Below are positions 1 to 64,000 of a DNA stretch of 64,000 nt, piece by piece. The translations under genes were made by a program, and so were the position numbers. Source of the DNA: Sulfurimonas indica. GTDB lineage: Bacteria; Campylobacterota; Campylobacteria; Campylobacterales; Sulfurimonadaceae. How positions within the stretch are numbered: the first letter of the stretch is position 1; each line of letters opens with the position of its first letter. The stretch lies in the NCBI RefSeq assembly GCF_009192995.1, contig NZ_SDID01000014.1:1-64000 (forward strand). The letters are read 5' to 3'. The notes under the pieces are model-generated. The model worked only from the letters and a program-made list of their open reading frames with translations, made no database searches and was not told where the DNA came from.

Positions 1-139
1 TTGGTTGAATGGGCGTGAAAAGTTGTAAAAATGTTACTGTAAGTGTCAGTCGTATTGTCAGTAAAAATCCTATAAAATCAGCTGACAGTTGTTAAATCAA
101 TTGCTTGAAAGTGCCTATTTTATGGGTATTTAAAGTGGG
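1..139. other. Left edge: possible tail of an upstream gene, then non-coding DNA
   Basis: No complete gene is present. Two short open frames enter from the window edge on the plus strand: one stops at 16-18, the other reads WLNGREKL and stops at 26-28. Either could be the 3' end of a gene, but there is too little to name one. The rest is non-coding. It carries TGTCAG twice in direct orientation (about 45-62) and once inverted near 83-88. The tract lies directly downstream of the 3' end of tRNA-Gln, a common place for integrated elements. Confidence 0.3.
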
Positions 140-214
140 TGGATGGGGTAGAGGGATTCGAACCCCCGAATATCGGTACCAAAAACCGAGGCCTTACCGC
201 TTGGCGATACCCCA
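140..214 (-). tRNA. tRNA-Gln (anticodon TTG)
   Basis: Read on the minus strand, this folds as a complete cloverleaf: a 7-bp acceptor stem (TGGGGTA with TACCCCA at 144-150), a D arm, the anticodon stem TCGGT/ACCGA with loop TTTTGGT (anticodon TTG, decoding CAA) and a T arm with GGTTCGAATCC. The 3' CCA is encoded at 140-142. It sits about 30 bp downstream of the initiator tRNA and is probably cotranscribed from the same promoter. Confidence 0.95.
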
Positions 215-245
215 ATGTATGTAGTTGATAGACGAAATATCAATT

Positions 246-322
<77 letters not shown>

Positions 323-359
323 GTGTTTTAAACACTTTAACTCTGTGTTTGTGAGCGAA

Positions 360-388
360 ATTATAGACAAAATTGTATTTAATGTCAA
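360..388 (-). promoter_or_regulatory. Perfect consensus sigma70-type promoter for the tRNA pair
   Basis: On the minus strand TTGACA (complement of 383-388) is followed by exactly 17 bp and then TATAAT (complement of 360-365). This is a full consensus housekeeping promoter, about 38 bp upstream of the mature 5' end of tRNA-fMet. A complete -35 box is notable because most other promoters visible here show only an extended -10. Confidence 0.85.
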
Positions 389-446
389 GAGTATTTTAAA
401 AAAAATTGTTAATTTTTTATTGACCTCTTTTTAATGAAGATTGCTA

Positions 447-452
447 TATAAT
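447..452 (+). promoter_or_regulatory. Probable -10 box for ribBA
   Basis: TATAAT lies 36 bp upstream of the ribBA start, in the AT-rich gap after the tRNA genes. TTGACC at 420-425 could be a -35 box, but the 21-bp spacing is long. No FMN-riboswitch-like conserved segments were recognised in the short leader. Confidence 0.55.
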
Positions 453-487
453 ATGTCAATAATAAATATTGATGAAAAAGAGAAAAA

Positions 488-1516
488 ATGACACCGATTG
501 AGAGAGTTTTACAAGCCATTGAAGATATCAAAAAAGGGAAGATGGTCATCATGATTGATGATGAAGACAGAGAGAATGAGGGTGATTTGGTTTATGCTGC
601 AGCTTTCTCCACTCCTGAACATGTAAACTTTATGGCAACACATGCAAGAGGGCTGATCTGTGTGGCACTCTCACGTGATATAGCAAACAGGTTAGACCTT
701 AACCCTATGGTAAGTTCAAACACATCATCATATGAGACAGCATTTACTGTTTCTGTCGATGCTAAGAGTGCTTCTACGGGGATCTCTGCAAAAGAGAGAG
801 ATGATACCATCAAGATTCTTGCAAACCCTATCTCAAAAGCTGATGAACTTGTAAAACCCGGGCATATCTTTCCGCTTATCGCAAAAGAGGGTGGTACACT
901 TGTTCGTACAGGGCATACAGAGGGTTCCGTTGACCTTTGTCGTTTAGCAGGGCTTAGTGAAGCGGGTGTGATTTGTGAAATCATCAAAGATGATGGAGAG
1001 ATGGCTCGCCGTGATGATCTGGATATTTTTGCAAAAGAGCATGACCTGCATACTGTTTTTATCTCTGATATCGTAGAGTATCGTTTGGCAAATGAGCGTC
1101 TTGTAAATGAAGTAGATGTAGAGGAGATAGAGTTTTTTGGTGTAAAAGTTACACGTCATACCTTTAAAGACCATGATGGTATTGAGCATACTGCTATCTT
1201 GTTTTATAGTGCAGGAGAAGTTGCAAATGTCCGTGTGCACAATGTTATACCTGACTGTGAGCTTCTTTTAAACCAAGAGAAGTATAACAACCTTATCAAA
1301 TCGATAGAGTATCTCAAACAAAACAGTGGTGTTTTACTTTTTATCAATAAAACAAATCACCAGGATAATGCTGCCATGAAAGAGTTTGGTATTGGTGCAC
1401 AGATTATCAAGTCATTTGGTATCTCTAAAATGAATCTTATCACTTCTTTAAAACCAACTGACTTTGTAGGACTGAGTGGTTTTGGTCTTGAGGTCAATGA
1501 GGTTATTGATATTTAA
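488..1516 (+). CDS. ribBA: 3,4-dihydroxy-2-butanone-4-phosphate synthase with degenerate GTP cyclohydrolase II-like domain
   Basis: 342 residues. The first ~200 are a RibB domain, which converts ribulose 5-phosphate to dihydroxybutanone phosphate plus formate for riboflavin synthesis. The acidic metal/substrate motif DDEDRENEGD is at 24-33, THARGLIC near 51-58 and HTEGSVDL at 143-150. Residues ~200-342 align with the GTP cyclohydrolase II fold, keeping FGIGAQIIKSFGISKMNLIT near the end, but the cysteine triad that binds catalytic zinc is missing. That half is therefore probably structural or regulatory, as reported for several Campylobacterota RibBA proteins. The stop overlaps the apbE start by one base, so the two are coupled; both concern flavins. 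Confidence 0.92.
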   Translation: MTPIERVLQAIEDIKKGKMVIMIDDEDRENEGDLVYAAAFSTPEHVNFMATHARGLICVALSRDIANRLDLNPMVSSNTSSYETAFTVSVDAKSASTGISAKERDDTIKILANPISKADELVKPGHIFPLIAKEGGTLVRTGHTEGSVDLCRLAGLSEAGVICEIIKDDGEMARRDDLDIFAKEHDLHTVFISDIVEYRLANERLVNEVDVEEIEFFGVKVTRHTFKDHDGIEHTAILFYSAGEVANVRVHNVIPDCELLLNQEKYNNLIKSIEYLKQNSGVLLFINKTNHQDNAAMKEFGIGAQIIKSFGISKMNLITSLKPTDFVGLSGFGLEVNEVIDI

Positions 1517-2448
1517 TGCTTCGACTTTTTTTAGTGTTACTGCTGTGTCTTGTGTTAGAGGCAGATGAAGGGCTTGTAACACGTCAAAAGGTACTGATGG
1601 GTACCTTTGTGACGCTTTCTGTTGAAAGTGCGCATAAAGAGCTTATAGAGCCTTCTTTTAGAGTGCTTAACAATATTGAAAAATCTCTCTCCAGTTTTGA
1701 TGAAAACTCTCCGATTTATAAACTCAATCATAACAAAAGTGCTAAACTTGATAGTTACAGTTATGAAGCGCTTCAACTTTCTTTGGAGTATTACAAACAG
1801 ACAGACGGCTACTTTGACATTGCCATTGGAAAAATAACAAAAGATCTGTATCGTTTTGGCCAAGATGAGCGAGTAGCTGTGAAAAAAGAATTAAAAGCAG
1901 CTTCTACAGATATGAACGGGTTTGAGTTCAACAAAGATGAAGCAATCATTACAGACGATATAAAAGTAGACCTTGGTGGAATGGGGAAGGGCTATGGAGT
2001 CGACAAAACAGTAGCATTTTTAAAAAAGCATAAGGTGCAAAAAGCCATTGTTGCATTGAGTGGTGATATTCGCTGTATCGGAGGCTGTAAGGTAATAGTA
2101 AATAATCCTCTGCGTGAGGATATACCTTTAGCAAGCTTTACGATAAATAACAGCGGTGTGAGTACAAGTGGAAATTATAATCGTTATGTAAAAGAGAAAA
2201 AGTATAACCATCTCATCAATCCAAAGACAAAAGAGTCTGCGTCTAACTTTTTGTCTGTAACACTCATTTCAAAACTGCCTTCTGCAACACTTGATGCCTA
2301 TGCGACAGCTGTAAGTGTCATGCCTAAGAACAAAGCCTATATGTTTTTGGATTTACAGCCACTTGCATATATTATTTTAGAATCAGACAAGAGCTTACAT
2401 ATCAGCCATGATATCAATGATTATGTAGATGATCTAAAACGCAAATGA
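1516..2448 (+). CDS. apbE: FAD:protein FMN transferase (ApbE family)
   Basis: 310 residues with a hydrophobic N-terminal signal (about 1-16), so probably periplasmic. ApbE enzymes transfer FMN from FAD onto a Thr or Ser of target proteins. Family marks are the early MGTF segment (29-32), VDLGGMGKGYGVD (151-163), the following ALSGDIRCIGG, and LDAYATAVSVMP near the C terminus, part of the Mg/FAD site. It is coupled to ribBA by a one-base overlap (TAATG). Its 3' end overlaps the convergent cytochrome gene by 15 bp. The likely local substrate is the FMN-binding protein at 4472-5002, which carries a TGAT flavinylation motif; that link is inferred. Confidence 0.9.
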   Translation: MLRLFLVLLLCLVLEADEGLVTRQKVLMGTFVTLSVESAHKELIEPSFRVLNNIEKSLSSFDENSPIYKLNHNKSAKLDSYSYEALQLSLEYYKQTDGYFDIAIGKITKDLYRFGQDERVAVKKELKAASTDMNGFEFNKDEAIITDDIKVDLGGMGKGYGVDKTVAFLKKHKVQKAIVALSGDIRCIGGCKVIVNNPLREDIPLASFTINNSGVSTSGNYNRYVKEKKYNHLINPKTKESASNFLSVTLISKLPSATLDAYATAVSVMPKNKAYMFLDLQPLAYIILESDKSLHISHDINDYVDDLKRK

Positions 2449-3537
2449 TTCTGTTTTTAAGACCTTTATCTTTGTAAGTTCTTTGTCTTTATCAAGTTGC
2501 AGTTCTTTTGCTGCCTCTTTTGATATGAGTCGAAAACCTAGAGTTATTATCAGCTGGTCGCCTTTTTTCAGTTTTGTATCATAGTTGATACTCTTTTTCG
2601 CATAGATGAGTGTATCTTTTAAAACTTCTGTTGCTTCAAAAGGCATGCTTGTTTTTCCATCTTTTCCAAATGTGCGTTTAAATATGTATGGTTTTAGTGC
2701 AATGTGTTTTCCGTCTCGGACGATTTTTACTTCCAAAATACCTTCTCTGTAAGCCTGACCAAAAAGAGCATGATTGGCTTGGTTGATAATATTTACAGTA
2801 AAACCTTTTGTATCTTTTGTTACATCAATATCAATATATTTACCTAAATCTTTTGAGAACTTATGCAGACCCGCTATGCCATGGTAAGCGTGTGTCTTAC
2901 TATCTCTGAGTGTTGTTTTTGAGCCCATTGTCTTTGGCATATGACAGGAGATACAGGTCTCTTTGTCTTTTTTATCAATGTAGGCATCAAGCATAACAAC
3001 ATCGAAGCCGTGAGCATTGTTCACGTGAGAGTGGCATCCCATACAGACATTGCCATTATAGTAGTTTTCATTATTATACTCTATTTGATGATATGGTGAG
3101 TTTTTAGAGCGTTTGATAAGACCGAAAAATGAGCTAGTTGTCTCATACTTTACTTTTGCTTTTTCTTTTTTATCGGCTTCGGCACTGTAAAAATCTCTTT
3201 TTTTGTCACTGAGCACGTTTTTATTTTGCTCGTCATGCTCTTGAATATTAGTTATGGTATGACAATAGACACATGAGATAGGCTCTTCTTTTGCCTCTTT
3301 TTGTGTTTTTGCACTTGGTGAGTGGCATGCTTTACATTCATTTTTATCTGTAACTTGTTTTTCTTTTTCAAAGACAGCTTTATAGATTTTATCACTCTCA
3401 AGAGAGGATTTTCTATGGATGGAACTGTAGTACTCTTTATAGATAAGCGGATGACACTTTTGGCAAACTTTACTCTCACTTGCCAGCAGTGAACTGAGAT
3501 TAAGAACGATAAATAGTGTAAGGAGTAGTTTTTTCAT
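2434..3537 (-). CDS. Periplasmic pentaheme cytochrome c
   Basis: 367 residues with a signal peptide (about 1-20). Five CxxCH heme c sites occur at residues 25-29 (CQKCH), 68-72 (CKACH), 89-93 (CVYCH), 165-169 (CMGCH) and 195-199 (CISCH), a spacing that recalls the cytochrome c554 family. Residues ~220-367 have no heme motif, look beta-rich and may form a separate binding domain. It is the last gene of a five-gene minus-strand operon with a porin, an FMN-binding protein and two membrane proteins, suggesting it passes electrons across the periplasm. Partner and acceptor are unknown. A nitrite- or hydroxylamine-handling enzyme is possible, but no catalytic heme variant (such as CxxCK) is seen. 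Confidence 0.85.
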   Translation of the reverse strand: MKKLLLTLFIVLNLSSLLASESKVCQKCHPLIYKEYYSSIHRKSSLESDKIYKAVFEKEKQVTDKNECKACHSPSAKTQKEAKEEPISCVYCHTITNIQEHDEQNKNVLSDKKRDFYSAEADKKEKAKVKYETTSSFFGLIKRSKNSPYHQIEYNNENYYNGNVCMGCHSHVNNAHGFDVVMLDAYIDKKDKETCISCHMPKTMGSKTTLRDSKTHAYHGIAGLHKFSKDLGKYIDIDVTKDTKGFTVNIINQANHALFGQAYREGILEVKIVRDGKHIALKPYIFKRTFGKDGKTSMPFEATEVLKDTLIYAKKSINYDTKLKKGDQLIITLGFRLISKEAAKELQLDKDKELTKIKVLKTESFAF

Positions 3538-3552
3538 AGAAAAGATTGTACC

Positions 3553-4005
3553 TTATTTATCATAAATTATACTTTTAAAAAGTATAAACAGAATATATAA
3601 TAGTGTTACTTGGAAAAGAAAAAAGGAGATAATTTTCATATAGACAAAGAAAGAAAAGCCCATAAGAATCAAAAAAGGTGAAAAAAGTTCTAAAAAGGCA
3701 CTCAAAAATGTGAGGAGTATGATAAAAGTAATCTCTTTTGTATTACGTTTTTTAGTAAAGATCACAAAATGTAGAACGACCATTACAAAAAGCCCAAAGG
3801 CAAAGATGTGAGGAAGGATGATCTTTAAAAGACCTGTATATGTTTTTGCCGGTGTAAAAGTAGCTTCATTTCCTAGGTAATAGTGCAGAACACTCTCATA
3901 GGAAAATCCAATCTTATCTGCAAATATCATGGCACTGCTTAACAGCAGTAAGATACTAAAGAGTAAAAAGTAGCCTATTGCATATCTATATGCTTTATGT
4001 AACAA
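3553..4005 (-). CDS. Small integral membrane protein of the FMN/cytochrome operon (copy B)
   Basis: 150 residues, about four transmembrane segments; no family recognised. The central stretch YYLGN...F.P is followed by a helix containing PHIFAFGLFVMVVLHF, which places two histidines 13 residues apart, a spacing used by heme-b ligands in membrane cytochromes. It resembles the preceding operon gene in layout (LFGN...FLDP, then a His-containing helix), suggesting paralogues. It overlaps that gene by 11 bp and is followed 15 bp later by the pentaheme cytochrome. A quinone- or heme-b-linked membrane subunit is a reasonable guess, not a demonstrated role. Confidence 0.7.
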   Translation of the reverse strand: MLHKAYRYAIGYFLLFSILLLLSSAMIFADKIGFSYESVLHYYLGNEATFTPAKTYTGLLKIILPHIFAFGLFVMVVLHFVIFTKKRNTKEITFIILLTFLSAFLELFSPFLILMGFSFFVYMKIISFFLFQVTLLYILFILFKSIIYDK

Positions 4006-4471
4006 GGTTGAGCTCCCATAAAGAGCGTAGTGTCATCCAAAGTGCTATGATATGCCATGCAAAAAAGGCGACTAGATAGATAGTCGTAAATTGAGCTGAA
4101 TAAAAATAGGCAGCAGTAAGTGTTATCGGAGTCAAAAGTGCAAAGAAGACGAAAAGATTCATACTTAAAATGGTATTTGTTTTATGATGTAAAAGACGAA
4201 TATATACGGCACTCAGTGTAAGAACAAGCATCATTAAAAAAAAGATTTGCATATGAACAAACTCTAAAAAGACAGATTTGTTCATCGGGTCTAAGAACTC
4301 ATCGGCATTTCCAAAAAGTGTTGTTTGAATGGTACCTGTTGTGATACCCATAGTATGTGATTTTACAAAGACATCAACAAGCAGATAAAGTAGTATAAAA
4401 ATTAAAAGCCTATTGAGTAAGGGCTTCATTATTTTGTCTTGTTTTACATTTTTTATCAGAGTAAAACGCAA
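3995..4471 (-). CDS. Small integral membrane protein of the FMN/cytochrome operon (copy A)
   Basis: 158 residues if translation begins at the TTG at 4471, which has GGGAAG just upstream inside the end of the FMN-protein gene. An ATG 14 codons on (4429) is the alternative and lacks a clear ribosome site. About four transmembrane segments; histidines occur in FVHMQIFF, RLLHHK and FAWHIIALW. The segment LFGNADEFLDP followed by a long helix parallels YYLGNEATFTP in the next gene. No known family recognised. Its position directly after an FMN-binding periplasmic protein suggests it anchors or feeds that protein. Confidence 0.7.
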   Translation of the reverse strand: MRFTLIKNVKQDKIMKPLLNRLLIFILLYLLVDVFVKSHTMGITTGTIQTTLFGNADEFLDPMNKSVFLEFVHMQIFFLMMLVLTLSAVYIRLLHHKTNTILSMNLFVFFALLTPITLTAAYFYSAQFTTIYLVAFFAWHIIALWMTLRSLWELNLVT

Positions 4472-5002
4472 TTACTTCCCTTTTAAAAGTTTATTGTAGA
4501 TTGCAAAGGCGATGCGTGAGCTGTCAGTGACACTTCTTGCACTGAGTGTTGCTCCTGTGATAGTGGGAATATCACGTGAGAGTTGCAGCATTTTATTGGT
4601 TTTTATATCTCTGAACTGCTCTTGCCATGTTTTACTTGGAATATACTCATGTGGTTCATTAAAGGCAATAATCTCGATACCTTTAAGTGTTCCATCGCTG
4701 ATAAGGTACATAACAACACCATTTTTAGAGCGTACTTTTTTATTGATCAAAATTCCGTATCCAAGAATCTTTCCATCTTTTTTTGCTGTATAGATACGAT
4801 AAATTTTGGTTGTCAGTTTTGTTTTTGCTTCTGCCTGTACTTTTTTAAAATCCTCATTTGAAAGAAGGATGTTTTTCTTACTTATGGTAACACTTTTACC
4901 ATAGTTCTCTTTCATGGCATCTATCGGTGAAAGAAGAACTTTCGCCGATAGATTTGCTGTCAAAAAGATAAAGAGTAAAGAGAAGATAAATGTTTTTTTC
5001 AT
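4472..5002 (-). CDS. Periplasmic FMN-binding protein (RnfG/NqrC-type FMN-binding domain)
   Basis: 176 residues with a signal peptide (about 1-20). The C-terminal half matches the FMN-binding domain family of RnfG, NqrC and NosR. The motif TGAT at 149-152, inside RDIPTITGATLSARSV, is the usual ApbE flavinylation signal; Thr152 should carry covalent FMN. The gene starts at ATG 5002, 41 bp after the porin gene, and its stop abuts the next membrane-protein gene. Such single-domain proteins act as one- or two-electron relays in the periplasm. The nearby apbE and the pentaheme cytochrome support a redox role; the actual substrate cannot be read from sequence. Confidence 0.85.
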   Translation of the reverse strand: MKKTFIFSLLFIFLTANLSAKVLLSPIDAMKENYGKSVTISKKNILLSNEDFKKVQAEAKTKLTTKIYRIYTAKKDGKILGYGILINKKVRSKNGVVMYLISDGTLKGIEIIAFNEPHEYIPSKTWQEQFRDIKTNKMLQLSRDIPTITGATLSARSVTDSSRIAFAIYNKLLKGK

Positions 5003-5043
5003 AAGCTAACTCTTGTGAATTTTTTTATCATTATAGCAAAACT

Positions 5044-6291
5044 CTAAAAGATAAAGCCCATAGAGAGACTAAATGTATCAGAATCTATACCACTGTTTGC
5101 ATAATCATTATCTGCCATTGCATAGTCCATTTTAAAAACTACTTGCTCATGCGGATAAAAATTTAGACCTACTGTTGTAATGTTCACTGTATCAAAATTC
5201 TCTGGAGCTGTACCAACTGTTTTACTTTGTGGATTCAGGCTTTCATATTGTACAAAAAGAGGTAAAGTATAACTGCTTTTTGTCAGTGACAAGATATCAA
5301 AACTTGCATTGAGATAGCCTCCTTTGGCCTCTTTTGCTATCGATGGTGTTGTAAAAGCATCTGTTTTTGAACGGGATGTCTCTGTATAAACACCATAGAG
5401 TCTAAAACCACTGTTTGTATAGTCAATATGGGTGTCCCACATAGTAAGAGTATTGTCCGTATACAAAGAAGCACCTAAAAGCAAACCATTGATACCTGTA
5501 TAATCTACTCTAAATGTTCCACCGATTTTTGGATCTGTGTTTTTAAAAGAGCCACCTCGTCCGCCACGTATCCACTTTTCACCATTTGCTGCAGTATCTA
5601 AACCTGTTATGAGTGCAGCTTTGTATGTTAGAGATTCAACTATATCTCCGTACGCCATTACACCACTTTCATTCCAGGTAGAAGGGATAAGATATTTTGC
5701 ACTCTCAGGACGCTGTACTGTTGTAAAGAGTGTTGGCTCATGTCTCTCATTGATAAGTCCCATAGGCACTAAAAAGTTACCAACTCGAATGTTTGCATTT
5801 TGATTGATGAGAAAATCAAGATACATGAACTCTAAAATAACTTCGCCACCTACAGATGTCCCTCCATTATTTTCAATTCCACCGTGTTCAAACTCTATCT
5901 CTGTATTTAAAATGATATTATCAGAGAATTTATATCCTATGTAGGGTACAAACCTATAGACATCTACTGTTGAAGTAGAACCGCTTTGATTTGCAAGTTT
6001 TTTGTTTGCATAATACATTTCTCCATACCCACCTATACTTAATGGTGATTTTGAGTAATAAACTTTTGATGCAGCAGCACCAAGACCACTGTGTGATTTT
6101 TCTGTATCAACTACCGTATAATTAAATCCGGTCTTTAAATCACTTGTTTCATCAATAAGCGTCTGTGTTATCTCTTTTAGAGAAGCTATCTCTTTTTTGA
6201 GTTTAACAATATCCTCTTTCTCATCTGCAAAAGATGCACTACTTGTGAGTAACATACCAGCCAAAGCTAGTGAGATTTTTGTTTTTTTCAT
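5044..6291 (-). CDS. Outer-membrane beta-barrel porin
   Basis: 415 residues. A signal peptide (about 1-22, ending SASFA) precedes a charged coiled-coil-like stretch (about 24-52) and then alternating hydrophobic/polar strands typical of a barrel. The last residue is Phe (GFIF), the usual outer-membrane assembly signal. YIGYKFSDNIILNTEIEFEH and the RVGNFLVPMGLINERHEP region resemble phosphate-selective/DcaP-like porins. It is the first gene of the minus-strand operon that continues with the FMN-binding protein, membrane proteins and pentaheme cytochrome. It may admit the substrate for that system. Two matching inverted repeats lie in its upstream region. Confidence 0.85.
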   Translation of the reverse strand: MKKTKISLALAGMLLTSSASFADEKEDIVKLKKEIASLKEITQTLIDETSDLKTGFNYTVVDTEKSHSGLGAAASKVYYSKSPLSIGGYGEMYYANKKLANQSGSTSTVDVYRFVPYIGYKFSDNIILNTEIEFEHGGIENNGGTSVGGEVILEFMYLDFLINQNANIRVGNFLVPMGLINERHEPTLFTTVQRPESAKYLIPSTWNESGVMAYGDIVESLTYKAALITGLDTAANGEKWIRGGRGGSFKNTDPKIGGTFRVDYTGINGLLLGASLYTDNTLTMWDTHIDYTNSGFRLYGVYTETSRSKTDAFTTPSIAKEAKGGYLNASFDILSLTKSSYTLPLFVQYESLNPQSKTVGTAPENFDTVNITTVGLNFYPHEQVVFKMDYAMADNDYANSGIDSDTFSLSMGFIF

Positions 6292-6315
6292 TATGAATTC
6301 CTTTTATTTTAATTA

Positions 6316-6330
6316 TGATATTTACTATCA
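6316..6330. promoter_or_regulatory. Inverted repeat TGATA-N5-TATCA, proximal copy
   Basis: TGATA TTTAC TATCA, a perfect 5-bp dyad with a 5-nt centre, lies 25 bp upstream of the porin start. The same arms recur at 6383-6397. Spacing and AT-richness are compatible with a Fur/PerR-like or Crp/Fnr-like dimer site, but no regulator can be assigned. Paired copies in a divergent promoter region suggest real operators. Confidence 0.45.
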
Positions 6331-6382
6331 AAATCTTTTATGTTGAAATAGTACAAAATTTTTTTTATAAAGTCAATAGTTA

Positions 6383-6397
6383 TGATAATTAATATCA
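6383..6397. promoter_or_regulatory. Inverted repeat TGATA-N5-TATCA, distal copy
   Basis: TGATA ATTAA TATCA repeats the arms of the site at 6316-6330, with centres 67 bp apart. It sits between the porin operon and ppsA and could act on either. The wider sequence is close to the 7-1-7 layout of Fur boxes, so iron control is one possibility. Confidence 0.45.
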
Positions 6398-6411
6398 ATA
6401 TTTAAGAAAAG

Positions 6412-6433
6412 AATGTTGATATATGACAACATT
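6412..6433. promoter_or_regulatory. Inverted repeat AATGTTG-N8-CAACATT upstream of ppsA
   Basis: A perfect 7-bp dyad with an 8-nt spacer lies about 50 bp before ppsA. It differs from the two TGATA-N5-TATCA sites, so a second regulator, probably of ppsA, is likely. As RNA it would form only a weak hairpin without a U tract, so an operator is more plausible than a terminator. Confidence 0.4.
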
Positions 6434-6480
6434 TTATTTACATTTAGAGGAGTATAATATAAGCGTGTTGATGGAGAATA

Positions 6481-8898
6481 ATGATGGAAAATGTTAAATG
6501 GTTTAACGAAATAGGCATAGAGGATGTTGCAGAAGTTGGTGGAAAAAATGCTTCGTTGGGTGAAATGTATCAAAACCTCACGCAGCTAGGTGTACGTGTT
6601 CCAAATGGTTTTGCCGTTACATCAAGTGCATACAGATATATACTTGATACCAATAATGCATGGGAAAAACTCCATACAGAACTTGATAATTTAGATATAA
6701 ATGATGTTGATAGTTTGCAAAAGCATGGGAAGGCATGTAGAGATATCATATATAGTTGTGAAATGCCTGATGATTTGAAGCAAGATATCTTAAATGCTTA
6801 TGCAAAACTCAAAGCGGAATATGGTGAAGAGCTTTCGCTTGCTGTTCGTTCCTCTGCTACTGCTGAAGACTCTCCTGAAGCCTCTTTTGCAGGACAAAAT
6901 GATACTTATCTGAATATTTCCACGGAAGATGAGCTTTTAGATGCCTACAAAAGGTGTCTCGCCTCCAATTTTACAGACCGTTCTATCCATTATAAGTATG
7001 ACAATGGTTTTGATTATTTAAAAGTCTATCTTTCTGTTGTTGTAATGAAGATGGTTCGCAGTGACATAGGGACAAGTGGTGTAATGTTCTCTCTTGATAC
7101 GGAAACTGGGTTTGAAGATGTTGTTTTTATAAATGCGGCACTTGGGCTTGGTGAAAATGTAGTACAAGGAAGTATCAATCCTGATGCCTTTTATGTTCAC
7201 AAACCGACATATAATGAGGGTTTTCGTGCAGTACTTAAGCGCTCACTGGGCTCAAAAGAGCAAAAGATGATATTTACAGATACCATCAATCTTGACAATA
7301 TCGCAGTTGAGTATACAAAAAATATTCCTACCACTCAAGAGGAACGTAGCCATTTTTGTATTACAGATGAGGATGTGATGGTACTTGCAGGTTATGCTAT
7401 AAAAGTGGAAAATCATTACTCCAAAAAAGCCGGTTTTCATAAACCGATGGATATGGAGTGGGCAAAAGATGGAATAGACGGACATCTCTATATGGTTCAA
7501 GCAAGACCTGAGACTGTAGAGTCCCAAAAAAAAGGTAATGTGCTCGAGATTTATCATCTTAAAGAAAAAGGCAAAGTGATTGTTAGCGGTCAGGCTATCG
7601 GTACAAAAATTGGTCAGGGAAAGGCACACTACATAAAAGATGTCAGTGAGCTGAATACTTTTAAAGCCGGAGAGGTTTTGGTCGCTGATACCACATCACC
7701 TGACTGGGAACCTGTGATGAAGATAGCATCTGCTATTGTTACAAACAAGGGAGGACGTACCTGTCATGCGGCGATACTGAGTCGTGAACTTGGTATTCCT
7801 GCAGTTGTCGGATGTGATAATGCTACAGAGCTATTAACAGATGCTAGTGATGTGACTGTCAGCTGTGCAGAAGGTGAAGAGGGTTATGTTTATGAAGGTA
7901 GACTCGCTTTTGAGATTCAAAAGACAGATCTGAGTAATCTGCCAAAAACGAAAACAGCAATTATGATGAACCTTGGCAACCCTGATCAGGCCTTTTCACT
8001 TTCTTCCCTTCCGGTAGATGGTATTGGACTTGCCCGTATGGAATTTATCATAAATGAATATATCAAAGCACATCCAATGGCACTAAAACATCCGGAGCGT
8101 GTTGATGATAGGACTAGAGAGCAGTTACAGGAGCTCACGCAGGCATATGATTCTATGGAAGATTTCTTTGTAAAAACGCTCTCTGAAGGTGTGGCAACCA
8201 TTGCATCGAGTGTTTATCCTAAACCTTGTGTGGTACGTATGAGTGATTTTAAATCCAATGAGTATGCAACACTTTTAGGTGGAAGCAGTTTTGAACTTCA
8301 AGAAGATAACCCGATGATAGGGTTTCGAGGAGCCTCACGATATGCGCATCCAAATTATGAAGAGGGGTTCGCCTTAGAATGTGCTGCGATGAAACGTGTG
8401 CGTGAGGAGATGGGCTTTACAAATGTAATCTTAATGATTCCATTTTGCCGTAGAGTAGAAGAGGGTAAGCATGTTATCGATACAATGGCGAAATATGGTC
8501 TCAAACAGGGTGAAAACGGACTGCAAATCTATGTAATGTGTGAGATACCAAACAATGTGATCAGTATTGATGCCTTTAGTGAAATCTTTGATGGTTTTAG
8601 TATAGGAAGCAATGATCTCACGCAGCTCACACTTGGCGTGGATCGCGACAGTGAAATCGTTGCATTTGATTATGATGAACGAGATGAGGGTGTTAAGGAG
8701 ATGATTAAGATGGCAGTAGAAGGGTGTAAACGTAACAATCGGCACAGTGGTATCTGTGGTCAGGCACCCTCAGACTATCCTGAAATGGCAGAATATCTGG
8801 TACGACTTGGTGTGGATTCTATGAGCTTAAACCCTGACAGTGTTCTAAAAACCATACAGAACATAGGTTTTTTAGAAAAAAAACTTACAAGAGCCTAA
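6481..8898 (+). CDS. ppsA: Phosphoenolpyruvate synthase
   Basis: 805 residues, normal length. The enzyme converts pyruvate, ATP and water to phosphoenolpyruvate, AMP and phosphate, opening gluconeogenesis in organisms that fix carbon through pyruvate. The N-terminal ATP-grasp domain has GGKNASLGEM and LAVRSSATAEDSPEASFAGQ. The mobile phosphohistidine domain has GGRTCHAAI with the catalytic His near residue 429. The C-terminal barrel has GSNDLTQLTLGVDRDS and the GICGQAPSDYPE segment. Two ATGs occur at 6481 and 6484; GGAG at 6473-6476 fits the second better (7-nt spacing). The next gene starts one base after the stop, so they are cotranscribed. Confidence 0.95.
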   Translation: MMENVKWFNEIGIEDVAEVGGKNASLGEMYQNLTQLGVRVPNGFAVTSSAYRYILDTNNAWEKLHTELDNLDINDVDSLQKHGKACRDIIYSCEMPDDLKQDILNAYAKLKAEYGEELSLAVRSSATAEDSPEASFAGQNDTYLNISTEDELLDAYKRCLASNFTDRSIHYKYDNGFDYLKVYLSVVVMKMVRSDIGTSGVMFSLDTETGFEDVVFINAALGLGENVVQGSINPDAFYVHKPTYNEGFRAVLKRSLGSKEQKMIFTDTINLDNIAVEYTKNIPTTQEERSHFCITDEDVMVLAGYAIKVENHYSKKAGFHKPMDMEWAKDGIDGHLYMVQARPETVESQKKGNVLEIYHLKEKGKVIVSGQAIGTKIGQGKAHYIKDVSELNTFKAGEVLVADTTSPDWEPVMKIASAIVTNKGGRTCHAAILSRELGIPAVVGCDNATELLTDASDVTVSCAEGEEGYVYEGRLAFEIQKTDLSNLPKTKTAIMMNLGNPDQAFSLSSLPVDGIGLARMEFIINEYIKAHPMALKHPERVDDRTREQLQELTQAYDSMEDFFVKTLSEGVATIASSVYPKPCVVRMSDFKSNEYATLLGGSSFELQEDNPMIGFRGASRYAHPNYEEGFALECAAMKRVREEMGFTNVILMIPFCRRVEEGKHVIDTMAKYGLKQGENGLQIYVMCEIPNNVISIDAFSEIFDGFSIGSNDLTQLTLGVDRDSEIVAFDYDERDEGVKEMIKMAVEGCKRNNRHSGICGQAPSDYPEMAEYLVRLGVDSMSLNPDSVLKTIQNIGFLEKKLTRA

Positions 8899-8899
8899 A

Positions 8900-9826
8900 A
8901 TGAAAATTGCATTTTTTGAGATAAAACCGGAAGAACAGGAGTTTTTTACAAAAGCTTTGGTGTCCGAGAAGCTCTTTTTCTTTGAAGATACCATTAATGA
9001 AGTTATTTTAGAAGATAGAGATTATGATATTGTCTCTGTATTTGTGCATTCAAAAATTTCAGATGAGATTTTAGAAAAACTTCCGAAGTTACAATATCTG
9101 CAAACACGTTCAACAGGTTATGATCATATAAAATGTGACTTGCTTTATAAAAAAGGTTTGCTTCTTTCGAATGTGGCAGGATATGCCGGACCTGCTGTCG
9201 CAGAATTTTCCTTCTCTTTACTTTTAAATGCTACACGGCATACGCATACAGCACTAGGGCGAACAAAAGAGGGTGATTCTCACTATAGTGATCTAAAAGG
9301 AATCGAACTCTTTGGCAAAACAATCGGTATTTTGGGCTTAGGTACGATTGGCTCCCAGATGGCACGTATCGCTTGTGGTTTTGGTATGAAAGTACTGACA
9401 TATTCTCGGACAAAAAAAGATATTGTAGATGAACTGCAAATAGATTTTTGTAATCTTGAGATAGTTCTCAAAGAGAGTGATATCATTATGATGGCACTTC
9501 CACTCACACCAGCAACACGGCATATATTAAATATGGAAAATAGTAATTTACTAAAAAAGAGAGCTATAGTTGTAAACACTGCTCGAGGTGAACTTATTGA
9601 AGATAATGTATATGAAAAAGTAGCCAATATATTTTGTTTGGATGTTATTAGTAAGCAAGAATATATAAAAGAAGATAATATTCTCTATACACCACATATG
9701 GCCTACTACACAAATGAAGCACTGCAGAGAATCATGCAGATTTCTCTAAAAAATATAGAAGCATTTTTATCATCAGAGGCATTACCCAACTGTTTAAAAC
9801 TGCCGTGTCAAAAGGACTATAGATGA
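8900..9826 (+). CDS. D-2-hydroxyacid dehydrogenase (NAD-dependent)
   Basis: 308 residues of the D-isomer-specific 2-hydroxyacid dehydrogenase family. The Rossmann motif GLGTIG is at 146-151, PLTPATRHIL at ~201-210, catalytic Arg in NTARGELI (R229) and catalytic His in TPHMAYYT (H266). The segment between Arg and His is slightly shorter than usual. A D-lactate dehydrogenase-like role (pyruvate to D-lactate) would fit its place right after ppsA, but glyoxylate or hydroxypyruvate reduction cannot be excluded. The stop overlaps the start of the P-type ATPase gene by 4 bp. Confidence 0.82.
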   Translation: MKIAFFEIKPEEQEFFTKALVSEKLFFFEDTINEVILEDRDYDIVSVFVHSKISDEILEKLPKLQYLQTRSTGYDHIKCDLLYKKGLLLSNVAGYAGPAVAEFSFSLLLNATRHTHTALGRTKEGDSHYSDLKGIELFGKTIGILGLGTIGSQMARIACGFGMKVLTYSRTKKDIVDELQIDFCNLEIVLKESDIIMMALPLTPATRHILNMENSNLLKKRAIVVNTARGELIEDNVYEKVANIFCLDVISKQEYIKEDNILYTPHMAYYTNEALQRIMQISLKNIEAFLSSEALPNCLKLPCQKDYR

Positions 9827-12402
9827 GAAAGGGAAATGATGAGCTTTCTAATCTGACAGGACTGAGCGAAGAAGAAGTTCATGAACGACTGCAAAAATAC
9901 GGTTACAATGAGATAAATGAGAAAGAGGAGAGTTGGTTACATCGTTTTTTTCGTCGATTTTGGGGACCAATTCCATGGATGATTGAAGTTGCAGCCATTC
10001 TTTCTGCAGTTGTGAAGAGATGGGAAGACTTTATTATCATAATTATTTTACTCTTCGTGAATGCTATAGTTGATTTCTATCAAGAGTCCAAAGCTTTGAA
10101 TGCAATAGCAGTGTTAAAGAAAAGATTAGCACGAAAAGCATTGGTATTACGTGAAAATGAATGGATGGAAATTGATGCAAAAGAGATAGTACCTGATGAT
10201 ATTATAAAAATAAAGATAGGCGATATAGTACCTGCAGATGTTGCGTTGTTGCAAGGAAGTGAGTTTTTGCTTGTTGATCAGTCTGCACTTACAGGTGAAT
10301 CTTTGCCTGTTCGAAAAAAAACAGGTGAGACATTGTATGCAAATGCCATCATTAAACAGGGTGAAATGGTAGCACGGGTTACACAAACAGGAAAAAATAC
10401 CTATTTTGGAAAGACAGTTGGACTTGTGGCAAAAGCCCAAAATGAAGAGGTAAGCCATTTCCAAAAAATGGTTATAAAGGTAGGGAATTTTTTAATCTTT
10501 TTAACACTCTTTATGATTGCTATCATTATTTATCATGGTATCCAAACAAATCAGCCTACAGTTGAGTTATTAATCTTTGCACTTGTTTTGACAATCTCTG
10601 CTATTCCAGTTGCCATGCCGGCAGTTTTAACTGTTACTATGGCCATAGGTGCAAGAGCTCTGGCTGCCAAAGAGGCTATTGTGAGTCGCTTGGCTGCTAT
10701 TGAAGAGATAGCAGGTATGGATGTATTGTGTTCCGATAAAACAGGCACATTAACACAAAACAGAATGAGCCTGGCGGAACCATATTTAGTAAAGGATACA
10801 ACGCAAGAAAAACTGATGCTTTATGCAGCACTGGCAAGTAAAAAAGAGAATCAAGATCCTATTGAAAAGCCTATCTTTGATTATATAGACAAATATAGCC
10901 TTCAAAGTGAAATTGCAGCACATAAATTGAAAAAATTTCTTCCATTTAATCCTGTTCATAAAAGAACAGAAGGGATTTATGAAGATGAAAATTGTGAACT
11001 TATCTTTACAAAAGGTGCCCCGCAGGTTATTATAGAACAGAGTGATGAAAAAGAGTTTGACAAAGAAGCAGCTTATAAAAAAGTAGAATATTTTGCTTCT
11101 GAGGGTTTTCGAACCTTGGGTGTCGCTTATAGAAAATGTGAAGAGGATCTGTACCATTTTATAGGACTGATTCCTCTTTTTGATCCACCTCGTGAAGATT
11201 CTGTAGAAGCTATAGCCGAAGCCAAGGCAAAAGGTATTACAGTTAAAATGATTACAGGAGATAATCTTGCTGTTGCAAAATATATTGCATCTTTGCTAGA
11301 TATTGGAGAAAAGATAGAGGATATCCATATACTTAAAGGAGAATCAGTCGAGGAGTATATCTATCTTTCAAAAATATTATCCAAAGCTATTGTTCAGTCA
11401 TTACAACCTGATGTAGCACAGGAGAAGATAGATGAAGAGGTAACCAAGATTGTTAAAAAAGTTCAAAAAGAGCTTTATAATATGCCGCTTCCAAAAGGGA
11501 GTGTTAAAAAACATGAGTCAGAGATCATTGCACTTATAGAGTATGCTGACGGTTTTGCACAGGTTTTTCCTGAAGATAAATATTTTATAGTCGATGAACT
11601 GCAAAAGGCCGACCATATTGTCGGTATGACAGGAGATGGGGTCAATGATGCACCGGCACTTAAAAAAGCAGATTGTGGAATAGCAGTCAGTGGTGCTACA
11701 GATGCTGCACGTGCTGCAGCCGATATTGTACTTATGGCTCCTGGTCTGAACGTGATTGTTGATGCTATTAAAGAGTCAAGACAGATTTTTGAACGTATGA
11801 AAAGTTATACAATTTTTCGTATTGCTGAAACCATACGTGTCATTATTTTTATGACACTTGCAATTGTTGTATATGATTTTTATCCTATTACCGCTTTGAT
11901 GATAATTATACTTGCACTTCTTAATGATATACCAATTATGAGTATAGCCTATGATAATACAAAGTTGCGTGAGACACCTGTACGCTGGGATATGAAAGAG
12001 GTTTTTGTTCTGGCTTCCTGGTTGGGAATAGCAGGAGTGCTTTCTTCCTTTTTACTCTTTTGGATATTAATCTCATATATGGATCTGCCACTTGAACTGG
12101 TTCAAAGTCTGTTTTTTGCAAAACTGGTTATTGCCGGACATGGTACAATATACAATATGCGTATAGATGACTGGTTCTTCAAACGGCCATGGCCTTCTAG
12201 GACACTTTTTGGTGCAACTTTTTTAAGTCGTGTTACTGGAACAATAATTGCCGTATATGGTTTTGATCTGATGGCGCCAATCGGTTGGGGATGGGCTGGC
12301 TATATGTGGGCTTATGCTCTTGTGTGGTTTGTGTTTAATGATGCTGTAAAAATGGCTGTACTTAAATATTATAGAACAAGATATAATGAGGATATCATAT
12401 GA
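9823..12402 (+). CDS. P-type ATPase, plasma-membrane proton-pump type (P3A) with extra insertion
   Basis: 859 residues. Phosphorylation motif CSDKTGTLTQN with Asp305; actuator-domain TGES at 157-160; SAIPVAMPAVLT in the ion-binding membrane helix (259-270); hinge MTGDGVNDAPALKKAD near 602-617. PVAMP and the overall N and C ends match fungal/plant-type H+-ATPases, found also in some bacteria and archaea. Residues ~505-570, between MITGDNLAVAKYI and YADGFAQVFPEDKY, hold a charged helical insertion absent from the usual eukaryotic proteins. The gene starts inside the dehydrogenase stop and overlaps the LOG gene by 4 bp. Proton export or pH homeostasis is the likely role; transport of another cation is possible. 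Confidence 0.88.
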   Translation: MRKGNDELSNLTGLSEEEVHERLQKYGYNEINEKEESWLHRFFRRFWGPIPWMIEVAAILSAVVKRWEDFIIIIILLFVNAIVDFYQESKALNAIAVLKKRLARKALVLRENEWMEIDAKEIVPDDIIKIKIGDIVPADVALLQGSEFLLVDQSALTGESLPVRKKTGETLYANAIIKQGEMVARVTQTGKNTYFGKTVGLVAKAQNEEVSHFQKMVIKVGNFLIFLTLFMIAIIIYHGIQTNQPTVELLIFALVLTISAIPVAMPAVLTVTMAIGARALAAKEAIVSRLAAIEEIAGMDVLCSDKTGTLTQNRMSLAEPYLVKDTTQEKLMLYAALASKKENQDPIEKPIFDYIDKYSLQSEIAAHKLKKFLPFNPVHKRTEGIYEDENCELIFTKGAPQVIIEQSDEKEFDKEAAYKKVEYFASEGFRTLGVAYRKCEEDLYHFIGLIPLFDPPREDSVEAIAEAKAKGITVKMITGDNLAVAKYIASLLDIGEKIEDIHILKGESVEEYIYLSKILSKAIVQSLQPDVAQEKIDEEVTKIVKKVQKELYNMPLPKGSVKKHESEIIALIEYADGFAQVFPEDKYFIVDELQKADHIVGMTGDGVNDAPALKKADCGIAVSGATDAARAAADIVLMAPGLNVIVDAIKESRQIFERMKSYTIFRIAETIRVIIFMTLAIVVYDFYPITALMIIILALLNDIPIMSIAYDNTKLRETPVRWDMKEVFVLASWLGIAGVLSSFLLFWILISYMDLPLELVQSLFFAKLVIAGHGTIYNMRIDDWFFKRPWPSRTLFGATFLSRVTGTIIAVYGFDLMAPIGWGWAGYMWAYALVWFVFNDAVKMAVLKYYRTRYNEDII

Positions 12403-13310
12403 AAAATGAAAAAACAAGTTTACCTTGGGAACATCCCAAACTAAAAGCGGAAGATCCAAAATCGTTAGAGCTTATTAAAAAGATTATGAAAAGTCCTACA
12501 TATACTATGGCTGAACAAGATGAAGCGTTTATGCACTCTTATGAAGCTAGAGGAATTCGTCTTGAAATCGACTATTTAAAAGCAGAGCTGAAGATGAATG
12601 AATATGGCATCGAGCATACGATAGTTGTCTTTGGGAGTGCACGTATAGTTGAGCGCGAGACTGCACTGAAACGACTGCGAACCATTGAAGAGATGCTTCA
12701 AAAAAATTCAGATGATAGAGAGCTTTTATGGGAACTGTATGTTGCTGAACGTATGGTTGGAAAGAGTATCTATTATGAAGATGCAAGAAAATTTGGGCGT
12801 TTGGTAGGAAAAAGCGGAGAGACTGTCGAAGATTGTCGTGTTACTTTAATGACAGGTGGTGGTCCAGGTATCATGGAAGCAGCTAACCGTGGCGCTTATG
12901 ATGTTGGAGCAAAAAGTATAGGACTCAATATCAAACTCCCGCATGAACAGTATCCAAATCCTTATATAACCCCTGATTTATGTTTCTTGTTTCACTATTT
13001 TGCAATAAGAAAGCTTCATTTTTTAAACAGAGCCAAGGCTTTGGTTGTGTATCCTGGAGGTTTTGGAACTTTTGATGAACTTTTTGAGACCTTGACACTT
13101 GTTCAGACAGGAAAAACAAAAGATATACCTGTGATTTTAGTAGGGAAAAAGTACTGGAAAAAAGCGATAGACTTTGAATTTTTAAAAGATGAAGGCGTAA
13201 TCGCTCCTGAAGATATAGATGTATTTCATTATGTAGATAATGCTGAAGAAGCTTGGGAGTATATACTCTCTTGGCATAAAAAACAAGGAAAACCACTCTA
13301 TGAATCTTAA
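12399..13310 (+). CDS. LOG-family nucleotide phosphoribohydrolase-like protein
   Basis: 303 residues of the LOG/TIGR00730 family (often mislabelled lysine decarboxylase). MTGGGPGIMEAANRGA and the signature PGGFGTFDELFE are intact; these bind nucleotide monophosphates and cleave the base from ribose 5-phosphate in characterised members. The N-terminal ~100 residues are an extra helical region, as in longer LOG relatives. It overlaps both neighbours: 4 bp with the ATPase gene and 11 bp with the DUF4010 gene. Its place in an ion-transport operon is unexplained; a role in nucleotide turnover is inferred. Confidence 0.85.
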   Translation: MKNEKTSLPWEHPKLKAEDPKSLELIKKIMKSPTYTMAEQDEAFMHSYEARGIRLEIDYLKAELKMNEYGIEHTIVVFGSARIVERETALKRLRTIEEMLQKNSDDRELLWELYVAERMVGKSIYYEDARKFGRLVGKSGETVEDCRVTLMTGGGPGIMEAANRGAYDVGAKSIGLNIKLPHEQYPNPYITPDLCFLFHYFAIRKLHFLNRAKALVVYPGGFGTFDELFETLTLVQTGKTKDIPVILVGKKYWKKAIDFEFLKDEGVIAPEDIDVFHYVDNAEEAWEYILSWHKKQGKPLYES

Positions 13311-14565
13311 TCCTGAATTACTTCACTTTCTCGTTGTAACTGTTTTTAGCTTTTTAATCGGTCTTGAAGTAAAATCATACCGCAGTCAGTTTACAAATGC
13401 AGAGAGTGAGAATTATTTCTTTGGTGATGTCCGAACATACAGTTTTGTAGGTATTTTGGGTTATGTTCTTTTTCTACTGGAGAGTACAACTTTACTGCTT
13501 TATCTGGCAGGTTTTTTTTCTATAACACTTCTTTATGCAATTTTATACAGCAGAAATCTTTTAGAAAAAAAACGCAGTATCTTACTTTATATTGTAATGC
13601 TCCTGGTTTACAGTTTTGGTGCATTGATCCAAACGCAACCACTTTGGATGAGTGCACTGTTATATGTAAGTATTGTTTTTATTCTCAATTCAAACAGAGG
13701 TATTGAGAAGTATGTAAAAAATATCAATATCAGTGAGTTTGAAACACTTGGAAAGATGGTACTGCTCTCTGCTGTTATATTACCACTACTCCCTGATACA
13801 AAAAGTATTCCTTACATTCCACTCTCCCCGTTTAAAATATGGCTTGCCGTTGTTGTAATCTCGGGTATCAGTTATGGTGGCTATATCTTGCAAAAGTACT
13901 TTTTCCCATCAAAGGGCTACTTTTTAACAGGGATTTTTGGAGGCTCTTACTCTTCAACGGCCACAACGGTTGTCCTGGCTCGTAAGGCAAAACATCTTGG
14001 AGGGCGTAATGTCATAGATGCAGCCATTATCTCAGCGACTTCGGTGATGTATCTGCGTCTTATTGTAATAGCACTTTTGTTTAATTTTGAGATTGGAAAG
14101 ATGCTTTTGTTACCATTTATAGTGTTGGCGGTATTTGGTTTTACTGTAGCAGCTTTCTATCTACGAAATACACAAGAGAGAAAAGAACACCCTGACATTG
14201 TTGATAAAAACCCTTTAGAGTTGAAAACTGCATTTATATTTGCCTTTTTATTTGTTGCGATGATGATTATCACACAGTATGTGACAGAGGATTATGGAAA
14301 AGTTGGACTTGAGATTCTTGCGTTTGTTGTTGGTTTTACAGACATTGATCCTTTTGTTCTCTCAATCCTCACAGGAAAATTCAATATAACATCAATACAG
14401 ATTACAGTAGCCATTATGATAGCAGCAGGAAGTAATAATTTATTAAAAGCTCTCTATGCGCTCTGGTTTGGCAGTGTCAAAAAAAGTTATAAATCAGCGT
14501 TGTGGTTGGCAGTTCTAGGTGTTGTCACTATCTCTCTGGGACTTGTATATGAAAATGTTTTATAA
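13300..14565 (+). CDS. MgtC/SapB and DUF4010-type membrane protein
   Basis: About 421 residues from the ATG at 13300, preceded by AAGGAA at 13285-13290. An upstream in-frame extension to 13240 lies within the LOG gene and lacks a good ribosome site. About twelve hydrophobic segments. The N-terminal part (VTVFSFLIGLEVKSYR...) resembles MgtC/SapB proteins, and the rest matches the DUF4010 architecture, including GGSYSSTATTVVLARKAK and GFTDIDPFVLSI. The function of this family is not established. Tight coupling to a proton-type P-ATPase suggests ion or pH homeostasis. Confidence 0.8.
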   Translation: MNLNPELLHFLVVTVFSFLIGLEVKSYRSQFTNAESENYFFGDVRTYSFVGILGYVLFLLESTTLLLYLAGFFSITLLYAILYSRNLLEKKRSILLYIVMLLVYSFGALIQTQPLWMSALLYVSIVFILNSNRGIEKYVKNINISEFETLGKMVLLSAVILPLLPDTKSIPYIPLSPFKIWLAVVVISGISYGGYILQKYFFPSKGYFLTGIFGGSYSSTATTVVLARKAKHLGGRNVIDAAIISATSVMYLRLIVIALLFNFEIGKMLLLPFIVLAVFGFTVAAFYLRNTQERKEHPDIVDKNPLELKTAFIFAFLFVAMMIITQYVTEDYGKVGLEILAFVVGFTDIDPFVLSILTGKFNITSIQITVAIMIAAGSNNLLKALYALWFGSVKKSYKSALWLAVLGVVTISLGLVYENVL

Positions 14566-14577
14566 AGGTTGAAAAGT

Positions 14578-15234
14578 ATGAATAAGTTACTTGCAGAAGA
14601 GATATATTATTTGATGGTACTGGGTCGTAAGTTTGAGTATGCAGCCAAAGAGAACTATATGAAGGGAAATATATCAGGCTTTTTGCATCTTGATATCGGA
14701 CAGGAAGCTTTGAGTGTAGCTGCCATTAAAGCGTTTGAAAAAGGAGATGTGTTTTCCACGTACCGTGAGCATATTATGGCCATGGCAAGGGGAATTGAAC
14801 CTAAAGCTGTCATGGCAGAACTTTTTGGAAAAGCAAGCGGTGTGAGCGGTGGTAAAGGTGGAAGTATGCACCTCTTTGAACCTTCACGCTTCTTTTACGG
14901 CGGGGATGCCATTGTCGGTGGACATATTCCAAATGCAGTAGGGTGTGCGTATGCTAGAAAGTACCAAGGCAGTGATGATGGTGTGATGGTTATCTTTGGA
15001 GATGGGGCTACAAACGGTGGAGCTTTTTTTGAATCACTCAATATTGCTGCAACACAGAAACTTCCACTGCTCTTTTTATGTGAAAACAATGAATACGCAG
15101 ATGCTCCACCACTGCGACTAGCCGGAGCAGATACACCTATACCCTATAACAGAAAACTCGAACTAGCTTCCATACCAACACCACAAAGTATTGCGGATGA
15201 TATTATAGAGTGGGGAAGGAAAAACGATGTATGA
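14578..15234 (+). pseudogene. 2-oxoacid dehydrogenase E1: in-frame alpha/beta chimera (probable deletion product)
   Basis: 218 residues from ATG 14578 (AAAGG upstream); a TTG at 14569 is less likely. Residues ~1-172 are a normal E1 alpha N-terminal part of pyruvate/acetoin dehydrogenase, with the thiamine diphosphate motif GDGATNGGAFFESLNIA and then LPLLFLCENNEYA. From there the sequence becomes DAPPLRLAGADTPIPYN...IPTPQSIADDIIEW, which is the extreme C terminus of E1 beta. The alpha C-terminal half and nearly all of beta (roughly 1.3 kb) are missing with the frame preserved. The product is unlikely to be an active E1. The natural alternative is an assembly deletion. It overlaps E2 by 8 bp. 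Confidence 0.75.
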
Positions 15235-16458
15235 TATAGTGATGCCCCAACTCTCAGACTCGATGGATGATGGAAAGCTTATAGCATGGAAAGTAGATGT
15301 TGGTCAGACAGTCAAGAGTGGTGATATAATAGCTGAAATCGAGAGTGACAAGGCGATTATGGAGTTGCAGAGTTTTCAAGATGGTATCGTTGAAGCCCTG
15401 CTCGTTGATGAAGGTGCAGAAGTGCCTGTCGGTACCGTTATAGCAAAGATCGCAACAGATGAAAAAGTGGAGCAGGCAGTAAAGAAAAAAATAGAAAAAA
15501 AAGAAATAAAACAGAGTAAACCAAAAGAGCTCAAAGAGCAAAAGAAAAAAGAAGCAAAAAGAGATGAAAAAGAAAAAATTGAAATCTTGAAAATAGAGTC
15601 TGCAGATGGAGTTTCGCCAAAAGCACGTGCCAAAGCAGCACAATATGGCATAACACTCCAAAATCTCATGCAGCATACACAAAAGGTTCAACTGCATGCA
15701 GATGATGTAGAGAGGTATATAAACGAGCACTATTTTACACCAAAGGCACAGAAGCTTCTTTTAAAGTATAAACTAGAGGCTTCACTCTTTGCATTAAATC
15801 ATAAAATAGATGAAGTTGAACTGCAGGAGTATATCGACGAACATGAGATTCCGCTCCCTTGTGCAATAAGTTCTATGCAAAAAGCCATCATTAGCAATGT
15901 AACATCTTCAGCAAAGAAACCGGTATTTCATATTTATGAGTATGTTGATGCAACACTCTTACAACAGAATGTACAATACAGTATAACAGCCTGGTTTATC
16001 AAGATTTTTGCAGACATTATGATGCGACATGATACATTTCGCTCACGTTTACAGAAAGAGAGTCTCTCTGTCTATCCAAATGCTTCTATATCTTTAGCTG
16101 TTGCAGATACAAAAGAGCTTTACATGCCTGTTATAAAAGATGCAAACAAGCTGACAATTACAGAGATAGATACAATGCTTAAAAGCTTTAAGTCAAAACT
16201 GCAAAATAAAAGCTTTACACAAGAAGATATGCATGGCTCAACATTTGGCATATCAAATCTTGGTATGCTTGGCATTAAGCAGTTTGATGCGATGATAAAA
16301 AAGAAGATACTGCAATAGTCGCTATCGGTGCAGTGGAGAATGGTAAAATCGCTATAACACTTACAGCAGACCACAGGCTGATAAATGGTTATGAGGCAGC
16401 ACTTTTTATGCAAGATGTGAAAAAAGAGCTGAGTAATCCTCTTAATTTTAAGGATTAG
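15227..16458 (+). CDS. 2-oxoacid dehydrogenase E2 (dihydrolipoamide acyltransferase), requires -1 frameshift
   Basis: The zero frame ends at TAG 16316-16318 (363 residues) just inside the catalytic core. A -1 shift at 16297-16303 continues as EDTAIVAIGAVENGKIAIT and ends at 16458, giving about 410 residues. The lipoyl domain is residues 1-78 with lipoyl-Lys42 in IESDKAIMEL. A Lys/Glu-rich linker follows, then a peripheral subunit-binding domain (DGVSPKARAKAAQYG...) and a second similar unit (FTPKAQKLLLKYKLE...). The catalytic domain has TFGISNLGMLG, but the active-site motif ADHRLINGYEAA lies only in the shifted part, so the short product should be inactive. E3 begins 3 bp after the shifted stop. 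Decay or a sequencing indel are alternatives. Confidence 0.75.
16297..16334 (+). other. Candidate -1 ribosomal frameshift signal in E2
   Basis: The zero-frame codons ATA AAA AAG create the heptamer A AAA AAG (16297-16303), the slip site used by E. coli dnaX. Five nucleotides later a hairpin can form: ACTGCA (16309-16314) pairs with TGCAGT (16329-16334), and inside it ATAG (16315-16318) pairs with CTAT (16322-16325) around a 3-nt loop, leaving a CGG bulge. The zero-frame stop lies inside the hairpin. A single A lost from an A7 tract would create the same heptamer by chance, so the hairpin and conservation are what matter. Confidence 0.5.
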
Positions 16459-16461
16459 ACG

Positions 16462-17778
16462 ATGTATGACATAATTTACATAGGTGGTGGACTTAACTAT
16501 GCTGGTGCCATTGTTGCAGCAAAAAATGGGAAAAATGTGGCGCTTATTGAAAAAGATCTTAACCAGCTTGGTGGTGTATGTCTGCAAAAAGGGTGCATTC
16601 CTTCAAAGATGTTTTTACATTATGCCAATTTGGTGTATGAGAGTAAAAACGAGATACTGCAAGGGGAGTTGGAACTTTGTCAAAAAACACTTTTTGAAAA
16701 AAAAGATGCATTGCTCAAAAGTGTAACAAAAGTTGTGCAAAAGCAGTGTAGCCATTTTGAACTGATTGAAGGGGAAGGGAGCGTTGTTGCTCCGCATAAA
16801 GTTGAGGTAAACGGTAAGGTTTTAGAAGCTGAGCATATTGTTATGGGAACGGGTTCAGCGCCTTTTATTCCTGAAGGTATTGAGTACAATAAAAAAGATA
16901 TCATTGTAAGCGATGAGGTGTTACAACTGCAAGAACTTCCAAAAAAAGTTGCTGTTTACGGTACTGGGGCTATTGGACTTGAGATGGCAAGTTTTTTTGC
17001 AGCTGCCGGAGTTGAAGTTTTTCTCATTGACAGGTCTGAAAATATTTTGTTCAATGCGCATCCAAAAATCATCGAATCATTGAAAAACCAGCTTGAGAAA
17101 CTGGGTATCAAGCTTTTACAAAATCATCCAATAAAAAGTGCAAAGAGTACAAAAAAAGGTGTACATATAACATATGAAGGTAAAAGCAGTAAATATTTTG
17201 AGATGCTCTTAGTGGCTACCGGACGCAGACCAAATGTCGATGTCGTTGCCTGTGATGATATAAAGGTGGAACGTGGAATTGTAACTGACACTCATTTTGA
17301 GACAACGCTGCAAAAGCATTATGCTATAGGAGACTGTAATGGCAAGGTCAAACTTGCTCACGCAGCACGAGCTGAAGTTCTGAACGTCACAGAACGTATT
17401 CTTGGAAAAAAACCTCGTATACTTAACTTAGAGCATGTTGTGAAGTTTATCCATACTTTGCCAATGAGGTATGCTAGAGTTGGAAAGAATAAAGCAGATT
17501 TAGAAGAACAAAAGCTAGAGTACAAAGAGAGTATTATAATGCTCAATCAATTTACATATTCAGTTTATAATCATGCAAGTAATGGTGTAATGGTCAGTTA
17601 TATTGATAGAGAGGGATTTGTTTTGGGTGCGGAGATTTTTGCTCCAAATGCAGAAGAGCTTATCGCACCGGTTGCAATAAGTTTGGCAGGGGAGATGGAC
17701 GCTGCATCGGCAAAACGAACCATCTTGGCACATCCTACATTTTCCGAAGCCTTAGAGAGAACATTTTATAAGTTATGA
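16462..17778 (+). CDS. lpdA: Dihydrolipoamide dehydrogenase (E3)
   Basis: 438 residues, slightly short for the family. FAD-binding motif GGGLNYAGAIVAAKNG at the N terminus; redox-active disulfide CLQKGC (C40, C45); NAD-binding GTGAIGLEMASFF near 173-185; FAD-side YAIGDCNG; C-terminal catalytic His in AHPTFSEALERTF. It reoxidises the dihydrolipoyl group of E2 with NAD+. The first residues read IYIGGGLNYAG rather than the usual VIGGGPGGY, a modest divergence. It is the third gene of the 2-oxoacid dehydrogenase operon and overlaps lipB by 4 bp. Confidence 0.88.
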   Translation: MYDIIYIGGGLNYAGAIVAAKNGKNVALIEKDLNQLGGVCLQKGCIPSKMFLHYANLVYESKNEILQGELELCQKTLFEKKDALLKSVTKVVQKQCSHFELIEGEGSVVAPHKVEVNGKVLEAEHIVMGTGSAPFIPEGIEYNKKDIIVSDEVLQLQELPKKVAVYGTGAIGLEMASFFAAAGVEVFLIDRSENILFNAHPKIIESLKNQLEKLGIKLLQNHPIKSAKSTKKGVHITYEGKSSKYFEMLLVATGRRPNVDVVACDDIKVERGIVTDTHFETTLQKHYAIGDCNGKVKLAHAARAEVLNVTERILGKKPRILNLEHVVKFIHTLPMRYARVGKNKADLEEQKLEYKESIIMLNQFTYSVYNHASNGVMVSYIDREGFVLGAEIFAPNAEELIAPVAISLAGEMDAASAKRTILAHPTFSEALERTFYKL

Positions 17779-18362
17779 TACTGCACAAATGGGGCGAAGT
17801 AGAGTATGGTAAAGCTAGAGAGATGATGCAGAATGTTCATACAAAAGCCTTGCAAGATGGAAAGAATCATCTCATCCTCTGTTCACATCCCAATATTTTT
17901 ACGGTTGGCAGTGACAGAGATGAGGATTTTTGTGTCGGTGTTGTTCAGAGTGATCGGGGTGGCTCCATCACCTGTCACTCAGAAGGGCAAAATATTTTTT
18001 ATTTCTGTTTTCAAGTGAATAATCCGGTACAGTTCTATAAAAAAGTTTTGAATGCTTTTGAGAATTTTTTTATACAACATCTCTCGGAAGTTTTTTATGA
18101 TAAAAAGAGGGCAGGCTTTTATATTCAAAACCGTAAGGTTGCCTCTTTGGGCTTTCGTTACTCCAAAGGAGTTTCTCTTCATGGTGTAGCTTTAAATGTT
18201 GATGTGGATTTGGATTTTCATGCACAGGTCAATCCCTGTAATTTAGAAGGTGTAGAGCCAACTTCACTGAGAGCTGAAGGTGTGATGCTTACGCAAGAAG
18301 AGGTAAACAGTAAGATACTACACTTTTTAGAGAAGAGTTTTGATGATGCATTACAAACCTAA
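17775..18362 (+). CDS. lipB: Octanoyl-[ACP]:protein N-octanoyltransferase
   Basis: 195 residues of the LipB family, which moves octanoate from acyl carrier protein to the lipoyl-domain lysine. Motifs: RGGSITCHSEGQ at 61-72, catalytic Lys121 in RKVASLGF, and catalytic Cys155 in VNPCNLEG. The overlap with the E3 gene and with lipA indicates a single transcript that makes the dehydrogenase and its cofactor together. Its intact active site argues that lipoylation is still used in this organism, whatever the state of E1 and E2. Confidence 0.9.
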   Translation: MILHKWGEVEYGKAREMMQNVHTKALQDGKNHLILCSHPNIFTVGSDRDEDFCVGVVQSDRGGSITCHSEGQNIFYFCFQVNNPVQFYKKVLNAFENFFIQHLSEVFYDKKRAGFYIQNRKVASLGFRYSKGVSLHGVALNVDVDLDFHAQVNPCNLEGVEPTSLRAEGVMLTQEEVNSKILHFLEKSFDDALQT

Positions 18363-19179
18363 AGTCAAAGCTCCACATCCAGAGTTGATACAAAAGATGC
18401 AAAATACTCTACGTGAGTACAGTTTAAATACTGTTTGTGAGACTGCAGCATGTCCTAACAGAGCTGAATGCTATGAAAGAGAGAGTGCTACTTTTATGAT
18501 ACTTGGGGATGTCTGTACACGCTCTTGCAGCTTTTGCAATGTAAAAACAGGGCATGGGGTGGCAGTTGAAGCAAAAGAGCCTGAGCATTTGGCATCAGCT
18601 ATTGCAGCGTTGGGGCTGAAATATGTTGTCATTACTTCAGTGGACAGAGATGATCTAAAAGATTATGGATCAAAACATTTTCTTTCTTGTGTCCGTGCTG
18701 TTAAAGAGAAAAATCCAGATATCAAAATAGAGCTTTTAACACCTGATTTTCGATTTTCTCAAGGAGCTTTGGATACAATCATAGTAAGTGATGTACACAA
18801 ACTTGCACATAATCAAGAGACGGTTAGGCGTTTAAGTAAGACTATAAGACCACAAAGTGATTATGATAGGTCACTGCAAGTCTTAGAATATTATGCAAAG
18901 TACTCCAAGTCCAAGATTAAATCATCATTGATGGTCGGACTAGGTGAATCTGAATCTGAATTGTATGAGGCAATGCAAGAACTATTAGATGTTGGAGTAA
19001 GTGAACTGACAATAGGGCAGTATTTACAACCAACACAAAGACATCATAACGTTGAAAAATACTATGCACCGGAGTTTTTTGAAGTAATGAAGCAAGAAGC
19101 CTATAGAATGGGTTTTTGTGCTGTGGCTTCGGGTACACTTGTGAGAAGTTCTTATTTCGCTGAGGAGTTGGGAAGATGA
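18343..19179 (+). CDS. lipA: Lipoyl synthase
   Basis: 278 residues from ATG 18343; ATG 18346 and TTG 18340 are adjacent alternatives. AGAAG at 18331-18335 fits 18343. It is a radical SAM enzyme that inserts two sulfurs into octanoyl groups. Both iron-sulfur sites are visible: the auxiliary cluster CETAACPNRAEC and the radical SAM CTRSCSFC. VITSVDRDDLKDYGS and SSLMVGLGE are family marks. The start overlaps lipB and the stop overlaps gpmA by 4 bp. Confidence 0.95.
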   Translation: MMHYKPKVKAPHPELIQKMQNTLREYSLNTVCETAACPNRAECYERESATFMILGDVCTRSCSFCNVKTGHGVAVEAKEPEHLASAIAALGLKYVVITSVDRDDLKDYGSKHFLSCVRAVKEKNPDIKIELLTPDFRFSQGALDTIIVSDVHKLAHNQETVRRLSKTIRPQSDYDRSLQVLEYYAKYSKSKIKSSLMVGLGESESELYEAMQELLDVGVSELTIGQYLQPTQRHHNVEKYYAPEFFEVMKQEAYRMGFCAVASGTLVRSSYFAEELGR

Positions 19180-19874
19180 AGAATGCAAAACTTGTTTTAA
19201 TGCGACATGGGCAAAGTGTCTATAATCTACAAAACCGTTTTACCGGTTGGAGTGATGTGGAGCTAAGTGAACAGGGTGTGCGTGAGGCCAGAGAAGCAGG
19301 AGTGCTTTTAAAAAAACATAAAATCTATCCGGATATCTGTTTTACTTCATGGCTTAAACGTGCCATTCATACAGCAAATTTGGCTTTAGAAGAGCTTGAG
19401 TGGGAGCACATTGATACACTTCGTTCTTACAAGCTAAATGAAAGACACTATGGAGCGTGGCAGGGAAGAGATAAGAAGAAGGTAAAACAGCAAGAGGGTG
19501 CAGCAAACTTCTTGGCAGTTCGTCGTGGTTATGATGTGCCACCACCACCTCTACGTGAGGATGACGAAAGAGTGGTCTGGAGAGATAAAAAATATGCCGC
19601 AATTCAAAAAGAGCTTTTACCTTTGAGTGAGTCATTAAAAGATACAAAAAAGAGAGTTGTGGAGTATTTTGAAGCTGTGATAAAAAAAGAACTGCAAAAG
19701 CATTCCACTGTTTTAATCTCGGCTCATGGAAACTCCCTGCGTTCTTTAGTAATGTATCTGGAGAAGATAAGTAAAGAGGATGTCGTGAGACTTGAAATTC
19801 CAACAGGAGAGATAATTGTATACGCTTTTAATGAGAAGCTCAATATCATTAAAAAAGAGGTTTTCAAAGGATGA
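19176..19874 (+). CDS. gpmA: 2,3-bisphosphoglycerate-dependent phosphoglycerate mutase
   Basis: 232 residues. Catalytic His11 lies in LVLMRHGQSVYN. RFTGWSDVELSEQG, LNERHYGAWQG and the second histidine in ISAHGNSLRSL are intact. It interconverts 3- and 2-phosphoglycerate in glycolysis and gluconeogenesis. Its place after the lipoate genes matches the central-carbon theme of the operon that begins with ppsA upstream. It overlaps lipA by 4 bp; the cation efflux gene follows after 4 bp. Confidence 0.93.
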   Translation: MKNAKLVLMRHGQSVYNLQNRFTGWSDVELSEQGVREAREAGVLLKKHKIYPDICFTSWLKRAIHTANLALEELEWEHIDTLRSYKLNERHYGAWQGRDKKKVKQQEGAANFLAVRRGYDVPPPPLREDDERVVWRDKKYAAIQKELLPLSESLKDTKKRVVEYFEAVIKKELQKHSTVLISAHGNSLRSLVMYLEKISKEDVVRLEIPTGEIIVYAFNEKLNIIKKEVFKG

Positions 19875-19878
19875 AAAA

Positions 19879-20775
19879 ATGAGTAGTCATAATCACCACC
19901 ATCATGCAGTAAGTGGTAGAAATCTTTTTATTACGATAGTTTTAAATATTATTATTACACTCTCTCAAATCATAGGAGGAATCTTCTCTGGTTCTTTGGC
20001 ACTATTGAGTGATGCGATGCACAACTTCAGTGATGTTTTGACTTTACTTATTGCATGGTTGGCTAACAGACTTGCTCAAAAATCTTCTACACAAAACAGA
20101 ACATTTGGGTATAAACGGGCAGAGATTTTAGCAACACTCTTCAATGCTTCTGTTCTCATAGTTATCGGCGTCTTTTTAATTGTAGAAGTCTTCCAAAAGT
20201 TTTATCATCCTGAGGCGATAAACTCTCTGTATGTTATCTGGCTTGGAGTACTGAGTATCGTACTAAACTCTGTCAGTGTTCTACTTGTAAAAGATGATGC
20301 CCATACAAATATGAACATCAAAGCAGCTTATTTGCATCTGCTCACAGATGTCATGACAAGTGTTGCCGTTGTCGGTGGTGGTCTGTTGATGTACTACTAT
20401 GATCTGTTTTGGCTGGATCCGTTGGTATCACTACTTATAGCACTCTATCTTATTAGTGCCTCTTTTAAGCTTGTGAAAGAATCTGTTTCGATTTTAATGC
20501 AGTTTACTCCTTCTTCTATTGATGTGCAGGAGCTCATAGCAATGATAAAATCTTTGGATGCCATAGATAATGTCCACCATATTCATCTATGGCGATTAAA
20601 TGACCATGATATCCATGCAGAAGCACACTTAGATTTTACAGAGAATGTTACGTTAGAGAAGGCTTCACAAATTATTGATATACTTGAAGAAAAATTAGCC
20701 GATACCTTTGGTATCAATCATGTGATATTTCAGTGTGAATACAATAGAGATGACAATAAAGCGGAGATTGTGTAG
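19879..20775 (+). CDS. Cation diffusion facilitator (zinc/cobalt/iron efflux type)
   Basis: About 298 residues from ATG 19879, which has AAAGGA at 19866-19871; an in-frame extension to 19816 lies inside gpmA. A His-rich N terminus (SSHNHHHH) leads into six membrane segments with LLSDAMHNFSD and HLLTDVMTS, the paired metal sites of the CDF family. A cytosolic C-terminal domain (VHHIHLWRLNDHD.HAEAH) follows. It exports divalent metals in exchange for protons. It is followed directly by a two-component system, which may sense the metal or envelope stress. Confidence 0.9.
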   Translation: MSSHNHHHHAVSGRNLFITIVLNIIITLSQIIGGIFSGSLALLSDAMHNFSDVLTLLIAWLANRLAQKSSTQNRTFGYKRAEILATLFNASVLIVIGVFLIVEVFQKFYHPEAINSLYVIWLGVLSIVLNSVSVLLVKDDAHTNMNIKAAYLHLLTDVMTSVAVVGGGLLMYYYDLFWLDPLVSLLIALYLISASFKLVKESVSILMQFTPSSIDVQELIAMIKSLDAIDNVHHIHLWRLNDHDIHAEAHLDFTENVTLEKASQIIDILEEKLADTFGINHVIFQCEYNRDDNKAEIV

Positions 20776-21429
20776 ATGTCTAAAATACTTCTTTTAGAAG
20801 ATGATGAAGTCTTAGCAGAGACTTTGAGTGAGCTCTTGGAGAATGAAGGTTTTGAAGTAGTTCATGTTACAAATGGAGAGATGGCACTTGATGCTACTTT
20901 CAATGCAAATTTTGAACTCTTTTTACTTGATGTAAATGTGCCACAGCTCAATGGTTTTGAACTTTTAAAGAGTCTGCGTGAGGCGGAGAACACGACACCT
21001 GCCATATTCATTACATCTTTAAACGATATTGCTTCACTCTCAAAGGGTTTTGAAATCGGAGCAGATGATTACATTAAAAAACCTTTTGATTTTGATGAGC
21101 TTTTAGTTCGTATCAAAGCACTCATCCGTAAGTCATATCACAGTAGGTCAAATCTCCTGAGTGTAGCAAACTTTGCTTTTGATATTGAGAAGAACGAACT
21201 CTATAAAGATGATATTTTTGTAAAGCTTTCTCCTTATGAGCTACAAATCGTAAGACTATTTTTTAAAAATCTCAATCAAACGCTTTTGAAAGAAGATCTT
21301 TTAGAAGAGTTAGGAGACGGCAGGGAGATGAGCGAAGGAGCACTGCGTGTGCATATCGCAAAACTACGAAAAACAGGACTCAATATCACAACCATTAAGG
21401 GAATAGGATATCGCCTTGCGTCATCATGA
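20776..21429 (+). CDS. OmpR-family response regulator
   Basis: 217 residues. Receiver domain with acidic pocket LLLEDDE and phospho-acceptor Asp52 in LFLLDVNVPQLNG; conserved Lys in ADDYIKKPF. The C-terminal winged helix (about 125-217) has SPYELQIVRLFFKN and ALRVHIAKLRKTG...IKGIGYRL. It starts directly after the CDF stop and overlaps the kinase gene by 14 bp, so the pair is coupled. Targets are unknown; the CDF gene and the Spy-like gene across the operon end are candidates. Confidence 0.92.
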   Translation: MSKILLLEDDEVLAETLSELLENEGFEVVHVTNGEMALDATFNANFELFLLDVNVPQLNGFELLKSLREAENTTPAIFITSLNDIASLSKGFEIGADDYIKKPFDFDELLVRIKALIRKSYHSRSNLLSVANFAFDIEKNELYKDDIFVKLSPYELQIVRLFFKNLNQTLLKEDLLEELGDGREMSEGALRVHIAKLRKTGLNITTIKGIGYRLASS

Positions 21430-22477
21430 AAAAGTAGCTTTTTTAAAGTTTTTTATTACATATTTTGTCAGTGTTGCTCTTTTGATTCTGGTGGCCGGAT
21501 TTTTCTATTTTGAGCAGACCAAAGGCTATCTTTTACGGATGGAGGAATTTTCACTCATAGAGTATGCCAGACATATAAAGATGGGTGAAAATCTGGATAC
21601 ATTTGGTAAAGATTACCACCATGATTTTCTGCGTGACAAGCAACAATATATAGATATTCGAAATTTTAAAGCTCTAAACGGGGAATTTATAAAAATTATA
21701 CCAATGAATCACAATACATACTATTTGCAGGTTTTTAAGTCGAAACACAGCTATGATGAGAATCTCTGGAATCTAAAAAAGAGGGTCATAGCTGTTCAGA
21801 TACTACTGCTTTTGATGTTTGCATTTTTAAGTTACAAGCTTGCAAAAAATGCGCTCAAACCTTTGCAGGAGAGTATCTCTAAACTCGATAAATTTGCAAA
21901 AGATTTGATACATGACCTTAATACTCCGGTTACGTCAATAAAGCTTAATATGAAACTTTTGGAAAAAAATCCAACACTGCAAGGTGATAAGATTGTCGCG
22001 CGTTTAAACAAAAGTGTCCATAATATCTCGGAGTTGCATGAAAATCTTAATATCTTATTGCAAGAGGAGACCTTCCAGATGCAGCGTATCAATATCTGTA
22101 CACTTGTCAATGAAGTGGTTGATATTCAAAAAGGGCTCTATAGCAGTATAAACTTTCAAGTTGACTGTTCTGATTTAAAAGTCAAACTCAATCCTAATGC
22201 CACAAAACAGATACTTCAAAACATCATATCAAATGCCTGCAAATACAACTCTCAAAACGGCTATGTCAAGATTTATCAAAAAAACGGTGCTTTGTATATT
22301 GAAGACAGCGGAAAGGGTATTAAAGAGCCTGAAAAGATTTTTGAGCGCTCTTACAGTGCCGAGCATAGTACAGGCATTGGTCTGGATATTGTCAAAAGGT
22401 TGGCGCTTGCGATGGATATCACTATTGAAGTGACAACTTCCGACAGAGGAAGTTGTTTTATTTTACGATTTACGTGA
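21416..22477 (+). CDS. Sensor histidine kinase
   Basis: 353 residues. Two membrane segments (about 10-31 and 124-143) flank a ~90-residue periplasmic sensor of no recognised family. The dimerisation helix carries His166 in LIHDLNTPVTSIK. The ATPase domain has QNIISNACKYNSQNG (N box), IEDSGKGI and STGIGLDIVKRLA. Partner of the overlapping OmpR-type regulator. The signal is not evident; the neighbouring metal exporter and Spy-like protein suggest metal or envelope stress. Confidence 0.9.
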   Translation: MRHHEKVAFLKFFITYFVSVALLILVAGFFYFEQTKGYLLRMEEFSLIEYARHIKMGENLDTFGKDYHHDFLRDKQQYIDIRNFKALNGEFIKIIPMNHNTYYLQVFKSKHSYDENLWNLKKRVIAVQILLLLMFAFLSYKLAKNALKPLQESISKLDKFAKDLIHDLNTPVTSIKLNMKLLEKNPTLQGDKIVARLNKSVHNISELHENLNILLQEETFQMQRINICTLVNEVVDIQKGLYSSINFQVDCSDLKVKLNPNATKQILQNIISNACKYNSQNGYVKIYQKNGALYIEDSGKGIKEPEKIFERSYSAEHSTGIGLDIVKRLALAMDITIEVTTSDRGSCFILRFT

Positions 22478-22479
22478 GA

Positions 22480-22920
22480 TTATTCTAAAATATCACGTTG
22501 GTCCTGTGTGAGAACCTTACGGGTATTGAAAATACATCTAAGGTGAATCATTGTTGCTTTTGCACGTAGATTAGCGAGCTTATAGACATCTTTTTTCAGT
22601 GATGCTGGATTGGCTCCTTTGTTGCTTGAGAGAACTATTTTACTCTCAAGGGCCATAATCTCTCTTTGCAGTTTCTGTACTCCGCTAACAGTCGCTTTTC
22701 TGATCTTAAGTAACTTTCGCTTTTGTGCTTTTGTAAGAGCCAAATCTTTGTCATCCCACATCATTTTGATCATCATTGTTAAATGTGGCAGTTTTCCTTG
22801 AATCAAAAATGGTTTTGATTTGGTCTTTTTTTGGGGATTTGCACTAAGTGTTACAGGTGTGAGTGTTGCTGTAATGAGAAAAGCACAAAAGAGAAGACCT
22901 AGAGTTGATTTTATAGACAT
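22480..22920 (-). CDS. Spy/CpxP-like periplasmic protein with LTxxQ motifs
   Basis: 146 residues with a signal peptide (about 1-27). The mature part is highly basic and helical. Two LTxxQ-type motifs, LTKAQKRKLLKIR and LTQDQRDIL, bracket a long helical region, the pattern of Spy, CpxP and related metal-stress proteins. The gene is convergent with the histidine kinase, 2 bp between stops. In other bacteria such proteins are targets or partners of envelope-stress kinases. A regulatory link with the adjacent two-component system is inferred. Confidence 0.65.
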   Translation of the reverse strand: MSIKSTLGLLFCAFLITATLTPVTLSANPQKKTKSKPFLIQGKLPHLTMMIKMMWDDKDLALTKAQKRKLLKIRKATVSGVQKLQREIMALESKIVLSSNKGANPASLKKDVYKLANLRAKATMIHLRCIFNTRKVLTQDQRDILE

Positions 22921-23039
22921 AATATAGTCCTTTGCTATTAAGATGTATAATTATAAGGAGATACTATTAAGAGATTGTTAACAGATTAAAAGAAGGATAG
23001 TGATGTTTTACTACTTAAAATGGAAAAGAGAATAGGAAT

Positions 23040-23065
23040 TATATATCAAGATATGTTGATATATA
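23040..23065. promoter_or_regulatory. 10-bp palindrome, probable ArsR-type operator
   Basis: TATATATCAA and TTGATATATA flank a 6-nt centre (GATATG), a perfect 10-bp dyad about 50 bp upstream of the gene at 23114. The inner form ATCAA-N6-TTGAT resembles operators described for ArsR/SmtB repressors. It precedes a three-gene unit ending in arsenate reductase, which fits arsenic-responsive control. No arsR gene occurs within the window. Confidence 0.55.
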
Positions 23066-23113
23066 TAAAAATTTATGTTAGAGTTACACAATTAAATAAA
23101 TACAGAGGTAAAT

Positions 23114-23368
23114 ATGCAAAAAAATGTAAGTAAAACACAAAATGGTGTGAAGATTAACTTTTTAGGATCTGTTGCAAAGCAAAATATTGTAACAATGGTA
23201 CAAAACTGTGCAACAGGACAGTGCGAGTGTATGAGTGATGATACAAAGGCAAAGATAAAAGATATGCAGGTAGAGGGAAGTGATGGGAATGTTGAACTCT
23301 CGCTTGAAGGTGATGTCTCGGTTGAAGAGATTCAAGCAGCACTGGAAAAATCAAAGGTACTAAATTAA
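23114..23368 (+). CDS. Small conserved-type protein with a Cys cluster, arsC operon
   Basis: 84 residues, not recognised. It has no signal or membrane segment. A cysteine group NCATGQCECM sits near the middle (about residues 37-44), and the C-terminal half is acidic and ends in a probable helix. The CxC spacing could bind a metal or metalloid or act as a thiol relay. AGAGGT stands just upstream of the ATG at 23114. The next gene begins two bases after its stop, so it is the first gene of the DUF4395-arsC unit behind the palindromic operator. Confidence 0.7.
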   Translation: MQKNVSKTQNGVKINFLGSVAKQNIVTMVQNCATGQCECMSDDTKAKIKDMQVEGSDGNVELSLEGDVSVEEIQAALEKSKVLN

Positions 23369-23369
23369 G

Positions 23370-24110
23370 ATGAGCAAACTTAAAGAGTTTTTTCCTTACG
23401 GAGAGAAAGTTCCTGGTTATGATGTTCGTGTTCTTAATGAGCGTGAAGCGCGTGCTGCTGCAGGAATTTTGTTTATCGGGGCTTTTTTAGGGTTGACCAA
23501 TGGTGTGATGCTTGGTACTGCTGTTTTTTCAGAGTATTTTGTCAGTTTTTTCGCACTTGACTTTACTATTCGTGTGATTCAACCACGTTATGCTCCAAGT
23601 CTTTTACTCGGAAGATTTTTTGTACAGAATCAAACACCTGAATATGTAGGAGCTGAGCAAAAACGTTTTGCGTGGCTTTTGGGCATGGTGATCGCATGGC
23701 CGATGTTTTACTATCTTGTTATCGACTTTCAGCCAAACCCCATCAAAGTGCTTGTCTGTCTTATCTGTATGGCACTGCTCTTTTTTGAGTCTGCTTTTTC
23801 AGTCTGCCTTGGATGTAAAATCTTTCATTTGATTAAAAAAGCAAAACCGACACATTGTCCTGGCGGTGTCTGTGAGATGCGTATAAAAGAGACTGTCCAG
23901 AAGTTTGATCCTGTACAAAAGTTTATCTTGATTGTGACCGTCATTGCCATATCTTACGGTTCCTATCTCTATATGACCAAACTAGAAGACAGAACAGTAC
24001 TTGTCAAAAAGATAAAAGTAATGCTGATGAGCGAAGAGGAGCTTCAAAAACTAGAAGAGGCAGAGTATCAAAAAGAGTTAGAGGAGTTTGACAACGATGA
24101 CGACTTCTAA
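23370..24110 (+). CDS. DUF4395 membrane protein
   Basis: 246 residues. The N-terminal VRVLNEREARAAAG segment and four hydrophobic segments match DUF4395 membrane proteins, which often accompany thiol or metalloid genes. SVCLGCKIFHL and the cysteine group CPGGVC (about 166-171) could be redox or metal sites. A charged acidic tail ends the protein. It overlaps the arsenate reductase gene. Function is unknown; a supporting role in arsenic or thiol redox handling is inferred from context. Confidence 0.75.
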   Translation: MSKLKEFFPYGEKVPGYDVRVLNEREARAAAGILFIGAFLGLTNGVMLGTAVFSEYFVSFFALDFTIRVIQPRYAPSLLLGRFFVQNQTPEYVGAEQKRFAWLLGMVIAWPMFYYLVIDFQPNPIKVLVCLICMALLFFESAFSVCLGCKIFHLIKKAKPTHCPGGVCEMRIKETVQKFDPVQKFILIVTVIAISYGSYLYMTKLEDRTVLVKKIKVMLMSEEELQKLEEAEYQKELEEFDNDDDF

Positions 24111-24504
24111 GAAGAAAGTACTCATTATGTGTACAGGAAACAGCTGCCGAAGTATTATCGGTGAAGCGCTTATTAACAAAGAACTAGATGGTGTAGAAGC
24201 TCAAAGTTGTGGTGTCGCACCAAGTGGCAGGGTCAACTCAAATGCTAAAAAAGTTTTAGAGTTGCATGATGCATGGGATGATAGTTACTACTCAAAGCAT
24301 CTTGATAGTGTCATTGATGAGGACTTTGACCTTGTCGTAACTGTATGTGACCATGCAAAAGAGACATGTCCCATTTTTCCAAAACCGGTGAAGAAAATTC
24401 ATGTTGGCTTTGAAGATCCGGATGGAAAAGATTTTGATGCTTTTGAAGAGACTTACGTACTCATAAAAGATAAACTCCTAAAGCAAGTCAAAGAGAATCT
24501 CTAG
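24097..24504 (+). CDS. arsC: Arsenate reductase, low-molecular-weight phosphatase type
   Basis: About 135 residues from ATG 24097, with GAGGAG at 24081-24086; a TTG at 24088 would sit too close to that site. The phosphate loop CTGNSCRS and the later pair of cysteines in VCDHAKETCPIFP give the three-cysteine relay of thioredoxin-coupled ArsC. It reduces arsenate to arsenite in the cytosol. It is the third gene of its unit; no arsenite exporter is present nearby. The stop overlaps the next start (TAGTG). Confidence 0.88.
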   Translation: MTTSKKKVLIMCTGNSCRSIIGEALINKELDGVEAQSCGVAPSGRVNSNAKKVLELHDAWDDSYYSKHLDSVIDEDFDLVVTVCDHAKETCPIFPKPVKKIHVGFEDPDGKDFDAFEETYVLIKDKLLKQVKENL

Positions 24505-25340
24505 TGAGCTATTATGAGGTACTGCTTCTCTTTTTTGGTGGGCTTGGTATCTTTGTCTATGCAATCTATTTTGTTTTAAGATTTAAAAAAGAGAGACATT
24601 TAGAACAATTACAAAGTGAGCCTTTTAAAGAAGAGTACAGAACCTACTTAGAACAAACACCTCATTATAAAAATCTCTCAGCTGAAGATAAAGCCAAGAT
24701 AGAACGCTCCATTATCATATTTACCAATACAAAAGAGTTTATCGGCGTGGGTATAGAGCTCACGCAGGAGATGAAAATTATTATCGCTTTTTATGCCTGT
24801 CTTTTATTGCTGCGTAAAACAACAACAAACTGTTATGATAATCTCAAGACCATTATTATCTATCCAAGTGTGGTAGTCTTTGAAAATCTGCACTCATCAG
24901 GTGGTATTTATACCAAAGAGAAGTTTCTTCTTGAAGGACAGGCTGCAAATGATACAGTTGTCATCATCTGGCATGATGCAAAAAAAGAGGCCTATCATCT
25001 ACGTCATGGCAATGTTATTATTCATGAATTTGCCCATGAGATAGACTTTATGGATGGAGAAATTGATGGTGTTCCACCGATTGAGCGTTCAAAGTATGAT
25101 GAGTGGACACGGGTACTTTTTCATGATTTTAAAAAACTCAGCAATGTGGCTTTAAAAAACAGAGATTGGGGCAAGTACAAACTTTTAGGCTCTTATGCTG
25201 CAACAAATGAAGCAGAGTTTTTTGCAGTGCTTACAGAGCGTTTTTTTGAATCACCCCAGAGTCTTAAAAAGCATTTCCCGGAACTTTATAATGAGCTCAA
25301 AGATTTTTATAAAATCGATACAATAAAGCTTATAGGCTAA
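24504..25340 (+). CDS. MtfA-like zinc peptidase (M90 family)
   Basis: 278 residues starting at GTG 24504 overlapping the arsC stop. One N-terminal membrane segment (about 5-23) is followed by a soluble domain. The zinc motif HEFAHEIDFMDG (HExxH) and the downstream NEAEFFAVLTERFFE, with the third ligand, match the MtfA/M90 family. In E. coli MtfA processes or inactivates the regulator Mlc; here no such partner is visible. The N-terminal anchor places it at the inner membrane. Confidence 0.85.
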   Translation: MSYYEVLLLFFGGLGIFVYAIYFVLRFKKERHLEQLQSEPFKEEYRTYLEQTPHYKNLSAEDKAKIERSIIIFTNTKEFIGVGIELTQEMKIIIAFYACLLLLRKTTTNCYDNLKTIIIYPSVVVFENLHSSGGIYTKEKFLLEGQAANDTVVIIWHDAKKEAYHLRHGNVIIHEFAHEIDFMDGEIDGVPPIERSKYDEWTRVLFHDFKKLSNVALKNRDWGKYKLLGSYAATNEAEFFAVLTERFFESPQSLKKHFPELYNELKDFYKIDTIKLIG

Positions 25341-25346
25341 GTTTGC

Positions 25347-25352
25347 TATAAT
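25347..25352 (+). promoter_or_regulatory. Extended -10 promoter (TGCTATAAT)
   Basis: TATAAT preceded by TGC (25344-25346) lies 30 bp upstream of the DUF695-RraB gene. The wider TTTGCTATAAT is identical to the one in front of accD, a good sign that it is a real housekeeping promoter. Confidence 0.65.
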
Positions 25353-25382
25353 CACATAAATAATAAAGAAGAGTATATATTT

Positions 25383-26102
25383 ATGAGAGAATTTTTTAGA
25401 CGAATTGAAGATGGCAATGAAATCATTATAGAAGCAGATTTGAATGCTTATGGATACAGTAACAAATATGCCTGGCTATTAAGTGTTTTTATCAAGTTTG
25501 ATGCATCAGATGAGACACAAGAGGGCTTTGAAGAGTATTTAGAGACAAAAGAGTCGCTTATCATTGCTCTAGAACATGATAAAAAGGCAAAATATGTCGG
25601 AAGCCGTATGCTTGATGGGTGGAGTGAACTCTACTTCTATGCGGATGACTCAAAAGGACTTGATAAACTTGTTGCCAATATCTTGACACCGAGTAACTAT
25701 GTTTATGAGAGTCATACTGTCAGGGATTCAAAATGGGATTTTCATCATAAAAACCTTACACCAAACGAACTTGAACTTGCACATATACAGAGTGACAAGA
25801 TAATCTATCTCTTGGAAGAAGAGGGTGATGACTTAGAACTTCCACGTCCTGTTGAACATTATGTCTCATTTGATACGCCTACACAAAAAGAGCGTTTTTT
25901 AGAATCACTCAACGAGAAACAGTTTACTTTTAAAGATGAGATAAGTTCTGATGAGTTTGAAAACGGTATAGCACTTGTAAGAGAGCATGCTGTGACTCAA
26001 AATGGTGTTAAAGAAGTTGTTGAAGAGCTCTTTGCAATGATAAAAGAAGAGAATGGTTATTATGAGGGTTGGAGTACAACACTTGCTAATGAAGAGGCTT
26101 AA
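25383..26102 (+). CDS. DUF695 plus RraB-like domain protein
   Basis: 239 residues. The N-terminal ~130 residues (RIEDGNEIIIEADLNAY...KYVGSRMLDGWSELYFY) match the DUF695 family. The C-terminal ~100 (VEHYVSFDTPTQKERFLESL...EENGYYEGWST) match the RraB fold, named after the E. coli inhibitor of RNase E. Soluble, acidic, no signal. It has its own promoter and its TAATG stop overlaps the MFS-acyltransferase gene. Whether it touches RNA turnover here is unknown. Confidence 0.75.
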   Translation: MREFFRRIEDGNEIIIEADLNAYGYSNKYAWLLSVFIKFDASDETQEGFEEYLETKESLIIALEHDKKAKYVGSRMLDGWSELYFYADDSKGLDKLVANILTPSNYVYESHTVRDSKWDFHHKNLTPNELELAHIQSDKIIYLLEEEGDDLELPRPVEHYVSFDTPTQKERFLESLNEKQFTFKDEISSDEFENGIALVREHAVTQNGVKEVVEELFAMIKEENGYYEGWSTTLANEEA

Positions 26103-27943
26103 TGATTAAAATCATAGGAAGCATTAACTATCTTCTTGTTGTTTTTTTAAATGCTTTTACAGATTTAGGGCATAAGATAATCATCCAAAATACAATTTTT
26201 AAAGTTTATGATGGTTCAACGCAGATAGTTTTGACTGCTATTGTCAATGCATTGATACTTTTTCCTTTTATCTTGATCTTCTCACCATCCGGTTTTTTGG
26301 CTGACAGGTTTGCCAAAAACAAGATTATGGAGTATGCTGCTCTTTTTGCTGTAGTTATTACGTTGGGAATTACCTACGCTTACTATCATGGTCATTTTCT
26401 GCTTGCATTTTCTTTGACATTTGTATTGGCTTTACAGAGTGCTATCTATGGGCCTGCAAAGTATGGTTATATCAAAGAATTTTTTGGAGATAAGTACATC
26501 AGTGCAGCAAACGGAGCTGTTCAGGCTATCACTACAGTTGCAATACTTGGTGGTATCATCTTTTATACTGTTTTATTTGAGGGAATGTACAGTGATAGCT
26601 ACGTCACTGAAGACGAAATCCTGCAGGCGATTGCTCCTCTTGGATGGCTGCTTGTCGGAGCTTCTTTGATAGAGTGGTTCTTGGCTGCAAAGCTTCCAAA
26701 TAAGACAGAACAGAAGAGTGTAAAGGTCTTTAAGGCAAAAAAATATCTTAGTGGTTTTTATCTTGTAAAGAATTTAAAGACATTAACACGAAAAAGAGAG
26801 ATATATGAGGCTGTTATCTCATTGGGTCTTTTTTGGTCCATCTCACAGGTTGTTCTTGCTATTTTTGGTGAGTATGCAAAATCAGAACTTGGTGTGACAA
26901 ATACCATCTATGTCCAAGGTGTTATGGCACTTGCCGGTATTGGGATCGTGTTAGGTTCCATACTTGCTGCAAAATTTTCAAAATACTACATTAATCTAGG
27001 ACTCAGTGGTATTGGTGTTATTGGGATTACTCTTATTGTATTTAGCATCCCTTTTATAGACTCAATGATGCTAATAGCAGTGATGTTTATACTCTTTGGT
27101 CTGCTTTCAGGCTTTGTTCTTGTACCGTTAAATTCCCGTATTCAGCATTTGGCATCGCGCATTCATCTTGGGACTATTATCGCAGCAAACAATTTCGTCC
27201 AAAATATTTTTATGTTCTCATTTCTAATGCTGACTACGGTTTTTGCCTACTTTGGAATGAATGCTGAGATACTTTTTTATTTGATGGGGCTTGTCGGTCT
27301 CTATCTTGTCTACCTTTTGTTTAAAAGGTACTATGTAGATATTTTTTGGGCCTTTATGGGACTGCTCAGTGCTTTTCGCTACAAGTATGACTATTATGGG
27401 TTAGAGAATGTTCCACAAGATAAAGCAGTACTTCTGCTTGGAAATCATGTAAGCTGGCTGGATTGGATCATCTTACAGTTGCCATTTGAAAGACGGATAA
27501 ACTATATGATGGATAAAGAGATTTATCACTGGAAGTTGATGTATCCTCTCTTTAAAAGGGGTGAAGTTATTCCTCTCTCTCCACGTGCTTTTAAGGATGC
27601 TTTTAAAGATGCTCACGCAAGACTTAAAGAGGGGCGTATTGTCAGTATATTTCCAGAAGGCGGGATAAGTAAAGATGGCAATATTGGTACCTTTCACAGA
27701 GGTTTTGAACTGATACCCAAAGATTATGATGGTGTTATTGTGCCATTTTACATAGACAGTGGTATTTTTGGCACTGTTTTTTCAAAATATAAACCGAAAA
27801 ATGGTAAACTTAACTTATTTAAACGTAGAGTTATAAGAATCTATTTTGGCAAGCCACTACCAAAAGAGACAACGAGTGAAGAACTAAAAGCGATTGTTAC
27901 ACAAATGAAGGAGCAGTATGAAACTCAACAAACCCAAGCATAA
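26102..27943 (+). CDS. LplT-like transporter fused to a PlsC-type acyltransferase
   Basis: 613 residues. The first ~420 form a twelve-helix MFS transporter like LplT, which flips lysophospholipids inward. The last ~190 are a 1-acylglycerol phosphate acyltransferase domain with the catalytic GNHVSWLDW (HxxxxD) and the FPEGG block. In E. coli LplT and the acyltransferase Aas are separate; here transport and re-acylation are one chain, without the Aas AMP-ligase part. It overlaps dgkA by 26 bp. The two together suggest phospholipid repair at the inner membrane. Confidence 0.88.
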   Translation: MIKIIGSINYLLVVFLNAFTDLGHKIIIQNTIFKVYDGSTQIVLTAIVNALILFPFILIFSPSGFLADRFAKNKIMEYAALFAVVITLGITYAYYHGHFLLAFSLTFVLALQSAIYGPAKYGYIKEFFGDKYISAANGAVQAITTVAILGGIIFYTVLFEGMYSDSYVTEDEILQAIAPLGWLLVGASLIEWFLAAKLPNKTEQKSVKVFKAKKYLSGFYLVKNLKTLTRKREIYEAVISLGLFWSISQVVLAIFGEYAKSELGVTNTIYVQGVMALAGIGIVLGSILAAKFSKYYINLGLSGIGVIGITLIVFSIPFIDSMMLIAVMFILFGLLSGFVLVPLNSRIQHLASRIHLGTIIAANNFVQNIFMFSFLMLTTVFAYFGMNAEILFYLMGLVGLYLVYLLFKRYYVDIFWAFMGLLSAFRYKYDYYGLENVPQDKAVLLLGNHVSWLDWIILQLPFERRINYMMDKEIYHWKLMYPLFKRGEVIPLSPRAFKDAFKDAHARLKEGRIVSIFPEGGISKDGNIGTFHRGFELIPKDYDGVIVPFYIDSGIFGTVFSKYKPKNGKLNLFKRRVIRIYFGKPLPKETTSEELKAIVTQMKEQYETQQTQA

Positions 27944-28289
27944 TCTTTTTAGAAACGGTGTCTATGCGCTAGAAGGTTTTGTGGATATTGTTAAAAATGA
28001 GACCTCTTTTAAGTGGCAGCTGCTAATGTTTTTTATATTAGGTACTACTGCCTGGGTATTACCGATTAGCTTTGGGTATGCAAGTATACTTTTTTTGTCA
28101 CTCTTTATCCCAATCCTTGCAGAAGTTGCAAACTCCGCACTGGAGCGTGTTGTTGACCTGGTAACACAAGATTATCATATCTTGGCAAAACAGGCAAAAG
28201 ATGCAGGTGCGACCCTTGTTCTTTTAAGTCTTATTTTGATGCTTCTTATCTGGGCATCTGTTTTACTGCTTGCATTTGAAATAGTCTAA
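27918..28289 (+). CDS. dgkA: Diacylglycerol kinase
   Basis: 123 residues, the normal size for the small three-helix membrane enzyme. The signature EVANSALERVVD and the N-terminal NGVYALEGFVDIVKNETSFKWQ are conserved. It phosphorylates diacylglycerol to phosphatidic acid and so recycles lipid by-products. It overlaps the end of the LplT-acyltransferase gene, and both likely serve membrane phospholipid turnover. Confidence 0.93.
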   Translation: MKLNKPKHNLFRNGVYALEGFVDIVKNETSFKWQLLMFFILGTTAWVLPISFGYASILFLSLFIPILAEVANSALERVVDLVTQDYHILAKQAKDAGATLVLLSLILMLLIWASVLLLAFEIV

Positions 28290-28426
28290 GGGAAGAGTTT
28301 GAAGTAAAGAGAGTATTTGTTTTAAAGCTCTTGGAAAAAATTGTTAGGTATTGTTATGAGAGATGTATAGGTGTTGGTAATAACACAGAAAAATAAAGAC
28401 CTATATCTTACTTTAGGAGAAAAATT

Positions 28427-29611
28427 TTGAAAAACAGAACTTTAATAATCGGTGCAGGTGGTGTTGGTCGTGTTGTTGCACATAAATGTGCAATGAATGC
28501 AGAAATCTTTGGTGAAATTACTCTTGCTAGTCGTACGAAATCCAAATGTGATGCAATCGCAAGTGAGATAAAGGATGTAGTAGTTAAAACAGCAGCAGTC
28601 GATGCAGATAATACAGAAGAGCTTATTGAACTCATTAAAGCAGTGGATGCTTCTATTGTTATCAATGTTGCACTGCCGTATCAGGATTTGACTATTATGG
28701 ATGCCTGTATAGCTACCGGAGTAGATTATTTAGATACTGCAAACTATGAGCATCCCGATGAAGCCAAGTTTGAGTACAAAGAGCAGTGGGCAAAAGATGC
28801 AGATTTTAAAAAAGCTGGAATTATGGGACTGTTGGGAAGTGGCTTTGACCCGGGCGTGACGAATGTATTCTGTGCTTATGCGCAAAAACACTACTTTGAT
28901 GAGATTCATACTATTGATATCTTAGATTGTAATGCAGGTGATCACGGTTACCCATTTGCAACGAACTTCAATCCTGAGATAAACCTGCGTGAGGTAAGTG
29001 CAAAGGGACGCTACTGGGAGAATGGAGAGTGGATAGAGACTGAGCCTATGGAGATTAAGATGGTATGGGACTATCCAGAAGTTGGTCCCAAAGACTCTTA
29101 TCTGCTTTATCATGAAGAGATGGAGTCTCTTGTGAAGCATATTAAAGGGCTTAAACGCATTCGCTTTTTTATGACCTTTGGTGAGAGTTATCTTACACAT
29201 ATGAAGTGTTTGGAAAATGTTGGAATGCTAGGTATTGAGCCGGTGGAACATCAAGGACAGAAGATAGTGCCTATTGAGTTTTTAAAGACACTTCTGCCTG
29301 ATCCAGCATCTTTGGGTCCTCGTACAAAGGGTAAAACGAATATTGGAATCGTAGCAGAGGGTATAAAAGATGGTAAGAAAAAGAAAATCTACATCTATCA
29401 GGTAAGTGACCATGAAAAGTGTTATAAAGAGGTAAAAAGCCAGGCAGTATCGTATACAACAGGTGTTCCTGCAATGATAGGTGCGAAATTGATGCTTGAG
29501 AAAGTCTGGTATAAAGAGGGCGTACATAATATGGAAGAGTTCGATCCGGATCCGTTCATGGAAGAGCTCAATACTCAAGGACTTCCTTGGCAAATAAAAG
29601 AGCTGGAGTAG
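28427..29611 (+). CDS. Carboxynorspermidine/carboxyspermidine synthase (saccharopine dehydrogenase-like)
   Basis: 394 residues starting at TTG 28427 behind AGGAGA. The Rossmann start LIIGAGGVGRVVAHKCA and the GLLGSGFDPGVTNVFCAYA segment match carboxy(nor)spermidine dehydrogenases. These condense aspartate semialdehyde with putrescine or diaminopropane using NADPH. The decarboxylase for the next step is encoded 0.8 kb downstream, supporting this over true lysine metabolism. About 137 bp of non-coding DNA precede it. Confidence 0.9.
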   Translation: MKNRTLIIGAGGVGRVVAHKCAMNAEIFGEITLASRTKSKCDAIASEIKDVVVKTAAVDADNTEELIELIKAVDASIVINVALPYQDLTIMDACIATGVDYLDTANYEHPDEAKFEYKEQWAKDADFKKAGIMGLLGSGFDPGVTNVFCAYAQKHYFDEIHTIDILDCNAGDHGYPFATNFNPEINLREVSAKGRYWENGEWIETEPMEIKMVWDYPEVGPKDSYLLYHEEMESLVKHIKGLKRIRFFMTFGESYLTHMKCLENVGMLGIEPVEHQGQKIVPIEFLKTLLPDPASLGPRTKGKTNIGIVAEGIKDGKKKKIYIYQVSDHEKCYKEVKSQAVSYTTGVPAMIGAKLMLEKVWYKEGVHNMEEFDPDPFMEELNTQGLPWQIKELE

Positions 29612-29614
29612 TGT

Positions 29615-30460
29615 ATGACCTATGAAGATTTAGTCAAAAATATTGATGATATGCCGTCACTTTCAAAAGTGGCATCGGTTATACAAGGACTGTATGCAAG
29701 AGGGGCACATAATGTGGATGTCCGTAAGTTGATTCGCATGATAGAAGCCGATGTTATGCTTACGGCAAATATATTAAAAACGATAAACTCTCCCTATTAT
29801 GGTTTTAAAAGCCGCATATCTTCCATCTCTCAAGCAGTAACGCTTTTAGGAACACAGCAGATGTACTCTTTGGTCATTCACTATGCCATCTCGAAGCATC
29901 TCCAAGCAGATACTACGATATATGGCTTTAACAATGCACAATTCAATGAGATGTGTATACTGCAAAGTTCACTTATGATGCAGTGGTATGCAAAGATTGA
30001 TCTGCATGATACACATATCTTAACTTCATTGGCATTGATTATGGAGTCTGGCAAGATTATTATCTCTAAAGAGTTGATGGAAAGTGATTACAGAGAGGAG
30101 TATAGAAAAGGTTTTTTAGCCTGTGAAGATATTCCAAAGTTTGAACAGGAGTTTTTGTATACAACTTCATACAATTTGAGTGCACTGCTTTTTGAGCATT
30201 GGAATTTGACTCCTATCTACTCCATAGTGCTAAAAAATCTTGATAAAGATGAAGCAGAGTATGGGGAAGATGTTGATGCCATTATGGCACAGTATATCAA
30301 AGCTATAGATGTTATACGTACTGCAATTAATCTTAAAGAGGTTCTCACTGATAACTCCATTGCAAAAGCTACTCAAAAAGTAAAAGAGATAGGTCTGGAT
30401 AGTGAATATTTTGAAACAGTAGCACAAAGAATAAGAAAGAAGTATGAAGAAGCAGCATAG
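29615..30460 (+). CDS. HDOD domain protein
   Basis: 281 residues, mainly an HDOD domain (LVKNIDDMPSLSKVASVIQ...IEADVMLTANILKTINSPYYG...ISQAVTLLGTQQ). HDOD is an HD-like fold without the catalytic metal residues, usually found in signalling proteins. No receiver or GGDEF domain is attached. It lies between the two polyamine genes and overlaps the second by 17 bp, so it is cotranscribed. Its role there is unknown. Confidence 0.85.
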   Translation: MTYEDLVKNIDDMPSLSKVASVIQGLYARGAHNVDVRKLIRMIEADVMLTANILKTINSPYYGFKSRISSISQAVTLLGTQQMYSLVIHYAISKHLQADTTIYGFNNAQFNEMCILQSSLMMQWYAKIDLHDTHILTSLALIMESGKIIISKELMESDYREEYRKGFLACEDIPKFEQEFLYTTSYNLSALLFEHWNLTPIYSIVLKNLDKDEAEYGEDVDAIMAQYIKAIDVIRTAINLKEVLTDNSIAKATQKVKEIGLDSEYFETVAQRIRKKYEEAA

Positions 30461-31598
30461 ATCTTTAGCTACTCCTTACTATCTCTGTGAAGAGGAGCTA
30501 TTAGAACAGAATTTAAAAGTTTTGGATTATGTACAAAAAGAGAGTGGAGCTAAAATTATTTTGGCTTTGAAGGGTTTTGCTATGTGGTCCACTTTTGATT
30601 TGGTCTCACGCTACCTTAAAGGATGTACTGCAAGTGGACTATATGAAGCACGACTTGCACGTGAGGAGTTTTGCAAGTGGAATCCTCACGCAGAAGTTCA
30701 TACCTATTCACCTGCCTTTAAAGAGGATGAAATAGAAGAGATAGCTCGTATCTCTGATCATATAGTTTTTAATTCTCCAAATCAATTAAACAGATTTGTT
30801 TGTAAAGTCAAAGAGATTAATCCGAAAATAGAAGTTTCTTTGCGCGTTAATCCTGAAGTCTCATCTTCTCCAGTTGATATCTATAATCCTTGTGGTTTAT
30901 ACTCAAGACTCGGTACAACAGTTGAAAATTTTGATGAAAATCTCCTAAAAGAACTCGATGGACTTAATTTTCATGCACTTTGTGAGCAAAATGTGGATGC
31001 TTTAGAAGAAGTGCTTAAAAGTTTTGATGAAAAGTTCTCAAAATATTGTAAAAATTTGAAGTATATCAACTTTGGCGGGGGGCATCATATCACTAAAAAA
31101 GGATATGATTTAGAAAAACTTATTTGGATAATCAAAGAATTCAAGAAAAAATACAATGATATTGAAGTTTATCTTGAACCGGGTGAAGCTGTTGGCTGGG
31201 AGACGGGTTATCTAGTGTCAACCGTACTCGATACTTTTAAAAACGGCATGGATATTGCCATCTTAGATACATCGGCTGAAGCACATATGCCAGATACATT
31301 AGCAATGCCATATCGTGCCGAGGTCAGAGGTGCCGGTAAAGCGGGTGAGAAAAAATATACTTATCGCTTGGGAGGAAATACTTGTCTTGCCGGTGATATT
31401 ATGGGGGATTACTCGTTTGATAAGCCTCTAGAAGTTGGAGATGAAATGATCTTTGAAGATCAGATTCATTATACTTTTGTGAAAAATACAACTTTTAATG
31501 GTATCAAGCTCCCATCTCTTGCTATCAAACGCAAAAATGGTACGATAGAGTTGATAAAAGAGTTTGGTTATGAAGATTATAGAGATAGATTAAGTTGA
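30444..31598 (+). CDS. nspC: Carboxynorspermidine decarboxylase
   Basis: 384 residues of the PLP-dependent fold III decarboxylases. The Lys that binds PLP is in IILALKGFAMW near the start. SLRVNPEVSSSPVDIYNPCGLYSRLG, FGGGHHIT, LEPGEAVGW and GNTCLAGDIMGDY are family marks. It yields norspermidine or spermidine from the carboxy-polyamine made by the enzyme at 28427-29611. Campylobacterota often use this path in place of the S-adenosylmethionine route. Confidence 0.92.
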   Translation: MKKQHRSLATPYYLCEEELLEQNLKVLDYVQKESGAKIILALKGFAMWSTFDLVSRYLKGCTASGLYEARLAREEFCKWNPHAEVHTYSPAFKEDEIEEIARISDHIVFNSPNQLNRFVCKVKEINPKIEVSLRVNPEVSSSPVDIYNPCGLYSRLGTTVENFDENLLKELDGLNFHALCEQNVDALEEVLKSFDEKFSKYCKNLKYINFGGGHHITKKGYDLEKLIWIIKEFKKKYNDIEVYLEPGEAVGWETGYLVSTVLDTFKNGMDIAILDTSAEAHMPDTLAMPYRAEVRGAGKAGEKKYTYRLGGNTCLAGDIMGDYSFDKPLEVGDEMIFEDQIHYTFVKNTTFNGIKLPSLAIKRKNGTIELIKEFGYEDYRDRLS

Positions 31599-31608
31599 GG
31601 GAGAAACA

Positions 31609-32166
31609 ATGATAAGTGATAAAGAGCGCTGGAACAAACGATATCAGGAAAAACCTTTCCGTGATTATGTTGAACCGATAGTTGAGAAGTATATCGATGA
31701 AGCAAATGTAGGTTATGCACTTGATATTGCATGTGGGCAAGGTCGTAATACTCACTTTGTAGCTGATTGTGGCTTTGAGGTGGATGCAATTGATTTGAGT
31801 GATTATGCACTCTCAAAAGTAATGGATAATGACAAAATTCACAAGATTGAAGTTGATCTGGATGAATATAATTTAGAGAAAAAAAAGTATGATCTCATTA
31901 TCAATATGAACTATCTCAATCGCCGTTTTTACCATCAGATAAAAGAGGCTTTAAAACCGGATGGACTTTTGATATTTGAGACATTTATCATTGCTCACGG
32001 AGATTTTGACAACCCGCAAAATCCTGAGTATCTTCTACGTCAAAATGAACTTTTGCATGCCTTTATAGGACTTGATATTATCTACTATGAAGAGCGAGAT
32101 GATATTAATTTACGTGGAGAAAAGACCCGTGTAGCCTCGCTTGTAGCCAAAAAGAGAGCTTGTTAG
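31609..32166 (+). CDS. Class I SAM-dependent methyltransferase
   Basis: 185 residues. Motif I is ALDIACGQGRNTHFVA, followed by VDAIDLSDYALSKV and YDLIINMNYLNRRFYHQIKEALKPDGLLIFETF. The acceptor is not evident; the overall length is near that of TehB-type enzymes. GAGGGAGA stands upstream of the ATG. Its 3' end is close to the glycosylase gene. Confidence 0.85.
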   Translation: MISDKERWNKRYQEKPFRDYVEPIVEKYIDEANVGYALDIACGQGRNTHFVADCGFEVDAIDLSDYALSKVMDNDKIHKIEVDLDEYNLEKKKYDLIINMNYLNRRFYHQIKEALKPDGLLIFETFIIAHGDFDNPQNPEYLLRQNELLHAFIGLDIIYYEERDDINLRGEKTRVASLVAKKRAC

Positions 32167-32174
32167 AGAGTTTT

Positions 32175-32777
32175 ATGCAAAAAAGTGCTTATGAAATTTA
32201 CAACTACCTTGACGAACTTGATTTACTGAAAAAATCTCCAGAGTTTTGGTGGCCAAATACAGGAACTTTTGAAGTAGTTGTTGGAGCAATTCTAACACAA
32301 AATACAACTTGGAAAAATGTAGAAAAATCACTTGAAAATTTAAAAGGATTTTTAGAATTAGAATCTTTTGTAAGCTTGCGTGAGGATGCATTAAAAGTTA
32401 GGATAAAACCAAGTGGATTTCAGAATCAAAAAGCTCCAAGACTACTGCAACTTGCACGCAACATCAAAGAAGAGTTTATTACTTTTGAACATTTCCAAAA
32501 AAATGTCACACGTAAGTGGCTTTTGTCTCAAAAAGGTATAGGGGAGGAGAGTGCAGATGCTATTCTTTGTTATGGCTGCATGCGAGAGGAGATGGTGGTG
32601 GACAGCTATACAAAACGACTACTCAAAGAGTTTGACATAGAATTTAAAAAATATGCTGAGTATAAAACATTTTTGGAAAGTAGCCTACGCGAGCATTGTA
32701 AAGAGGATGAACTTTTTAGGGTATTTGCAGAGTTTCATGGAATGATAGTAGAGTACAACAAGCAAAAAGACAAATAG
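32175..32777 (+). CDS. MagIII-type 3-methyladenine DNA glycosylase
   Basis: About 200 residues from ATG 32175; a TTG at 32160 inside the methyltransferase end is less likely. WWPNTGTFEVVVGAILTQNT near residues 24-43 and the helix-hairpin-helix LLSQKGIGEESADAILCYG are followed by the catalytic Asp in MVVDSYTKRLL. The cysteine cluster of endonuclease III is absent. This matches H. pylori MagIII, which removes alkylated adenine. It abuts YjbQ. Confidence 0.88.
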   Translation: MQKSAYEIYNYLDELDLLKKSPEFWWPNTGTFEVVVGAILTQNTTWKNVEKSLENLKGFLELESFVSLREDALKVRIKPSGFQNQKAPRLLQLARNIKEEFITFEHFQKNVTRKWLLSQKGIGEESADAILCYGCMREEMVVDSYTKRLLKEFDIEFKKYAEYKTFLESSLREHCKEDELFRVFAEFHGMIVEYNKQKDK

Positions 32778-33194
32778 ATGCAGCTATATCAAACGACACT
32801 CAAGCTTCCTTCGTTTTCAAGAGGTTTTCATATTATTACAAAAGAGATAGAAAAAGCCATAGAACCTTTTAGTGTAACTACGGGAGTGATAAATCTTTTT
32901 ATCCAACATACTTCTGCATCTTTGAGCATTAATGAAAATGTAGACCCCAGTGTGCGTGAGGATATGGAAAGTTTTTTTAATGAGCTTGCAGATGAAAAAA
33001 CGCACTATATTCATACCTATGAGGGGAGTGATGATATGCCGGCACATATTAAAAGCTCTCTTCTTGGGCACTCTCTTACGATTCCTGTTACTGGTGGAAG
33101 GCTCAATCTTGGTACTTGGCAGGGTGTCTATCTTGGAGAACATAGAGATTTTGGCGGTAGTAGAAAGATAGTCATTACTCTTTATGGAGTTTGA
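32778..33194 (+). CDS. yjbQ: YjbQ/UPF0047 family protein
   Basis: 138 residues, full length. NLFIQHTSASLSINENVDPSVREDME, HIKSSLLGHSLTIPVTGGRLNLGTWQGVYLGEHRD and the C-terminal R.IVITLYG are the conserved core. Some members show weak thiamine phosphate synthase activity, but the cellular role is unsettled. It starts directly after the glycosylase stop and overlaps the next gene by 11 bp. Confidence 0.9.
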   Translation: MQLYQTTLKLPSFSRGFHIITKEIEKAIEPFSVTTGVINLFIQHTSASLSINENVDPSVREDMESFFNELADEKTHYIHTYEGSDDMPAHIKSSLLGHSLTIPVTGGRLNLGTWQGVYLGEHRDFGGSRKIVITLYGV

Positions 33195-33951
33195 TTTGCT
33201 GGTTTTAGGCATTGATCCTGCTCCGGCAAAAGAGTCTGTTGTCTTTGATGGTAGAGAGTTTCACTCTTTTTTTCCAAAAGAGCTCAAAGCCTACATTCAA
33301 TCACATCAAGAGCCACTTTTTATCAGTTGGGATGCACCTTTGAGTGCTGCTTTGGATGATGCGTATTTCAGTTTGACAATTCGACCGATTGAACGTTTTT
33401 TCAACAGACTTGGCAGACATGCAAAAGAGTTTGGAATTCCTGAAGGTATTACAACACTTGGGTTTTCCGGGTGTCCGCACTGGACACTCTCACAATATAT
33501 ATTTGCATTGCCACAGCTTAATGATGAATTGCAGCATAAAAGTGGTTTTGAGCTTGTTATGGAGCATCAAACAAATTTACAGAATAACAAAAAATATATT
33601 ACAGAGATTCATCCGGCTCTTTCAATGTGGATGTTCTTAAAAGAAAAGCTTGACAATGAAGTTCTTTTTCAAAATTCTTGGAAATATAAAGGCGACCGTA
33701 AAAAAGAGACACTAGAGCGAAGAGAACGTTTAAGTGCTGAAATGATTTTTCTTGCAGAAGAGATTTTTAATCTTAATGATATAGTAATTAGAAGTGATGA
33801 TGAACTTGATGCTTTTGTCTGCTGGATAATGGGAAAACTATATGTTATGGGTAATCAACGGGCTTATATCTATGGAAGTCAAAAGGTCGGCTCTTTTTTA
33901 TTGCCTTATGAAAAAGAAGTATTAGAGACATTTACAGAATATCTGCAATAG
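33184..33951 (+). CDS. DUF429-like protein, probable RNase H fold
   Basis: 255 residues. The pattern GIDPAPAK near the N terminus, FISWDAPL, ITEIHPALSMWMF and SDDELDAFVCW places acidic residues where DUF429 proteins have them, suggesting an RNase H-like metal site. No signal or membrane segment. The activity is unknown; a nuclease is possible. It overlaps yjbQ and converges with recO, with no gap between the stops. Confidence 0.65.
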   Translation: MEFDLLVLGIDPAPAKESVVFDGREFHSFFPKELKAYIQSHQEPLFISWDAPLSAALDDAYFSLTIRPIERFFNRLGRHAKEFGIPEGITTLGFSGCPHWTLSQYIFALPQLNDELQHKSGFELVMEHQTNLQNNKKYITEIHPALSMWMFLKEKLDNEVLFQNSWKYKGDRKKETLERRERLSAEMIFLAEEIFNLNDIVIRSDDELDAFVCWIMGKLYVMGNQRAYIYGSQKVGSFLLPYEKEVLETFTEYLQ

Positions 33952-34569
33952 TTATAGTCCTTCCATTAAAACATTCCAAAGTCTTTCTATCTCTTTATCA
34001 TCTAAAAAAAGGGAAGATTTGTTCTCATAAAGTTCTTGCAGCCCTTTTGGATTGATAGGGTAGGTGTGAGAGCAGTTTTCATGTGTCGGCAGGTAAGCAC
34101 GGATGAGTGAAATGTTTTCTTCTATCTTGCGTGAGCATAAAAAGCAGTGCATATCTTTGTGCAGACGACCTTCATGCTCTAAAAGCTTTACATAGGATTC
34201 AATGGCCACACGTTTTGGGTTTTGCTTACTCCACTCATTTGAGGCAGATTCTAAAAGTTCAAAGTAAAAATCTCCAAGGGCTTCAGCTTCTTTGAGATGT
34301 TTGTAAAAGAGCCCACTGAAACTTTGCCAGAGTCGAAGCAATTCGCGGTCATTTATCCATCTATACCCAATATGCACAACATCTTTAAGTCGTCCGATGG
34401 TACTTTTTGCAGAAGGTTCTATCTCATAGTCGATTTTAAAGCCGAGATTAATTACTCCATGACGTGCTCCGTAGAATCTGTAAAGCGTCTCTAAGCTCCC
34501 TCTTGATAAAATAGTAACTATTAAATCTTCCTCTTTGACGCGATTAAGATTTATGATAAAACCTTTCAC
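33952..34569 (-). CDS. recO: DNA recombination/repair protein RecO
   Basis: 205 residues, near the short end of the family. The N-terminal OB-like part (MKGFIINLNRVKEEDLIVTILS...LETLYRFYGARHG) and the zinc-type CFLC near 143-146 followed by a His/Cys region (HENCSH) match the divergent RecO of Campylobacterota. RecO loads RecA at gaps with RecR. Alone in its orientation here, it diverges from gltB. Confidence 0.78.
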   Translation of the reverse strand: MKGFIINLNRVKEEDLIVTILSRGSLETLYRFYGARHGVINLGFKIDYEIEPSAKSTIGRLKDVVHIGYRWINDRELLRLWQSFSGLFYKHLKEAEALGDFYFELLESASNEWSKQNPKRVAIESYVKLLEHEGRLHKDMHCFLCSRKIEENISLIRAYLPTHENCSHTYPINPKGLQELYENKSSLFLDDKEIERLWNVLMEGL

Positions 34570-34650
34570 TTAGTGCTTCCTTTATACCCATCTTCATAAA
34601 AATTATTGATTATTTTCCTTCATATTATACTTGCTTAAACTAAAAAACAG

Positions 34651-34656
34651 TATAAT
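34651..34656 (+). promoter_or_regulatory. Probable -10 box upstream of gltB
   Basis: TATAAT lies 92 bp before the gltB start in the divergent region with recO. A second TATAAT on the other strand (34624-34629) could serve recO. The long leader between -10 and gltB shows no clear riboswitch or hairpin. Confidence 0.45.
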
Positions 34657-34747
34657 AAACCCACTTTGTCTAAATAGACTAAGTTTCTTTAAAAAGAGAT
34701 TAAACTGTAAGATTTTTTTACATGAATTTAAAAATTTGGGAGTGAAA

Positions 34748-37700
34748 ATGGTTGAACATCATGATTTATTGAGATCGTTTAAAGATAACTGTGGTTTTGG
34801 TCTTGTTGCAAACATTGACAACAAGCCTTCACGCAAGGTTCTAAATGATGCTATTACTGCACTAGAGCGTATGATGCACCGTGGTGCTGTTGCAGCAGAT
34901 GGAAAAACAGGAGATGGTAGTGGACTTTTACTCTCTATGCCAGAGGAGTTCATCCGAAAAGAGGCTGCTAAAAATGGAGTAGAACTTGCAAATCAGTTTG
35001 CAGTTGCTTCAGTATTTACAAAAGAGTTAAAACATTTAGATGTTGTAGAAGAGATTTGTGCAAACAATGACCTAAAAGTTGTACTTCGCCGCGTTGTTCC
35101 GGTAAATACAAATGCACTAGGTGCGCAAGCACTTGAAACACTTCCAAATATCATTCAACTCTTTATCGTTCCTAATTCGATTATGGCGACAAATAGATTT
35201 GATGCACTGCTTTACCTCTCACGCAAGGAAGCAGAGCATAAACTTGTAGATGACAGAGATTTCTACATCGCATCTATGAGTAGCAGAGTTCTTTCATATA
35301 AAGGGCTTGTAATGCCTACACATATTAAAGAGTTCTATGAAGACCTTCAAGATGAAAGCTTTAAAATCTCTTTTTCACTCTTTCACCAAAGATTCTCAAC
35401 AAATACACTTCCAGAATGGCGTTTGGCTCAGCCGTTCCGTGCAGTTGCACATAATGGTGAGATCAACTCGGTTGAGGGGAACCGTATCAATGTTGCTATC
35501 AAGTCTGAATCTATCAAGTCGGAAGTTTTCTCAGCCCAAGAGATAGAGAGACTTTTACCTATTTTACAGCCGGGCTCATCGGATTCTGCATCGGCTGATA
35601 ACTTTTTAGAGTTCCTTCTTGTAAACGGTATGGACTTCTTTAAAGCTGTACGTGCAGTGATTCCTTCTGCATGGCAGAATGCACCGCATATGGACCCGGA
35701 ACTTCGTGCATTTTATGAGTACTTTTCTACTGTATTTGAAGCGTGGGACGGTCCTGCGGCATTCTCTGTAACTGATGGTCGTTATATTGGTTGTGCACTT
35801 GACAGAAATGGTCTTCGTCCTTCAAAATATATTATTACACATGACAACAACCTGCTTATCGCTTCTGAATATGGTGTTATTGACATCCAAGAAGATGAGA
35901 TTAAAGAGCGTGGTCGTCTGCAATCAGGTGAAATGATAGGACTTGATCTAAAATATGGGAAAGTGCTTAAAAGTTGTGATATTGACAACTACCTTAAATC
36001 TTCAAACCCATACATGAAGTGGCTAAATGAGCATATGATCTATCTGCAAGAGCACGTTGAAGAGCAGTACAGTGAAGCTGAAGCTATGGAAGAGGATATG
36101 CTCATCAGAAAACAAAAGTTCTATAACATCACTGAAGAGATTGTAGAGCAGGTTATTGAGCCGATGATCAATGACGGTAAAGAGGCTGTTGGTTCTATGG
36201 GTGATGATACGCCACTTGCTGCTTTTTCTGAAAAACAGAGAAACTTTACAGACTTTTTCAAGCAAAAATTTGCACAGGTAACAAACCCGCCGATTGATCC
36301 GATCCGTGAAAAAGTAGTTATGAGTTTAAACACAGGTTTTGGTGAAGTACATAATATCTTAGATGAGATTCCTTCTCACGCACACAGACTCAAATCTATC
36401 TCTCCTATTATTACAATGGAGAAGCTTGAGGTACTGAAATCTTTTGGAGATAAAAAGTCACCTTCGTACCAAAGATTCTATAAAAATGAGACATTCTCAA
36501 CGGCCTACAGCGGAAGTTTGCGTGAGGCTCTTGATAATCTTGTAGCACAAGTTATCGGTTCTGTTAAAAATGACGGTACAAGAATTGTTATTTTGGATGA
36601 TGCTGAATTTGGACCGGATAAAAAGACGATTCCAATGGCTATGGCTGTCGGTCGTATTAATTTTGCACTTCTTGGTGCAAAAATTCGTCACTTGGTATCA
36701 ATCATTGCAGTAACAGGTGAAGTAGTAGATTCTCACTCTGCAGCAGTTTTACTCGGATATGGTGCAAGTGCAATCTATCCAAACCTTCTGTTTGCAACGG
36801 TTATTAAACAGCTAGAGCGTAAGAAAAATAGTAAAATCACAGTTCCTGAAGCGCTCAAATCGGTACATACTGCACTTAATGGCGGACTTTTGAAAATTAT
36901 GTCAAAAATGGGTATTGCAACGATTGCATCGTACAGAAACTCTGGTCTTTTTGATGTTATGGGACTTTCACGTGAGATAGTGCAAGAGTGTTTTGAATCT
37001 TCAAACTGTGTTGTACCGGGTCTTTCTTATGAAGATATTGATAAAAGATTAGAGAAGTATCACACTTCAGCATTTAAAAATGATGGGTTTAAGAAAATCT
37101 TCCCACTAAACATTGGTGGTTTTTATAAGTTCTATACAGGTCAAGAACATCATGACTTCGGTCCTGCTGTTATCCATGCTATTCATAAAATGGCATCAAG
37201 CGGAAAGCCTGAAGATTTTGCAGAGCTGAAAAAACTTGTTGAGGGTCGTGGTCTGAAGATGATTCGTGACTTCTTGGATATCAAGTCAGACAGAGAACCG
37301 ATTGATATCAGCGAAGTTGAACCAAAAGAGGCAATCTTTAAACGTTTTGCATCAGCAGCAATGTCTCTTGGTTCTATTTCACCTGAAGCACATGAGACTA
37401 TCGCTATTGCGATGAATCGTATAGGTGGTCAATCAAACTCTGGAGAAGGTGGAGAAGATAAAGAGCGTTTTGGAACGGAAAGAGTCTCTAAAATCAAACA
37501 GGTCGCATCAGGTCGTTTTGGTGTAACTCCGGCATATCTCCGTTCAGCTGAAGAGATTCAGATCAAAGTTGCACAGGGTGCAAAACCGGGTGAGGGTGGA
37601 CAGCTTCCAGGACATAAGGTTACTCCGTTAATCGGTAAACTTCGCCATACTGTTCCAGGTGTTACACTTATTTCACCTCCTCCTCATCATGATATCTACT

Positions 37701-39187
37701 CTATTGAGGATTTGGCACAGCTTATCTTTGATATGAAGCAGGTAAACCCTAAAGCACGTGTTGCCGTGAAACTTGTTTCAACTGTCGGTGTTGGAACAAT
37801 TGCAGCAGGTGTTGCAAAAGCGTATGCAGACAAAATCATCATTTCCGGTGGTGATGGTGGTACAGGTGCTGCACCACTTACTTCTATCAAGTTTGCGGGG
37901 AACCCTTGGGAGCTAGGTCTTTCTGAGGCGCATAATGCTCTTAAAGCGAATAATCTTCGTGGATTGGTTGAACTTCAGACTGATGGTGGACTTAAAACTG
38001 GTCTTGATGTCGTAAAAGCGGCACTTTTAGGTGCTGAGTCTTATGCATTTGGTACAGGTGTTCTTACAATCGTTGGTTGTAAAATGCTTCGTATCTGTCA
38101 TGTCAATAAATGTTCTGTAGGTATTGCTACACAAAATGAGAAGTTGCGTGAGGAGTTCTTTAAAGGACATGTTGATCAGGTTATCAACTACTTTACACTG
38201 CTTGCTGAAGATGTAAGAGCTATCATGGCTCAGCTTGGTTACAGAACAATGGAAGAGATGATAGGTCGTGTTGATCTACTTCAAGTGAAAGAGGACGAGT
38301 TCGCAAAAAAATTCGACTTCTCTGCAGTGCTTCATAAAGAAGAGGGTGTAGATACTTGTCAACAACCGTTCAATCCTCCGTTTGATGATAATGCTTTTGA
38401 AAAAGATGTGCTCAAAGAGGCATATGTAGCTATCAAACATCCTGAGCATCCAATTAGAATCAAAAGAGATATCTGTAACCTAAACAGAAGTTTTGGTGCA
38501 CTTATCTCTGGTGAGATTGCAGAATATTACGGTGATACAGGTCTTAAACCTGATACAATCAAAATCAATCTTGAGGGTGTTGCAGGTCAGGCACTTGGAG
38601 CATTCTTGATTAATGGTGTCTCTATTTACCTCAAAGGTGTGGCAAATGACTACATCGGTAAAGGTATGCACGGTGGTAAGATCATCATTACTTCAAAAAA
38701 TGAAGGTGAAGCATACTCTGCCGGTGGTAATACGTGTCTTTATGGTGCGACTGGCGGTAAACTTTATGTTTCAGGAAGTGTAGGTGAGCGTTTTGCCGTT
38801 CGTAACTCTGGAGCATTTGCTATCGTTGAAGGAACAGGGGACAATGCCTGTGAATATATGACAGGTGGTGTCGTTGTTATCCTTGGTCGTACAGGTATTA
38901 ACTTTGGTGCAGGTATGACAGGTGGTATCAGTTTCGTGTATGACAAAGAGCACAGTTTCATTGAAAATGTAAACGGTGAGCTTGTAGAGGCTGTAAGAAT
39001 CGATACAGATGAGGGTGATGAAGCACGTCACTACCTCAAACGTCTGCTTAAAGATTATGTAGTAGAGACTGGCAGTAAGAAAGCACAAGACCTGCTTGAT
39101 AACTTTAGAGTAGAAGTAAGAAACTTCTGGTTGGTAAAACCGAAAAACTTAACAAAACTACCTCTTAACCTAGAGAATGGAGATTAA
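34748..39187 (+). CDS. gltB: Glutamate synthase, large (alpha) subunit
   Basis: About 1479 residues from ATG 34748, preceded by GGGAGTG. An open-frame extension to 34631 has no family support. A short propeptide (residues 1-14) is cleaved to free Cys15 in KDNCGFGLV, the glutaminase nucleophile. The central and FMN-binding parts follow (GEGGEDKERFGTERVSKIKQ, SGGDGGTGAAPLTSIKFAG). The iron-sulfur CKMLRICHVNKC (spaced Cys) is present, then the C-terminal GXGXG beta-helix domain (GGNTCLYGATGGKLYVSG). It makes glutamate from glutamine and 2-oxoglutarate with gltD. Confidence 0.96.
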   Translation: MVEHHDLLRSFKDNCGFGLVANIDNKPSRKVLNDAITALERMMHRGAVAADGKTGDGSGLLLSMPEEFIRKEAAKNGVELANQFAVASVFTKELKHLDVVEEICANNDLKVVLRRVVPVNTNALGAQALETLPNIIQLFIVPNSIMATNRFDALLYLSRKEAEHKLVDDRDFYIASMSSRVLSYKGLVMPTHIKEFYEDLQDESFKISFSLFHQRFSTNTLPEWRLAQPFRAVAHNGEINSVEGNRINVAIKSESIKSEVFSAQEIERLLPILQPGSSDSASADNFLEFLLVNGMDFFKAVRAVIPSAWQNAPHMDPELRAFYEYFSTVFEAWDGPAAFSVTDGRYIGCALDRNGLRPSKYIITHDNNLLIASEYGVIDIQEDEIKERGRLQSGEMIGLDLKYGKVLKSCDIDNYLKSSNPYMKWLNEHMIYLQEHVEEQYSEAEAMEEDMLIRKQKFYNITEEIVEQVIEPMINDGKEAVGSMGDDTPLAAFSEKQRNFTDFFKQKFAQVTNPPIDPIREKVVMSLNTGFGEVHNILDEIPSHAHRLKSISPIITMEKLEVLKSFGDKKSPSYQRFYKNETFSTAYSGSLREALDNLVAQVIGSVKNDGTRIVILDDAEFGPDKKTIPMAMAVGRINFALLGAKIRHLVSIIAVTGEVVDSHSAAVLLGYGASAIYPNLLFATVIKQLERKKNSKITVPEALKSVHTALNGGLLKIMSKMGIATIASYRNSGLFDVMGLSREIVQECFESSNCVVPGLSYEDIDKRLEKYHTSAFKNDGFKKIFPLNIGGFYKFYTGQEHHDFGPAVIHAIHKMASSGKPEDFAELKKLVEGRGLKMIRDFLDIKSDREPIDISEVEPKEAIFKRFASAAMSLGSISPEAHETIAIAMNRIGGQSNSGEGGEDKERFGTERVSKIKQVASGRFGVTPAYLRSAEEIQIKVAQGAKPGEGGQLPGHKVTPLIGKLRHTVPGVTLISPPPHHDIYSIEDLAQLIFDMKQVNPKARVAVKLVSTVGVGTIAAGVAKAYADKIIISGGDGGTGAAPLTSIKFAGNPWELGLSEAHNALKANNLRGLVELQTDGGLKTGLDVVKAALLGAESYAFGTGVLTIVGCKMLRICHVNKCSVGIATQNEKLREEFFKGHVDQVINYFTLLAEDVRAIMAQLGYRTMEEMIGRVDLLQVKEDEFAKKFDFSAVLHKEEGVDTCQQPFNPPFDDNAFEKDVLKEAYVAIKHPEHPIRIKRDICNLNRSFGALISGEIAEYYGDTGLKPDTIKINLEGVAGQALGAFLINGVSIYLKGVANDYIGKGMHGGKIIITSKNEGEAYSAGGNTCLYGATGGKLYVSGSVGERFAVRNSGAFAIVEGTGDNACEYMTGGVVVILGRTGINFGAGMTGGISFVYDKEHSFIENVNGELVEAVRIDTDEGDEARHYLKRLLKDYVVETGSKKAQDLLDNFRVEVRNFWLVKPKNLTKLPLNLENGD

Positions 39188-39189
39188 TA

Positions 39190-40575
39190 ATGAGAGAATA
39201 TTTAACAACAGAAAGAATTGATCCAGAGAAGAGACTTGTCGTTGAGAGAACGAAAGACTTTGGTGAAATCTATGAGGTATTTGATCGTGATGATGCTGCT
39301 ACTCAAAGTGACAGATGTATTCAGTGTGGGGATCCGTTTTGTCTGAACAAGTGTCCTCTTCATAACTATATTCCACAATGGTTAAAAGCGATATCTGAAA
39401 AAGATTTGGAGTTTGCATTCAGACTCTCTAATGAGCCTTCACCATTTCCAGAAGTTATGGGAAGAGTTTGTCCTCATGACAGACTTTGTGAGGGTGACTG
39501 TACGCTTAATGACGGACATGGTGCCATTACTATCGGCTCTGTTGAGACACACATCACTGAAGCTGGTTTCAAAGCAGGATACAAACCAGAGTTTCCTGGA
39601 ATTACAACAGATAAAAAAGTTGCAGTTATCGGAAGTGGTCCTGCGGGGCTTTCAGTTGCAACGTATCTTTTAAGAAGTGGAATTGCTGTGACTATGTATG
39701 AAAGAAGTGACCGTGCTGGTGGACTTTTGACATATGGTATTCCTAATTTTAAACTTGATAAAAAAGTAGTAGAACGTCGTATTCGTCTTTTAGAAGAAGC
39801 AGGGCTGAAACTTGTACTTAACTGTGAAGTTGGTCGTGATATCGATTTTGAAACGATTGCTAATGAGCATGATGCGATGTTTATCGGTGTTGGTGCTACA
39901 AAAGCAAAATCAGCCGGTATTTCTGGTGAAAATGCTCCAAATGTATATGCAGCTATGGATTATCTTACTGCTATTCAGCGTAAACAGTTTAAGCTTGATT
40001 ATGACAAGAAGTTTGACTTTAAAGACTTAAATGTTGTTGTAATTGGTGGTGGAGATACTGCAATGGATTGTCTTCGTACTGCAAAACGTGAAGGTGCAAA
40101 GTCTGTAACATGTTTGTACCGTCGTGATGAGAAGAATATGCCAGGGTCTAAAAAAGAGTATAAAAATGCAATGGAAGAAGGTGTTGACTTTACTTTCTTT
40201 GTATCTCCAAAAGAGATCATACTTAATGATGAAGGTAAAGCTGTAGCTGTGGAAGTTGTTAAAACTACACTTGGTGCTAAAGATGCATCTGGTCGTCAGC
40301 GTATGGAAGAGGTAAAAGGAAGTGAGCATAGAATCAATGCAGATGTTATTATTATGTCTCTTGGTTTTGATCCTGCTGTACCATCTTTCTTAGCTGAAAA
40401 CGGCATCGAGACAAATGAGTGGGGCGGTATCATTATCGATGAAGAGACACATGAGACTACAACTGCCGGTATCTATGCCGGAGGAGACTGTTTCCGTGGA
40501 GCTGACTTGGTAGTAACGGCTGCTTATGACGGTCGTGAGGCTGCTAGAAGCATCGCTAACGCTTTATTGAGATAG
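39190..40575 (+). CDS. gltD: Glutamate synthase, small (beta) subunit
   Basis: 461 residues. N-terminal cysteines (DRCIQCGDPFC, NKCPLHNYIPQW, GRVCPHDRLCEGDC) form the iron-sulfur part. The FAD motif VIGSGPAGLSVATYL and the NADPH motif VIGGGDTAMDCLRTA are intact. It supplies electrons from NADPH to the large subunit. It starts 2 bp after gltB. A strong hairpin terminator follows. Confidence 0.95.
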   Translation: MREYLTTERIDPEKRLVVERTKDFGEIYEVFDRDDAATQSDRCIQCGDPFCLNKCPLHNYIPQWLKAISEKDLEFAFRLSNEPSPFPEVMGRVCPHDRLCEGDCTLNDGHGAITIGSVETHITEAGFKAGYKPEFPGITTDKKVAVIGSGPAGLSVATYLLRSGIAVTMYERSDRAGGLLTYGIPNFKLDKKVVERRIRLLEEAGLKLVLNCEVGRDIDFETIANEHDAMFIGVGATKAKSAGISGENAPNVYAAMDYLTAIQRKQFKLDYDKKFDFKDLNVVVIGGGDTAMDCLRTAKREGAKSVTCLYRRDEKNMPGSKKEYKNAMEEGVDFTFFVSPKEIILNDEGKAVAVEVVKTTLGAKDASGRQRMEEVKGSEHRINADVIIMSLGFDPAVPSFLAENGIETNEWGGIIIDEETHETTTAGIYAGGDCFRGADLVVTAAYDGREAARSIANALLR

Positions 40576-40581
40576 AACACT

Positions 40582-40616
40582 AAACTATCTTTATCTATTT
40601 TCGATAAAGGTAGTTT
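40582..40616 (+). terminator. Hairpin terminator after gltD
   Basis: A 14-bp stem (40582-40595 with 40603-40616, one U-G wobble) closes a 7-nt loop and is followed by a pyrimidine-rich run. It ends the gltB-gltD unit and isolates accD. Confidence 0.75.
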
Positions 40617-40692
40617 CTTCCCTCTTTTATTTTCACTTTCATTTTATAAATTACAAAAAAAGTCTCAAACAATTTTTATGTTAGTATAAATT

Positions 40693-40701
40693 TGCTATAA
40701 T
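40693..40701 (+). promoter_or_regulatory. Extended -10 promoter for accD (TGCTATAAT)
   Basis: TGC TATAAT lies 29 bp before the accD start; the wider TTTGCTATAAT is also found at 25342-25352. AAGGA at 40720-40724 gives a 6-nt spacing to the TTG start at 40731. Confidence 0.7.
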
Positions 40702-40730
40702 ATCGCACGATTATAATATAAGGATATTTT

Positions 40731-41576
40731 TTGAATTTACTCAACCTTTTTACAAAAAAATTTGATAATAAACAGCCTGAAAAAGCAGAAGCCGGTTCTC
40801 ACTGGATTAAGTGTAAATCTTGTCACTCTTTAATGTACTACAAAGAGGTTGAGAATCAAAATTATGTATGTCCTAAGTGTGGTTACCATATCCGTATAGG
40901 TGTAAAAGAGCGTATCAAGCTCTTGGCTGATGAAGGAACATTTGTAGAGCATGATGCAGGGCTTGAGCCGGTTGATCCACTAAAATTTGTTGATAAAAAA
41001 CCATACAAAAAGAGAATTGAAGAAGGAGAGGCTAAAACAGGAAGAAAATCTTCTGTAGTTGCTGGAAGCTGTAAGATGAATGGACTTCCAGTTCAGCTTG
41101 TTATCTTTGATTTTGCCTTTATGGGTGGTTCTTTAGGCTCAGTAGAGGGTGAAAAGATTGTACGTGCAGTTAATCGTGCGATAGAAAACCGTGAAGGTCT
41201 GGTTATTCTTTCTGCTTCTGGTGGGGCAAGAATGCAAGAATCAACTTTTTCACTACTTCAAATGAGTAAAACTTCTGCAGCACTTGGAAAGCTTTCCAAT
41301 GAAGGGCTTCCGTTTATCTCAGTACTTACTGATCCTACAATGGGTGGTGTTTCAGCTTCATTTGCAAATCTTGGTGATATTATTATTGCTGAGCCTGGTG
41401 CACTTGTCGGTTTTGCCGGAGCACGTGTAATTGAGCAGACAATCGGTTCTGAGCTTCCTGAAGGGTTTCAGCGAGCTGAATTTTTGCTTGAAAAAGGCTC
41501 TATCGATATGATTGTAAATCGTAATGAGCTCAAAAAAACACTTGCAGATCTCCTTCTTTTAATGAAAAAAGACTAG
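40731..41576 (+). CDS. accD: Acetyl-CoA carboxylase carboxyltransferase, beta subunit
   Basis: 281 residues, TTG start. Zinc ribbon CKSCHSL...CPKCGYH near 31-53, then the crotonase-like core with [28 protein letters not shown] and [10 protein letters not shown]. It transfers the carboxyl group from biotin to acetyl-CoA in fatty acid synthesis, with AccA (not in window). First gene of a unit running through thiE and rlmH. Confidence 0.95.
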
Positions 41577-41577
41577 T

Positions 41578-42141
41578 ATGCGACTCTATGCTTTATGTGA
41601 CCAGGATATGCTTGATAAAAAAGGTCTCTCTTTAGAGATATTTTTAGAAAAAGCAAATGAACATAAGGCAGAAATCATTCAATATCGTGCAAAAAATGCA
41701 GATATTGCCTTCATTAAAAAACAACTCATAGCAATAAGAAAAGAGTATGACGGTTTTTTGATTGTCAATGATGCCTATGAACTCATAGAGTTTTGTGATG
41801 GTGTCCATATGGGTCAAGAGGATCTGCGTGAGATAGATGAAGATATCAACAAAGCAGTGACTATTTTGCGCAGTGTTATAGGAAGTGACAAGATACTGGG
41901 TGTCTCAACACATAATGAAGAAGAGGTGCTTCAAGCAAACAGCATGGATCTCAACTACATTGGTTTGGGTGCTTATAGAGATACATTGACGAAACAAGAT
42001 GTCTCGACAGTTTTGGGTGACAAGCTTGATGCTATTGCACAACTTTCAGACCATTATGTCGCAGCTATTGGTGGTGTGAAACTTGATGACAAGTTTGAAC
42101 ATGTTACGTATCATGTCATAGGAAGTAGGTTATTTGAATGA
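41578..42141 (+). CDS. thiE: Thiamine phosphate synthase family protein
   Basis: 187 residues, somewhat short. [45 protein letters not shown] and the C-terminal AIGGV follow the ThiE/TenI pattern. ThiE joins the thiazole and pyrimidine parts of thiamine; TenI is an isomerase-like relative. The QYR and GQEDL motifs support ThiE. It starts one base after accD and overlaps rlmH by 4 bp. Confidence 0.8.
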
Positions 42142-42596
42142 ATATAGAGATTATATCTATTGCAAAAAAAGAGAAATCCATCTATGATCCACTCTACAAA
42201 GAATTAGAAAAAATGATAAGCAGGTTTGCAAAAGTCAAAGATACAGAGATTTTTACAAAAGATGTAACAAAAGCACACACTATTTCGCAAAAAGCCGCTC
42301 AAGAGGCATATACAAAGGTTTTAGAGCCTTACATTGGGAAAGATTTCTGTATAACTTTACATCCTGATGGAAAATTAATCGACAGTTTTGAATTTAGTAA
42401 GCTATTAAATGATAAAATGTCCATTAAATTTTTCATAGGTGGAGCTTACGGCTTTGAAGAGAGCTTTTTAAAAAAAAGCAACAGTGTGATAAGCCTGGGA
42501 AAAATAACTATGAGTCATAAAATAGCAAAAGCAGTTTTGTTAGAGCAGATTTACAGAGGTTTTTCCATACTGAGTAATCACCCATATCATAAATAA
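42138..42596 (+). CDS. rlmH: 23S rRNA (pseudouridine1915-N3)-methyltransferase
   Basis: 152 residues, full length for the SPOUT enzyme Rlm[45 protein letters not shown] holds the SAM-binding knot and ends NHPYHK, the usual C terminus. It methylates helix 69 of 23S rRNA in the assembled ribosome. Overlaps thiE; the DksA-like gene follows after 11 bp. Confidence 0.94.
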
Positions 42597-42607
42597 GGAA
42601 AGCATAC

Positions 42608-42958
42608 GTGCAGACAAGTGAGTTAAATTATTTTAAAGAAATATTAGAGAGTCGTAAAGAACAGATTCAAAAAAACATAAGTAGTGTAAACAGCGAGTTG
42701 AATCAACTCAGTAATTTAGAACTCAATGATGAGGGCGATCATGCTTCAGTAAACAATAACTCAATGGTTGAGAGTGCTATAGTACAACAACAGACTCAAG
42801 AACTCGAAGAGATAGAAAAAGCACTCTCTAAAATAGCAAATGGCGAGTATGGGATCTGTGAGATGTGTGAAGATGATATAGGTTTTCAACGACTGAAAGT
42901 GAAACCTCATGCTGTTTATTGCATTGATTGTAGAGAAATAGCAGAAAAATCTAATTAA
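42608..42958 (+). CDS. DksA/TraR-family zinc-finger protein
   Basis: 116 residues from GTG 42608 with AAGGAA at 42596-42601. A helical N-terminal half is followed by the four-cysteine zinc finger CEMCEDDIG...CIDC near 91-113. EGDHASVNN near residue 42 is the acidic tip of the coiled coil. DksA-like proteins act on RNA polymerase with ppGpp. At this size it could be the main DksA of the organism or a relative. Confidence 0.85.
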   Translation: MQTSELNYFKEILESRKEQIQKNISSVNSELNQLSNLELNDEGDHASVNNNSMVESAIVQQQTQELEEIEKALSKIANGEYGICEMCEDDIGFQRLKVKPHAVYCIDCREIAEKSN

Positions 42959-42968
42959 GGAATTTGCA

Positions 42969-43991
42969 ATGTATATAAAAAGATACTCAATAGCTGCGTT
43001 TATTTGGATAGCTCTTGTTGGTTGGTATGTTTATGCATACGTAACTCAAGAGACTATGAGTATTGATCTTTTTGGTATTCCAATGCCGTCACTTTCAGTG
43101 GCGTTATGGGTAGTAGTACCATTGGTGGTCCTCTATCTTGCGAGTGTCTTTCATATGGCATTTTATTCTATGCTCGGTAGTTTTAGACTGCGTGGGTATG
43201 AGAAAGATTTTGAAAAAATCATTGATGCTATCATTGATGCATATCTTGGTAAGAAAAGTAGAAGCTATACTTTTAAGACTGATAGATACAGACTTCTTGG
43301 AACACTTCTTGAAAAAAGTACAGTTTTTCCAAGCGGCGAATTAATTGGAGCTACTGGAAATGAAAAAATAGACAGAGTTCTTAAAATGATTGAAGATATC
43401 AAAAATGGTGAAGTAGTTGATTTAAAACCATTCAATCTTTTACCTGAAAATCCTTTAGTTATTCAAAATGAGAAAAACAGAGTGAAAAAAGGTGAAGTTA
43501 AAGTCGCAGATATCCTTTCAAACTGTACAAAATATGCAGATGAGTTATGTCAGTTTGTTTATACTGATTATGTAAAAACTGCATCGCTGCAAAATATTTT
43601 AAAGTATAAAGCATTTTTAACAAAAGAGTCACTACATGTTATAATGGCACGTATTAACTCTGATGGGCATACACTGAGTATCTCGAATGAAGAGTTAATT
43701 GAACTGCTGAATAAACTTGAACTTTCAAAACAGGACTACATCGAGCTCTCTATTACACTCTCCAAAGGTGGTATGATTCCAGAGCAGAGAATGAAGCTTT
43801 TTGAGACCTTAAGTGAAGAATATCATGAAGAGGCAATGGATGCCTATCTCTTTACACTTTTTGATTTAGAGATGCTTGCCCCTGCTGATGAAGTGCTGGA
43901 AAATGCACAACCGGATGAGTTCCAAAACTTTAGAGCATATCGTGCACTTAAAGAGTGTGGTAAAAACTTTAGTATTTACCTCTTTGTATAG
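42969..43991 (+). CDS. Uncharacterised membrane-anchored protein
   Basis: 340 residues, no family recognised. Two hydrophobic segments near residues 7-26 and 46-72 are followed by a long, mostly helical soluble region, with the RDRYRLLG-like stretch KTDRYRLLGTLLEK. This may be a coiled, cytosolic domain. It lies between the DksA-like gene and dus with short gaps, so it is cotranscribed with translation and RNA genes. No catalytic motif is seen. Confidence 0.7.
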   Translation: MYIKRYSIAAFIWIALVGWYVYAYVTQETMSIDLFGIPMPSLSVALWVVVPLVVLYLASVFHMAFYSMLGSFRLRGYEKDFEKIIDAIIDAYLGKKSRSYTFKTDRYRLLGTLLEKSTVFPSGELIGATGNEKIDRVLKMIEDIKNGEVVDLKPFNLLPENPLVIQNEKNRVKKGEVKVADILSNCTKYADELCQFVYTDYVKTASLQNILKYKAFLTKESLHVIMARINSDGHTLSISNEELIELLNKLELSKQDYIELSITLSKGGMIPEQRMKLFETLSEEYHEEAMDAYLFTLFDLEMLAPADEVLENAQPDEFQNFRAYRALKECGKNFSIYLFV

Positions 43992-43993
43992 AT

Positions 43994-44944
43994 ATGATAA
44001 AAAACCTCTCCTTTGATAAACCTCTTTATGTACTAGCCCCTTTGGCGGGCTTTACTGATTTGCCTTTAAGAAGTGTTGTCAAAAAATTTGGAGCAGATTT
44101 GACTGTCAGCGAGATGTTAAGTTCAAATGCTTTGGCACATGGCTCACAAAAAACCCTTCATATGCTTGAAAAATCCCCTCTAGAAGACCCTTATTCTGTT
44201 CAAATTGCCGGAAGTGACGTTGATATTGTCAAACGTGCTGTAGAGGTTTTAAATGAACAAGAGGGCATTGATATTATTGACTTAAATTGTGGATGTCCTG
44301 TACCAAAGGTAGTAGGCCATGGCAGTGGAAGTTCTCTACTTTTAAATCTACCACTTATGGGTGAGATTATCAAAACAATCAAAGAGACTTCAAACAAAGA
44401 GCTTACTTCCGTAAAGATTCGTCTTGGTTTTGAAGAGAAAAATCATGTTGATATTGCAAAAGTGGTTGAAGACAGCGGAGCTGATTTTATAGCAGTCCAT
44501 GGTAGAACACGTGCTGGGAAGTTCAAAGCACCGGTTGATTATGATGCAATCCGTGAGATAAAAGAGGCAGTAAAGATTCCTGTCATTGCAAATGGCGATA
44601 TAGACTCTTATGAGAAAGCAAAATGGGTGTTAGAGCATACTGGTGCAGATGGAGTGATGATAGGTCGCGGAGCTGTTGGAGCTCCTTGGATATTTCACCA
44701 GCTTCGCACAGGTGAAGAGCATGTGGAGTTGTCTCTAAAGCATGAGATTATAATGGAACATTTTGATAAAATGATAGAGTTTTATGGTGATTATGGAGCA
44801 ATTTTATTCCGTAAACATACACATACCTACTCGAAAGGTTACCGTGGAGCTTCAACGCTTCGTAACCAGGTAAACAGTATCAGTGATGTTACAGAGTTTC
44901 GTGATGTATTAGATAACTTTTTTGGTAAAGCAGAGTTGGCATGA
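43994..44944 (+). CDS. tRNA-dihydrouridine synthase
   Basis: 316 residues, DusB-like. The TIM barrel begins LAPLAGFTDLPLRSVVKKFGADL. The catalytic Cys is in DLNCGCPVPKV; HGRTRAGKFKAPVDY and IANGDIDSYEKAK follow, then GADGVMIGRGAVGAPWIFHQ. FMN-dependent reduction of uridines in tRNA. The stop overlaps the next gene by 4 bp. Which Dus subtype cannot be fixed by eye. Confidence 0.93.
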   Translation: MIKNLSFDKPLYVLAPLAGFTDLPLRSVVKKFGADLTVSEMLSSNALAHGSQKTLHMLEKSPLEDPYSVQIAGSDVDIVKRAVEVLNEQEGIDIIDLNCGCPVPKVVGHGSGSSLLLNLPLMGEIIKTIKETSNKELTSVKIRLGFEEKNHVDIAKVVEDSGADFIAVHGRTRAGKFKAPVDYDAIREIKEAVKIPVIANGDIDSYEKAKWVLEHTGADGVMIGRGAVGAPWIFHQLRTGEEHVELSLKHEIIMEHFDKMIEFYGDYGAILFRKHTHTYSKGYRGASTLRNQVNSISDVTEFRDVLDNFFGKAELA

Positions 44945-46098
44945 GTTTAGAGATATCAAAATCCATCAAAAACCTTGAAAAAGATGATATATCAGATAAT
45001 CTGCTGCATTATGTTTACAACACAAAACACCTCCTCTCTTTAATTAAAAAAGGGATCGATACGGAAGATCCTTCATATCTGAGTTCATATCGTTCTTTTG
45101 AGGGAGAGGTATATGAAAATTTTCTCTATGAGAAACTTTTACGATATGCAGAAGAGAATGATTACATCACGAAGTTCATCTTAAAAGGTTTTCATCAGTC
45201 AAAGCACAAAGCTTATGCAAATACACTCTCCATCAGTGAAAAAGAACAAATTGTTTACCGTACAAAGTCACGTGAGATTAGTGAGTTTGATGCGATGTTT
45301 ATTACAAAGAACAATGAGCTCTACTTTGTAGAGATGACACTTGTCAAGTCAGTACTCAAACTGCGCAGACGTCTTCGTAAGAAAAAAGCACTTTTAGAGA
45401 TTATCTTTCCAAATTACACTATCAAATCACTCATTATTTTAAATGAAGGGGCAACAGGGACAAAACAGTTCCCTGACTATTGTAAAGTATGGTTTACAAA
45501 AGAGTTCTCTGCAAAAGAGGTATTAGAGTACATTACTAAACTTGATAAGCAAAAGCTGCAGCCAAAAGACAAAATCGGTTCTAAAAAGATGATAGAAGCC
45601 CATACACTGAAACTTCATCCGTTTAGATACTACAATACTATGAGCTGGATTACAAAAAAACTGCGCTCACATCCGAAACATATAATCGATATGAGCTTTT
45701 TGTATAACTTTAAAATACAACGTTATCATAACCTCTATAATAAGTTTTATATCGGGTATCTCTCTTTGGAAAATGCAAAAAAGATTCTTACCCTCAAAGA
45801 TGATGAATATAAGCCAGATAAGCGTGTTGTAGTAGCGTTAGAGAAAAAACACTCTGATGAGATAGTCCTTACATATTACATTCAGACAACGCGCAAAAAT
45901 CTCTACCTTTATAGTTTTGATGATGAAGGAAAAGAGTCAAAAGAGAAAAAGGACCCGTATGGTATTACGGTAACAGAGGTATTTCATATCAATAAACTGA
46001 TGGATGAGAAGTATGAACTAAATCTTCAAAATATCAATACAATGAAAAAACTGCTCAAAGAGCGTTTTGAGAGTAACTCTAAGAAGAAAAAATCTTAG
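44941..46098 (+). CDS. Uncharacterised protein with PD-(D/E)xK nuclease-like core
   Basis: 385 residues, not recognised. Around residues 67-142 an EGEVYENFLYEKLLRYAEEN helix, then ISEFDAMFITKNNELYFVEMT, gives the E...D-x(n)-E spacing of PD-(D/E)xK nucleases such as Card1/Can2 and other restriction-like folds, except that the final Lys is replaced by Thr, with a Lys two residues on. A basic run LKLRRRLRKKKA follows. The C-terminal half is Lys-rich. It overlaps the dus gene, so it is likely cotranscribed with tRNA-modification genes. A nucleic-acid role is inferred only. Confidence 0.6.
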   Translation: MSLEISKSIKNLEKDDISDNLLHYVYNTKHLLSLIKKGIDTEDPSYLSSYRSFEGEVYENFLYEKLLRYAEENDYITKFILKGFHQSKHKAYANTLSISEKEQIVYRTKSREISEFDAMFITKNNELYFVEMTLVKSVLKLRRRLRKKKALLEIIFPNYTIKSLIILNEGATGTKQFPDYCKVWFTKEFSAKEVLEYITKLDKQKLQPKDKIGSKKMIEAHTLKLHPFRYYNTMSWITKKLRSHPKHIIDMSFLYNFKIQRYHNLYNKFYIGYLSLENAKKILTLKDDEYKPDKRVVVALEKKHSDEIVLTYYIQTTRKNLYLYSFDDEGKESKEKKDPYGITVTEVFHINKLMDEKYELNLQNINTMKKLLKERFESNSKKKKS

Positions 46099-47057
46099 AG
46101 TTCATCATTATATAAAAGAGAAGCAGCTCTCTCTTTATAAGCCTGCAGCGGTTCTTTTTCCTGCTCTTTTGTATGCACACTTTTATTATTCTGGCCATTT
46201 AAAAAGTTTTCCAACTCTTCATGTCTGCTTTGCAAGATTGTCTCAAACTCCTGCTGTGAGCTTGGTCTGTTCTCATGGAACTTATCAAGTAAGATATTGC
46301 TATTACCCATCAGTACAAGATAACTCTCAGCTCCAAAATCAAGCATAATGACACTGTTGTGTGCATCTATAGCCTTTTGAAAGCGGATAGAGACATCATT
46401 TGTACTTTTCTGAGTGCTCTCTTGCTGCAGTGGAGCTTGTTGCTGAGGCGTAGTGTTTGCATTGAAAAGCCATGGTGTCTTTTGTTGTTTTGTCGCTTGT
46501 CTGTTTTGTTTGAGTTGTTTGAGTTGTGCAGGCGTTGTTTTTTTCTTGATATAAAATAGAATCAATATCCCAATAATTAAAATTGCAACAACAATATAAT
46601 AGCTCTGTGTAAGGTCATCACTTTTTTTCGTTGGAAGTGGAGAGAGGGAGTTGTTTGTTTGTGCAGTACTGTTTTGAGTGAGACTTTTTTGTCTTGTTGC
46701 TGCTTTATTTGTAAAGCGTAGTCTAAGCCCATAGCCATCTGCTGTTTTTGATGCTAGGAGTTTGACAGATTGTGGTACAGAGGCAATGATTTGTGTTTGA
46801 CCTTTGAGCGGTGTAATAGCGACAGATTGTAAAAAGCGTGAAGCAACTTTTTTTATCTTTGGTGACTCTATCGTAGCATCTTCTAGTTTGATAATTATCT
46901 TCGATTTGCCACGACTCTGTTTGATGATACCGCTGTATGGTGTATCAAAAGTTATCATTACATCTGCTCTGTCTGTGCGGTCGTAGATGTTATAACTTAA
47001 AATTTTAGAGCCAAAGAGTGAAAGAGGAAGTAGGAAAAGTAGTAAATATTTAATCAT
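46095..47057 (-). CDS. fliO: FliO-like flagellar export protein with periplasmic N-terminal domain
   Basis: 320 residues. Signal (about 1-17), a ~100-residue periplasmic beta-rich domain (AMIN-like, DRADVMITFDTPYSG...), a membrane segment near 153-170, then a cytosolic tail. NSVIMLDFGAESYLVLMGNSNILLDKF fits the FliO core. Helicobacter and Campylobacter FliO are enlarged in this way and sit next to fliN. It overlaps fliN by 4 bp. FliO helps assemble the type III export gate. Confidence 0.72.
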   Translation of the reverse strand: MIKYLLLFLLPLSLFGSKILSYNIYDRTDRADVMITFDTPYSGIIKQSRGKSKIIIKLEDATIESPKIKKVASRFLQSVAITPLKGQTQIIASVPQSVKLLASKTADGYGLRLRFTNKAATRQKSLTQNSTAQTNNSLSPLPTKKSDDLTQSYYIVVAILIIGILILFYIKKKTTPAQLKQLKQNRQATKQQKTPWLFNANTTPQQQAPLQQESTQKSTNDVSIRFQKAIDAHNSVIMLDFGAESYLVLMGNSNILLDKFHENRPSSQQEFETILQSRHEELENFLNGQNNKSVHTKEQEKEPLQAYKERAASLLYNDEL

Positions 47058-47380
47058 AATCTCTCTTTAGAAAGGTAGTATAAAACAGCAGAAGAATCAA
47101 GTACTTCATTGATACGGATAGCAAGATTTTTCTCGTAAACCATAACCTCACCTTTACCCAGTATACGCCCATTTACATAAGACTCTACAGATTCTCCTGC
47201 AGGTTTTTTTAAGTCAATAATAGAGCCTTTTTCAAGTTGCAGTATCTCATGAACAGTCAGTTCTGTTTCACCCAGGTCAGAGACAAATTCGACTTCCATA
47301 TCTAAAATCCCTGAGTAGTCCATCCATGACAGATCAGGAGATTGTTCTAATTTCTCTTTTTCTTTTTTTGTATCAGGCAT
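47054..47380 (-). CDS. fliN: Flagellar motor switch protein FliN
   Basis: 108 residues, the usual short FliN. LDMEVEFVSDLGETELTVHEILQLEKGSIIDL and YVNGRILGKGEVMVYEKNLAIRI are the conserved SpoA fold. It forms part of the motor C-ring. Upstream is the CheX-like gene (8-bp overlap), downstream the FliO-like gene (4-bp overlap). Confidence 0.92.
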   Translation of the reverse strand: MPDTKKEKEKLEQSPDLSWMDYSGILDMEVEFVSDLGETELTVHEILQLEKGSIIDLKKPAGESVESYVNGRILGKGEVMVYEKNLAIRINEVLDSSAVLYYLSKERL

Positions 47381-47801
47381 CTATTTCCTTAATTGCAACA
47401 GTAAGTTCATCATTGCCGATTTTGATTGTTTTTGAGTCATCAACATCAAAATTAAACTCCCCAATCTTTTCAAACTTTGGTGTCCCAATAGTGTAAGGGT
47501 TTCTGCTGATCCCTTCAGCTATAACTTTTGCACTCCCAATGATTAGGTTTGCAGTTTCAAGTGTCATATCTTTGAGTGTCTCTTCATCGCTCTCATCTTC
47601 TTCCAAAAAGAGCTTGGAGACTCTTTGCATAAACTCTTTATCTGAAGCAATGTAAACCCTGTGCTTTTTATTGTCTTGTGTGTCAATATCTATGTAAGCA
47701 ATAAGCGTTCTCTTTTGTGTTGAGCCATCTTTTAACTCATGAGGTTCACGAATCTGATGAACACAAAAGTTTTCAGCCGCCTCTTTAATAGTATCTAACA
47801 T
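47373..47801 (-). CDS. CheX/CheC-like chemotaxis or flagellar protein
   Basis: 142 residues. The core ETLKDMTLETANLIIGSAKVIAE resembles the helix of CheX/CheC/FliY proteins that carries E and N for phosphatase action on CheY. It is first in a unit with fliN and the FliO-like gene. It could act as a CheY-P phosphatase at the switch, or as a structural FliY-type piece. Identification is by motif and context. Confidence 0.65.
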   Translation of the reverse strand: MLDTIKEAAENFCVHQIREPHELKDGSTQKRTLIAYIDIDTQDNKKHRVYIASDKEFMQRVSKLFLEEDESDEETLKDMTLETANLIIGSAKVIAEGISRNPYTIGTPKFEKIGEFNFDVDDSKTIKIGNDELTVAIKEIDA

Positions 47802-47898
47802 TTTTTTTCCCGTTTTGTAATGATTAGATTATACTTGAATGAAACACAAACTAAAATTAAATTGTAATTTTGCAAGGACTCTCTTATTGATAATGGAG

Positions 47899-47904
47899 TA
47901 TAAT
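47899..47904 (+). promoter_or_regulatory. Probable -10 box for the TauE-type gene
   Basis: TATAAT lies 24 bp before ATG 47928 in the divergent gap with the CheX-like gene. Confidence 0.55.
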
Positions 47905-47927
47905 TCCAAAAAAGTTTATGGATATTT

Positions 47928-48659
47928 ATGATTGCATTAATGCTGCTTGGCTCTTTTGTCGGACTTTTGTCAGGTTTTTTTGGCATTGGCGGGGGAACGA
48001 TTCTTATTCCTTTACTCTTACTGCTGGGTTATGAAACAAAAGTAGCTATCGGTATATCAGTTGTACAGATGGTCTTTAGTTCTATTTACGGAAGTTATCT
48101 GAACAATAAAAAAGGTACTCTTGATATTAAAATGGTAAGTGTCATTGGTATCGGTGGATTTGGTGGAGCACTGCTGAGTGGTTATATCGCAGCATTTTTA
48201 AGTGATAGAAGTTTAGAGATACTATTTCTCTCTTTTGCGACATTTGCACTCTTTCGTATGTTCTTTAAGACGCATGAAGATGCTAAAGAAAAGGAACTGC
48301 ATTATTCTCTGCTGCTTCTTATCGGTGCTTTGCTTGGTGCTTTTAGTATGACAATAGGTGTAGGTGGGAGTATATTACTTGTTCCTATACTGGTGGGTTT
48401 TTTGCATGTATCACTTAAAAAAGCGGTCTCGGCCGGACTCTTTTTTGTGGTCTTTTCTTCCGTTGCAGGTTTAATATCTCACGCGATTGAGGGACATGTG
48501 GATTATAAAAGTGGCATCATCATTGGACTGGCTTCACTTTTGGGTGTTTATCTGGGCATCCACTTAAAAGAGAAGGTATCACATCGTCTACAAAAGAGAC
48601 TATTGGTTGGCTTTTATCTCTTTGTAGTGCTTTATCTGGCAAACAGAATATTTTTTTAA
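47928..48659 (+). CDS. TauE/SafE-family exporter
   Basis: 243 residues with about eight membrane segments. The two repeats GGGTILIPLLLLLGYETKVAIG and GVGGSILLVPILVGFLHVSLKKAVSAG match the TauE/SafE family, which export sulfite, sulfonates or related anions. A sulfur-oxidising host would make sulfite or thiosulfate export plausible, but the substrate cannot be read from the sequence. uvrA follows after 9 bp. Confidence 0.88.
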   Translation: MIALMLLGSFVGLLSGFFGIGGGTILIPLLLLLGYETKVAIGISVVQMVFSSIYGSYLNNKKGTLDIKMVSVIGIGGFGGALLSGYIAAFLSDRSLEILFLSFATFALFRMFFKTHEDAKEKELHYSLLLLIGALLGAFSMTIGVGGSILLVPILVGFLHVSLKKAVSAGLFFVVFSSVAGLISHAIEGHVDYKSGIIIGLASLLGVYLGIHLKEKVSHRLQKRLLVGFYLFVVLYLANRIFF

Positions 48660-48668
48660 AGGCAGAAT

Positions 48669-51494
48669 TTGAAAAAAAAAGATTTAATAAAAATTACAGG
48701 TGCTCGTGAAAACAACTTAAAAAATATAAACTTGAGCATACCAAAAAATGAACTTATCGTTATGACGGGCCTTAGTGGAAGTGGTAAATCAACACTCGCT
48801 TTTGATACGCTCTATGCAGAGGGACAACGACGTTATATGGAGAGTCTATCCTCTTATGCAAGACAATTCCTTGACCGTGTCGGTAAGCCTGATGTTGATA
48901 AGATAGAAGGACTGACTCCCGCTATTGCTATTGATCAGAAAACGACTTCTAAAAATCCTCGCTCTACTGTCGGGACGATTACTGAGATTTATGATTATCT
49001 ACGTCTTTTATATGCACGTGTAGGGATTCAGCACTGTCATAAGTGTGGCAAGGTTATCTCACAGATGTCTGCATCAGATATCATCAATGAAGTGGCAAAA
49101 TTACCAGAAGGTGCGAAACTTGTTCTTATGGCACCGTTAGTGCGTGAGAATAAGGGAAGTTATGCAGATCTGTTAGAATCACTGGTACATAAAGGGTATG
49201 TTCGTGCTATGATTGATGGTGTGATGGTACGTCTTGATGAAGAGATTGAGCTCTCTAAAACAAAAAAACATACGATTAAAGTTGTCATTGACAGAGTTGT
49301 CGTGAAAGAAGAGAATAAAGAGCGAATTGCTTCTTCGGTTGAAAAAGCATTGAAAGAGAGCTATGGCGAGCTTGAGATCGATGTACTTAATGCCCAAGAG
49401 TTAGGAATTTCTGAACATATTCACTACTCGGAACATAATGCCTGCTTTGACTGTAAAATCAGTTTTGATGAACTAGAGCCACTCAGCTTTTCATTTAACT
49501 CTCCAAAGGGTGCATGTAGTGAGTGTGACGGATTAGGACTTCGCTATGCGCTTGATGTAGAGAAGATAATAGATCAAGACCTGCCGATAGAAAAGGGTGC
49601 GGTCAAGATTGTTTATGGTTTTAACAAAGGTTATTACTTTACCTTCTTAAAAGGTTTTTGTGCAGCTAATGATATTGATATCACCGTACCTTATTCAGAA
49701 CTGCCGCAGCATCAGCAAAAAGCAATACTTCATGGTGGTATAGAAGAGGTCGAGTTTCTTTGGAAAAAACATAAGGTAAAACGAATTTTTCCGGGGATTA
49801 TTCGCATCGCTTATGATATGTTCAAGGATGAAAAAGAGCTTGGTGATTATATGAGTGAGAAGGTCTGTAATGTTTGTAATTCTCACCGTCTTAAGCTCGA
49901 ATCACTTGCTGTAAAAGTGGCAGATAAAGGCATAGCAGAACTGCTCGATATGCCAATAGCAAAAACATACGAGTTCTTTGCAAATGAAGAGAATTTTACA
50001 TACCTTGACAAACAGCATGCGCAAATCGCACTGCCGATTTTAAATGAGATACGTGAGCGTCTCTTTTTCCTTTATGATGTAGGACTTGGCTACATCACAC
50101 TTGGACGTGATGCACGTACGATTTCTGGGGGTGAGGCTCAGCGTATTCGCATTGCTTCGCAGATTGGAAGTGGACTGACTGGTGTTATGTATGTTTTGGA
50201 TGAGCCAAGTATAGGGCTACATGAGAGAGATACACTCAAACTCATTAAAACACTTAGAAGTCTGCAGAAAAAGGGTAATACCGTCATCGTTGTTGAACAT
50301 GACAAAGAGACTATTGAAAATGCTGATTTTATTGTAGATATCGGAAGTGGAGCAGGGAAGTTCGGTGGAGAGGTTGTCTTTAGTGGTACACTTGATAAAC
50401 TCAAAAAAGCAAAGACACTCACTGCAGATTATCTCTATGGTCGTAAAAAGATAGAGTACTTTTATAGACGTGGCCAAGAAAAGTGGGTAGAGATTAAAAA
50501 TGTAACGATTAACAACATCAAAAATCTCTCTGCGAAAATTCCGCTCAATAATTTTGTATGTATTACAGGTGTCAGTGGAAGTGGTAAAAGTTCACTGATG
50601 CTTCAAACACTCCTGCCTGTTGCACGTGAGCTTTTAAATCATGCCAGAAAGGTCAATAAAGTTGCAGGTGTCGAGATAACAGGGCTTGAAAATGTCGATA
50701 AGGTCATCTATCTTGATCAAAGTCCTATCGGGCGTACTCCACGTTCAAACCCTGCAACTTATACCGGTGTAATGGATGAGATACGTAACCTCTTTGCACA
50801 AACAAAAGAGAGTCAGATTCGTGGTTATACTGCTTCACGCTTCTCTTTTAATGTAAAAGGTGGACGTTGTGAGAAATGTCAGGGTGAGGGTGAGATAAAA
50901 ATAGAGATGCATTTCTTACCAGATATTATGGTCAAATGTGACAGCTGTAAAGGTCGCCGTTACAATGACCAAACTTTAGAGGTCTACTATAAAGGCAAAA
51001 CCATTTCTGATGTGCTTAATATGAGTGTAGATGAAGCTTTTGAGTTCTTTAAACCGATTCCAAAGATTCATCAGAAGATGAAAACACTTGTTGATGTGGG
51101 CTTAGGTTACATCACACTCGGACAAAATGCTGTGACACTCTCAGGTGGAGAGGCACAGCGTATCAAACTTTCAAAAGAGCTCTCACGCAAAGATACTGGA
51201 AAAACACTCTATATCTTAGATGAACCTACAACAGGACTGCATTTTGCCGATGTAGACAGACTGACAAATGTTCTTCATAAATTTGTAGAGCTTGGTAACT
51301 CTGTACTTATCATCGAGCATAATCTTGATATGATAAAAAATGCTGATTATATCATCGATATGGGACCAGAAGGGGGTAGTGGCGGTGGACTTGTCATCGC
51401 AGAAGGCTCACCAGAAGCATTGGCAGAGAATTATGAAAGAACAGGTTCTTATACAGGTGAGTATCTCAAAAAAGAGCTGGCACTTCATAAATAA
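48669..51494 (+). CDS. uvrA: Excinuclease ABC subunit A
   Basis: 941 residues, full length, TTG start with AAAGG upstream. Two ABC modules: GLSGSGKSTLA and GVSGSGKSSLM (Walker A), ISGGEAQRIRIA and LSGGEAQRIKLS (signatures). Zinc cysteines are in CHKCG, CFDC...CSECDG and CEKCQGEG...CDSCKG. It recognises helix-distorting damage in nucleotide excision repair. Confidence 0.97.
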   Translation: MKKKDLIKITGARENNLKNINLSIPKNELIVMTGLSGSGKSTLAFDTLYAEGQRRYMESLSSYARQFLDRVGKPDVDKIEGLTPAIAIDQKTTSKNPRSTVGTITEIYDYLRLLYARVGIQHCHKCGKVISQMSASDIINEVAKLPEGAKLVLMAPLVRENKGSYADLLESLVHKGYVRAMIDGVMVRLDEEIELSKTKKHTIKVVIDRVVVKEENKERIASSVEKALKESYGELEIDVLNAQELGISEHIHYSEHNACFDCKISFDELEPLSFSFNSPKGACSECDGLGLRYALDVEKIIDQDLPIEKGAVKIVYGFNKGYYFTFLKGFCAANDIDITVPYSELPQHQQKAILHGGIEEVEFLWKKHKVKRIFPGIIRIAYDMFKDEKELGDYMSEKVCNVCNSHRLKLESLAVKVADKGIAELLDMPIAKTYEFFANEENFTYLDKQHAQIALPILNEIRERLFFLYDVGLGYITLGRDARTISGGEAQRIRIASQIGSGLTGVMYVLDEPSIGLHERDTLKLIKTLRSLQKKGNTVIVVEHDKETIENADFIVDIGSGAGKFGGEVVFSGTLDKLKKAKTLTADYLYGRKKIEYFYRRGQEKWVEIKNVTINNIKNLSAKIPLNNFVCITGVSGSGKSSLMLQTLLPVARELLNHARKVNKVAGVEITGLENVDKVIYLDQSPIGRTPRSNPATYTGVMDEIRNLFAQTKESQIRGYTASRFSFNVKGGRCEKCQGEGEIKIEMHFLPDIMVKCDSCKGRRYNDQTLEVYYKGKTISDVLNMSVDEAFEFFKPIPKIHQKMKTLVDVGLGYITLGQNAVTLSGGEAQRIKLSKELSRKDTGKTLYILDEPTTGLHFADVDRLTNVLHKFVELGNSVLIIEHNLDMIKNADYIIDMGPEGGSGGGLVIAEGSPEALAENYERTGSYTGEYLKKELALHK

Positions 51495-51517
51495 AGAGAA
51501 ACATCAATTTTTAATGA

Positions 51518-51523
51518 TATAAT
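51518..51523 (+). promoter_or_regulatory. Extended -10 promoter for the HD-GYP regulator
   Basis: TGA TATAAT (TG at 51515-51516) lies 29 bp before ATG 51552, just after uvrA. Confidence 0.5.
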
Positions 51524-51551
51524 AAAACATTGTTAAAAATTGGTAGGTTTT

Positions 51552-52598
51552 ATGCAAAAGAAATATGATATATTAATTGTTGATGATGTTAGTGAAAATA
51601 TCCGATTAGCAATTAGTATTTTAAAAAATGACAATTATAACTTCTCTTATGCTTTGAGTGGTAAATCTGCTATAGAAATTTTAAAACGAAAACGTTTTGA
51701 TCTGATACTGCTTGATGTAATGATGCCGGAGCTTGATGGATTTACATTATGTAAGATGATCAAAAAGACTCCGGTACTAAAAGAGATTCCCATCATATTT
51801 GTTACTGCAATTGTTGAAATAGACTACATACAAGAGGGTTTTAAACTTGGTGCTGTTGATTATGTGACAAAACCATACCATTCTGTTGAACTGCGTGCCC
51901 GTGTGGCAAATCATCTTGAACTCTACAAACACAGACAAAATTTAAAATATCGTAACAGGGAACTGATACATGATATAAAAAGTGAACGTGATCAACACCT
52001 AGCAGAGTTGGAGCTAGCGCAAAAAGAGATTATCTATATTCTCTCAGAGATTATGGCATCAGACAGCGGTGAAACGGCTGAACATGTAAAACGTGTGGCA
52101 AACATATCCAAAGAGCTTGCACTTTTAGAAGGTCATTTGACACATGAACAGATACATACAGTCTATCTTGCTTCTCCACTGCATGATATAGGAAAAGTTT
52201 TGATTGACAATTCCATATTACACAAAAATGATAGACTTACTGATGAAGAGTACTATGAGATGAAAAAGCATCCTGTCTTGGCATTGAACATTTTAAGTAA
52301 ATCCAAAAGTGAACTTATTAAAGCTGCAGCAGTCATTGCCTATGAACATCATGAAAACTGGGATGGTTCAGGTTATCCTAAAGGTTTACAAGGTGAAGAT
52401 ATACATATTTATGGTAGAATTGTTGCACTAGCAGATGTACTTGATGCATTAACCCATAAACGCTCCTACAAAGAGAAATGGAGCTTTGAAAAAGCTGTAC
52501 GTTATATCATAAGTCTTGGAGGCAAGAAATTTGATCCAAGGCTTATACACCTATTTGAAAGTAATCTTGAAGTATTTAAAGAGCTAGTGGAAGAGTAA
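51552..52598 (+). CDS. Response regulator with HD-GYP phosphodiesterase domain
   Basis: About 348 residues from ATG 51552; a TTG at 51540 is an alternative. The N-terminal receiver has IVDDVSENIRLAI and phospho-Asp in FDLILLDVMMPELDG. The HD-GYP domain keeps HDIGKV and HHENWDGSGYPKGLQGE, so it should break cyclic di-GMP. A short helical linker joins the two. The hybrid kinase gene begins 2 bp later and is the likely partner. Confidence 0.92.
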   Translation: MQKKYDILIVDDVSENIRLAISILKNDNYNFSYALSGKSAIEILKRKRFDLILLDVMMPELDGFTLCKMIKKTPVLKEIPIIFVTAIVEIDYIQEGFKLGAVDYVTKPYHSVELRARVANHLELYKHRQNLKYRNRELIHDIKSERDQHLAELELAQKEIIYILSEIMASDSGETAEHVKRVANISKELALLEGHLTHEQIHTVYLASPLHDIGKVLIDNSILHKNDRLTDEEYYEMKKHPVLALNILSKSKSELIKAAAVIAYEHHENWDGSGYPKGLQGEDIHIYGRIVALADVLDALTHKRSYKEKWSFEKAVRYIISLGGKKFDPRLIHLFESNLEVFKELVEE

Positions 52599-52600
52599 AA

Positions 52601-54340
52601 ATGTATGATCATGAGTTGATAGTTTTTGGAGCTGCAATCATTTTTTTGATAATGGCTTTTTTTGTAATTCTAAAAATTTCAAAAGAAAAACAGTTAGAGC
52701 ATCAAAAGGCTCTTGAAGATGAGATATATACGTTAAAAGCAAAAATTATAGACCAAGAAAAAATTATAAAATATGCAAAAAACAGTTCACAGAGTCGTTT
52801 GGCATTGGAGCAGATTAAAAAGATTGAATCACTGCAATCAGAGATAAAACGACATAAAAAACGTGTCCAGGACGCAAAAGCAATTGCACAGGAAGCACAT
52901 AACGTAAAATCAGAATTTCTCTCAAACATACGACATGAGATACGCAGTCCGATGAACTCAATCATTGTCTTTGCAGAGCTTTTGGTTCAAGAAAGTCAAA
53001 ACGCAAAACTGCAAAACTATGCGAAAAATATCTACAGTGCAGGTAAAAAGCTTTTGGAAATGCTTGATGATATCATTGAACTCTCACGTGTTGAAAAGGG
53101 TACATTTGTACTTGAAGAAAAACCTGTAGATATCAAAGCACTGATACAAAATATTGTCAGAACACAGAGAGAAGAGGCAAGCCGGAAAGGATTGGAGTTT
53201 ACACTAGACATTGATGAAAAGATTCCAGATTCGTTGATGCTGGATGAGTCAAAAATAGAAGATATTTTTGCCAATCTTATAGAAAATGCAGTTAAGTTCA
53301 CAAACAAAGGTTATGTATGTGTAAAACTTGAAGAAGATGGTAAAGACATTGCCAAAAACTCCATTAACTTTCTTTTAACTGTTGAGGACAGCGGTTCTGG
53401 TATCGCAGATGAAGATAAAGAGAAAATCTTTGAAATCTTTGAAAGTTCCAAAGAAAAAGAGCTAAGGGGAATAGGACTTGGCCTTTCTATAAATAAAAGA
53501 ATGGCTAAACTCATGAATGGAGATATCTTTGTTGAATCTCAAGTCGGTAAAGGGTCAAAATTTATTTTTGCACTTACTGGTGTGGAAGTAGTGCTTTTAA
53601 GTGCTGACTCTAAAGAGTATAATGAAGATATGATCGATTTCTCACTTATCAAACCAAGCGGTGGAACAGTTATGGTGATAGATGAAAATGCAGAGGTGAG
53701 AAGCCTCATTCGTGATTCATTTTTTGAGAGTGCCTTAAAAGTACTCTCATACGACAACCCAAGAGATGCCATAGAAGCTTTGAAGCATAATAAAGTAGAT
53801 ATGATTTTTATTGATATTGACATCTTGACAAGTGATGACAATGCTGTTTCAAAAATCTTAAAAGGTATCAGTGATGCTCCTGTCATCACTTTAACAGAGA
53901 AACAGATACGAGGCATTGGTCTGAAATTTAATGCTGCCAAAATTGCTGGACATTTGAAAAAGCCATTGTCAAAATCTGAGCTTTTTAAAATCTCTTTACA
54001 TGTTCTCAAAGAAGAAGATGAACATGCATATAGTTTAATCTCAGAAGATGAAGAGAGTTTTGAGAATCTTCAAAGATCTCAAGTAGAGCGTTTTTCCCAA
54101 CTTACATCAAAAAATCTGAATCAACTCTATGATAAGGCCCTTAAAACCCACGATCTCGATACCATAAAACTTTTTGCCGAAGAGCTTTTGAGCATAGCAC
54201 TGGACTGTGCTATAGAGGATATGGTCAAGTTTGCCGATAAACTTCTTGTAAAGATCGAACTTTTTGAAATTGATGCTATTAACAATATGATGCAGCAGTA
54301 CAAGCAAAAAGTTTCTCGATTAAAAAATTCTATAGTATAA
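52601..54340 (+). CDS. Hybrid sensor histidine kinase
   Basis: 579 residues. One N-terminal membrane segment, then a coiled-coil-like stretch (residues ~25-95), then the kinase core with phospho-His in SNIRHEIRSPMNSI. NLIENAVKFT, EDSGSGIADED and RGIGLGLSINKRM complete the ATPase domain. A receiver follows with Asp in DMIFIDIDIL. The last ~85 residues form a helical bundle like an Hpt domain but without its His. No periplasmic sensor domain is obvious. It follows the HD-GYP regulator by 2 bp. Confidence 0.88.
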   Translation: MYDHELIVFGAAIIFLIMAFFVILKISKEKQLEHQKALEDEIYTLKAKIIDQEKIIKYAKNSSQSRLALEQIKKIESLQSEIKRHKKRVQDAKAIAQEAHNVKSEFLSNIRHEIRSPMNSIIVFAELLVQESQNAKLQNYAKNIYSAGKKLLEMLDDIIELSRVEKGTFVLEEKPVDIKALIQNIVRTQREEASRKGLEFTLDIDEKIPDSLMLDESKIEDIFANLIENAVKFTNKGYVCVKLEEDGKDIAKNSINFLLTVEDSGSGIADEDKEKIFEIFESSKEKELRGIGLGLSINKRMAKLMNGDIFVESQVGKGSKFIFALTGVEVVLLSADSKEYNEDMIDFSLIKPSGGTVMVIDENAEVRSLIRDSFFESALKVLSYDNPRDAIEALKHNKVDMIFIDIDILTSDDNAVSKILKGISDAPVITLTEKQIRGIGLKFNAAKIAGHLKKPLSKSELFKISLHVLKEEDEHAYSLISEDEESFENLQRSQVERFSQLTSKNLNQLYDKALKTHDLDTIKLFAEELLSIALDCAIEDMVKFADKLLVKIELFEIDAINNMMQQYKQKVSRLKNSIV

Positions 54341-54341
54341 T
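54336..54341 (+). promoter_or_regulatory. Probable -10 box for ppaC
   Basis: TATAAT overlaps the stop of the kinase gene, 25 bp before the ppaC ATG. It may give ppaC a separate promoter. Confidence 0.45.
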
Positions 54342-54366
54342 TCGACAAAAATTACAAAGGCTAAAA

Positions 54367-55293
54367 ATGTCAGTATATGTTTTTGGACACAGAAATCCAG
54401 ATAGTGATTCTATTATTGGTGCAATAGCACTTTCATATCTTAAAAATCAGGTAGAAAATGAAGAGTATATTCCTGTAAAACAGGGAGATATTTCTGCTGA
54501 GACTGCATTTATCTTAGAAAAATTCGGATATGCAGATAAAGAGCCGGCTTTAAAAACTTCTGTAGCAGGTGAGAAGGTTTATCTTGTAGACTCTACTGAC
54601 AAACCACATTTCCAGGATGATATTGATGAAGCAACTATTGTTGGTATTGTTGACCACCATAAACTTGGTGATATCATCACATCTACGCCACTTGAAGCGT
54701 GGATAAGACCAATTGGATCATCAAATACAGTTATTTATGAGATGTACAGATGCTATGGTGTTGACGTGCCAAAAGAGATAGCGGGAATGATGATGCTTGC
54801 AATTTTAAGTGACACTGTTATCTTTAAATCACCAACATGTACAAAAGTAGATACAAAAGCCGTAAAGGAACTAGCTCAAATTGCAGGCATAGAAGATTAT
54901 AAACAACTTGCAATGGAGATGTTCATTGTAAAATCTGCAGTCGATGGTGCATCTGCACGTGATTTAAATACACGTGACTATAAAGAGTTCAATATGAACA
55001 GTACAAAAGTAGGTATCGGTCAGCTTGAGATGGTGGATATCACAGTCTTAGAGCCACGTGAGGATGAACTTTTAGAAGATATGAAAAAGATGAAAGAGGA
55101 GAATGGTCTGCATACTGTTCTTATTCTTTTGACAGATATCATGAAAGAGGGCTCAAAACTCCTTGTAGTATCTGACGATGCAAGCAAAATAGAAGCTGCT
55201 TTTAATGTAAAACTAGAAAATAACAAAGCATGGCTTAAGGGTGTTCTTAGTCGTAAAAAACAGGTCGTTCCTTTCGTTCAGCCACAATTCTAA
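54367..55293 (+). CDS. ppaC: Manganese-dependent inorganic pyrophosphatase (family II)
   Basis: 308 residues. GHRNPDSDSIIGAI near the start, VDSTD, the metal motif VDHHKLGD and the C-terminal SRKKQVVPF are intact; these are the DHH and substrate sites of the family. It splits pyrophosphate and so drives biosynthesis. A hairpin shared with the end of the convergent acyl-CoA ligase gene follows. Confidence 0.95.
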   Translation: MSVYVFGHRNPDSDSIIGAIALSYLKNQVENEEYIPVKQGDISAETAFILEKFGYADKEPALKTSVAGEKVYLVDSTDKPHFQDDIDEATIVGIVDHHKLGDIITSTPLEAWIRPIGSSNTVIYEMYRCYGVDVPKEIAGMMMLAILSDTVIFKSPTCTKVDTKAVKELAQIAGIEDYKQLAMEMFIVKSAVDGASARDLNTRDYKEFNMNSTKVGIGQLEMVDITVLEPREDELLEDMKKMKEENGLHTVLILLTDIMKEGSKLLVVSDDASKIEAAFNVKLENNKAWLKGVLSRKKQVVPFVQPQF

Positions 55294-55299
55294 AAGATT

Positions 55300-55328
55300 A
55301 AACGCTACTCAGTATAGAGGTAGCGTTT
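55300..55328. terminator. Hairpin between ppaC and the acyl-CoA ligase gene
   Basis: AAACGCTAC (55300-55308) and GTAGCGTTT (55320-55328) form a perfect 9-bp stem with an 11-nt loop. T-rich sequence follows on the plus side. It overlaps the end of the convergent ligase gene and could stop transcription from both sides. Confidence 0.6.
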
Positions 55329-56969
55329 GATTTTCTTCGTTGGAGTCTTTACAAAAGGCTCGATTTGTTCTATGAACTTTGTTATCTTTGAAAAAGATGC
55401 AAGTTGTGCGTTTACTTCCTTTCGCATATCTTCTAGAAGTTTGTCTATCTTCTCTTTTACTTCACTGTCCGGTGTATTATCCGCTTTAAAGAGTTTGTCT
55501 ATGAGCTCATAATCCAAGTGAATTCTAGCTACAAGTTTACCCTCTTTTTCCATTACAAGTGAGTCAAGAACTGTCTCATTTTGATTGATAATGGCTTCTA
55601 TCTGTTCAGGATAGATGTTCTCTCCACCAGAGCCGATGATGACATTTTTACTTCTTCCGCTTATGAACAGATAACCGTCTTCATCAAGATAACCAAGATC
55701 TCCTGTTTTAAACCACTCTCCATCCATTACCTCTTTTGTTTGCTCTTCATCTTTGTAATATCCCAGCATTACACTTGGAGATTTGACATAGATTTCGCCT
55801 TCACCATTGTTTGGATTTGGTTCATGGATTTCAACTTCCACTCCAACCATAGGGAGGCCAGTTGAGCCGATTTTTGGGGTATGGTCGAGTCGTGTACCTG
55901 CAATAAGTGGAGATGTTTCTGTCAGTCCATATCCTATAATGTATGGAAAATCCGCTTCTGCAAGGAATTTCTCAACAAAAGGAGAGAGTGCGGCTCCACC
56001 AATTCCTAAAAACCGAAGCTTTCCGCCAAATGTTTCTATCAGCTTTTTCCCTGCAATTTTGTTGAGTTTTTTTCTTACAAACGGGATGTTATAAAGAAAT
56101 CTCATAGGAGCTGAGCTTGTAAACTTTGGCAGTACCTTGTTTTTGTAAATCTTCTCGATGATAAGTGGAACTGAGAGCATCATAGTCGGTTGTACAACAC
56201 TAAAAGCTTTGATGAGTACATTTGGTGTTGGTGTTTTATCAATGTAGACAACATCTGCTCCGTGAAGTATAGGTACTATCATCCCAACAGTACACTCAAG
56301 AGTATGTGCAAGTGGTAAGATAGATAAAAAAGTGTCTTCTGGAGTAATGTTTATATTCTTGTAAGCACTCATGGCATTTGTAACGAGATTTTTATGTGAG
56401 AGCATAACACCTTTTGAGTGTCCTGTAGTTCCTGAAGTGTAAAGCAGTGCCGCCATATCATCTTCTGCAGGCTTTGGCAGCTCTTTAGAAGCTATACGTT
56501 GTTTGAGTTTGGACATATAGCTGTGGTTGGTTAACTCATCTACAAGTGTTAAATCATCAAGCTTGATAACAAACTTCATATTTGAGTCTTCAAGCTCTTC
56601 TATGGTTTGCAGATGTTTGTTGGAGACAAAAACAGCTTTTGCTTCTGAGTGACGAATGATATGCTGTACATCAGATGGATGAAAATCCGGTAAAATAGGG
56701 ACTATAATCCCGCCAAAATAGGTAACACTAAAGTAGGCTATGGCCCAATTTGGCATATTTTCACTCAGTAGTGCTACTTTGTCACCTTTTCTTATACCAT
56801 TGTCTTTTAGAATCTTTATCATATTGAAGATATTTTCATAAAGTTCTTTATAGCTCATAGGTTCTTGACCTACTTTAGAGAGAACATCTCTTTCTCCATA
56901 GAGTTTGACAGAACGGTTTAACAGTGCCGGAAGTGTAAAGTTTTCTAAGTTTTCATATGGATATAGCAT
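55305..56969 (-). CDS. Long-chain acyl-CoA ligase (AMP-forming)
   Basis: About 554 residues from ATG 56969, with AAGAAGAGA upstream; a further in-frame extension to 57023 has no ribosome site and no family support. YTSGTTGHSKGVMLSHKNL (AMP motif), IGYGLTETSPLI, GEWFKTGDLGYLDEDG and SGRSKNVIIGSGGENIYPEQIE are conserved. It activates fatty acids for lipid synthesis or uptake. The substrate length is inferred from similarity to FadD-type enzymes. Confidence 0.88.
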   Translation of the reverse strand: MLYPYENLENFTLPALLNRSVKLYGERDVLSKVGQEPMSYKELYENIFNMIKILKDNGIRKGDKVALLSENMPNWAIAYFSVTYFGGIIVPILPDFHPSDVQHIIRHSEAKAVFVSNKHLQTIEELEDSNMKFVIKLDDLTLVDELTNHSYMSKLKQRIASKELPKPAEDDMAALLYTSGTTGHSKGVMLSHKNLVTNAMSAYKNINITPEDTFLSILPLAHTLECTVGMIVPILHGADVVYIDKTPTPNVLIKAFSVVQPTMMLSVPLIIEKIYKNKVLPKFTSSAPMRFLYNIPFVRKKLNKIAGKKLIETFGGKLRFLGIGGAALSPFVEKFLAEADFPYIIGYGLTETSPLIAGTRLDHTPKIGSTGLPMVGVEVEIHEPNPNNGEGEIYVKSPSVMLGYYKDEEQTKEVMDGEWFKTGDLGYLDEDGYLFISGRSKNVIIGSGGENIYPEQIEAIINQNETVLDSLVMEKEGKLVARIHLDYELIDKLFKADNTPDSEVKEKIDKLLEDMRKEVNAQLASFSKITKFIEQIEPFVKTPTKKIKRYLYTE

Positions 56970-57035
56970 ATATAATCTCTTCTTGTATATAAATTTAGTA
57001 TTATTATACATAAAATATTCCAATCAGGCATAACA

Positions 57036-58811
57036 ATGAGCAGACGACACAAAAGCAAACAGCCAAAACGTAATACCGTAACATTTACAGCTAAAGATTT
57101 TCTTCCAACAACACGCGCAGAGATGGATGCGCGTGGATGGGATTATTGTGATGTGATTTTAGTAAGTGGTGATGCTTACATAGACTCTCCATTTATCGGT
57201 GTTTCAATGGTTGGTCGTATGCTTGAGAGAATGGGATATAAGGTCGGTATGATAGGTCAGCCGGATATTGATTCACCTGATGATATTATGCGTCTTGGAG
57301 AGCCACGTCTTTACTGGGGTGTTAGTGGTGGTAGTGTTGACTCTATGGTGTCAAACTATACAGCCACAAAGAAGTTTAGAAATTCAGATGACTATACTCC
57401 GGGTGGAAAAAACAACAAACGCCCAGACAGAGCAGTCCTTGTCTATACAAACTTAATTCGTCGCTATTTTAAAAATACAGTGCCGATTGTCCTTGGCGGT
57501 ATTGAAGCTTCACTTCGTCGTGTGAGTCACTATGATTACTGGTCAAATAAACTCAAAAAACCCATACTTTTTGACTCTAAAGCTGATGTGATGATCTATG
57601 GAATGGGTGAGATTGCCTTAGAACAACTTACAAAGGCCATAGAGGATAAACGTGATTATCGTGATATTCGAGGAATATGCTATATCTCTAAAGAGCCTGT
57701 ATATGAGTATATTCAACTGCCAAGTCATCAAGAGTGTTTGGATGATAAAGAGAAGTATATCGATCTTTTCGATGCTTTTTATGACAATAATGACCCAATC
57801 TCAGCCAATGGACTCTGTCAGCCTGTAGATACACGCTACCTGATTCAAAACCCTCCATGTGATTATCTCAATGAAGATGAGATGGATGCCAATTCAAAGC
57901 TTCCTTTTACAAGAGAGTTGCATCCCTACTATGCTAAAGATGGCAAAGTGAAGTGTCTGGAGACGATTAAATTTTCCATCATGACACACCATGGATGCTG
58001 GGGAGAGTGTAACTTCTGTGCTATTGGTGTGCATCAAGGCAGAACTATTCGTACAAGAAGTGAGAAAAACATCCTCGAAGAGGCAAAAGAGTTTAACAAG
58101 TACAAAGATTACAAGGGAATTATCAGTGATGTTGGCGGACCTACGGCAAATATGTATGGGTATGAGTGCGGTAAAAAGCTAAAACTCGGTACCTGTGACC
58201 ATCAACGCTGTGTCGATGCAAATCATCTCTGTAAAACAATGAAGATAGACCACTCAAGAAACATCAACCTTTTACGTCAAGTACGTCAGGTTGAAGGTGT
58301 AAGAAAAGCCTTTGTAGCAAGTGGCGTGAGATATGACTTCATTACAGAAGATAAGCAGCACGGATATACTTACCTTAAAGAGATGGTCAAACACCATATC
58401 TCCGGACAGATGAAAGTAGCTCCGGAACATACACAGCAACATGTACTTGAACTGATGGGAAAACCTGGTAAGCAGACACTGATAGATTTTAAAAAGATGT
58501 ATGACAAACTCAATGCAGAAGAGGGTAAAAAACAGTTCTTGACCTACTATCTTATAGCTGCACACCCCGGATGTACCGAGAGTGATATGCATGAACTGAA
58601 ACGCTTTACAAGTGAAGAGCTACAGATGAATCCCGAACAGGCACAAGTCTTTACACCAACACCATCAACATACTCAGCAGTCATGTACTACACAGAGATG
58701 GACCCAAAAACTCGTAAGAAGATCTTTGTAGAAAAAGATACAAAGAGTAAAGAGAAACAAAAGCAGATAGTTGTGAAAAAAGACAACTTTTGCTCAGGGT
58801 TTGCTTCTTAA
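57036..58811 (+). CDS. YgiQ-family radical SAM protein
   Basis: 591 residues. FLPTTRAEMDARGWDYCDVILVSGDAYIDSPFIG at the start and the SAM cluster CWGECNFCAIGVHQGR near 315-325 are typical of YgiQ. A vitamin-B12-binding-like N-terminal part is followed by the radical SAM barrel. The reaction is not known. Its stop overlaps the convergent methyltransferase gene by 4 bp. Confidence 0.92.
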   Translation: MSRRHKSKQPKRNTVTFTAKDFLPTTRAEMDARGWDYCDVILVSGDAYIDSPFIGVSMVGRMLERMGYKVGMIGQPDIDSPDDIMRLGEPRLYWGVSGGSVDSMVSNYTATKKFRNSDDYTPGGKNNKRPDRAVLVYTNLIRRYFKNTVPIVLGGIEASLRRVSHYDYWSNKLKKPILFDSKADVMIYGMGEIALEQLTKAIEDKRDYRDIRGICYISKEPVYEYIQLPSHQECLDDKEKYIDLFDAFYDNNDPISANGLCQPVDTRYLIQNPPCDYLNEDEMDANSKLPFTRELHPYYAKDGKVKCLETIKFSIMTHHGCWGECNFCAIGVHQGRTIRTRSEKNILEEAKEFNKYKDYKGIISDVGGPTANMYGYECGKKLKLGTCDHQRCVDANHLCKTMKIDHSRNINLLRQVRQVEGVRKAFVASGVRYDFITEDKQHGYTYLKEMVKHHISGQMKVAPEHTQQHVLELMGKPGKQTLIDFKKMYDKLNAEEGKKQFLTYYLIAAHPGCTESDMHELKRFTSEELQMNPEQAQVFTPTPSTYSAVMYYTEMDPKTRKKIFVEKDTKSKEKQKQIVVKKDNFCSGFAS

Positions 58812-59746
58812 TCTTTTAGAATCGAAGTAGCAGTTACAAAGATATAATCTTTTCCCGTAATAGTTACTCGAAACTTTTTTTGTTGCAGATATTTTTTTGC
58901 AAAGTTGACATCTTTGTAAAGATTGGACATTTCACTGAAGTTATAATTTTTCATCTTTGCACCGTAAATCATCTCTCCATCTATCCAGCGGCAGTTTGGC
59001 CATGCTAGTATCATAGCACCCCTTTTTGAGAGTTGGTTTTGAACGATGGACATAAGGAGTTTATTGTACTCTAAGTTAGAACTTTGCAGTGTTCCTATGC
59101 TTATAATTAGGTCAAACTCTCCCAAGTTGAGTTCTTTTAAGTGGTTTATATCAGCACACAGCAGTTCTATATTGTCATCTTTTTCAAATTTCTCTTTTGC
59201 TGCTTCAATAGCTGAAGCACAGTAGTCTATACCTACAAGTTCCAACTCTGAGAAATTTTTTGCCATCTCTTTGATTATTTCAAACTCATCACCGCTGTTG
59301 ATACCAAGATTTAAAATACGTCTATGTGAGGAGAGTTTGACATTTTGCAAAGCTTGCGTGAAGTAATGAAGAAATCCTGCTTCTTCGTTTTTATAGATTT
59401 GTGAGAATATAGATTCTGTGCCATATTTATCTTCTTTGTCCGCATTGCTTGCATGAAAGCTGTCTTGTGTAAGTTTTTCATATCTCATAAGGATGAAGTT
59501 TTCATCTACAGGCTTTGGTGTGAGCATTCTACAACCAAGAGCATGTGCCAAATCAATCCAACTTTTATATCCTCTGTAGATAACATCTTCATCAGCTATT
59601 TTTATATGTGTACCATTGTATGTAGAAGTTGTAATATCTGGATTGACAACTACAAACTCTATGATCTCTTTCGGTTTTTTGCAGTTAAGGACTTTTGTTA
59701 ATGTTTCTATTATTTCAAATAAATGTAAGGTGTGTAATTTCATCAT
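58808..59746 (-). CDS. Class I SAM-dependent methyltransferase
   Basis: 312 residues. An N-terminal ~130-residue part is of unknown type; the catalytic part has ILNLGINSGDEFEIIKEM, ELVGIDYCASAIEAAKEKF, LCADINHL and FDLIISIGTLQSS. The glycine motif is LNLGINSG, a mild variant. The acceptor is unknown. It converges with the YgiQ gene and diverges from the GGDEF-EAL gene. Confidence 0.82.
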   Translation of the reverse strand: MMKLHTLHLFEIIETLTKVLNCKKPKEIIEFVVVNPDITTSTYNGTHIKIADEDVIYRGYKSWIDLAHALGCRMLTPKPVDENFILMRYEKLTQDSFHASNADKEDKYGTESIFSQIYKNEEAGFLHYFTQALQNVKLSSHRRILNLGINSGDEFEIIKEMAKNFSELELVGIDYCASAIEAAKEKFEKDDNIELLCADINHLKELNLGEFDLIISIGTLQSSNLEYNKLLMSIVQNQLSKRGAMILAWPNCRWIDGEMIYGAKMKNYNFSEMSNLYKDVNFAKKYLQQKKFRVTITGKDYIFVTATSILKD

Positions 59747-59796
59747 ACTATTCCAACTTGCAAGAATTATTCCACAATTTTGTGATGAAAATGTGA

Positions 59797-59802
59797 TATA
59801 AT
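59797..59802 (+). promoter_or_regulatory. Extended -10 promoter for the GGDEF-EAL gene
   Basis: TGA TATAAT (TG at 59794-59795) lies 35 bp before ATG 59837. Confidence 0.55.
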
Positions 59803-59836
59803 TATTACAAATTCAAATAGTTGTAAATGAGAAGAG

Positions 59837-61693
59837 ATGAATAATAATATAAGTTTTTATAAATTTATGTACAGACAAGTTGCCATGGCTTTGGCTTTGA
59901 CGCTTGGTACTTCACCTGGTTATATATTGATGGGTTATCTTTACAGTTCTTTATATGTGGAGATTATGTGGTACATAATTGTGCTTTGTATCTCATGGTG
60001 GGGTTATTATCTTTATAGACTCTTTTCAAATGATATGACCATAGAAGAAAAAGAGAGTTGGCTTACGGAAGTACGTATATTTATGTTCGTTTATTTTTCG
60101 CTTTGGACATTGATGTTTGTTTATTATGTTTTTAAAGACAATATCAATCTTCACTATATAGCCATTGCAACACAACTAGGAAGTTCAGTTGTTGCTTCGA
60201 CTATTTTAGCTTCACAAAAAAAGCTTGTGATCTCAACCGTTGTAGCCTTGATGTTACCGATCACCATTTATTTTATAGCTGTTGGTGAAGTGTACAGTTA
60301 TCTTTTAGCCTTTTTTACACTTGTTTTGGCCATTGTCTTACTGTATGCTGCAAAAAATACACATGATTATCTTATAAAGAGTCGTTTTCAAGCCTATCAT
60401 GACTATTTGACAGGGCTTGGAAATAGACGCTATTTTATAGAGATGCTTGAGAGCTCGAGCAAACAAAATGCTAATAAGTATACATATCTGTTATTAATTG
60501 ATTTAGATTATTTCAAAATTATCAATGATACCTTGGGGCATGATGTTGGTGATGAACTTCTTAAAGAAGTTGCTCATAGGATGGAGAATCTAGCCGTAGA
60601 ATATGGCAATATCACAGCGAGACTTGGTGGTGATGAGTTCTGTGTTCTTGGAAAGTGCAGTTTTGATACTGAAGAAGCATGTCGTAAAGATGCGGAAGAA
60701 TTTTCTACTAAATTGCTTGATGCAATTAAGCAGAGCTATTGTATTGACGGCAGTAGTCTTTATATCAGTGCAAGTATTGGTGTAAGTATTATCAATAACC
60801 CAAAACTACAGGCGAATGAGTTTTTAAAAGAGGCAGATATCGCTATGTATGAAGCAAAACATAGAGGGAGAGATGGCATTATAGTCTTTAATGATGCGCT
60901 TAGCAAGCTTGTTGAAGAGAAGCTTGATATTGAAAGACATCTGCATTTTGCTTTAAAAAATCAAGAGATAGACCTGCTCTATCAGCCACAGGTCGATGTG
61001 AAGGGCAGAATAATCGGGTGTGAGGTACTTGTTCGTTGGGAGAGTAGTGACTTAGGCACTATCTCTCCAGAGGTTTTTATACCGATAGCTGAGAGCAATG
61101 GCTATATCATTGAACTTGGTGATTACATTCTTGAAGATACACTCCGAACACTTGCAAAATGGACACAGGCAGGGGTACGTTTGCAACAGATATCTATCAA
61201 TGTAAGTATGCGTCAACTCTTACATAAAGATTTTGTACCGCGTGTTTTTGAACTCTTTAAAAAGTACAGTGTGGCGAATTTTGATACAAGGATCATTTTT
61301 GAGATCACAGAGACAAGTACCTATGATGATACAAAAAAACTTATTCATATTATTAACAGACTCAGACATGTGCATGTTTATTTCTCCATAGATGATTTTG
61401 GAACAGGATACTCCTCTTTGAGTTATTTACGTGACATTCCAATAGATGAACTCAAAATTGATAAATCTTTTATCTCAGAACTCTCTAATGTACAGCAAGC
61501 ATCTTTGGTAAAGTCCATTATAGACATTTCACAAAACCTTAATCTGACAATTGTTGCTGAAGGAGTGGAAGAAGAGTATCAAAAAGAGTTCCTTGCAGAA
61601 CTGAATTGTGATATTTTCCAAGGGTATCTTTTCTCAAAACCACTCAAAAAAGAGCATTTTGAAGAGTATTATAAAATGAAAAATTATCTCTAG
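59837..61693 (+). CDS. GGDEF-EAL cyclic di-GMP turnover protein
   Basis: 618 residues. About six membrane segments in the first ~185 residues form a sensor of unknown type. The GGDEF domain has LTGLGNRRYF and ARLGGDEFCVLG, without an RxxD inhibitory site just before it. The EAL domain has CEVLVRWE (EVL in place of EAL), DDFGTGYSSLSYL, ELKIDKSFI and AEGVEEE. Both halves look able to bind substrate. It works in the same network as the HD-GYP protein upstream. Confidence 0.92.
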   Translation: MNNNISFYKFMYRQVAMALALTLGTSPGYILMGYLYSSLYVEIMWYIIVLCISWWGYYLYRLFSNDMTIEEKESWLTEVRIFMFVYFSLWTLMFVYYVFKDNINLHYIAIATQLGSSVVASTILASQKKLVISTVVALMLPITIYFIAVGEVYSYLLAFFTLVLAIVLLYAAKNTHDYLIKSRFQAYHDYLTGLGNRRYFIEMLESSSKQNANKYTYLLLIDLDYFKIINDTLGHDVGDELLKEVAHRMENLAVEYGNITARLGGDEFCVLGKCSFDTEEACRKDAEEFSTKLLDAIKQSYCIDGSSLYISASIGVSIINNPKLQANEFLKEADIAMYEAKHRGRDGIIVFNDALSKLVEEKLDIERHLHFALKNQEIDLLYQPQVDVKGRIIGCEVLVRWESSDLGTISPEVFIPIAESNGYIIELGDYILEDTLRTLAKWTQAGVRLQQISINVSMRQLLHKDFVPRVFELFKKYSVANFDTRIIFEITETSTYDDTKKLIHIINRLRHVHVYFSIDDFGTGYSSLSYLRDIPIDELKIDKSFISELSNVQQASLVKSIIDISQNLNLTIVAEGVEEEYQKEFLAELNCDIFQGYLFSKPLKKEHFEEYYKMKNYL

Positions 61694-61794
61694 AAGAACT
61701 TTAGCGCAAAAAATGTTCCAACTTTTTTACTTTATTAGATTTCTTTTAGTTTAATTACTCTACAATAACTAAAAATTATTTGGAAACTCAAAGA

Positions 61795-62043
61795 ATGCGA
61801 ATAGATAAATTTTTAAACTCTGTAAATATTACAAAACGACGCTCAGTTGCACAGGATATGCTTGCAAATGGCGTTGTAGAGATAAACGGTGTAGTGGTAA
61901 AACCGAGTAAAAATGTCGAGGTTGGGAGTGTCATAACCATCAACTATCTCAAAGAGCCAAAAAAGTATGAAGTACTGCAGATTCCTACAACAAAATCAAC
62001 ACCAAAATCACTCCAGCATGAGTATATCAAGGAGATTTCATAA
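61795..62043 (+). CDS. S4-domain RNA-binding protein
   Basis: About 82 residues from ATG 61795; a TTG at 61780 would add five. The S4 fold MRIDKFLNSVNITKRRSVAQDMLANGVVEINGVVVKPSKNVEVGSVI fills most of it, like the Hsp15/RqcP group that acts on stalled ribosomes or tRNA. It overlaps the start of trpD by one base. Confidence 0.88.
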   Translation: MRIDKFLNSVNITKRRSVAQDMLANGVVEINGVVVKPSKNVEVGSVITINYLKEPKKYEVLQIPTTKSTPKSLQHEYIKEIS

Positions 62044-63029
62044 TGAATTATGAAGAGGCAAAAGCAGAATTTACAAAACTTTTTGAACATAAAATGAGTG
62101 ATGATCAGATGCGTGAGTTTTTACTCTCACTTGAGCTGAATGAACATACTCCTGTTGAGACAATAGCTGCTGCTGCAGATGTGATGCGTTCTTTTGCAAT
62201 TCCTTTACCAATAAGTGAAGAGTTGCGTGAGCGTGCCATTGACATCGTAGGTACTGGCGGTGATAAGATAGGCTCTTTTAATATCTCTTCAACGACTTCT
62301 ATTTTAACTGCTGCTTGTGGAGCAACTGTTGCAAAACATGGAAACCGCTCTATCACGTCAAAGAGTGGGAGTGCAGATGTACTTGAGGCTTTAGGTATTA
62401 ACTTGGCCCTTTCTGTAGAGCAAAATGCAAGACTCTTAGAAGAAGCCGGATGGTGTTTTATGTTTGCACAGAACCATCACCCTGCGATGAAGTTCATTAT
62501 GCCGGTGCGTAAGTCCATAGATACAAAGACAGTGTTTAATGTCTTAGGTCCGCTTACAAATCCTGCAAACATCAAAAAATATATGCTTGGTGTCTTCGAC
62601 AAAGCTTTTGTACCAAAGATGGCTGAAGCGTTGAAAATAAACGGTGCCGCGTCAGCTCTTGTTGTTAGCTCGCAGGAGGGGATGGATGAGATAGGTATCA
62701 GTGGTGTCACGTATGCCACACGTCTAAAAGATGGTAAGCTCGAAGAGTTTGAGATAAATCCAGAAGATTATGGACTTAAATGCGCTCCGCTTGAAGCAAT
62801 AGCCGGTGGTGATGCCAGAGAAAATGCAAAAATTATGTTTAACATCTTTGATAATACATCAACAGATGCACAGCGTGATATCGTACTTTTAAATACGGCA
62901 GCTTCACTGATGGTGGATGGTTTGGCTCGTGATATTCAAGATGGGTTAGAGATGGGGCGTGAAGCACTTGCAAATGCTCGTGCGAAGAAAAAGCTAAAAC
63001 AGATTGTAGAGTTGTCAAACAAGCTATGA
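62043..63029 (+). CDS. trpD: Anthranilate phosphoribosyltransferase
   Basis: 328 residues. GTGGDKIGSFNISSTTSILTAACG, KHGNRSITSKSGSADVLEALG, FMFAQNHHPAMK and LGPLTNPA are conserved. It joins anthranilate to PRPP in tryptophan synthesis. No other trp gene is nearby, which suggests a scattered pathway. Its stop overlaps tsaE by 4 bp. Confidence 0.95.
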   Translation: MNYEEAKAEFTKLFEHKMSDDQMREFLLSLELNEHTPVETIAAAADVMRSFAIPLPISEELRERAIDIVGTGGDKIGSFNISSTTSILTAACGATVAKHGNRSITSKSGSADVLEALGINLALSVEQNARLLEEAGWCFMFAQNHHPAMKFIMPVRKSIDTKTVFNVLGPLTNPANIKKYMLGVFDKAFVPKMAEALKINGAASALVVSSQEGMDEIGISGVTYATRLKDGKLEEFEINPEDYGLKCAPLEAIAGGDARENAKIMFNIFDNTSTDAQRDIVLLNTAASLMVDGLARDIQDGLEMGREALANARAKKKLKQIVELSNKL

Positions 63030-63442
63030 AAAAAGAGTATAAGCTAGAGTTACATGAACTCAATAAGCTCACGCAGGATGTCTTAGATACATTTTCAAAC
63101 GGTGTTATTATCTTGCGTGGAGATTTGGCAGCTGGAAAGACAACACTTGTGAAAGCTTTCGCAAAAAAGTTAGGCTGTGATGAAGAGGTGACATCACCGA
63201 CATTTTCCCTACAGCAGTGTTATGGTGAGAAGATTTTTCATTATGACATCTATAATCATGGACTGGAGCATTTCATCTCTTTAGGGATGTTAGAAGAGTT
63301 GGATAAAGAGGGACTGCACTTTATAGAGTGGGGTGATGATGCTCTGGTTGAGCTTTTAGAGTCCGCAGGGATTGATGTAATGACAATAGATATAAAAAAG
63401 ATTTCAGATAAAGCAAGAGAGTACAGCATATGCACACATTAA
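63026..63442 (+). CDS. tsaE: tRNA threonylcarbamoyladenosine biosynthesis ATPase TsaE
   Basis: 138 residues, normal size. Walker A LRGDLAAGKTTLVKAFA, SPTFSLQQCY, the HYDIYN motif and FIEWGDD are conserved. It supports TsaD/TsaB in making the t6A base of tRNAs that read ANN codons. The stop overlaps lptB by 13 bp. Confidence 0.94.
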   Translation: MKKEYKLELHELNKLTQDVLDTFSNGVIILRGDLAAGKTTLVKAFAKKLGCDEEVTSPTFSLQQCYGEKIFHYDIYNHGLEHFISLGMLEELDKEGLHFIEWGDDALVELLESAGIDVMTIDIKKISDKAREYSICTH

Positions 63443-64000
63443 AAGCAGTAGATTTAAAGAAGAAGATAAAAGAGTTAGAGATAGTTAAGGGCATGAGCCT
63501 TGAAGTAAACAGCGGAGAGGTTGTCGGGCTTTTGGGGCCAAACGGTGCAGGGAAGACAACTACTTTTTATATGATATGTGGACTTGTAGAGGCGAGTGAC
63601 GGAAAGGTTTTTTTTGACGGAGAGGATCTTATCGGTATGCCGCTGCATCAGCGTGCACGTAAGGGTATTGGATATCTTCCGCAAGAGGCTTCCATCTTTA
63701 AAGATTTGAGTGTAGAAGATAACCTGATGATAGCAGCAGAGGTTGGCATCAAAGATAAAAAAGCTCAGGAAGAGCGAATTTTAGAACTTCTGGATATGTT
63801 TAACATTGAGCCGATTCGCTATCGAAAAGGAATTAGTCTTTCAGGTGGAGAGCGTCGTCGTGTTGAGATTGCCCGTGCACTTGTAAACAAGCCAAAGTTT
63901 TTACTGCTTGATGAACCCTTTGCCGGAGTTGACCCAATTGCTGTGATGGATATCCAAAAGGTAATCCATCAGTTGGTATCGTACGATATCGGTGTACTTA
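63430..64000 (+). CDS. lptB: LptB: lipopolysaccharide export ABC ATPase (cut off by window end)
   Basis: 190 residues are visible, and the gene runs past the window end. GPNGAGKTTTFYMI (Walker A), the Q loop GYLPQEASIF, the signature LSGGERRRVEIARAL and the Walker B FLLLDEPFAGVDP are present. LptB powers lipopolysaccharide export from the inner membrane with LptF and LptG. It starts within tsaE. Confidence 0.9.
   Translation, partial: MHTLKAVDLKKKIKELEIVKGMSLEVNSGEVVGLLGPNGAGKTTTFYMICGLVEASDGKVFFDGEDLIGMPLHQRARKGIGYLPQEASIFKDLSVEDNLMIAAEVGIKDKKAQEERILELLDMFNIEPIRYRKGISLSGGERRRVEIARALVNKPKFLLLDEPFAGVDPIAVMDIQKVIHQLVSYDIGVL

Follow-up and report, generated by a model that had tools for sequence, protein, structure and literature searches.

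An over-represented word of Sulfurimonas indica as a probable self-recognition word for DNA uptake

Why does one octamer, TGCGTGAG, recur so often and in both orientations in the DNA of Sulfurimonas indica? The window, i.e., the whole stretch of DNA analysed here, comprises 64,000 nt (GCF_009192995.1, contig NZ_SDID01000014.1, positions 1 to 64,000, forward strand). A sequence-only reading of it had proposed an approximately thirty-fold over-representation, with about one copy expected, and had suggested a Chi site, a DNA-uptake word, a segregation word or a methylation word. An exact-match scan of both strands yielded 27 copies, 16 on the + strand and 11 on the − strand, whereas 100 dinucleotide-preserving shuffles of the window gave a mean of 1.17 and a largest value of 4. 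The excess is thus about 23-fold in the window and 33-fold in the 2.09-Mb genome (757 copies vs 23 of the reversed word), which bears out both earlier estimates; all the starts listed earlier were also correct except 51181, which should read 51182. Under a second-order Markov model, TGCGTGAG is the top exceptional 8-mer of the window (27 vs 1.25 expected) and of a 436-kb genome sample (158 vs 8.7). The DUS and USS uptake words are short and occur in hundreds to thousands of copies beyond the effects of codons and composition, and the same is observed for TGCGTGAG. The fuller consensus around it is YTGCGTGAGV, and a strong flanking consensus was not seen. One short contig was omitted from later analyses. 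The likeliest role of TGCGTGAG, in our view, is that of a self-recognition word in DNA uptake, with a probability of roughly 60%.

All 27 copies in the window lie inside script-called open reading frames (ORFs), 14 in sense and 13 in antisense orientation, as follows.

2111..2118, +, sense, LRE frame
4513..4520, +, antisense to ORF 4472-5002, SR
6577..6584, −, antisense, LTQ frame, in the phosphoenolpyruvate synthase ORF
8134..8141, −, antisense, LTQ frame
8399..8406, +, sense, VRE
8617..8624, −, antisense, LTQ
11966..11973, +, sense, LRE
17357..17364, −, antisense, HA
19279..19286, +, sense, VRE
20975..20982, +, sense, LRE
24759..24766, −, antisense, LTQ
27612..27619, −, antisense, HA
28986..28993, +, sense, LRE
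30685..30692, −, antisense, HA
32377..32384, +, sense, LRE
32953..32960, +, sense, VRE
34128..34135, +, antisense to ORF 33952-34569, SR
35218..35225, −, antisense, SR
36375..36382, −, antisense, HA
36519..36526, +, sense, LRE
38145..38152, +, sense, LRE
41825..41832, +, sense, LRE
49141..49148, +, in uvrA, sense, VRE
51182..51189, −, in uvrA, antisense, SR
62110..62117, +, in trpD, sense, MRE
62224..62231, +, in trpD, sense, LRE
63068..63075, −, antisense, LTQ

The in-frame peptides (LRE, VRE, MRE, LTQ, HA, and SR) differ by frame much as the sequence-only reading had described, and its view that the word reflects more than codon bias or one protein motif was examined by synonymous-codon shuffling. 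The genes contain 173 copies of TGCGTGAG, compared with 15.9 in 50 such shuffles (sd 4.1, largest 27), and the word exceeds the shuffled value in all five frame/strand classes seen, which upholds that view and rules out codon or codon-pair bias as the cause of the excess. HIP1 of cyanobacteria is an abundant word whose role is unknown, and TGCGTGAG might similarly be a word of unknown role or the outcome of drift in mutation or codon-pair preference. This explanation accords with the near-exclusive location of the copies in genes and with Leu-Arg-Glu as the commonest frame; however, about nine tenths of the copies vanish under synonymous shuffling, and the three antisense frames are used almost equally (28, 28, and 24), each above expectation. 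Furthermore, variants with a single letter changed do not exceed expectation at positions 3 to 7 and are in excess by up to 5-fold at positions 1, 2, and 8. We regard a word of unknown role or drift as quite improbable. The protein sequence is itself affected: where TGCGTGAG is abundant, Leu-Arg-Glu and LTQ, both spelled by the word, occur 102 times vs 41.6 expected and 57 times vs 23.5 expected, respectively, whereas LRE shows no excess in samples with other words (9 vs 12.8 and 18 vs 19.6). Likewise, GMW occurs 11 times vs 0.7 in genomes with the word GGCATGTG.

The orientation of the word was compared with that of 40 permuted words, the leading strand being inferred from local GC skew. In the window's genome, 53% of TGCGTGAG copies are leading, compared with 68% for the permuted words, which rules out a replication-polar word there and corresponds to the orientation neutrality of DUS and USS. 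In a smaller sample of other TGCGTGAG genomes the fraction is 0.70 vs 0.68, so that orientation is as composition predicts, a point against uptake. The values are 0.43 vs 0.67 for GGCATGTG and 0.45 vs 0.49 for a further word of relatives, CTGCGTTT, the latter being uninformative. Replication polarity is given as a criterion for Chi in a passage of one source (PMC8022716), and the lack of replication-strand bias in the window's genome is therefore evidence against the possibility that TGCGTGAG is a Chi-like signal, recognised by AddAB in recombination and altered in this clade: the word is over-represented and is not polarised. Such a signal would agree with the G-rich composition of TGCGTGAG, with the location of nearly all copies in genes, and with two adjacent PDDEXK_1 genes in the genome, which are called AddB and AddA because of their size and pairing, the second scoring below the family cut-off. 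The word is nevertheless replaced within one genus although an AddB-like gene is present in 9 of the 11 genomes tested, and GAGGGTG makes a better candidate for Chi, being in excess and biased to the leading strand (0.83 in the window's genome, 0.79 elsewhere in the genus sample). A Chi-like role is accordingly unlikely.

TGCGTGAG could also be the target of a protein that binds or modifies DNA for some other purpose, for example an orphan methyltransferase, a nucleoid protein or a segregation factor. The random spacing of the copies (Kolmogorov–Smirnov (KS) comparison with an exponential, p 0.82), their presence on both strands and their restriction to a clade are consistent with such a target. 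From a segregation factor polarity is expected, for KOPS-type words strongly along each replication arm, and by local GC skew it is absent in the window's genome. Restriction sites tend to be avoided rather than enriched, which speaks against this explanation, and it is not obvious why, under a chromosomal role, related words should replace one another between species. We give this explanation a small chance of being right. Among the four readings suggested earlier, uptake fits best, whereas Chi and segregation are disfavoured because replication polarity is missing in the window's genome and other words take the place of TGCGTGAG inside a single genus.

This replacement is seen on comparison of relatives. 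Among 135 genomes of the genus, TGCGTGAG occurs 621-962 times in seven, 99 times in one and at most 75 times in the others. By whole-genome counts of 50 named genomes, which are a chosen part of 80 uvrA loci, three contain 621-785 copies of TGCGTGAG, 12 contain 146-2,331 copies of CTGCGTTT, nine contain 109-1,668 copies of GGCATGTG, none is rich in two of these words, and 26 belong to no word set, the last a point against the uptake reading. The thresholds of 600, 140, and 100, respectively, were set post hoc after the counts had been seen, and weak cases were counted as none, namely L004 (TGCGTGAG 99 vs 8), L033 (CTGCGTTT 124 vs 40), and for GGCATGTG G134 (62 vs 8), G115 (38 vs 4), and G117 (32 vs 4); L003, in the TGCGTGAG set, also has CTGCGTTT 97 vs 34. 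By equal counts, L001, L002, L003, and L004 are G013, G020, G027, and G053. On a UvrA tree of the 50 named genomes and the window, the three words follow the phylogeny, with four word changes among the 24 word-set rows and the window, compared with a lowest value of seven in 2,000 label shuffles. Related dialect words that follow phylogeny, as in DUS and USS, are thus observed, their likeness being judged by eye. On weaker evidence, relatives contain further abundant words beyond CTGCGTTT and GGCATGTG. As further dialects, GCGTGGGA of G037 was dropped as it sits within a longer conserved repeat, CGATGGGA of L003 was treated likewise on account of its overlapping words and dropped, and GGAAGCGG, found in several uvrA loci, was dropped because its flanks are alike across homologous loci. 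Sites of TGCGTGAG in the window's genome are kept in 9 of 10 comparisons with three word-bearing relatives (control octamers 0.19-0.34) and in none of three with the sister L004; conversely, of 17 sites at which the three relatives have the word, the window's genome has it at only 9, which counts against uptake. G007 and G022, without aligned DNA, were excluded from this comparison.

The placement of the word relative to genes also bears against uptake. Intergenic TGCGTGAG is depleted (6 of 297 sites vs 19.8 expected), the counts being approximate because ORFs were taken from a simple longest-ORF script, and gene ends are not enriched (36 of 278 vs 55.6 expected). According to PMC3630211, every genome with a DUS dialect has numerous inverted pairs. 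For TGCGTGAG, close pairs show no excess (4 and 4 vs 3.2 and 3.3 expected, two of eight being same-strand), and frequent intergenic inverted pairs are not observed; for GGCATGTG they are, with 29 intergenic sites vs 9.7 expected and nine close pairs vs 3.7 expected, all inverted and seven intergenic. Consistent T-runs after the GGCATGTG pairs were not found. In favour of uptake, on the other hand, may be the existence of word-poor DNA, since uptake words are expected to be biased to the core genome and rare in acquired or diversifying DNA: a 31-kb contig that carries genes for sugar metabolism and glycosyltransferases has 2 copies of TGCGTGAG and a 20-kb stretch has 0, both regions having been chosen after the counts had been seen.

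Judging from gene presence, the machinery of natural competence is probably available, since comEC, a secretin, a T2SS/T4P-type ATPase, and pseudopilins are encoded. The comEC gene was found in 52 of 53 genomes, including genomes in which no word was found, a further point against the uptake reading. The window's genome has nine pilin-like genes, three of which, some 7 kb from comEC, are flanked by priA and a flagellar-type gene. In identity tables these three are fast-varying. The first is 79% identical to its counterpart in a CTGCGTTT genome; the second has its best matches in three word-bearing genomes (80, 74, and 66%), yet 55% in a fourth; and the third reaches 70% in a CTGCGTTT genome and 68% in a TGCGTGAG genome. 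Across the tables and seven regions, none of the three cleanly tracks the word, and this apparent lack of correspondence likewise weighs against uptake.

From the pattern as a whole we infer receptor recognition, preferential uptake, and molecular drive. Briefly, a DNA receptor at the surface or in the periplasm, perhaps a pseudopilin, would bind TGCGTGAG, whichever way it is oriented, in free double-stranded DNA, and the DNA of relatives would thus be preferred, enter through ComEC and recombine into the genome. Word-bearing alleles, repeatedly taken up, would multiply the word by molecular drive at sites where the protein allows it, and a drift in receptor specificity would let the genome fill with a new word, producing dialects. 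The words of Sulfurimonas look like self-DNA tags for recognising own-kind DNA. If so, the word that they read would either link closely related vent and sediment bacteria genetically or keep them apart, suggesting that differences in word divide up the gene exchange of marine sulfur oxidisers; changes of dialect could be followed along the tree, and many natural receptor-word pairs would be available for comparison.

Two sources (PMC3630211, PMC2346458) describe uptake words, for Neisseriaceae and Pasteurellaceae. We lean towards the view that DNA-uptake words evolved independently a third time in Sulfurimonas, a single genus that would hold three or more strong dialects and several weaker ones; a dialect system in so distant a phylum would mean that DNA self-tagging evolves repeatedly. 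In the open-licence literature, no paper combining uptake sequence, natural transformation, and Sulfurimonas was found, which does not establish absence in print; among the matches listed for TGCGTGAG itself, none concerned genome words by title, and among those listed in a further search, none contained either uptake-sequence term.

The USS of Pasteurellaceae affects protein sequence, an effect shared by TGCGTGAG, which is also, like USS, abundant genome-wide in both orientations; the two are unrelated in sequence. A bias of USS to gene termini is reported in a part of PMC2346458, whereas TGCGTGAG has neither a gene-terminus bias nor strongly conserved flanks. Chi sites, listed in a part of PMC8022716 for E. 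coli, H. influenzae, B. subtilis, L. lactis, and S. aureus, resemble TGCGTGAG as abundant short words, in its case mostly in genes and with an AddB-like gene present, but TGCGTGAG is unpolarised in the window's genome and changes within the genus. The DUS of Neisseriaceae are dialect words read by the minor pilin ComP. The Sulfurimonas words differ from these in having 8-9 specified bases rather than being 10-mers, in belonging to another phylum and in being less alike, and TGCGTGAG shuns intergenic DNA and lacks inverted pairs, whereas genomes with GGCATGTG contain intergenic copies and such pairs. By contrast, the two systems have in common short, non-palindromic words in many copies and, as far as DUS are described in a part of PMC3630211, a set of related words that are each characteristic of one clade and track the species tree.

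The window contains 27 copies of the octamer TGCGTGAG, 16 on the forward and 11 on the reverse strand, as the sequence-only reading had claimed, and all start positions listed there are right except for 51181, for which the correct start is 51182. Its estimate of about one expected copy is borne out by dinucleotide shuffles of the window (mean 1.17, maximum 4), and a second-order Markov model ranks TGCGTGAG first among exceptional 8-mers. Throughout the 2,093,483 bases of the window's genome (G000), 757 copies are found (369 forward and 388 reverse), and the control word read backwards has 23. This genome is placed with Sulfurimonas because the nearest named kin of its UvrA are Sulfurimonas, together with Epsilonproteobacteria bins, at up to 96% identity. 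Separately, GATC-bearing 6-mers are strongly avoided in the window (AGATCT, 20 against 91.6, both strands counted), which suggests a GATC-targeting system.

Codon choice as the cause of the excess was ruled out by a synonymous-codon shuffle of 50 rounds, in which the protein and codon usage of each gene were retained: 173 copies are observed in genes against 15.9 after shuffling (sd 4.1, maximum 27 in 50), so the excess persists under the codon-preserving check proposed earlier. The other TGCGTGAG genomes behave similarly (117 against 11.5). The sense frame writing Leu-Arg-Glu or similar holds 91 copies against 11 shuffled, and the three antisense frames hold 28, 28, and 24 against 1.3, 3.0, and 0.4. 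Of the two further sense frames, TGC GTG AG holds 2 against 0.2, and the other would create a stop codon. Furthermore, proteins appear to be altered by the DNA word: the tripeptides LRE and LTQ number 102 and 57 against 41.6 and 23.5 expected from amino-acid frequencies, the LRE excess is absent in two samples carrying the other words (9 against 12.8 and 18 against 19.6), and GMW, encoded by GGCATGTG, a word of relatives, reaches 11 against 0.7 in the GGCATGTG sample.

The shape of the word was analyzed in 158 copies from 436 kb sampled. Position -1 favors a pyrimidine (C 0.50, T 0.34), T is avoided directly 3′ of the word (0.05), and the farther flanks of these copies show no strong preference. 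Single-base variants do not exceed expectation when the change falls at positions 3 to 7, and they are in excess by up to 5-fold when it falls at position 1, 2, or 8. CACGTGAG, a second word that contains CGTGAG, is over-represented in the window's genome (83 against 8.4 expected), and its excess is weak in the remaining TGCGTGAG genomes (10 against 3.6).

Comparison with related genomes, as the sequence-only reading had advised, reveals a clade-bound word with other words in relatives. Seven of 135 genus genomes (G000, G007, G013, G020, G022, G027, and G155) carry 621 to 962 copies of TGCGTGAG; G053 has 99, with a control of 8, and the remaining genomes have at most 75, the controls of both genomes at 75 being 84 and 89. 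A mild excess is found in a few genomes (G050, 39 against 8; G052, 49 against 15), and the maximum among 39 further genomes of the order is 132, with a control of 63. A de novo word count covering stretches from 43 further genomes of the genus and 80 uvrA loci, partly overlapping sets in which sampling is too thin for word detection in many genomes, identified as further abundant words CTGCGTTT, TGGCGTTT, GGCATGTG (extended form, TTGGCATGTGGA), CTACATGT (frequently the palindrome TCTACATGTAGA), TGGGATGT (a single locus, 8 against 0.6), TTAGCATC, and TAGAATCT. Whole-genome counts of three words in 50 named genomes gave 146 to 2,331 copies of CTGCGTTT in 12 genomes (peak 2,331 against 83, in the genome of locus L040), 109 to 1,668 of GGCATGTG in nine (peak 1,668 against 10, in the genome of L022), and 621 to 785 of TGCGTGAG in three; none of the 50 belongs to more than one set, and 26, weak cases included, lie outside all three.

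Alignment by eye suggests that the words are related, with six bases in common between CTGCGTgag and CTGCGTtta and few apparent differences between tGGCgTtta and tGGCaTgtgg; TTAGCATC and TAGAATCT do not clearly belong to this series. The latter occurs 27 times against 2.6 within 22.8 kb in L029, and the former 13 and 12 times against 1.2 and 1.5 in L023 and L038. Palindromic or near-palindromic words (TACATGTA, TTACATGT, TCTACATGTAGA), which may be a kind distinct from the non-palindromic ones, are abundant in L068, L069, L024, G032, G047, G055, and G006, and L077 holds TGCGATCG 13 times against 0.1 within 22.8 kb, a word resembling HIP1 of cyanobacteria.

A 51-row tree built from UvrA DNA places the four TGCGTGAG rows together (support 97); the weak case L004 is their sister (support 100), and L008, a CTGCGTTT row, lies nearby. 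This sister, comprising L004 and L173-L174 (G102/G053), has 99 copies against 8, which points to an incipient or decaying word. The 25 rows bearing one of the three words require 4 changes, and 2,000 label shuffles always required at least 7; when the 26 other rows are added as a fourth state, 11 changes are required against at least 15. GGCATGTG and CTGCGTTT each reappear in separate parts of the tree, so there was more than one word switch, or words were transferred together with their reader.

Replication strand, inferred from local GC skew with 40 permuted same-letter words as the control, was also compared, as had been proposed. In the window's genome 80 copies are leading and 72 lagging (0.53, permuted words 0.68). 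Elsewhere in the genus sample the leading fraction is 0.43 against 0.67 for GGCATGTG and 0.45 against 0.49 for CTGCGTTT. The other TGCGTGAG genomes there show 0.70 against 0.68 (a larger sample gives 63 to 34), so strand neutrality of TGCGTGAG beyond composition is limited to the window's genome. An AddB-like gene is present in nine of 11 genomes, and an AddA-size gene adjoins it in the window's genome, G007, G101, and G103. A role of TGCGTGAG as Chi, suggested earlier, is less likely because Chi is polarized, which TGCGTGAG is not in the window's genome, and would be expected to stay the same throughout a genus in which its enzyme is retained. GAGGGTG (AGAGGGTG, TGAGGGTG) is more Chi-like and is a candidate Chi or polar word; both in 515 kb sampled from G000 and in 1.55 Mb from the rest of the genus, it is approximately 3-fold or more over the permuted-word mean, with leading fractions of 0.83 and 0.79 against 0.74 and 0.67 permuted.

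The words also differ in genomic place. TGCGTGAG copies are spaced as at random, and GGCATGTG copies are more clustered (p 0.007). Intergenic DNA holds fewer TGCGTGAG copies than expected (6 of 297, 19.8 expected) and more GGCATGTG copies (29 of 137, 9.7 expected). Close GGCATGTG pairs number 9 against 3.7 expected, all nine inverted, seven intergenic, and hairpin-capable, with no consistent T-runs 3′ of these hairpins. Within genes, CTGCGTTT (41 against 30.2) and GGCATGTG (28 against 19.0) lean toward gene ends, and TGCGTGAG has no such lean (36 against 55.6 expected).

Between the window's genome and three word-bearing relatives at 80–90% identity, the whole word is kept in nine of 10 site comparisons, and control octamers with five G+C are kept at 0.19–0.34 in the same alignments. 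In the reverse direction nine of 17 sites of the relatives are found in the window's genome. The sister L004 (81% identity) keeps none of three, and more distant sets keep 0 of 12 and 1 of 13, all these comparisons covering few distinct positions. Two regions chosen post hoc are word-poor at sample density: contig C4 has 2 copies in 31 kb against approximately 11 expected, and C7 has none in 20 kb against approximately 7. Five of six scanned C4 proteins match sugar or glycosyltransferase families, and one of four in C7 gives a match, a helicase. In PMC2734928, DNA uptake sequences (DUS) are described as absent from recently acquired genes and scarce in diversifying regions, with which C4 and C7, picked after counting, agree.

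ComEC is present in 52 of 53 genomes. Nine N-methylated pilin-like genes are found in the window's genome: four within a T2SS-like cluster, with a secretin and an ATPase, three between priA and a flagellar-type gene, approximately 7 kb from comEC, and two at other places. In the pseudopilins on the priA side, the start is conserved and the remainder changes fast. When G133 is compared with G142, the flagellar-type neighbor is 91% identical, two pseudopilins are 55–57% identical, and the third 88.5%, and the identities of these pseudopilins show no clean match to the word. Immediately upstream of comEC, L235 (7758-10235) carries a DnaB gene with internal Hint and LAGLIDADG homing-endonuclease domains, an intein.

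Among the readings offered earlier, DNA uptake through a word-preferring receptor is the best: a receptor for double-stranded DNA would prefer the word, and uptake with recombination would then spread it. It fits strand neutrality in the window's genome, the dialects, the effect on the proteome, and rarity in two diversifying or unrecognized regions. It fits poorly with depletion of TGCGTGAG between genes and its want of inverted pairs, both of which might stem from AT-rich spacers or reduced recombination there. It is possible that TGCGTGAG is the target of a modifying enzyme. Regarding the uptake reading, no such word in Sulfurimonas or Campylobacterota appears among the matches listed from open-licence papers. 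DUS dialects are described in Neisseriaceae (PMC3630211) and uptake signal sequences in Pasteurellaceae (PMC12616744; PMC2346458). Inverted pairs are described for DUS in PMC3630211; GGCATGTG has these, whereas TGCGTGAG does not. TGCGTGAG is classed as probably working like an uptake sequence, short of a proven member.

Follow-up and report, generated by a model that had tools for sequence, protein, structure and literature searches.

A set of genes conserved in sulfur-oxidising Sulfurimonas and its relatives probably reduces iron outside the cytoplasm for uptake. In the stretch of Sulfurimonas indica DNA analysed here (the window, 64,000 nt of a 2.09 Mb genome in 52 contigs), the set comprises an outer-membrane porin, an exported FMN-binding protein, two membrane proteins, here called MemA and MemB, and a pentaheme cytochrome, with the gene for the FMN transferase ApbE facing it. 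Its regulation and architecture are well supported. Following the same logic as the PepSY and DUF4405 flavinylation systems, we propose an assimilatory ferric reductase of the cell envelope that is controlled by Fur and makes Fe(II) for FeoB. We hold this reading to be rather likely, with heme binding and iron reduction as its putative steps.

The five genes on one strand and the facing apbE described in the initial annotation were all recovered as open reading frames (Table 1), and Pfam bears out its assignments of porin, FMN protein and cytochrome (Porin_O_P, FMN_bind and cytochrome c7/c554). The start of MemA directly abuts the stop of the FMN protein, the MemA and MemB genes overlap (3995-4005), the MemB and cytochrome genes lie 15 bases apart, and the RibBA and ApbE frames have base 1516 in common.

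Table 1 Features of the locus in the Sulfurimonas indica window.
Feature	Coordinates	Strand	Evidence or remark
RibBA (riboflavin precursor synthesis)	488-1516	+	NF006804, 537 bits, above cut-off
ApbE, FAD:protein FMN transferase	1516-2448	+	E=7e-59; convergent to the five-gene set
Pentaheme c-type cytochrome, periplasmic	2434-3537	-	PF14522 and PF13435 above cut-off; clade-specific accessory gene
MemB, four-helix membrane protein, paralogue of MemA	3553-4005	-	no family match
MemA, four-helix membrane protein	3995-4471	-	no family match
Exported FMN-binding protein	4472-5002	-	PF04205 (FMN_bind), E=5e-6, above cut-off
Outer-membrane porin (Porin_O_P-like), first gene of the operon	5044-6291	-	PF07396, E=4e-5, above cut-off
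Fur-box-like palindrome, proximal	6316-6330	no strand	TGATATTTACTATCA, 2 mismatches
Fur-box-like palindrome, distal	6383-6397	no strand	TGATAATTAATATCA, 1 mismatch to TGATAATNATTATCA

When 84,980 species genomes were scanned with the FMN protein as query, 46 loci emerged, nearly all in Campylobacterota. The sole match outside the phylum (L071), found on genome contigs in the same scan, has no detectable MemA or MemB beside it. The MemA profile matches 38 of 397 Campylobacterota genomes, from 8 genera of one order. Most complete loci among the 46 show the order porin–FMN protein–MemA–MemB with a convergent apbE, almost every relative has the porin next to the FMN gene, and larger regions from distant families of Campylobacterales keep the same gene order; the ribBA–apbE pair recurs in many Sulfurimonas loci. 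As order and direction are repeated in many loci of several families within one order, the arrangement is not due to chance. Of the five-gene order that the initial annotation had proposed to look for elsewhere, porin–FMN–MemA–MemB, usually with apbE, is thus kept across several families, while the cytochrome lies outside the conserved core. Exceptions include two loci that have no adjacent ApbE (L117, L134) and three in which apbE stands at the opposite end (L121, L122, L124). At a further locus (L123 of genome G352, 6374-12839), which is possibly a respiratory variant, FMN protein, MemA and MemB have no porin beside them, and the series of genes behind them begins with one for a NapC/NrfH-like cytochrome. 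The MemA region of L021 (1519-1920) contains an in-frame TAA, with the C-terminal part of MemA in another frame; the genome that carries this gene (G011) is rated 100% complete and consists of one contig. Our literature search, which covered little of the subscription literature, found no description of the locus.

The initial annotation overlooked the regulation of the operon. With TGATAATNATTATCA as reference Fur box and the best site in the 180 bp upstream scored by mismatches, the region before the porin contains two Fur-box-like palindromes 67 bp apart, the distal one some 106 bp upstream of the start of the porin. We compared 44 distinct porin genes adjoining an FMN gene with 112 control promoters from the same loci. 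A site with at most two mismatches precedes 37 of the 44 porins, whereas only 4/112 control promoters have one (Fisher p=3e-24, an overstated value because related loci are not independent and were treated as if they were). Three of the four control matches, in L056, L058 and L059, belong to one type of promoter, that of an imelysin operon which diverges from the FMN gene. In the seven porin upstream regions that have no such site, the best candidate shows 3 (three regions), 5 (one) or 6 (three) mismatches, and misplaced start codons may account for some of them. Paired sites with up to three mismatches occur in 29/44 of the porin upstream regions, mostly 56-71 bp apart and most commonly 67-70. 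The intergenic region that holds the sites is common to the porin and a divergent PEP synthase/PPDK-like gene at 6481-8898. We do not favour assigning the sites to this gene, because they accompany the porin regardless of which gene diverges from it, and they recur in distant families where the gene flanking the porin differs. At the level of sequence motif, a Fur box at the promoter and its conservation in relatives, as expected of a Fur-regulated iron locus, are both found, and the operon is very likely under iron-responsive control.

Close matches to the Fur box are rare in the genome. Seven sites with at most one mismatch were found in the 2.09 Mb, as against none for a reversed control pattern. 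Three lie inside other open reading frames, one precedes the operon, one precedes a feoB region and the remaining two stand upstream of a porin-like gene close to a FecCD transporter. The genome has two FUR-family genes. Sites with two mismatches are less specific (45 in the genome versus 12 for the control); one of them lies 82 bp before the gene for a TonB-dependent receptor, which is followed by a PepSY_TM protein. This succession of Fur-box-like site, receptor and PepSY_TM protein (L141, 2005-5475, contig C23 of the same genome) is a candidate second iron-reduction locus. On contig C12 (L084, 4021-5411), two Fur-box-like sites precede a 433-aa exported protein that has no Pfam match, appears porin-like by eye and is encoded near the FecCD transporter and cobalamin-type genes.

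The neighbours of the unit in relatives point in the same direction. In L056, L058 and L059, an imelysin–DHOR–imelysin–FA_hydroxylase–porin operon (Pfam M75, DHOR, M75) runs divergently from the FMN gene, and its porin is homologous to that of the window. Imelysin–di-heme peroxidase operons of the PA4370-PA4373 type are under Fur regulation and have been linked to the uptake of iron (PMC3143127). Imelysin was not found in the window's own genome. A gene for MntP, a putative manganese efflux family, lies between MemB and apbE in eight loci and near apbE in L121, L122 and L124; these placements, beside MemB or ApbE, fall in two separate clades. Another gene found between MemB and apbE, in L128 (7649-8230), encodes a cytochrome b561 (PF01292, with a weak match to DUF4405). 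Imelysin and MntP link the unit to the handling of iron or manganese, and, taken together with the Fur-box-like sites, such neighbours favour a role in assimilating iron over electron transfer to a dissimilatory or unspecified acceptor. They could also be reconciled with a reductase for one defined metal species, such as a particular ferric chelate or manganese, for which the porin would be specific: the porin is dedicated to the unit, MntP adjoins it in two clades, and a homologous porin is part of the imelysin operon in some relatives. We consider this narrower role improbable, as TonB-dependent receptors for chelates are encoded elsewhere in the genome and none in the operon, and as a Fur-type site and co-regulation with feoB favour iron in general.

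The FMN protein has a hydrophobic N-terminus and carries the flavinylation motif TGAT, whose threonine, Thr152 (codon 4547-4549), is present in 54/54 alignment rows that have a residue at this position. An exported FMN_bind protein with an S/TGAT-type threonine and an ApbE encoded in the locus, the hallmarks of an ApbE-flavinylated extracytosolic electron-transfer system, thus occur together. From the family, to which both domain and motif belong, we infer that Thr152 is covalently flavinylated. The genome encodes a single FMN_bind protein and a single ApbE, both at this locus, so the FMN protein is the one that ApbE serves, barring substrates from families other than FMN_bind; the flavin/heme electron-transfer set seen in the initial annotation hence appears dedicated to one FMN protein. 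A flavin carrier under Fur-type control would also fit an iron-sparing or redox-homeostasis module, in which flavin replaces iron-rich carriers for a non-iron periplasmic reduction during iron shortage, much as flavodoxin replaces ferredoxin. Iron starvation induces iron-sparing and redox-stress systems as well, which counts against reading the operon as a ferric-reduction system. However, the operon of one clade includes a five-heme cytochrome, which is costly in iron, and the conserved porin and the iron- and metal-transport neighbours favour uptake, so that we give an iron-sparing role little credence.

MemA and MemB are paralogues (hhalign E=4e-10, probability 96.7), and AlphaFold2 predicts each as a four-helix bundle in which helix 1 is followed by a short additional one (pLDDT 90.5 for MemA and 91.1 for MemB). 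His73 of MemA (codon 4253-4255) is conserved in 55/55 sequences and His140 (codon 4052-4054) in 52/54, with asparagine in two divergent members, L040 and L134; Arg92 is invariant. MemB has two histidines on helix 2, His66 (codon 3808-3810) and His79 (codon 3769-3771), each present in 54/54 sequences and 13 residues apart, and no histidine on helix 4. Similarly spaced histidine pairs on one helix hold the two hemes of cytochrome b. That two membrane proteins adjoining a flavoprotein have four almost invariant histidines between them suggests that MemA and MemB bind b heme; the asparagine at position 140 in two members and the missing helix-4 histidine of MemB weigh against it. The ligands may be paired within MemA (His73–His140), as in a CtaA-type bundle, or across a pseudo-twofold interface (MemA His73–MemB His66).

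Searches for relatives of the pair agree with the earlier view in that the membrane proteins match no known complex. Neither protein matches Pfam at E<=1 or belongs to any Pfam or NCBIfam family among those tested. None of the 51 MemA and 35 MemB members matches PepSY, DUF4405 or MsrQ-type models at E<=0.1, and two of the 35 MemB sequences weakly match cytochrome b561 (best 0.0017). Profile searches of PDB sequences with MemA and MemB returned nothing relevant, and comparison of both AlphaFold2 models with the PDB by Foldseek and VIA-align gave helical bundles and no significant match. It is conceivable, although we would not expect it on balance, that MemA and MemB are a heterodimeric b-type cytochrome split over two subunits, unrelated in sequence to those described, and thereby a flavin-linked transmembrane electron carrier of a new class. 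Together with the porin and, in one clade, the pentaheme cytochrome, they would then make up an assimilatory iron reductase under Fur control that operates at or across the outer membrane.

The cytochrome has five conserved CXXCH motifs, at residues 25, 68, 89, 165 and 195, and its residues 21-97 match a solved cytochrome c552 (5ze8, E=2e-8), a likeness that implies no function. In the tree, it is found in seven members that form one Sulfurimonas clade (support 100/100), and also in L021. The FMN protein of L021 resembles that of L038, outside the cytochrome clade. The five-gene unit of the initial annotation does not therefore extend to most relatives, which have no such cytochrome; the pentaheme cytochrome is an accessory and not part of the conserved core. 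The same distribution weighs against the line taken in that annotation, namely dissimilatory or extracellular electron transfer in which electrons from respiration would reach an acceptor outside the cell by way of the porin and the multiheme cytochrome. The combination of porin and pentaheme cytochrome in the window's clade speaks for such a route, as do the likely membrane electron carriers. However, the cytochrome scores below cut-off with the MtrC/MtrF model (23.7 vs 30) and far below it with the OmcA/MtrC model (22.6 vs 209), and Fur-type control suits iron scarcity rather than iron as a bulk acceptor. We therefore regard respiratory transfer to the outside as unlikely.

In the assimilatory ferric reduction that we favour, Fur would repress the operon when iron is plentiful, and iron starvation would switch it on. 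The porin would admit Fe(III) or small Fe(III) chelates to the periplasm. MemA and MemB, to judge from their paralogy, four-helix bundles and histidines, may together make up a membrane cytochrome with b heme, split over two subunits, that is reduced by the quinol pool, presumably by menaquinol, and passes the electrons to the FMN that ApbE would have attached to Thr152 of the periplasmic protein. The reduced flavoprotein would convert Fe(III) to Fe(II), with the pentaheme cytochrome as a further relay in the window's clade, and Fe(II) would be imported by FeoB, whose gene region also has a Fur-box-like site upstream. If correct, this scheme extends the range of flavinylation-linked carriers by a new transmembrane module, suggests a role that can be tested for several hypothetical proteins so far without a name, and makes iron acquisition in the Sulfurimonas group accessible to a few gene deletions. 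Sulfurimonas members are reported to occur in high numbers in hydrothermal plumes and marine redoxclines (PMC10066037), settings in which the supply and form of iron vary with oxygen.

Comparison with known systems places the set near several families. Its FMN_bind domain, with a threonine as the predicted site of ApbE-dependent flavinylation, recalls RnfG and NqrC, and a weak similarity to RnfG is detectable (E=9e-8). Membership of Rnf or Nqr was rejected, as the RnfG scores fall far below cut-off (32 vs 230, 22.6 vs 205 and 20.5 vs 102 bits), and inspection of the gene neighbours revealed no Rnf or Nqr genes beside the FMN protein. An Mtr/Omc porin–cytochrome conduit was likewise rejected on the two sub-threshold models and the count of five hemes, as was assignment by sequence profile of MemA and MemB to PepSY, MsrQ or DUF4405, which gave no match. 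The best structural likeness of the MemA model is to the C-terminal four-helix half of the heme A synthase CtaA (6a2j; TM 0.62, Z 5.5, rmsd 3.9 over 131), a lead only, as there is no sequence similarity, the Foldseek E-value is 4.9 and Z lies within the helical-bundle background. The ligand histidines of CtaA are on bundle helices 2 and 4. The imelysin operons of the PA4370-PA4373 type stand outside the window's operon, and in L056, L058 and L059 they have a promoter region in common with the FMN gene.

DUF4405 proteins are b-heme cytochromes encoded near apbE (PMC11334425). Like DUF4405, FezC and MsrQ-type proteins, for which b heme has been shown or proposed, MemA and MemB are small membrane proteins with conserved histidines near a protein predicted to be flavinylated. 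However, the pair consists of two 4-helix subunits in place of one 6-helix protein and has no sequence match to DUF4405 or MsrQ-type models. The closest parallel in logic is offered by flavinylation clusters with PepSY proteins, which are Fur-repressed in Shewanella and Caulobacter and have been proposed to serve iron reduction and assimilation (PMC8238504). As in those PepSY/DUF2271/ApbE clusters, an ApbE-flavinylated periplasmic protein would be served by a membrane electron carrier under Fur control, represented here by Fur-box-like sites. In contrast, the carrier here is the MemA/MemB pair, which has no PepSY match, one FMN_bind protein would serve as the sole substrate, and the operon begins with a porin; a PepSY_TM protein of Sulfurimonas indica is encoded elsewhere, behind the TonB-dependent receptor. 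By analogy, the set would work in the manner of the flavinylation-linked iron-reduction systems described before, but with another kind of membrane part and with a porin.
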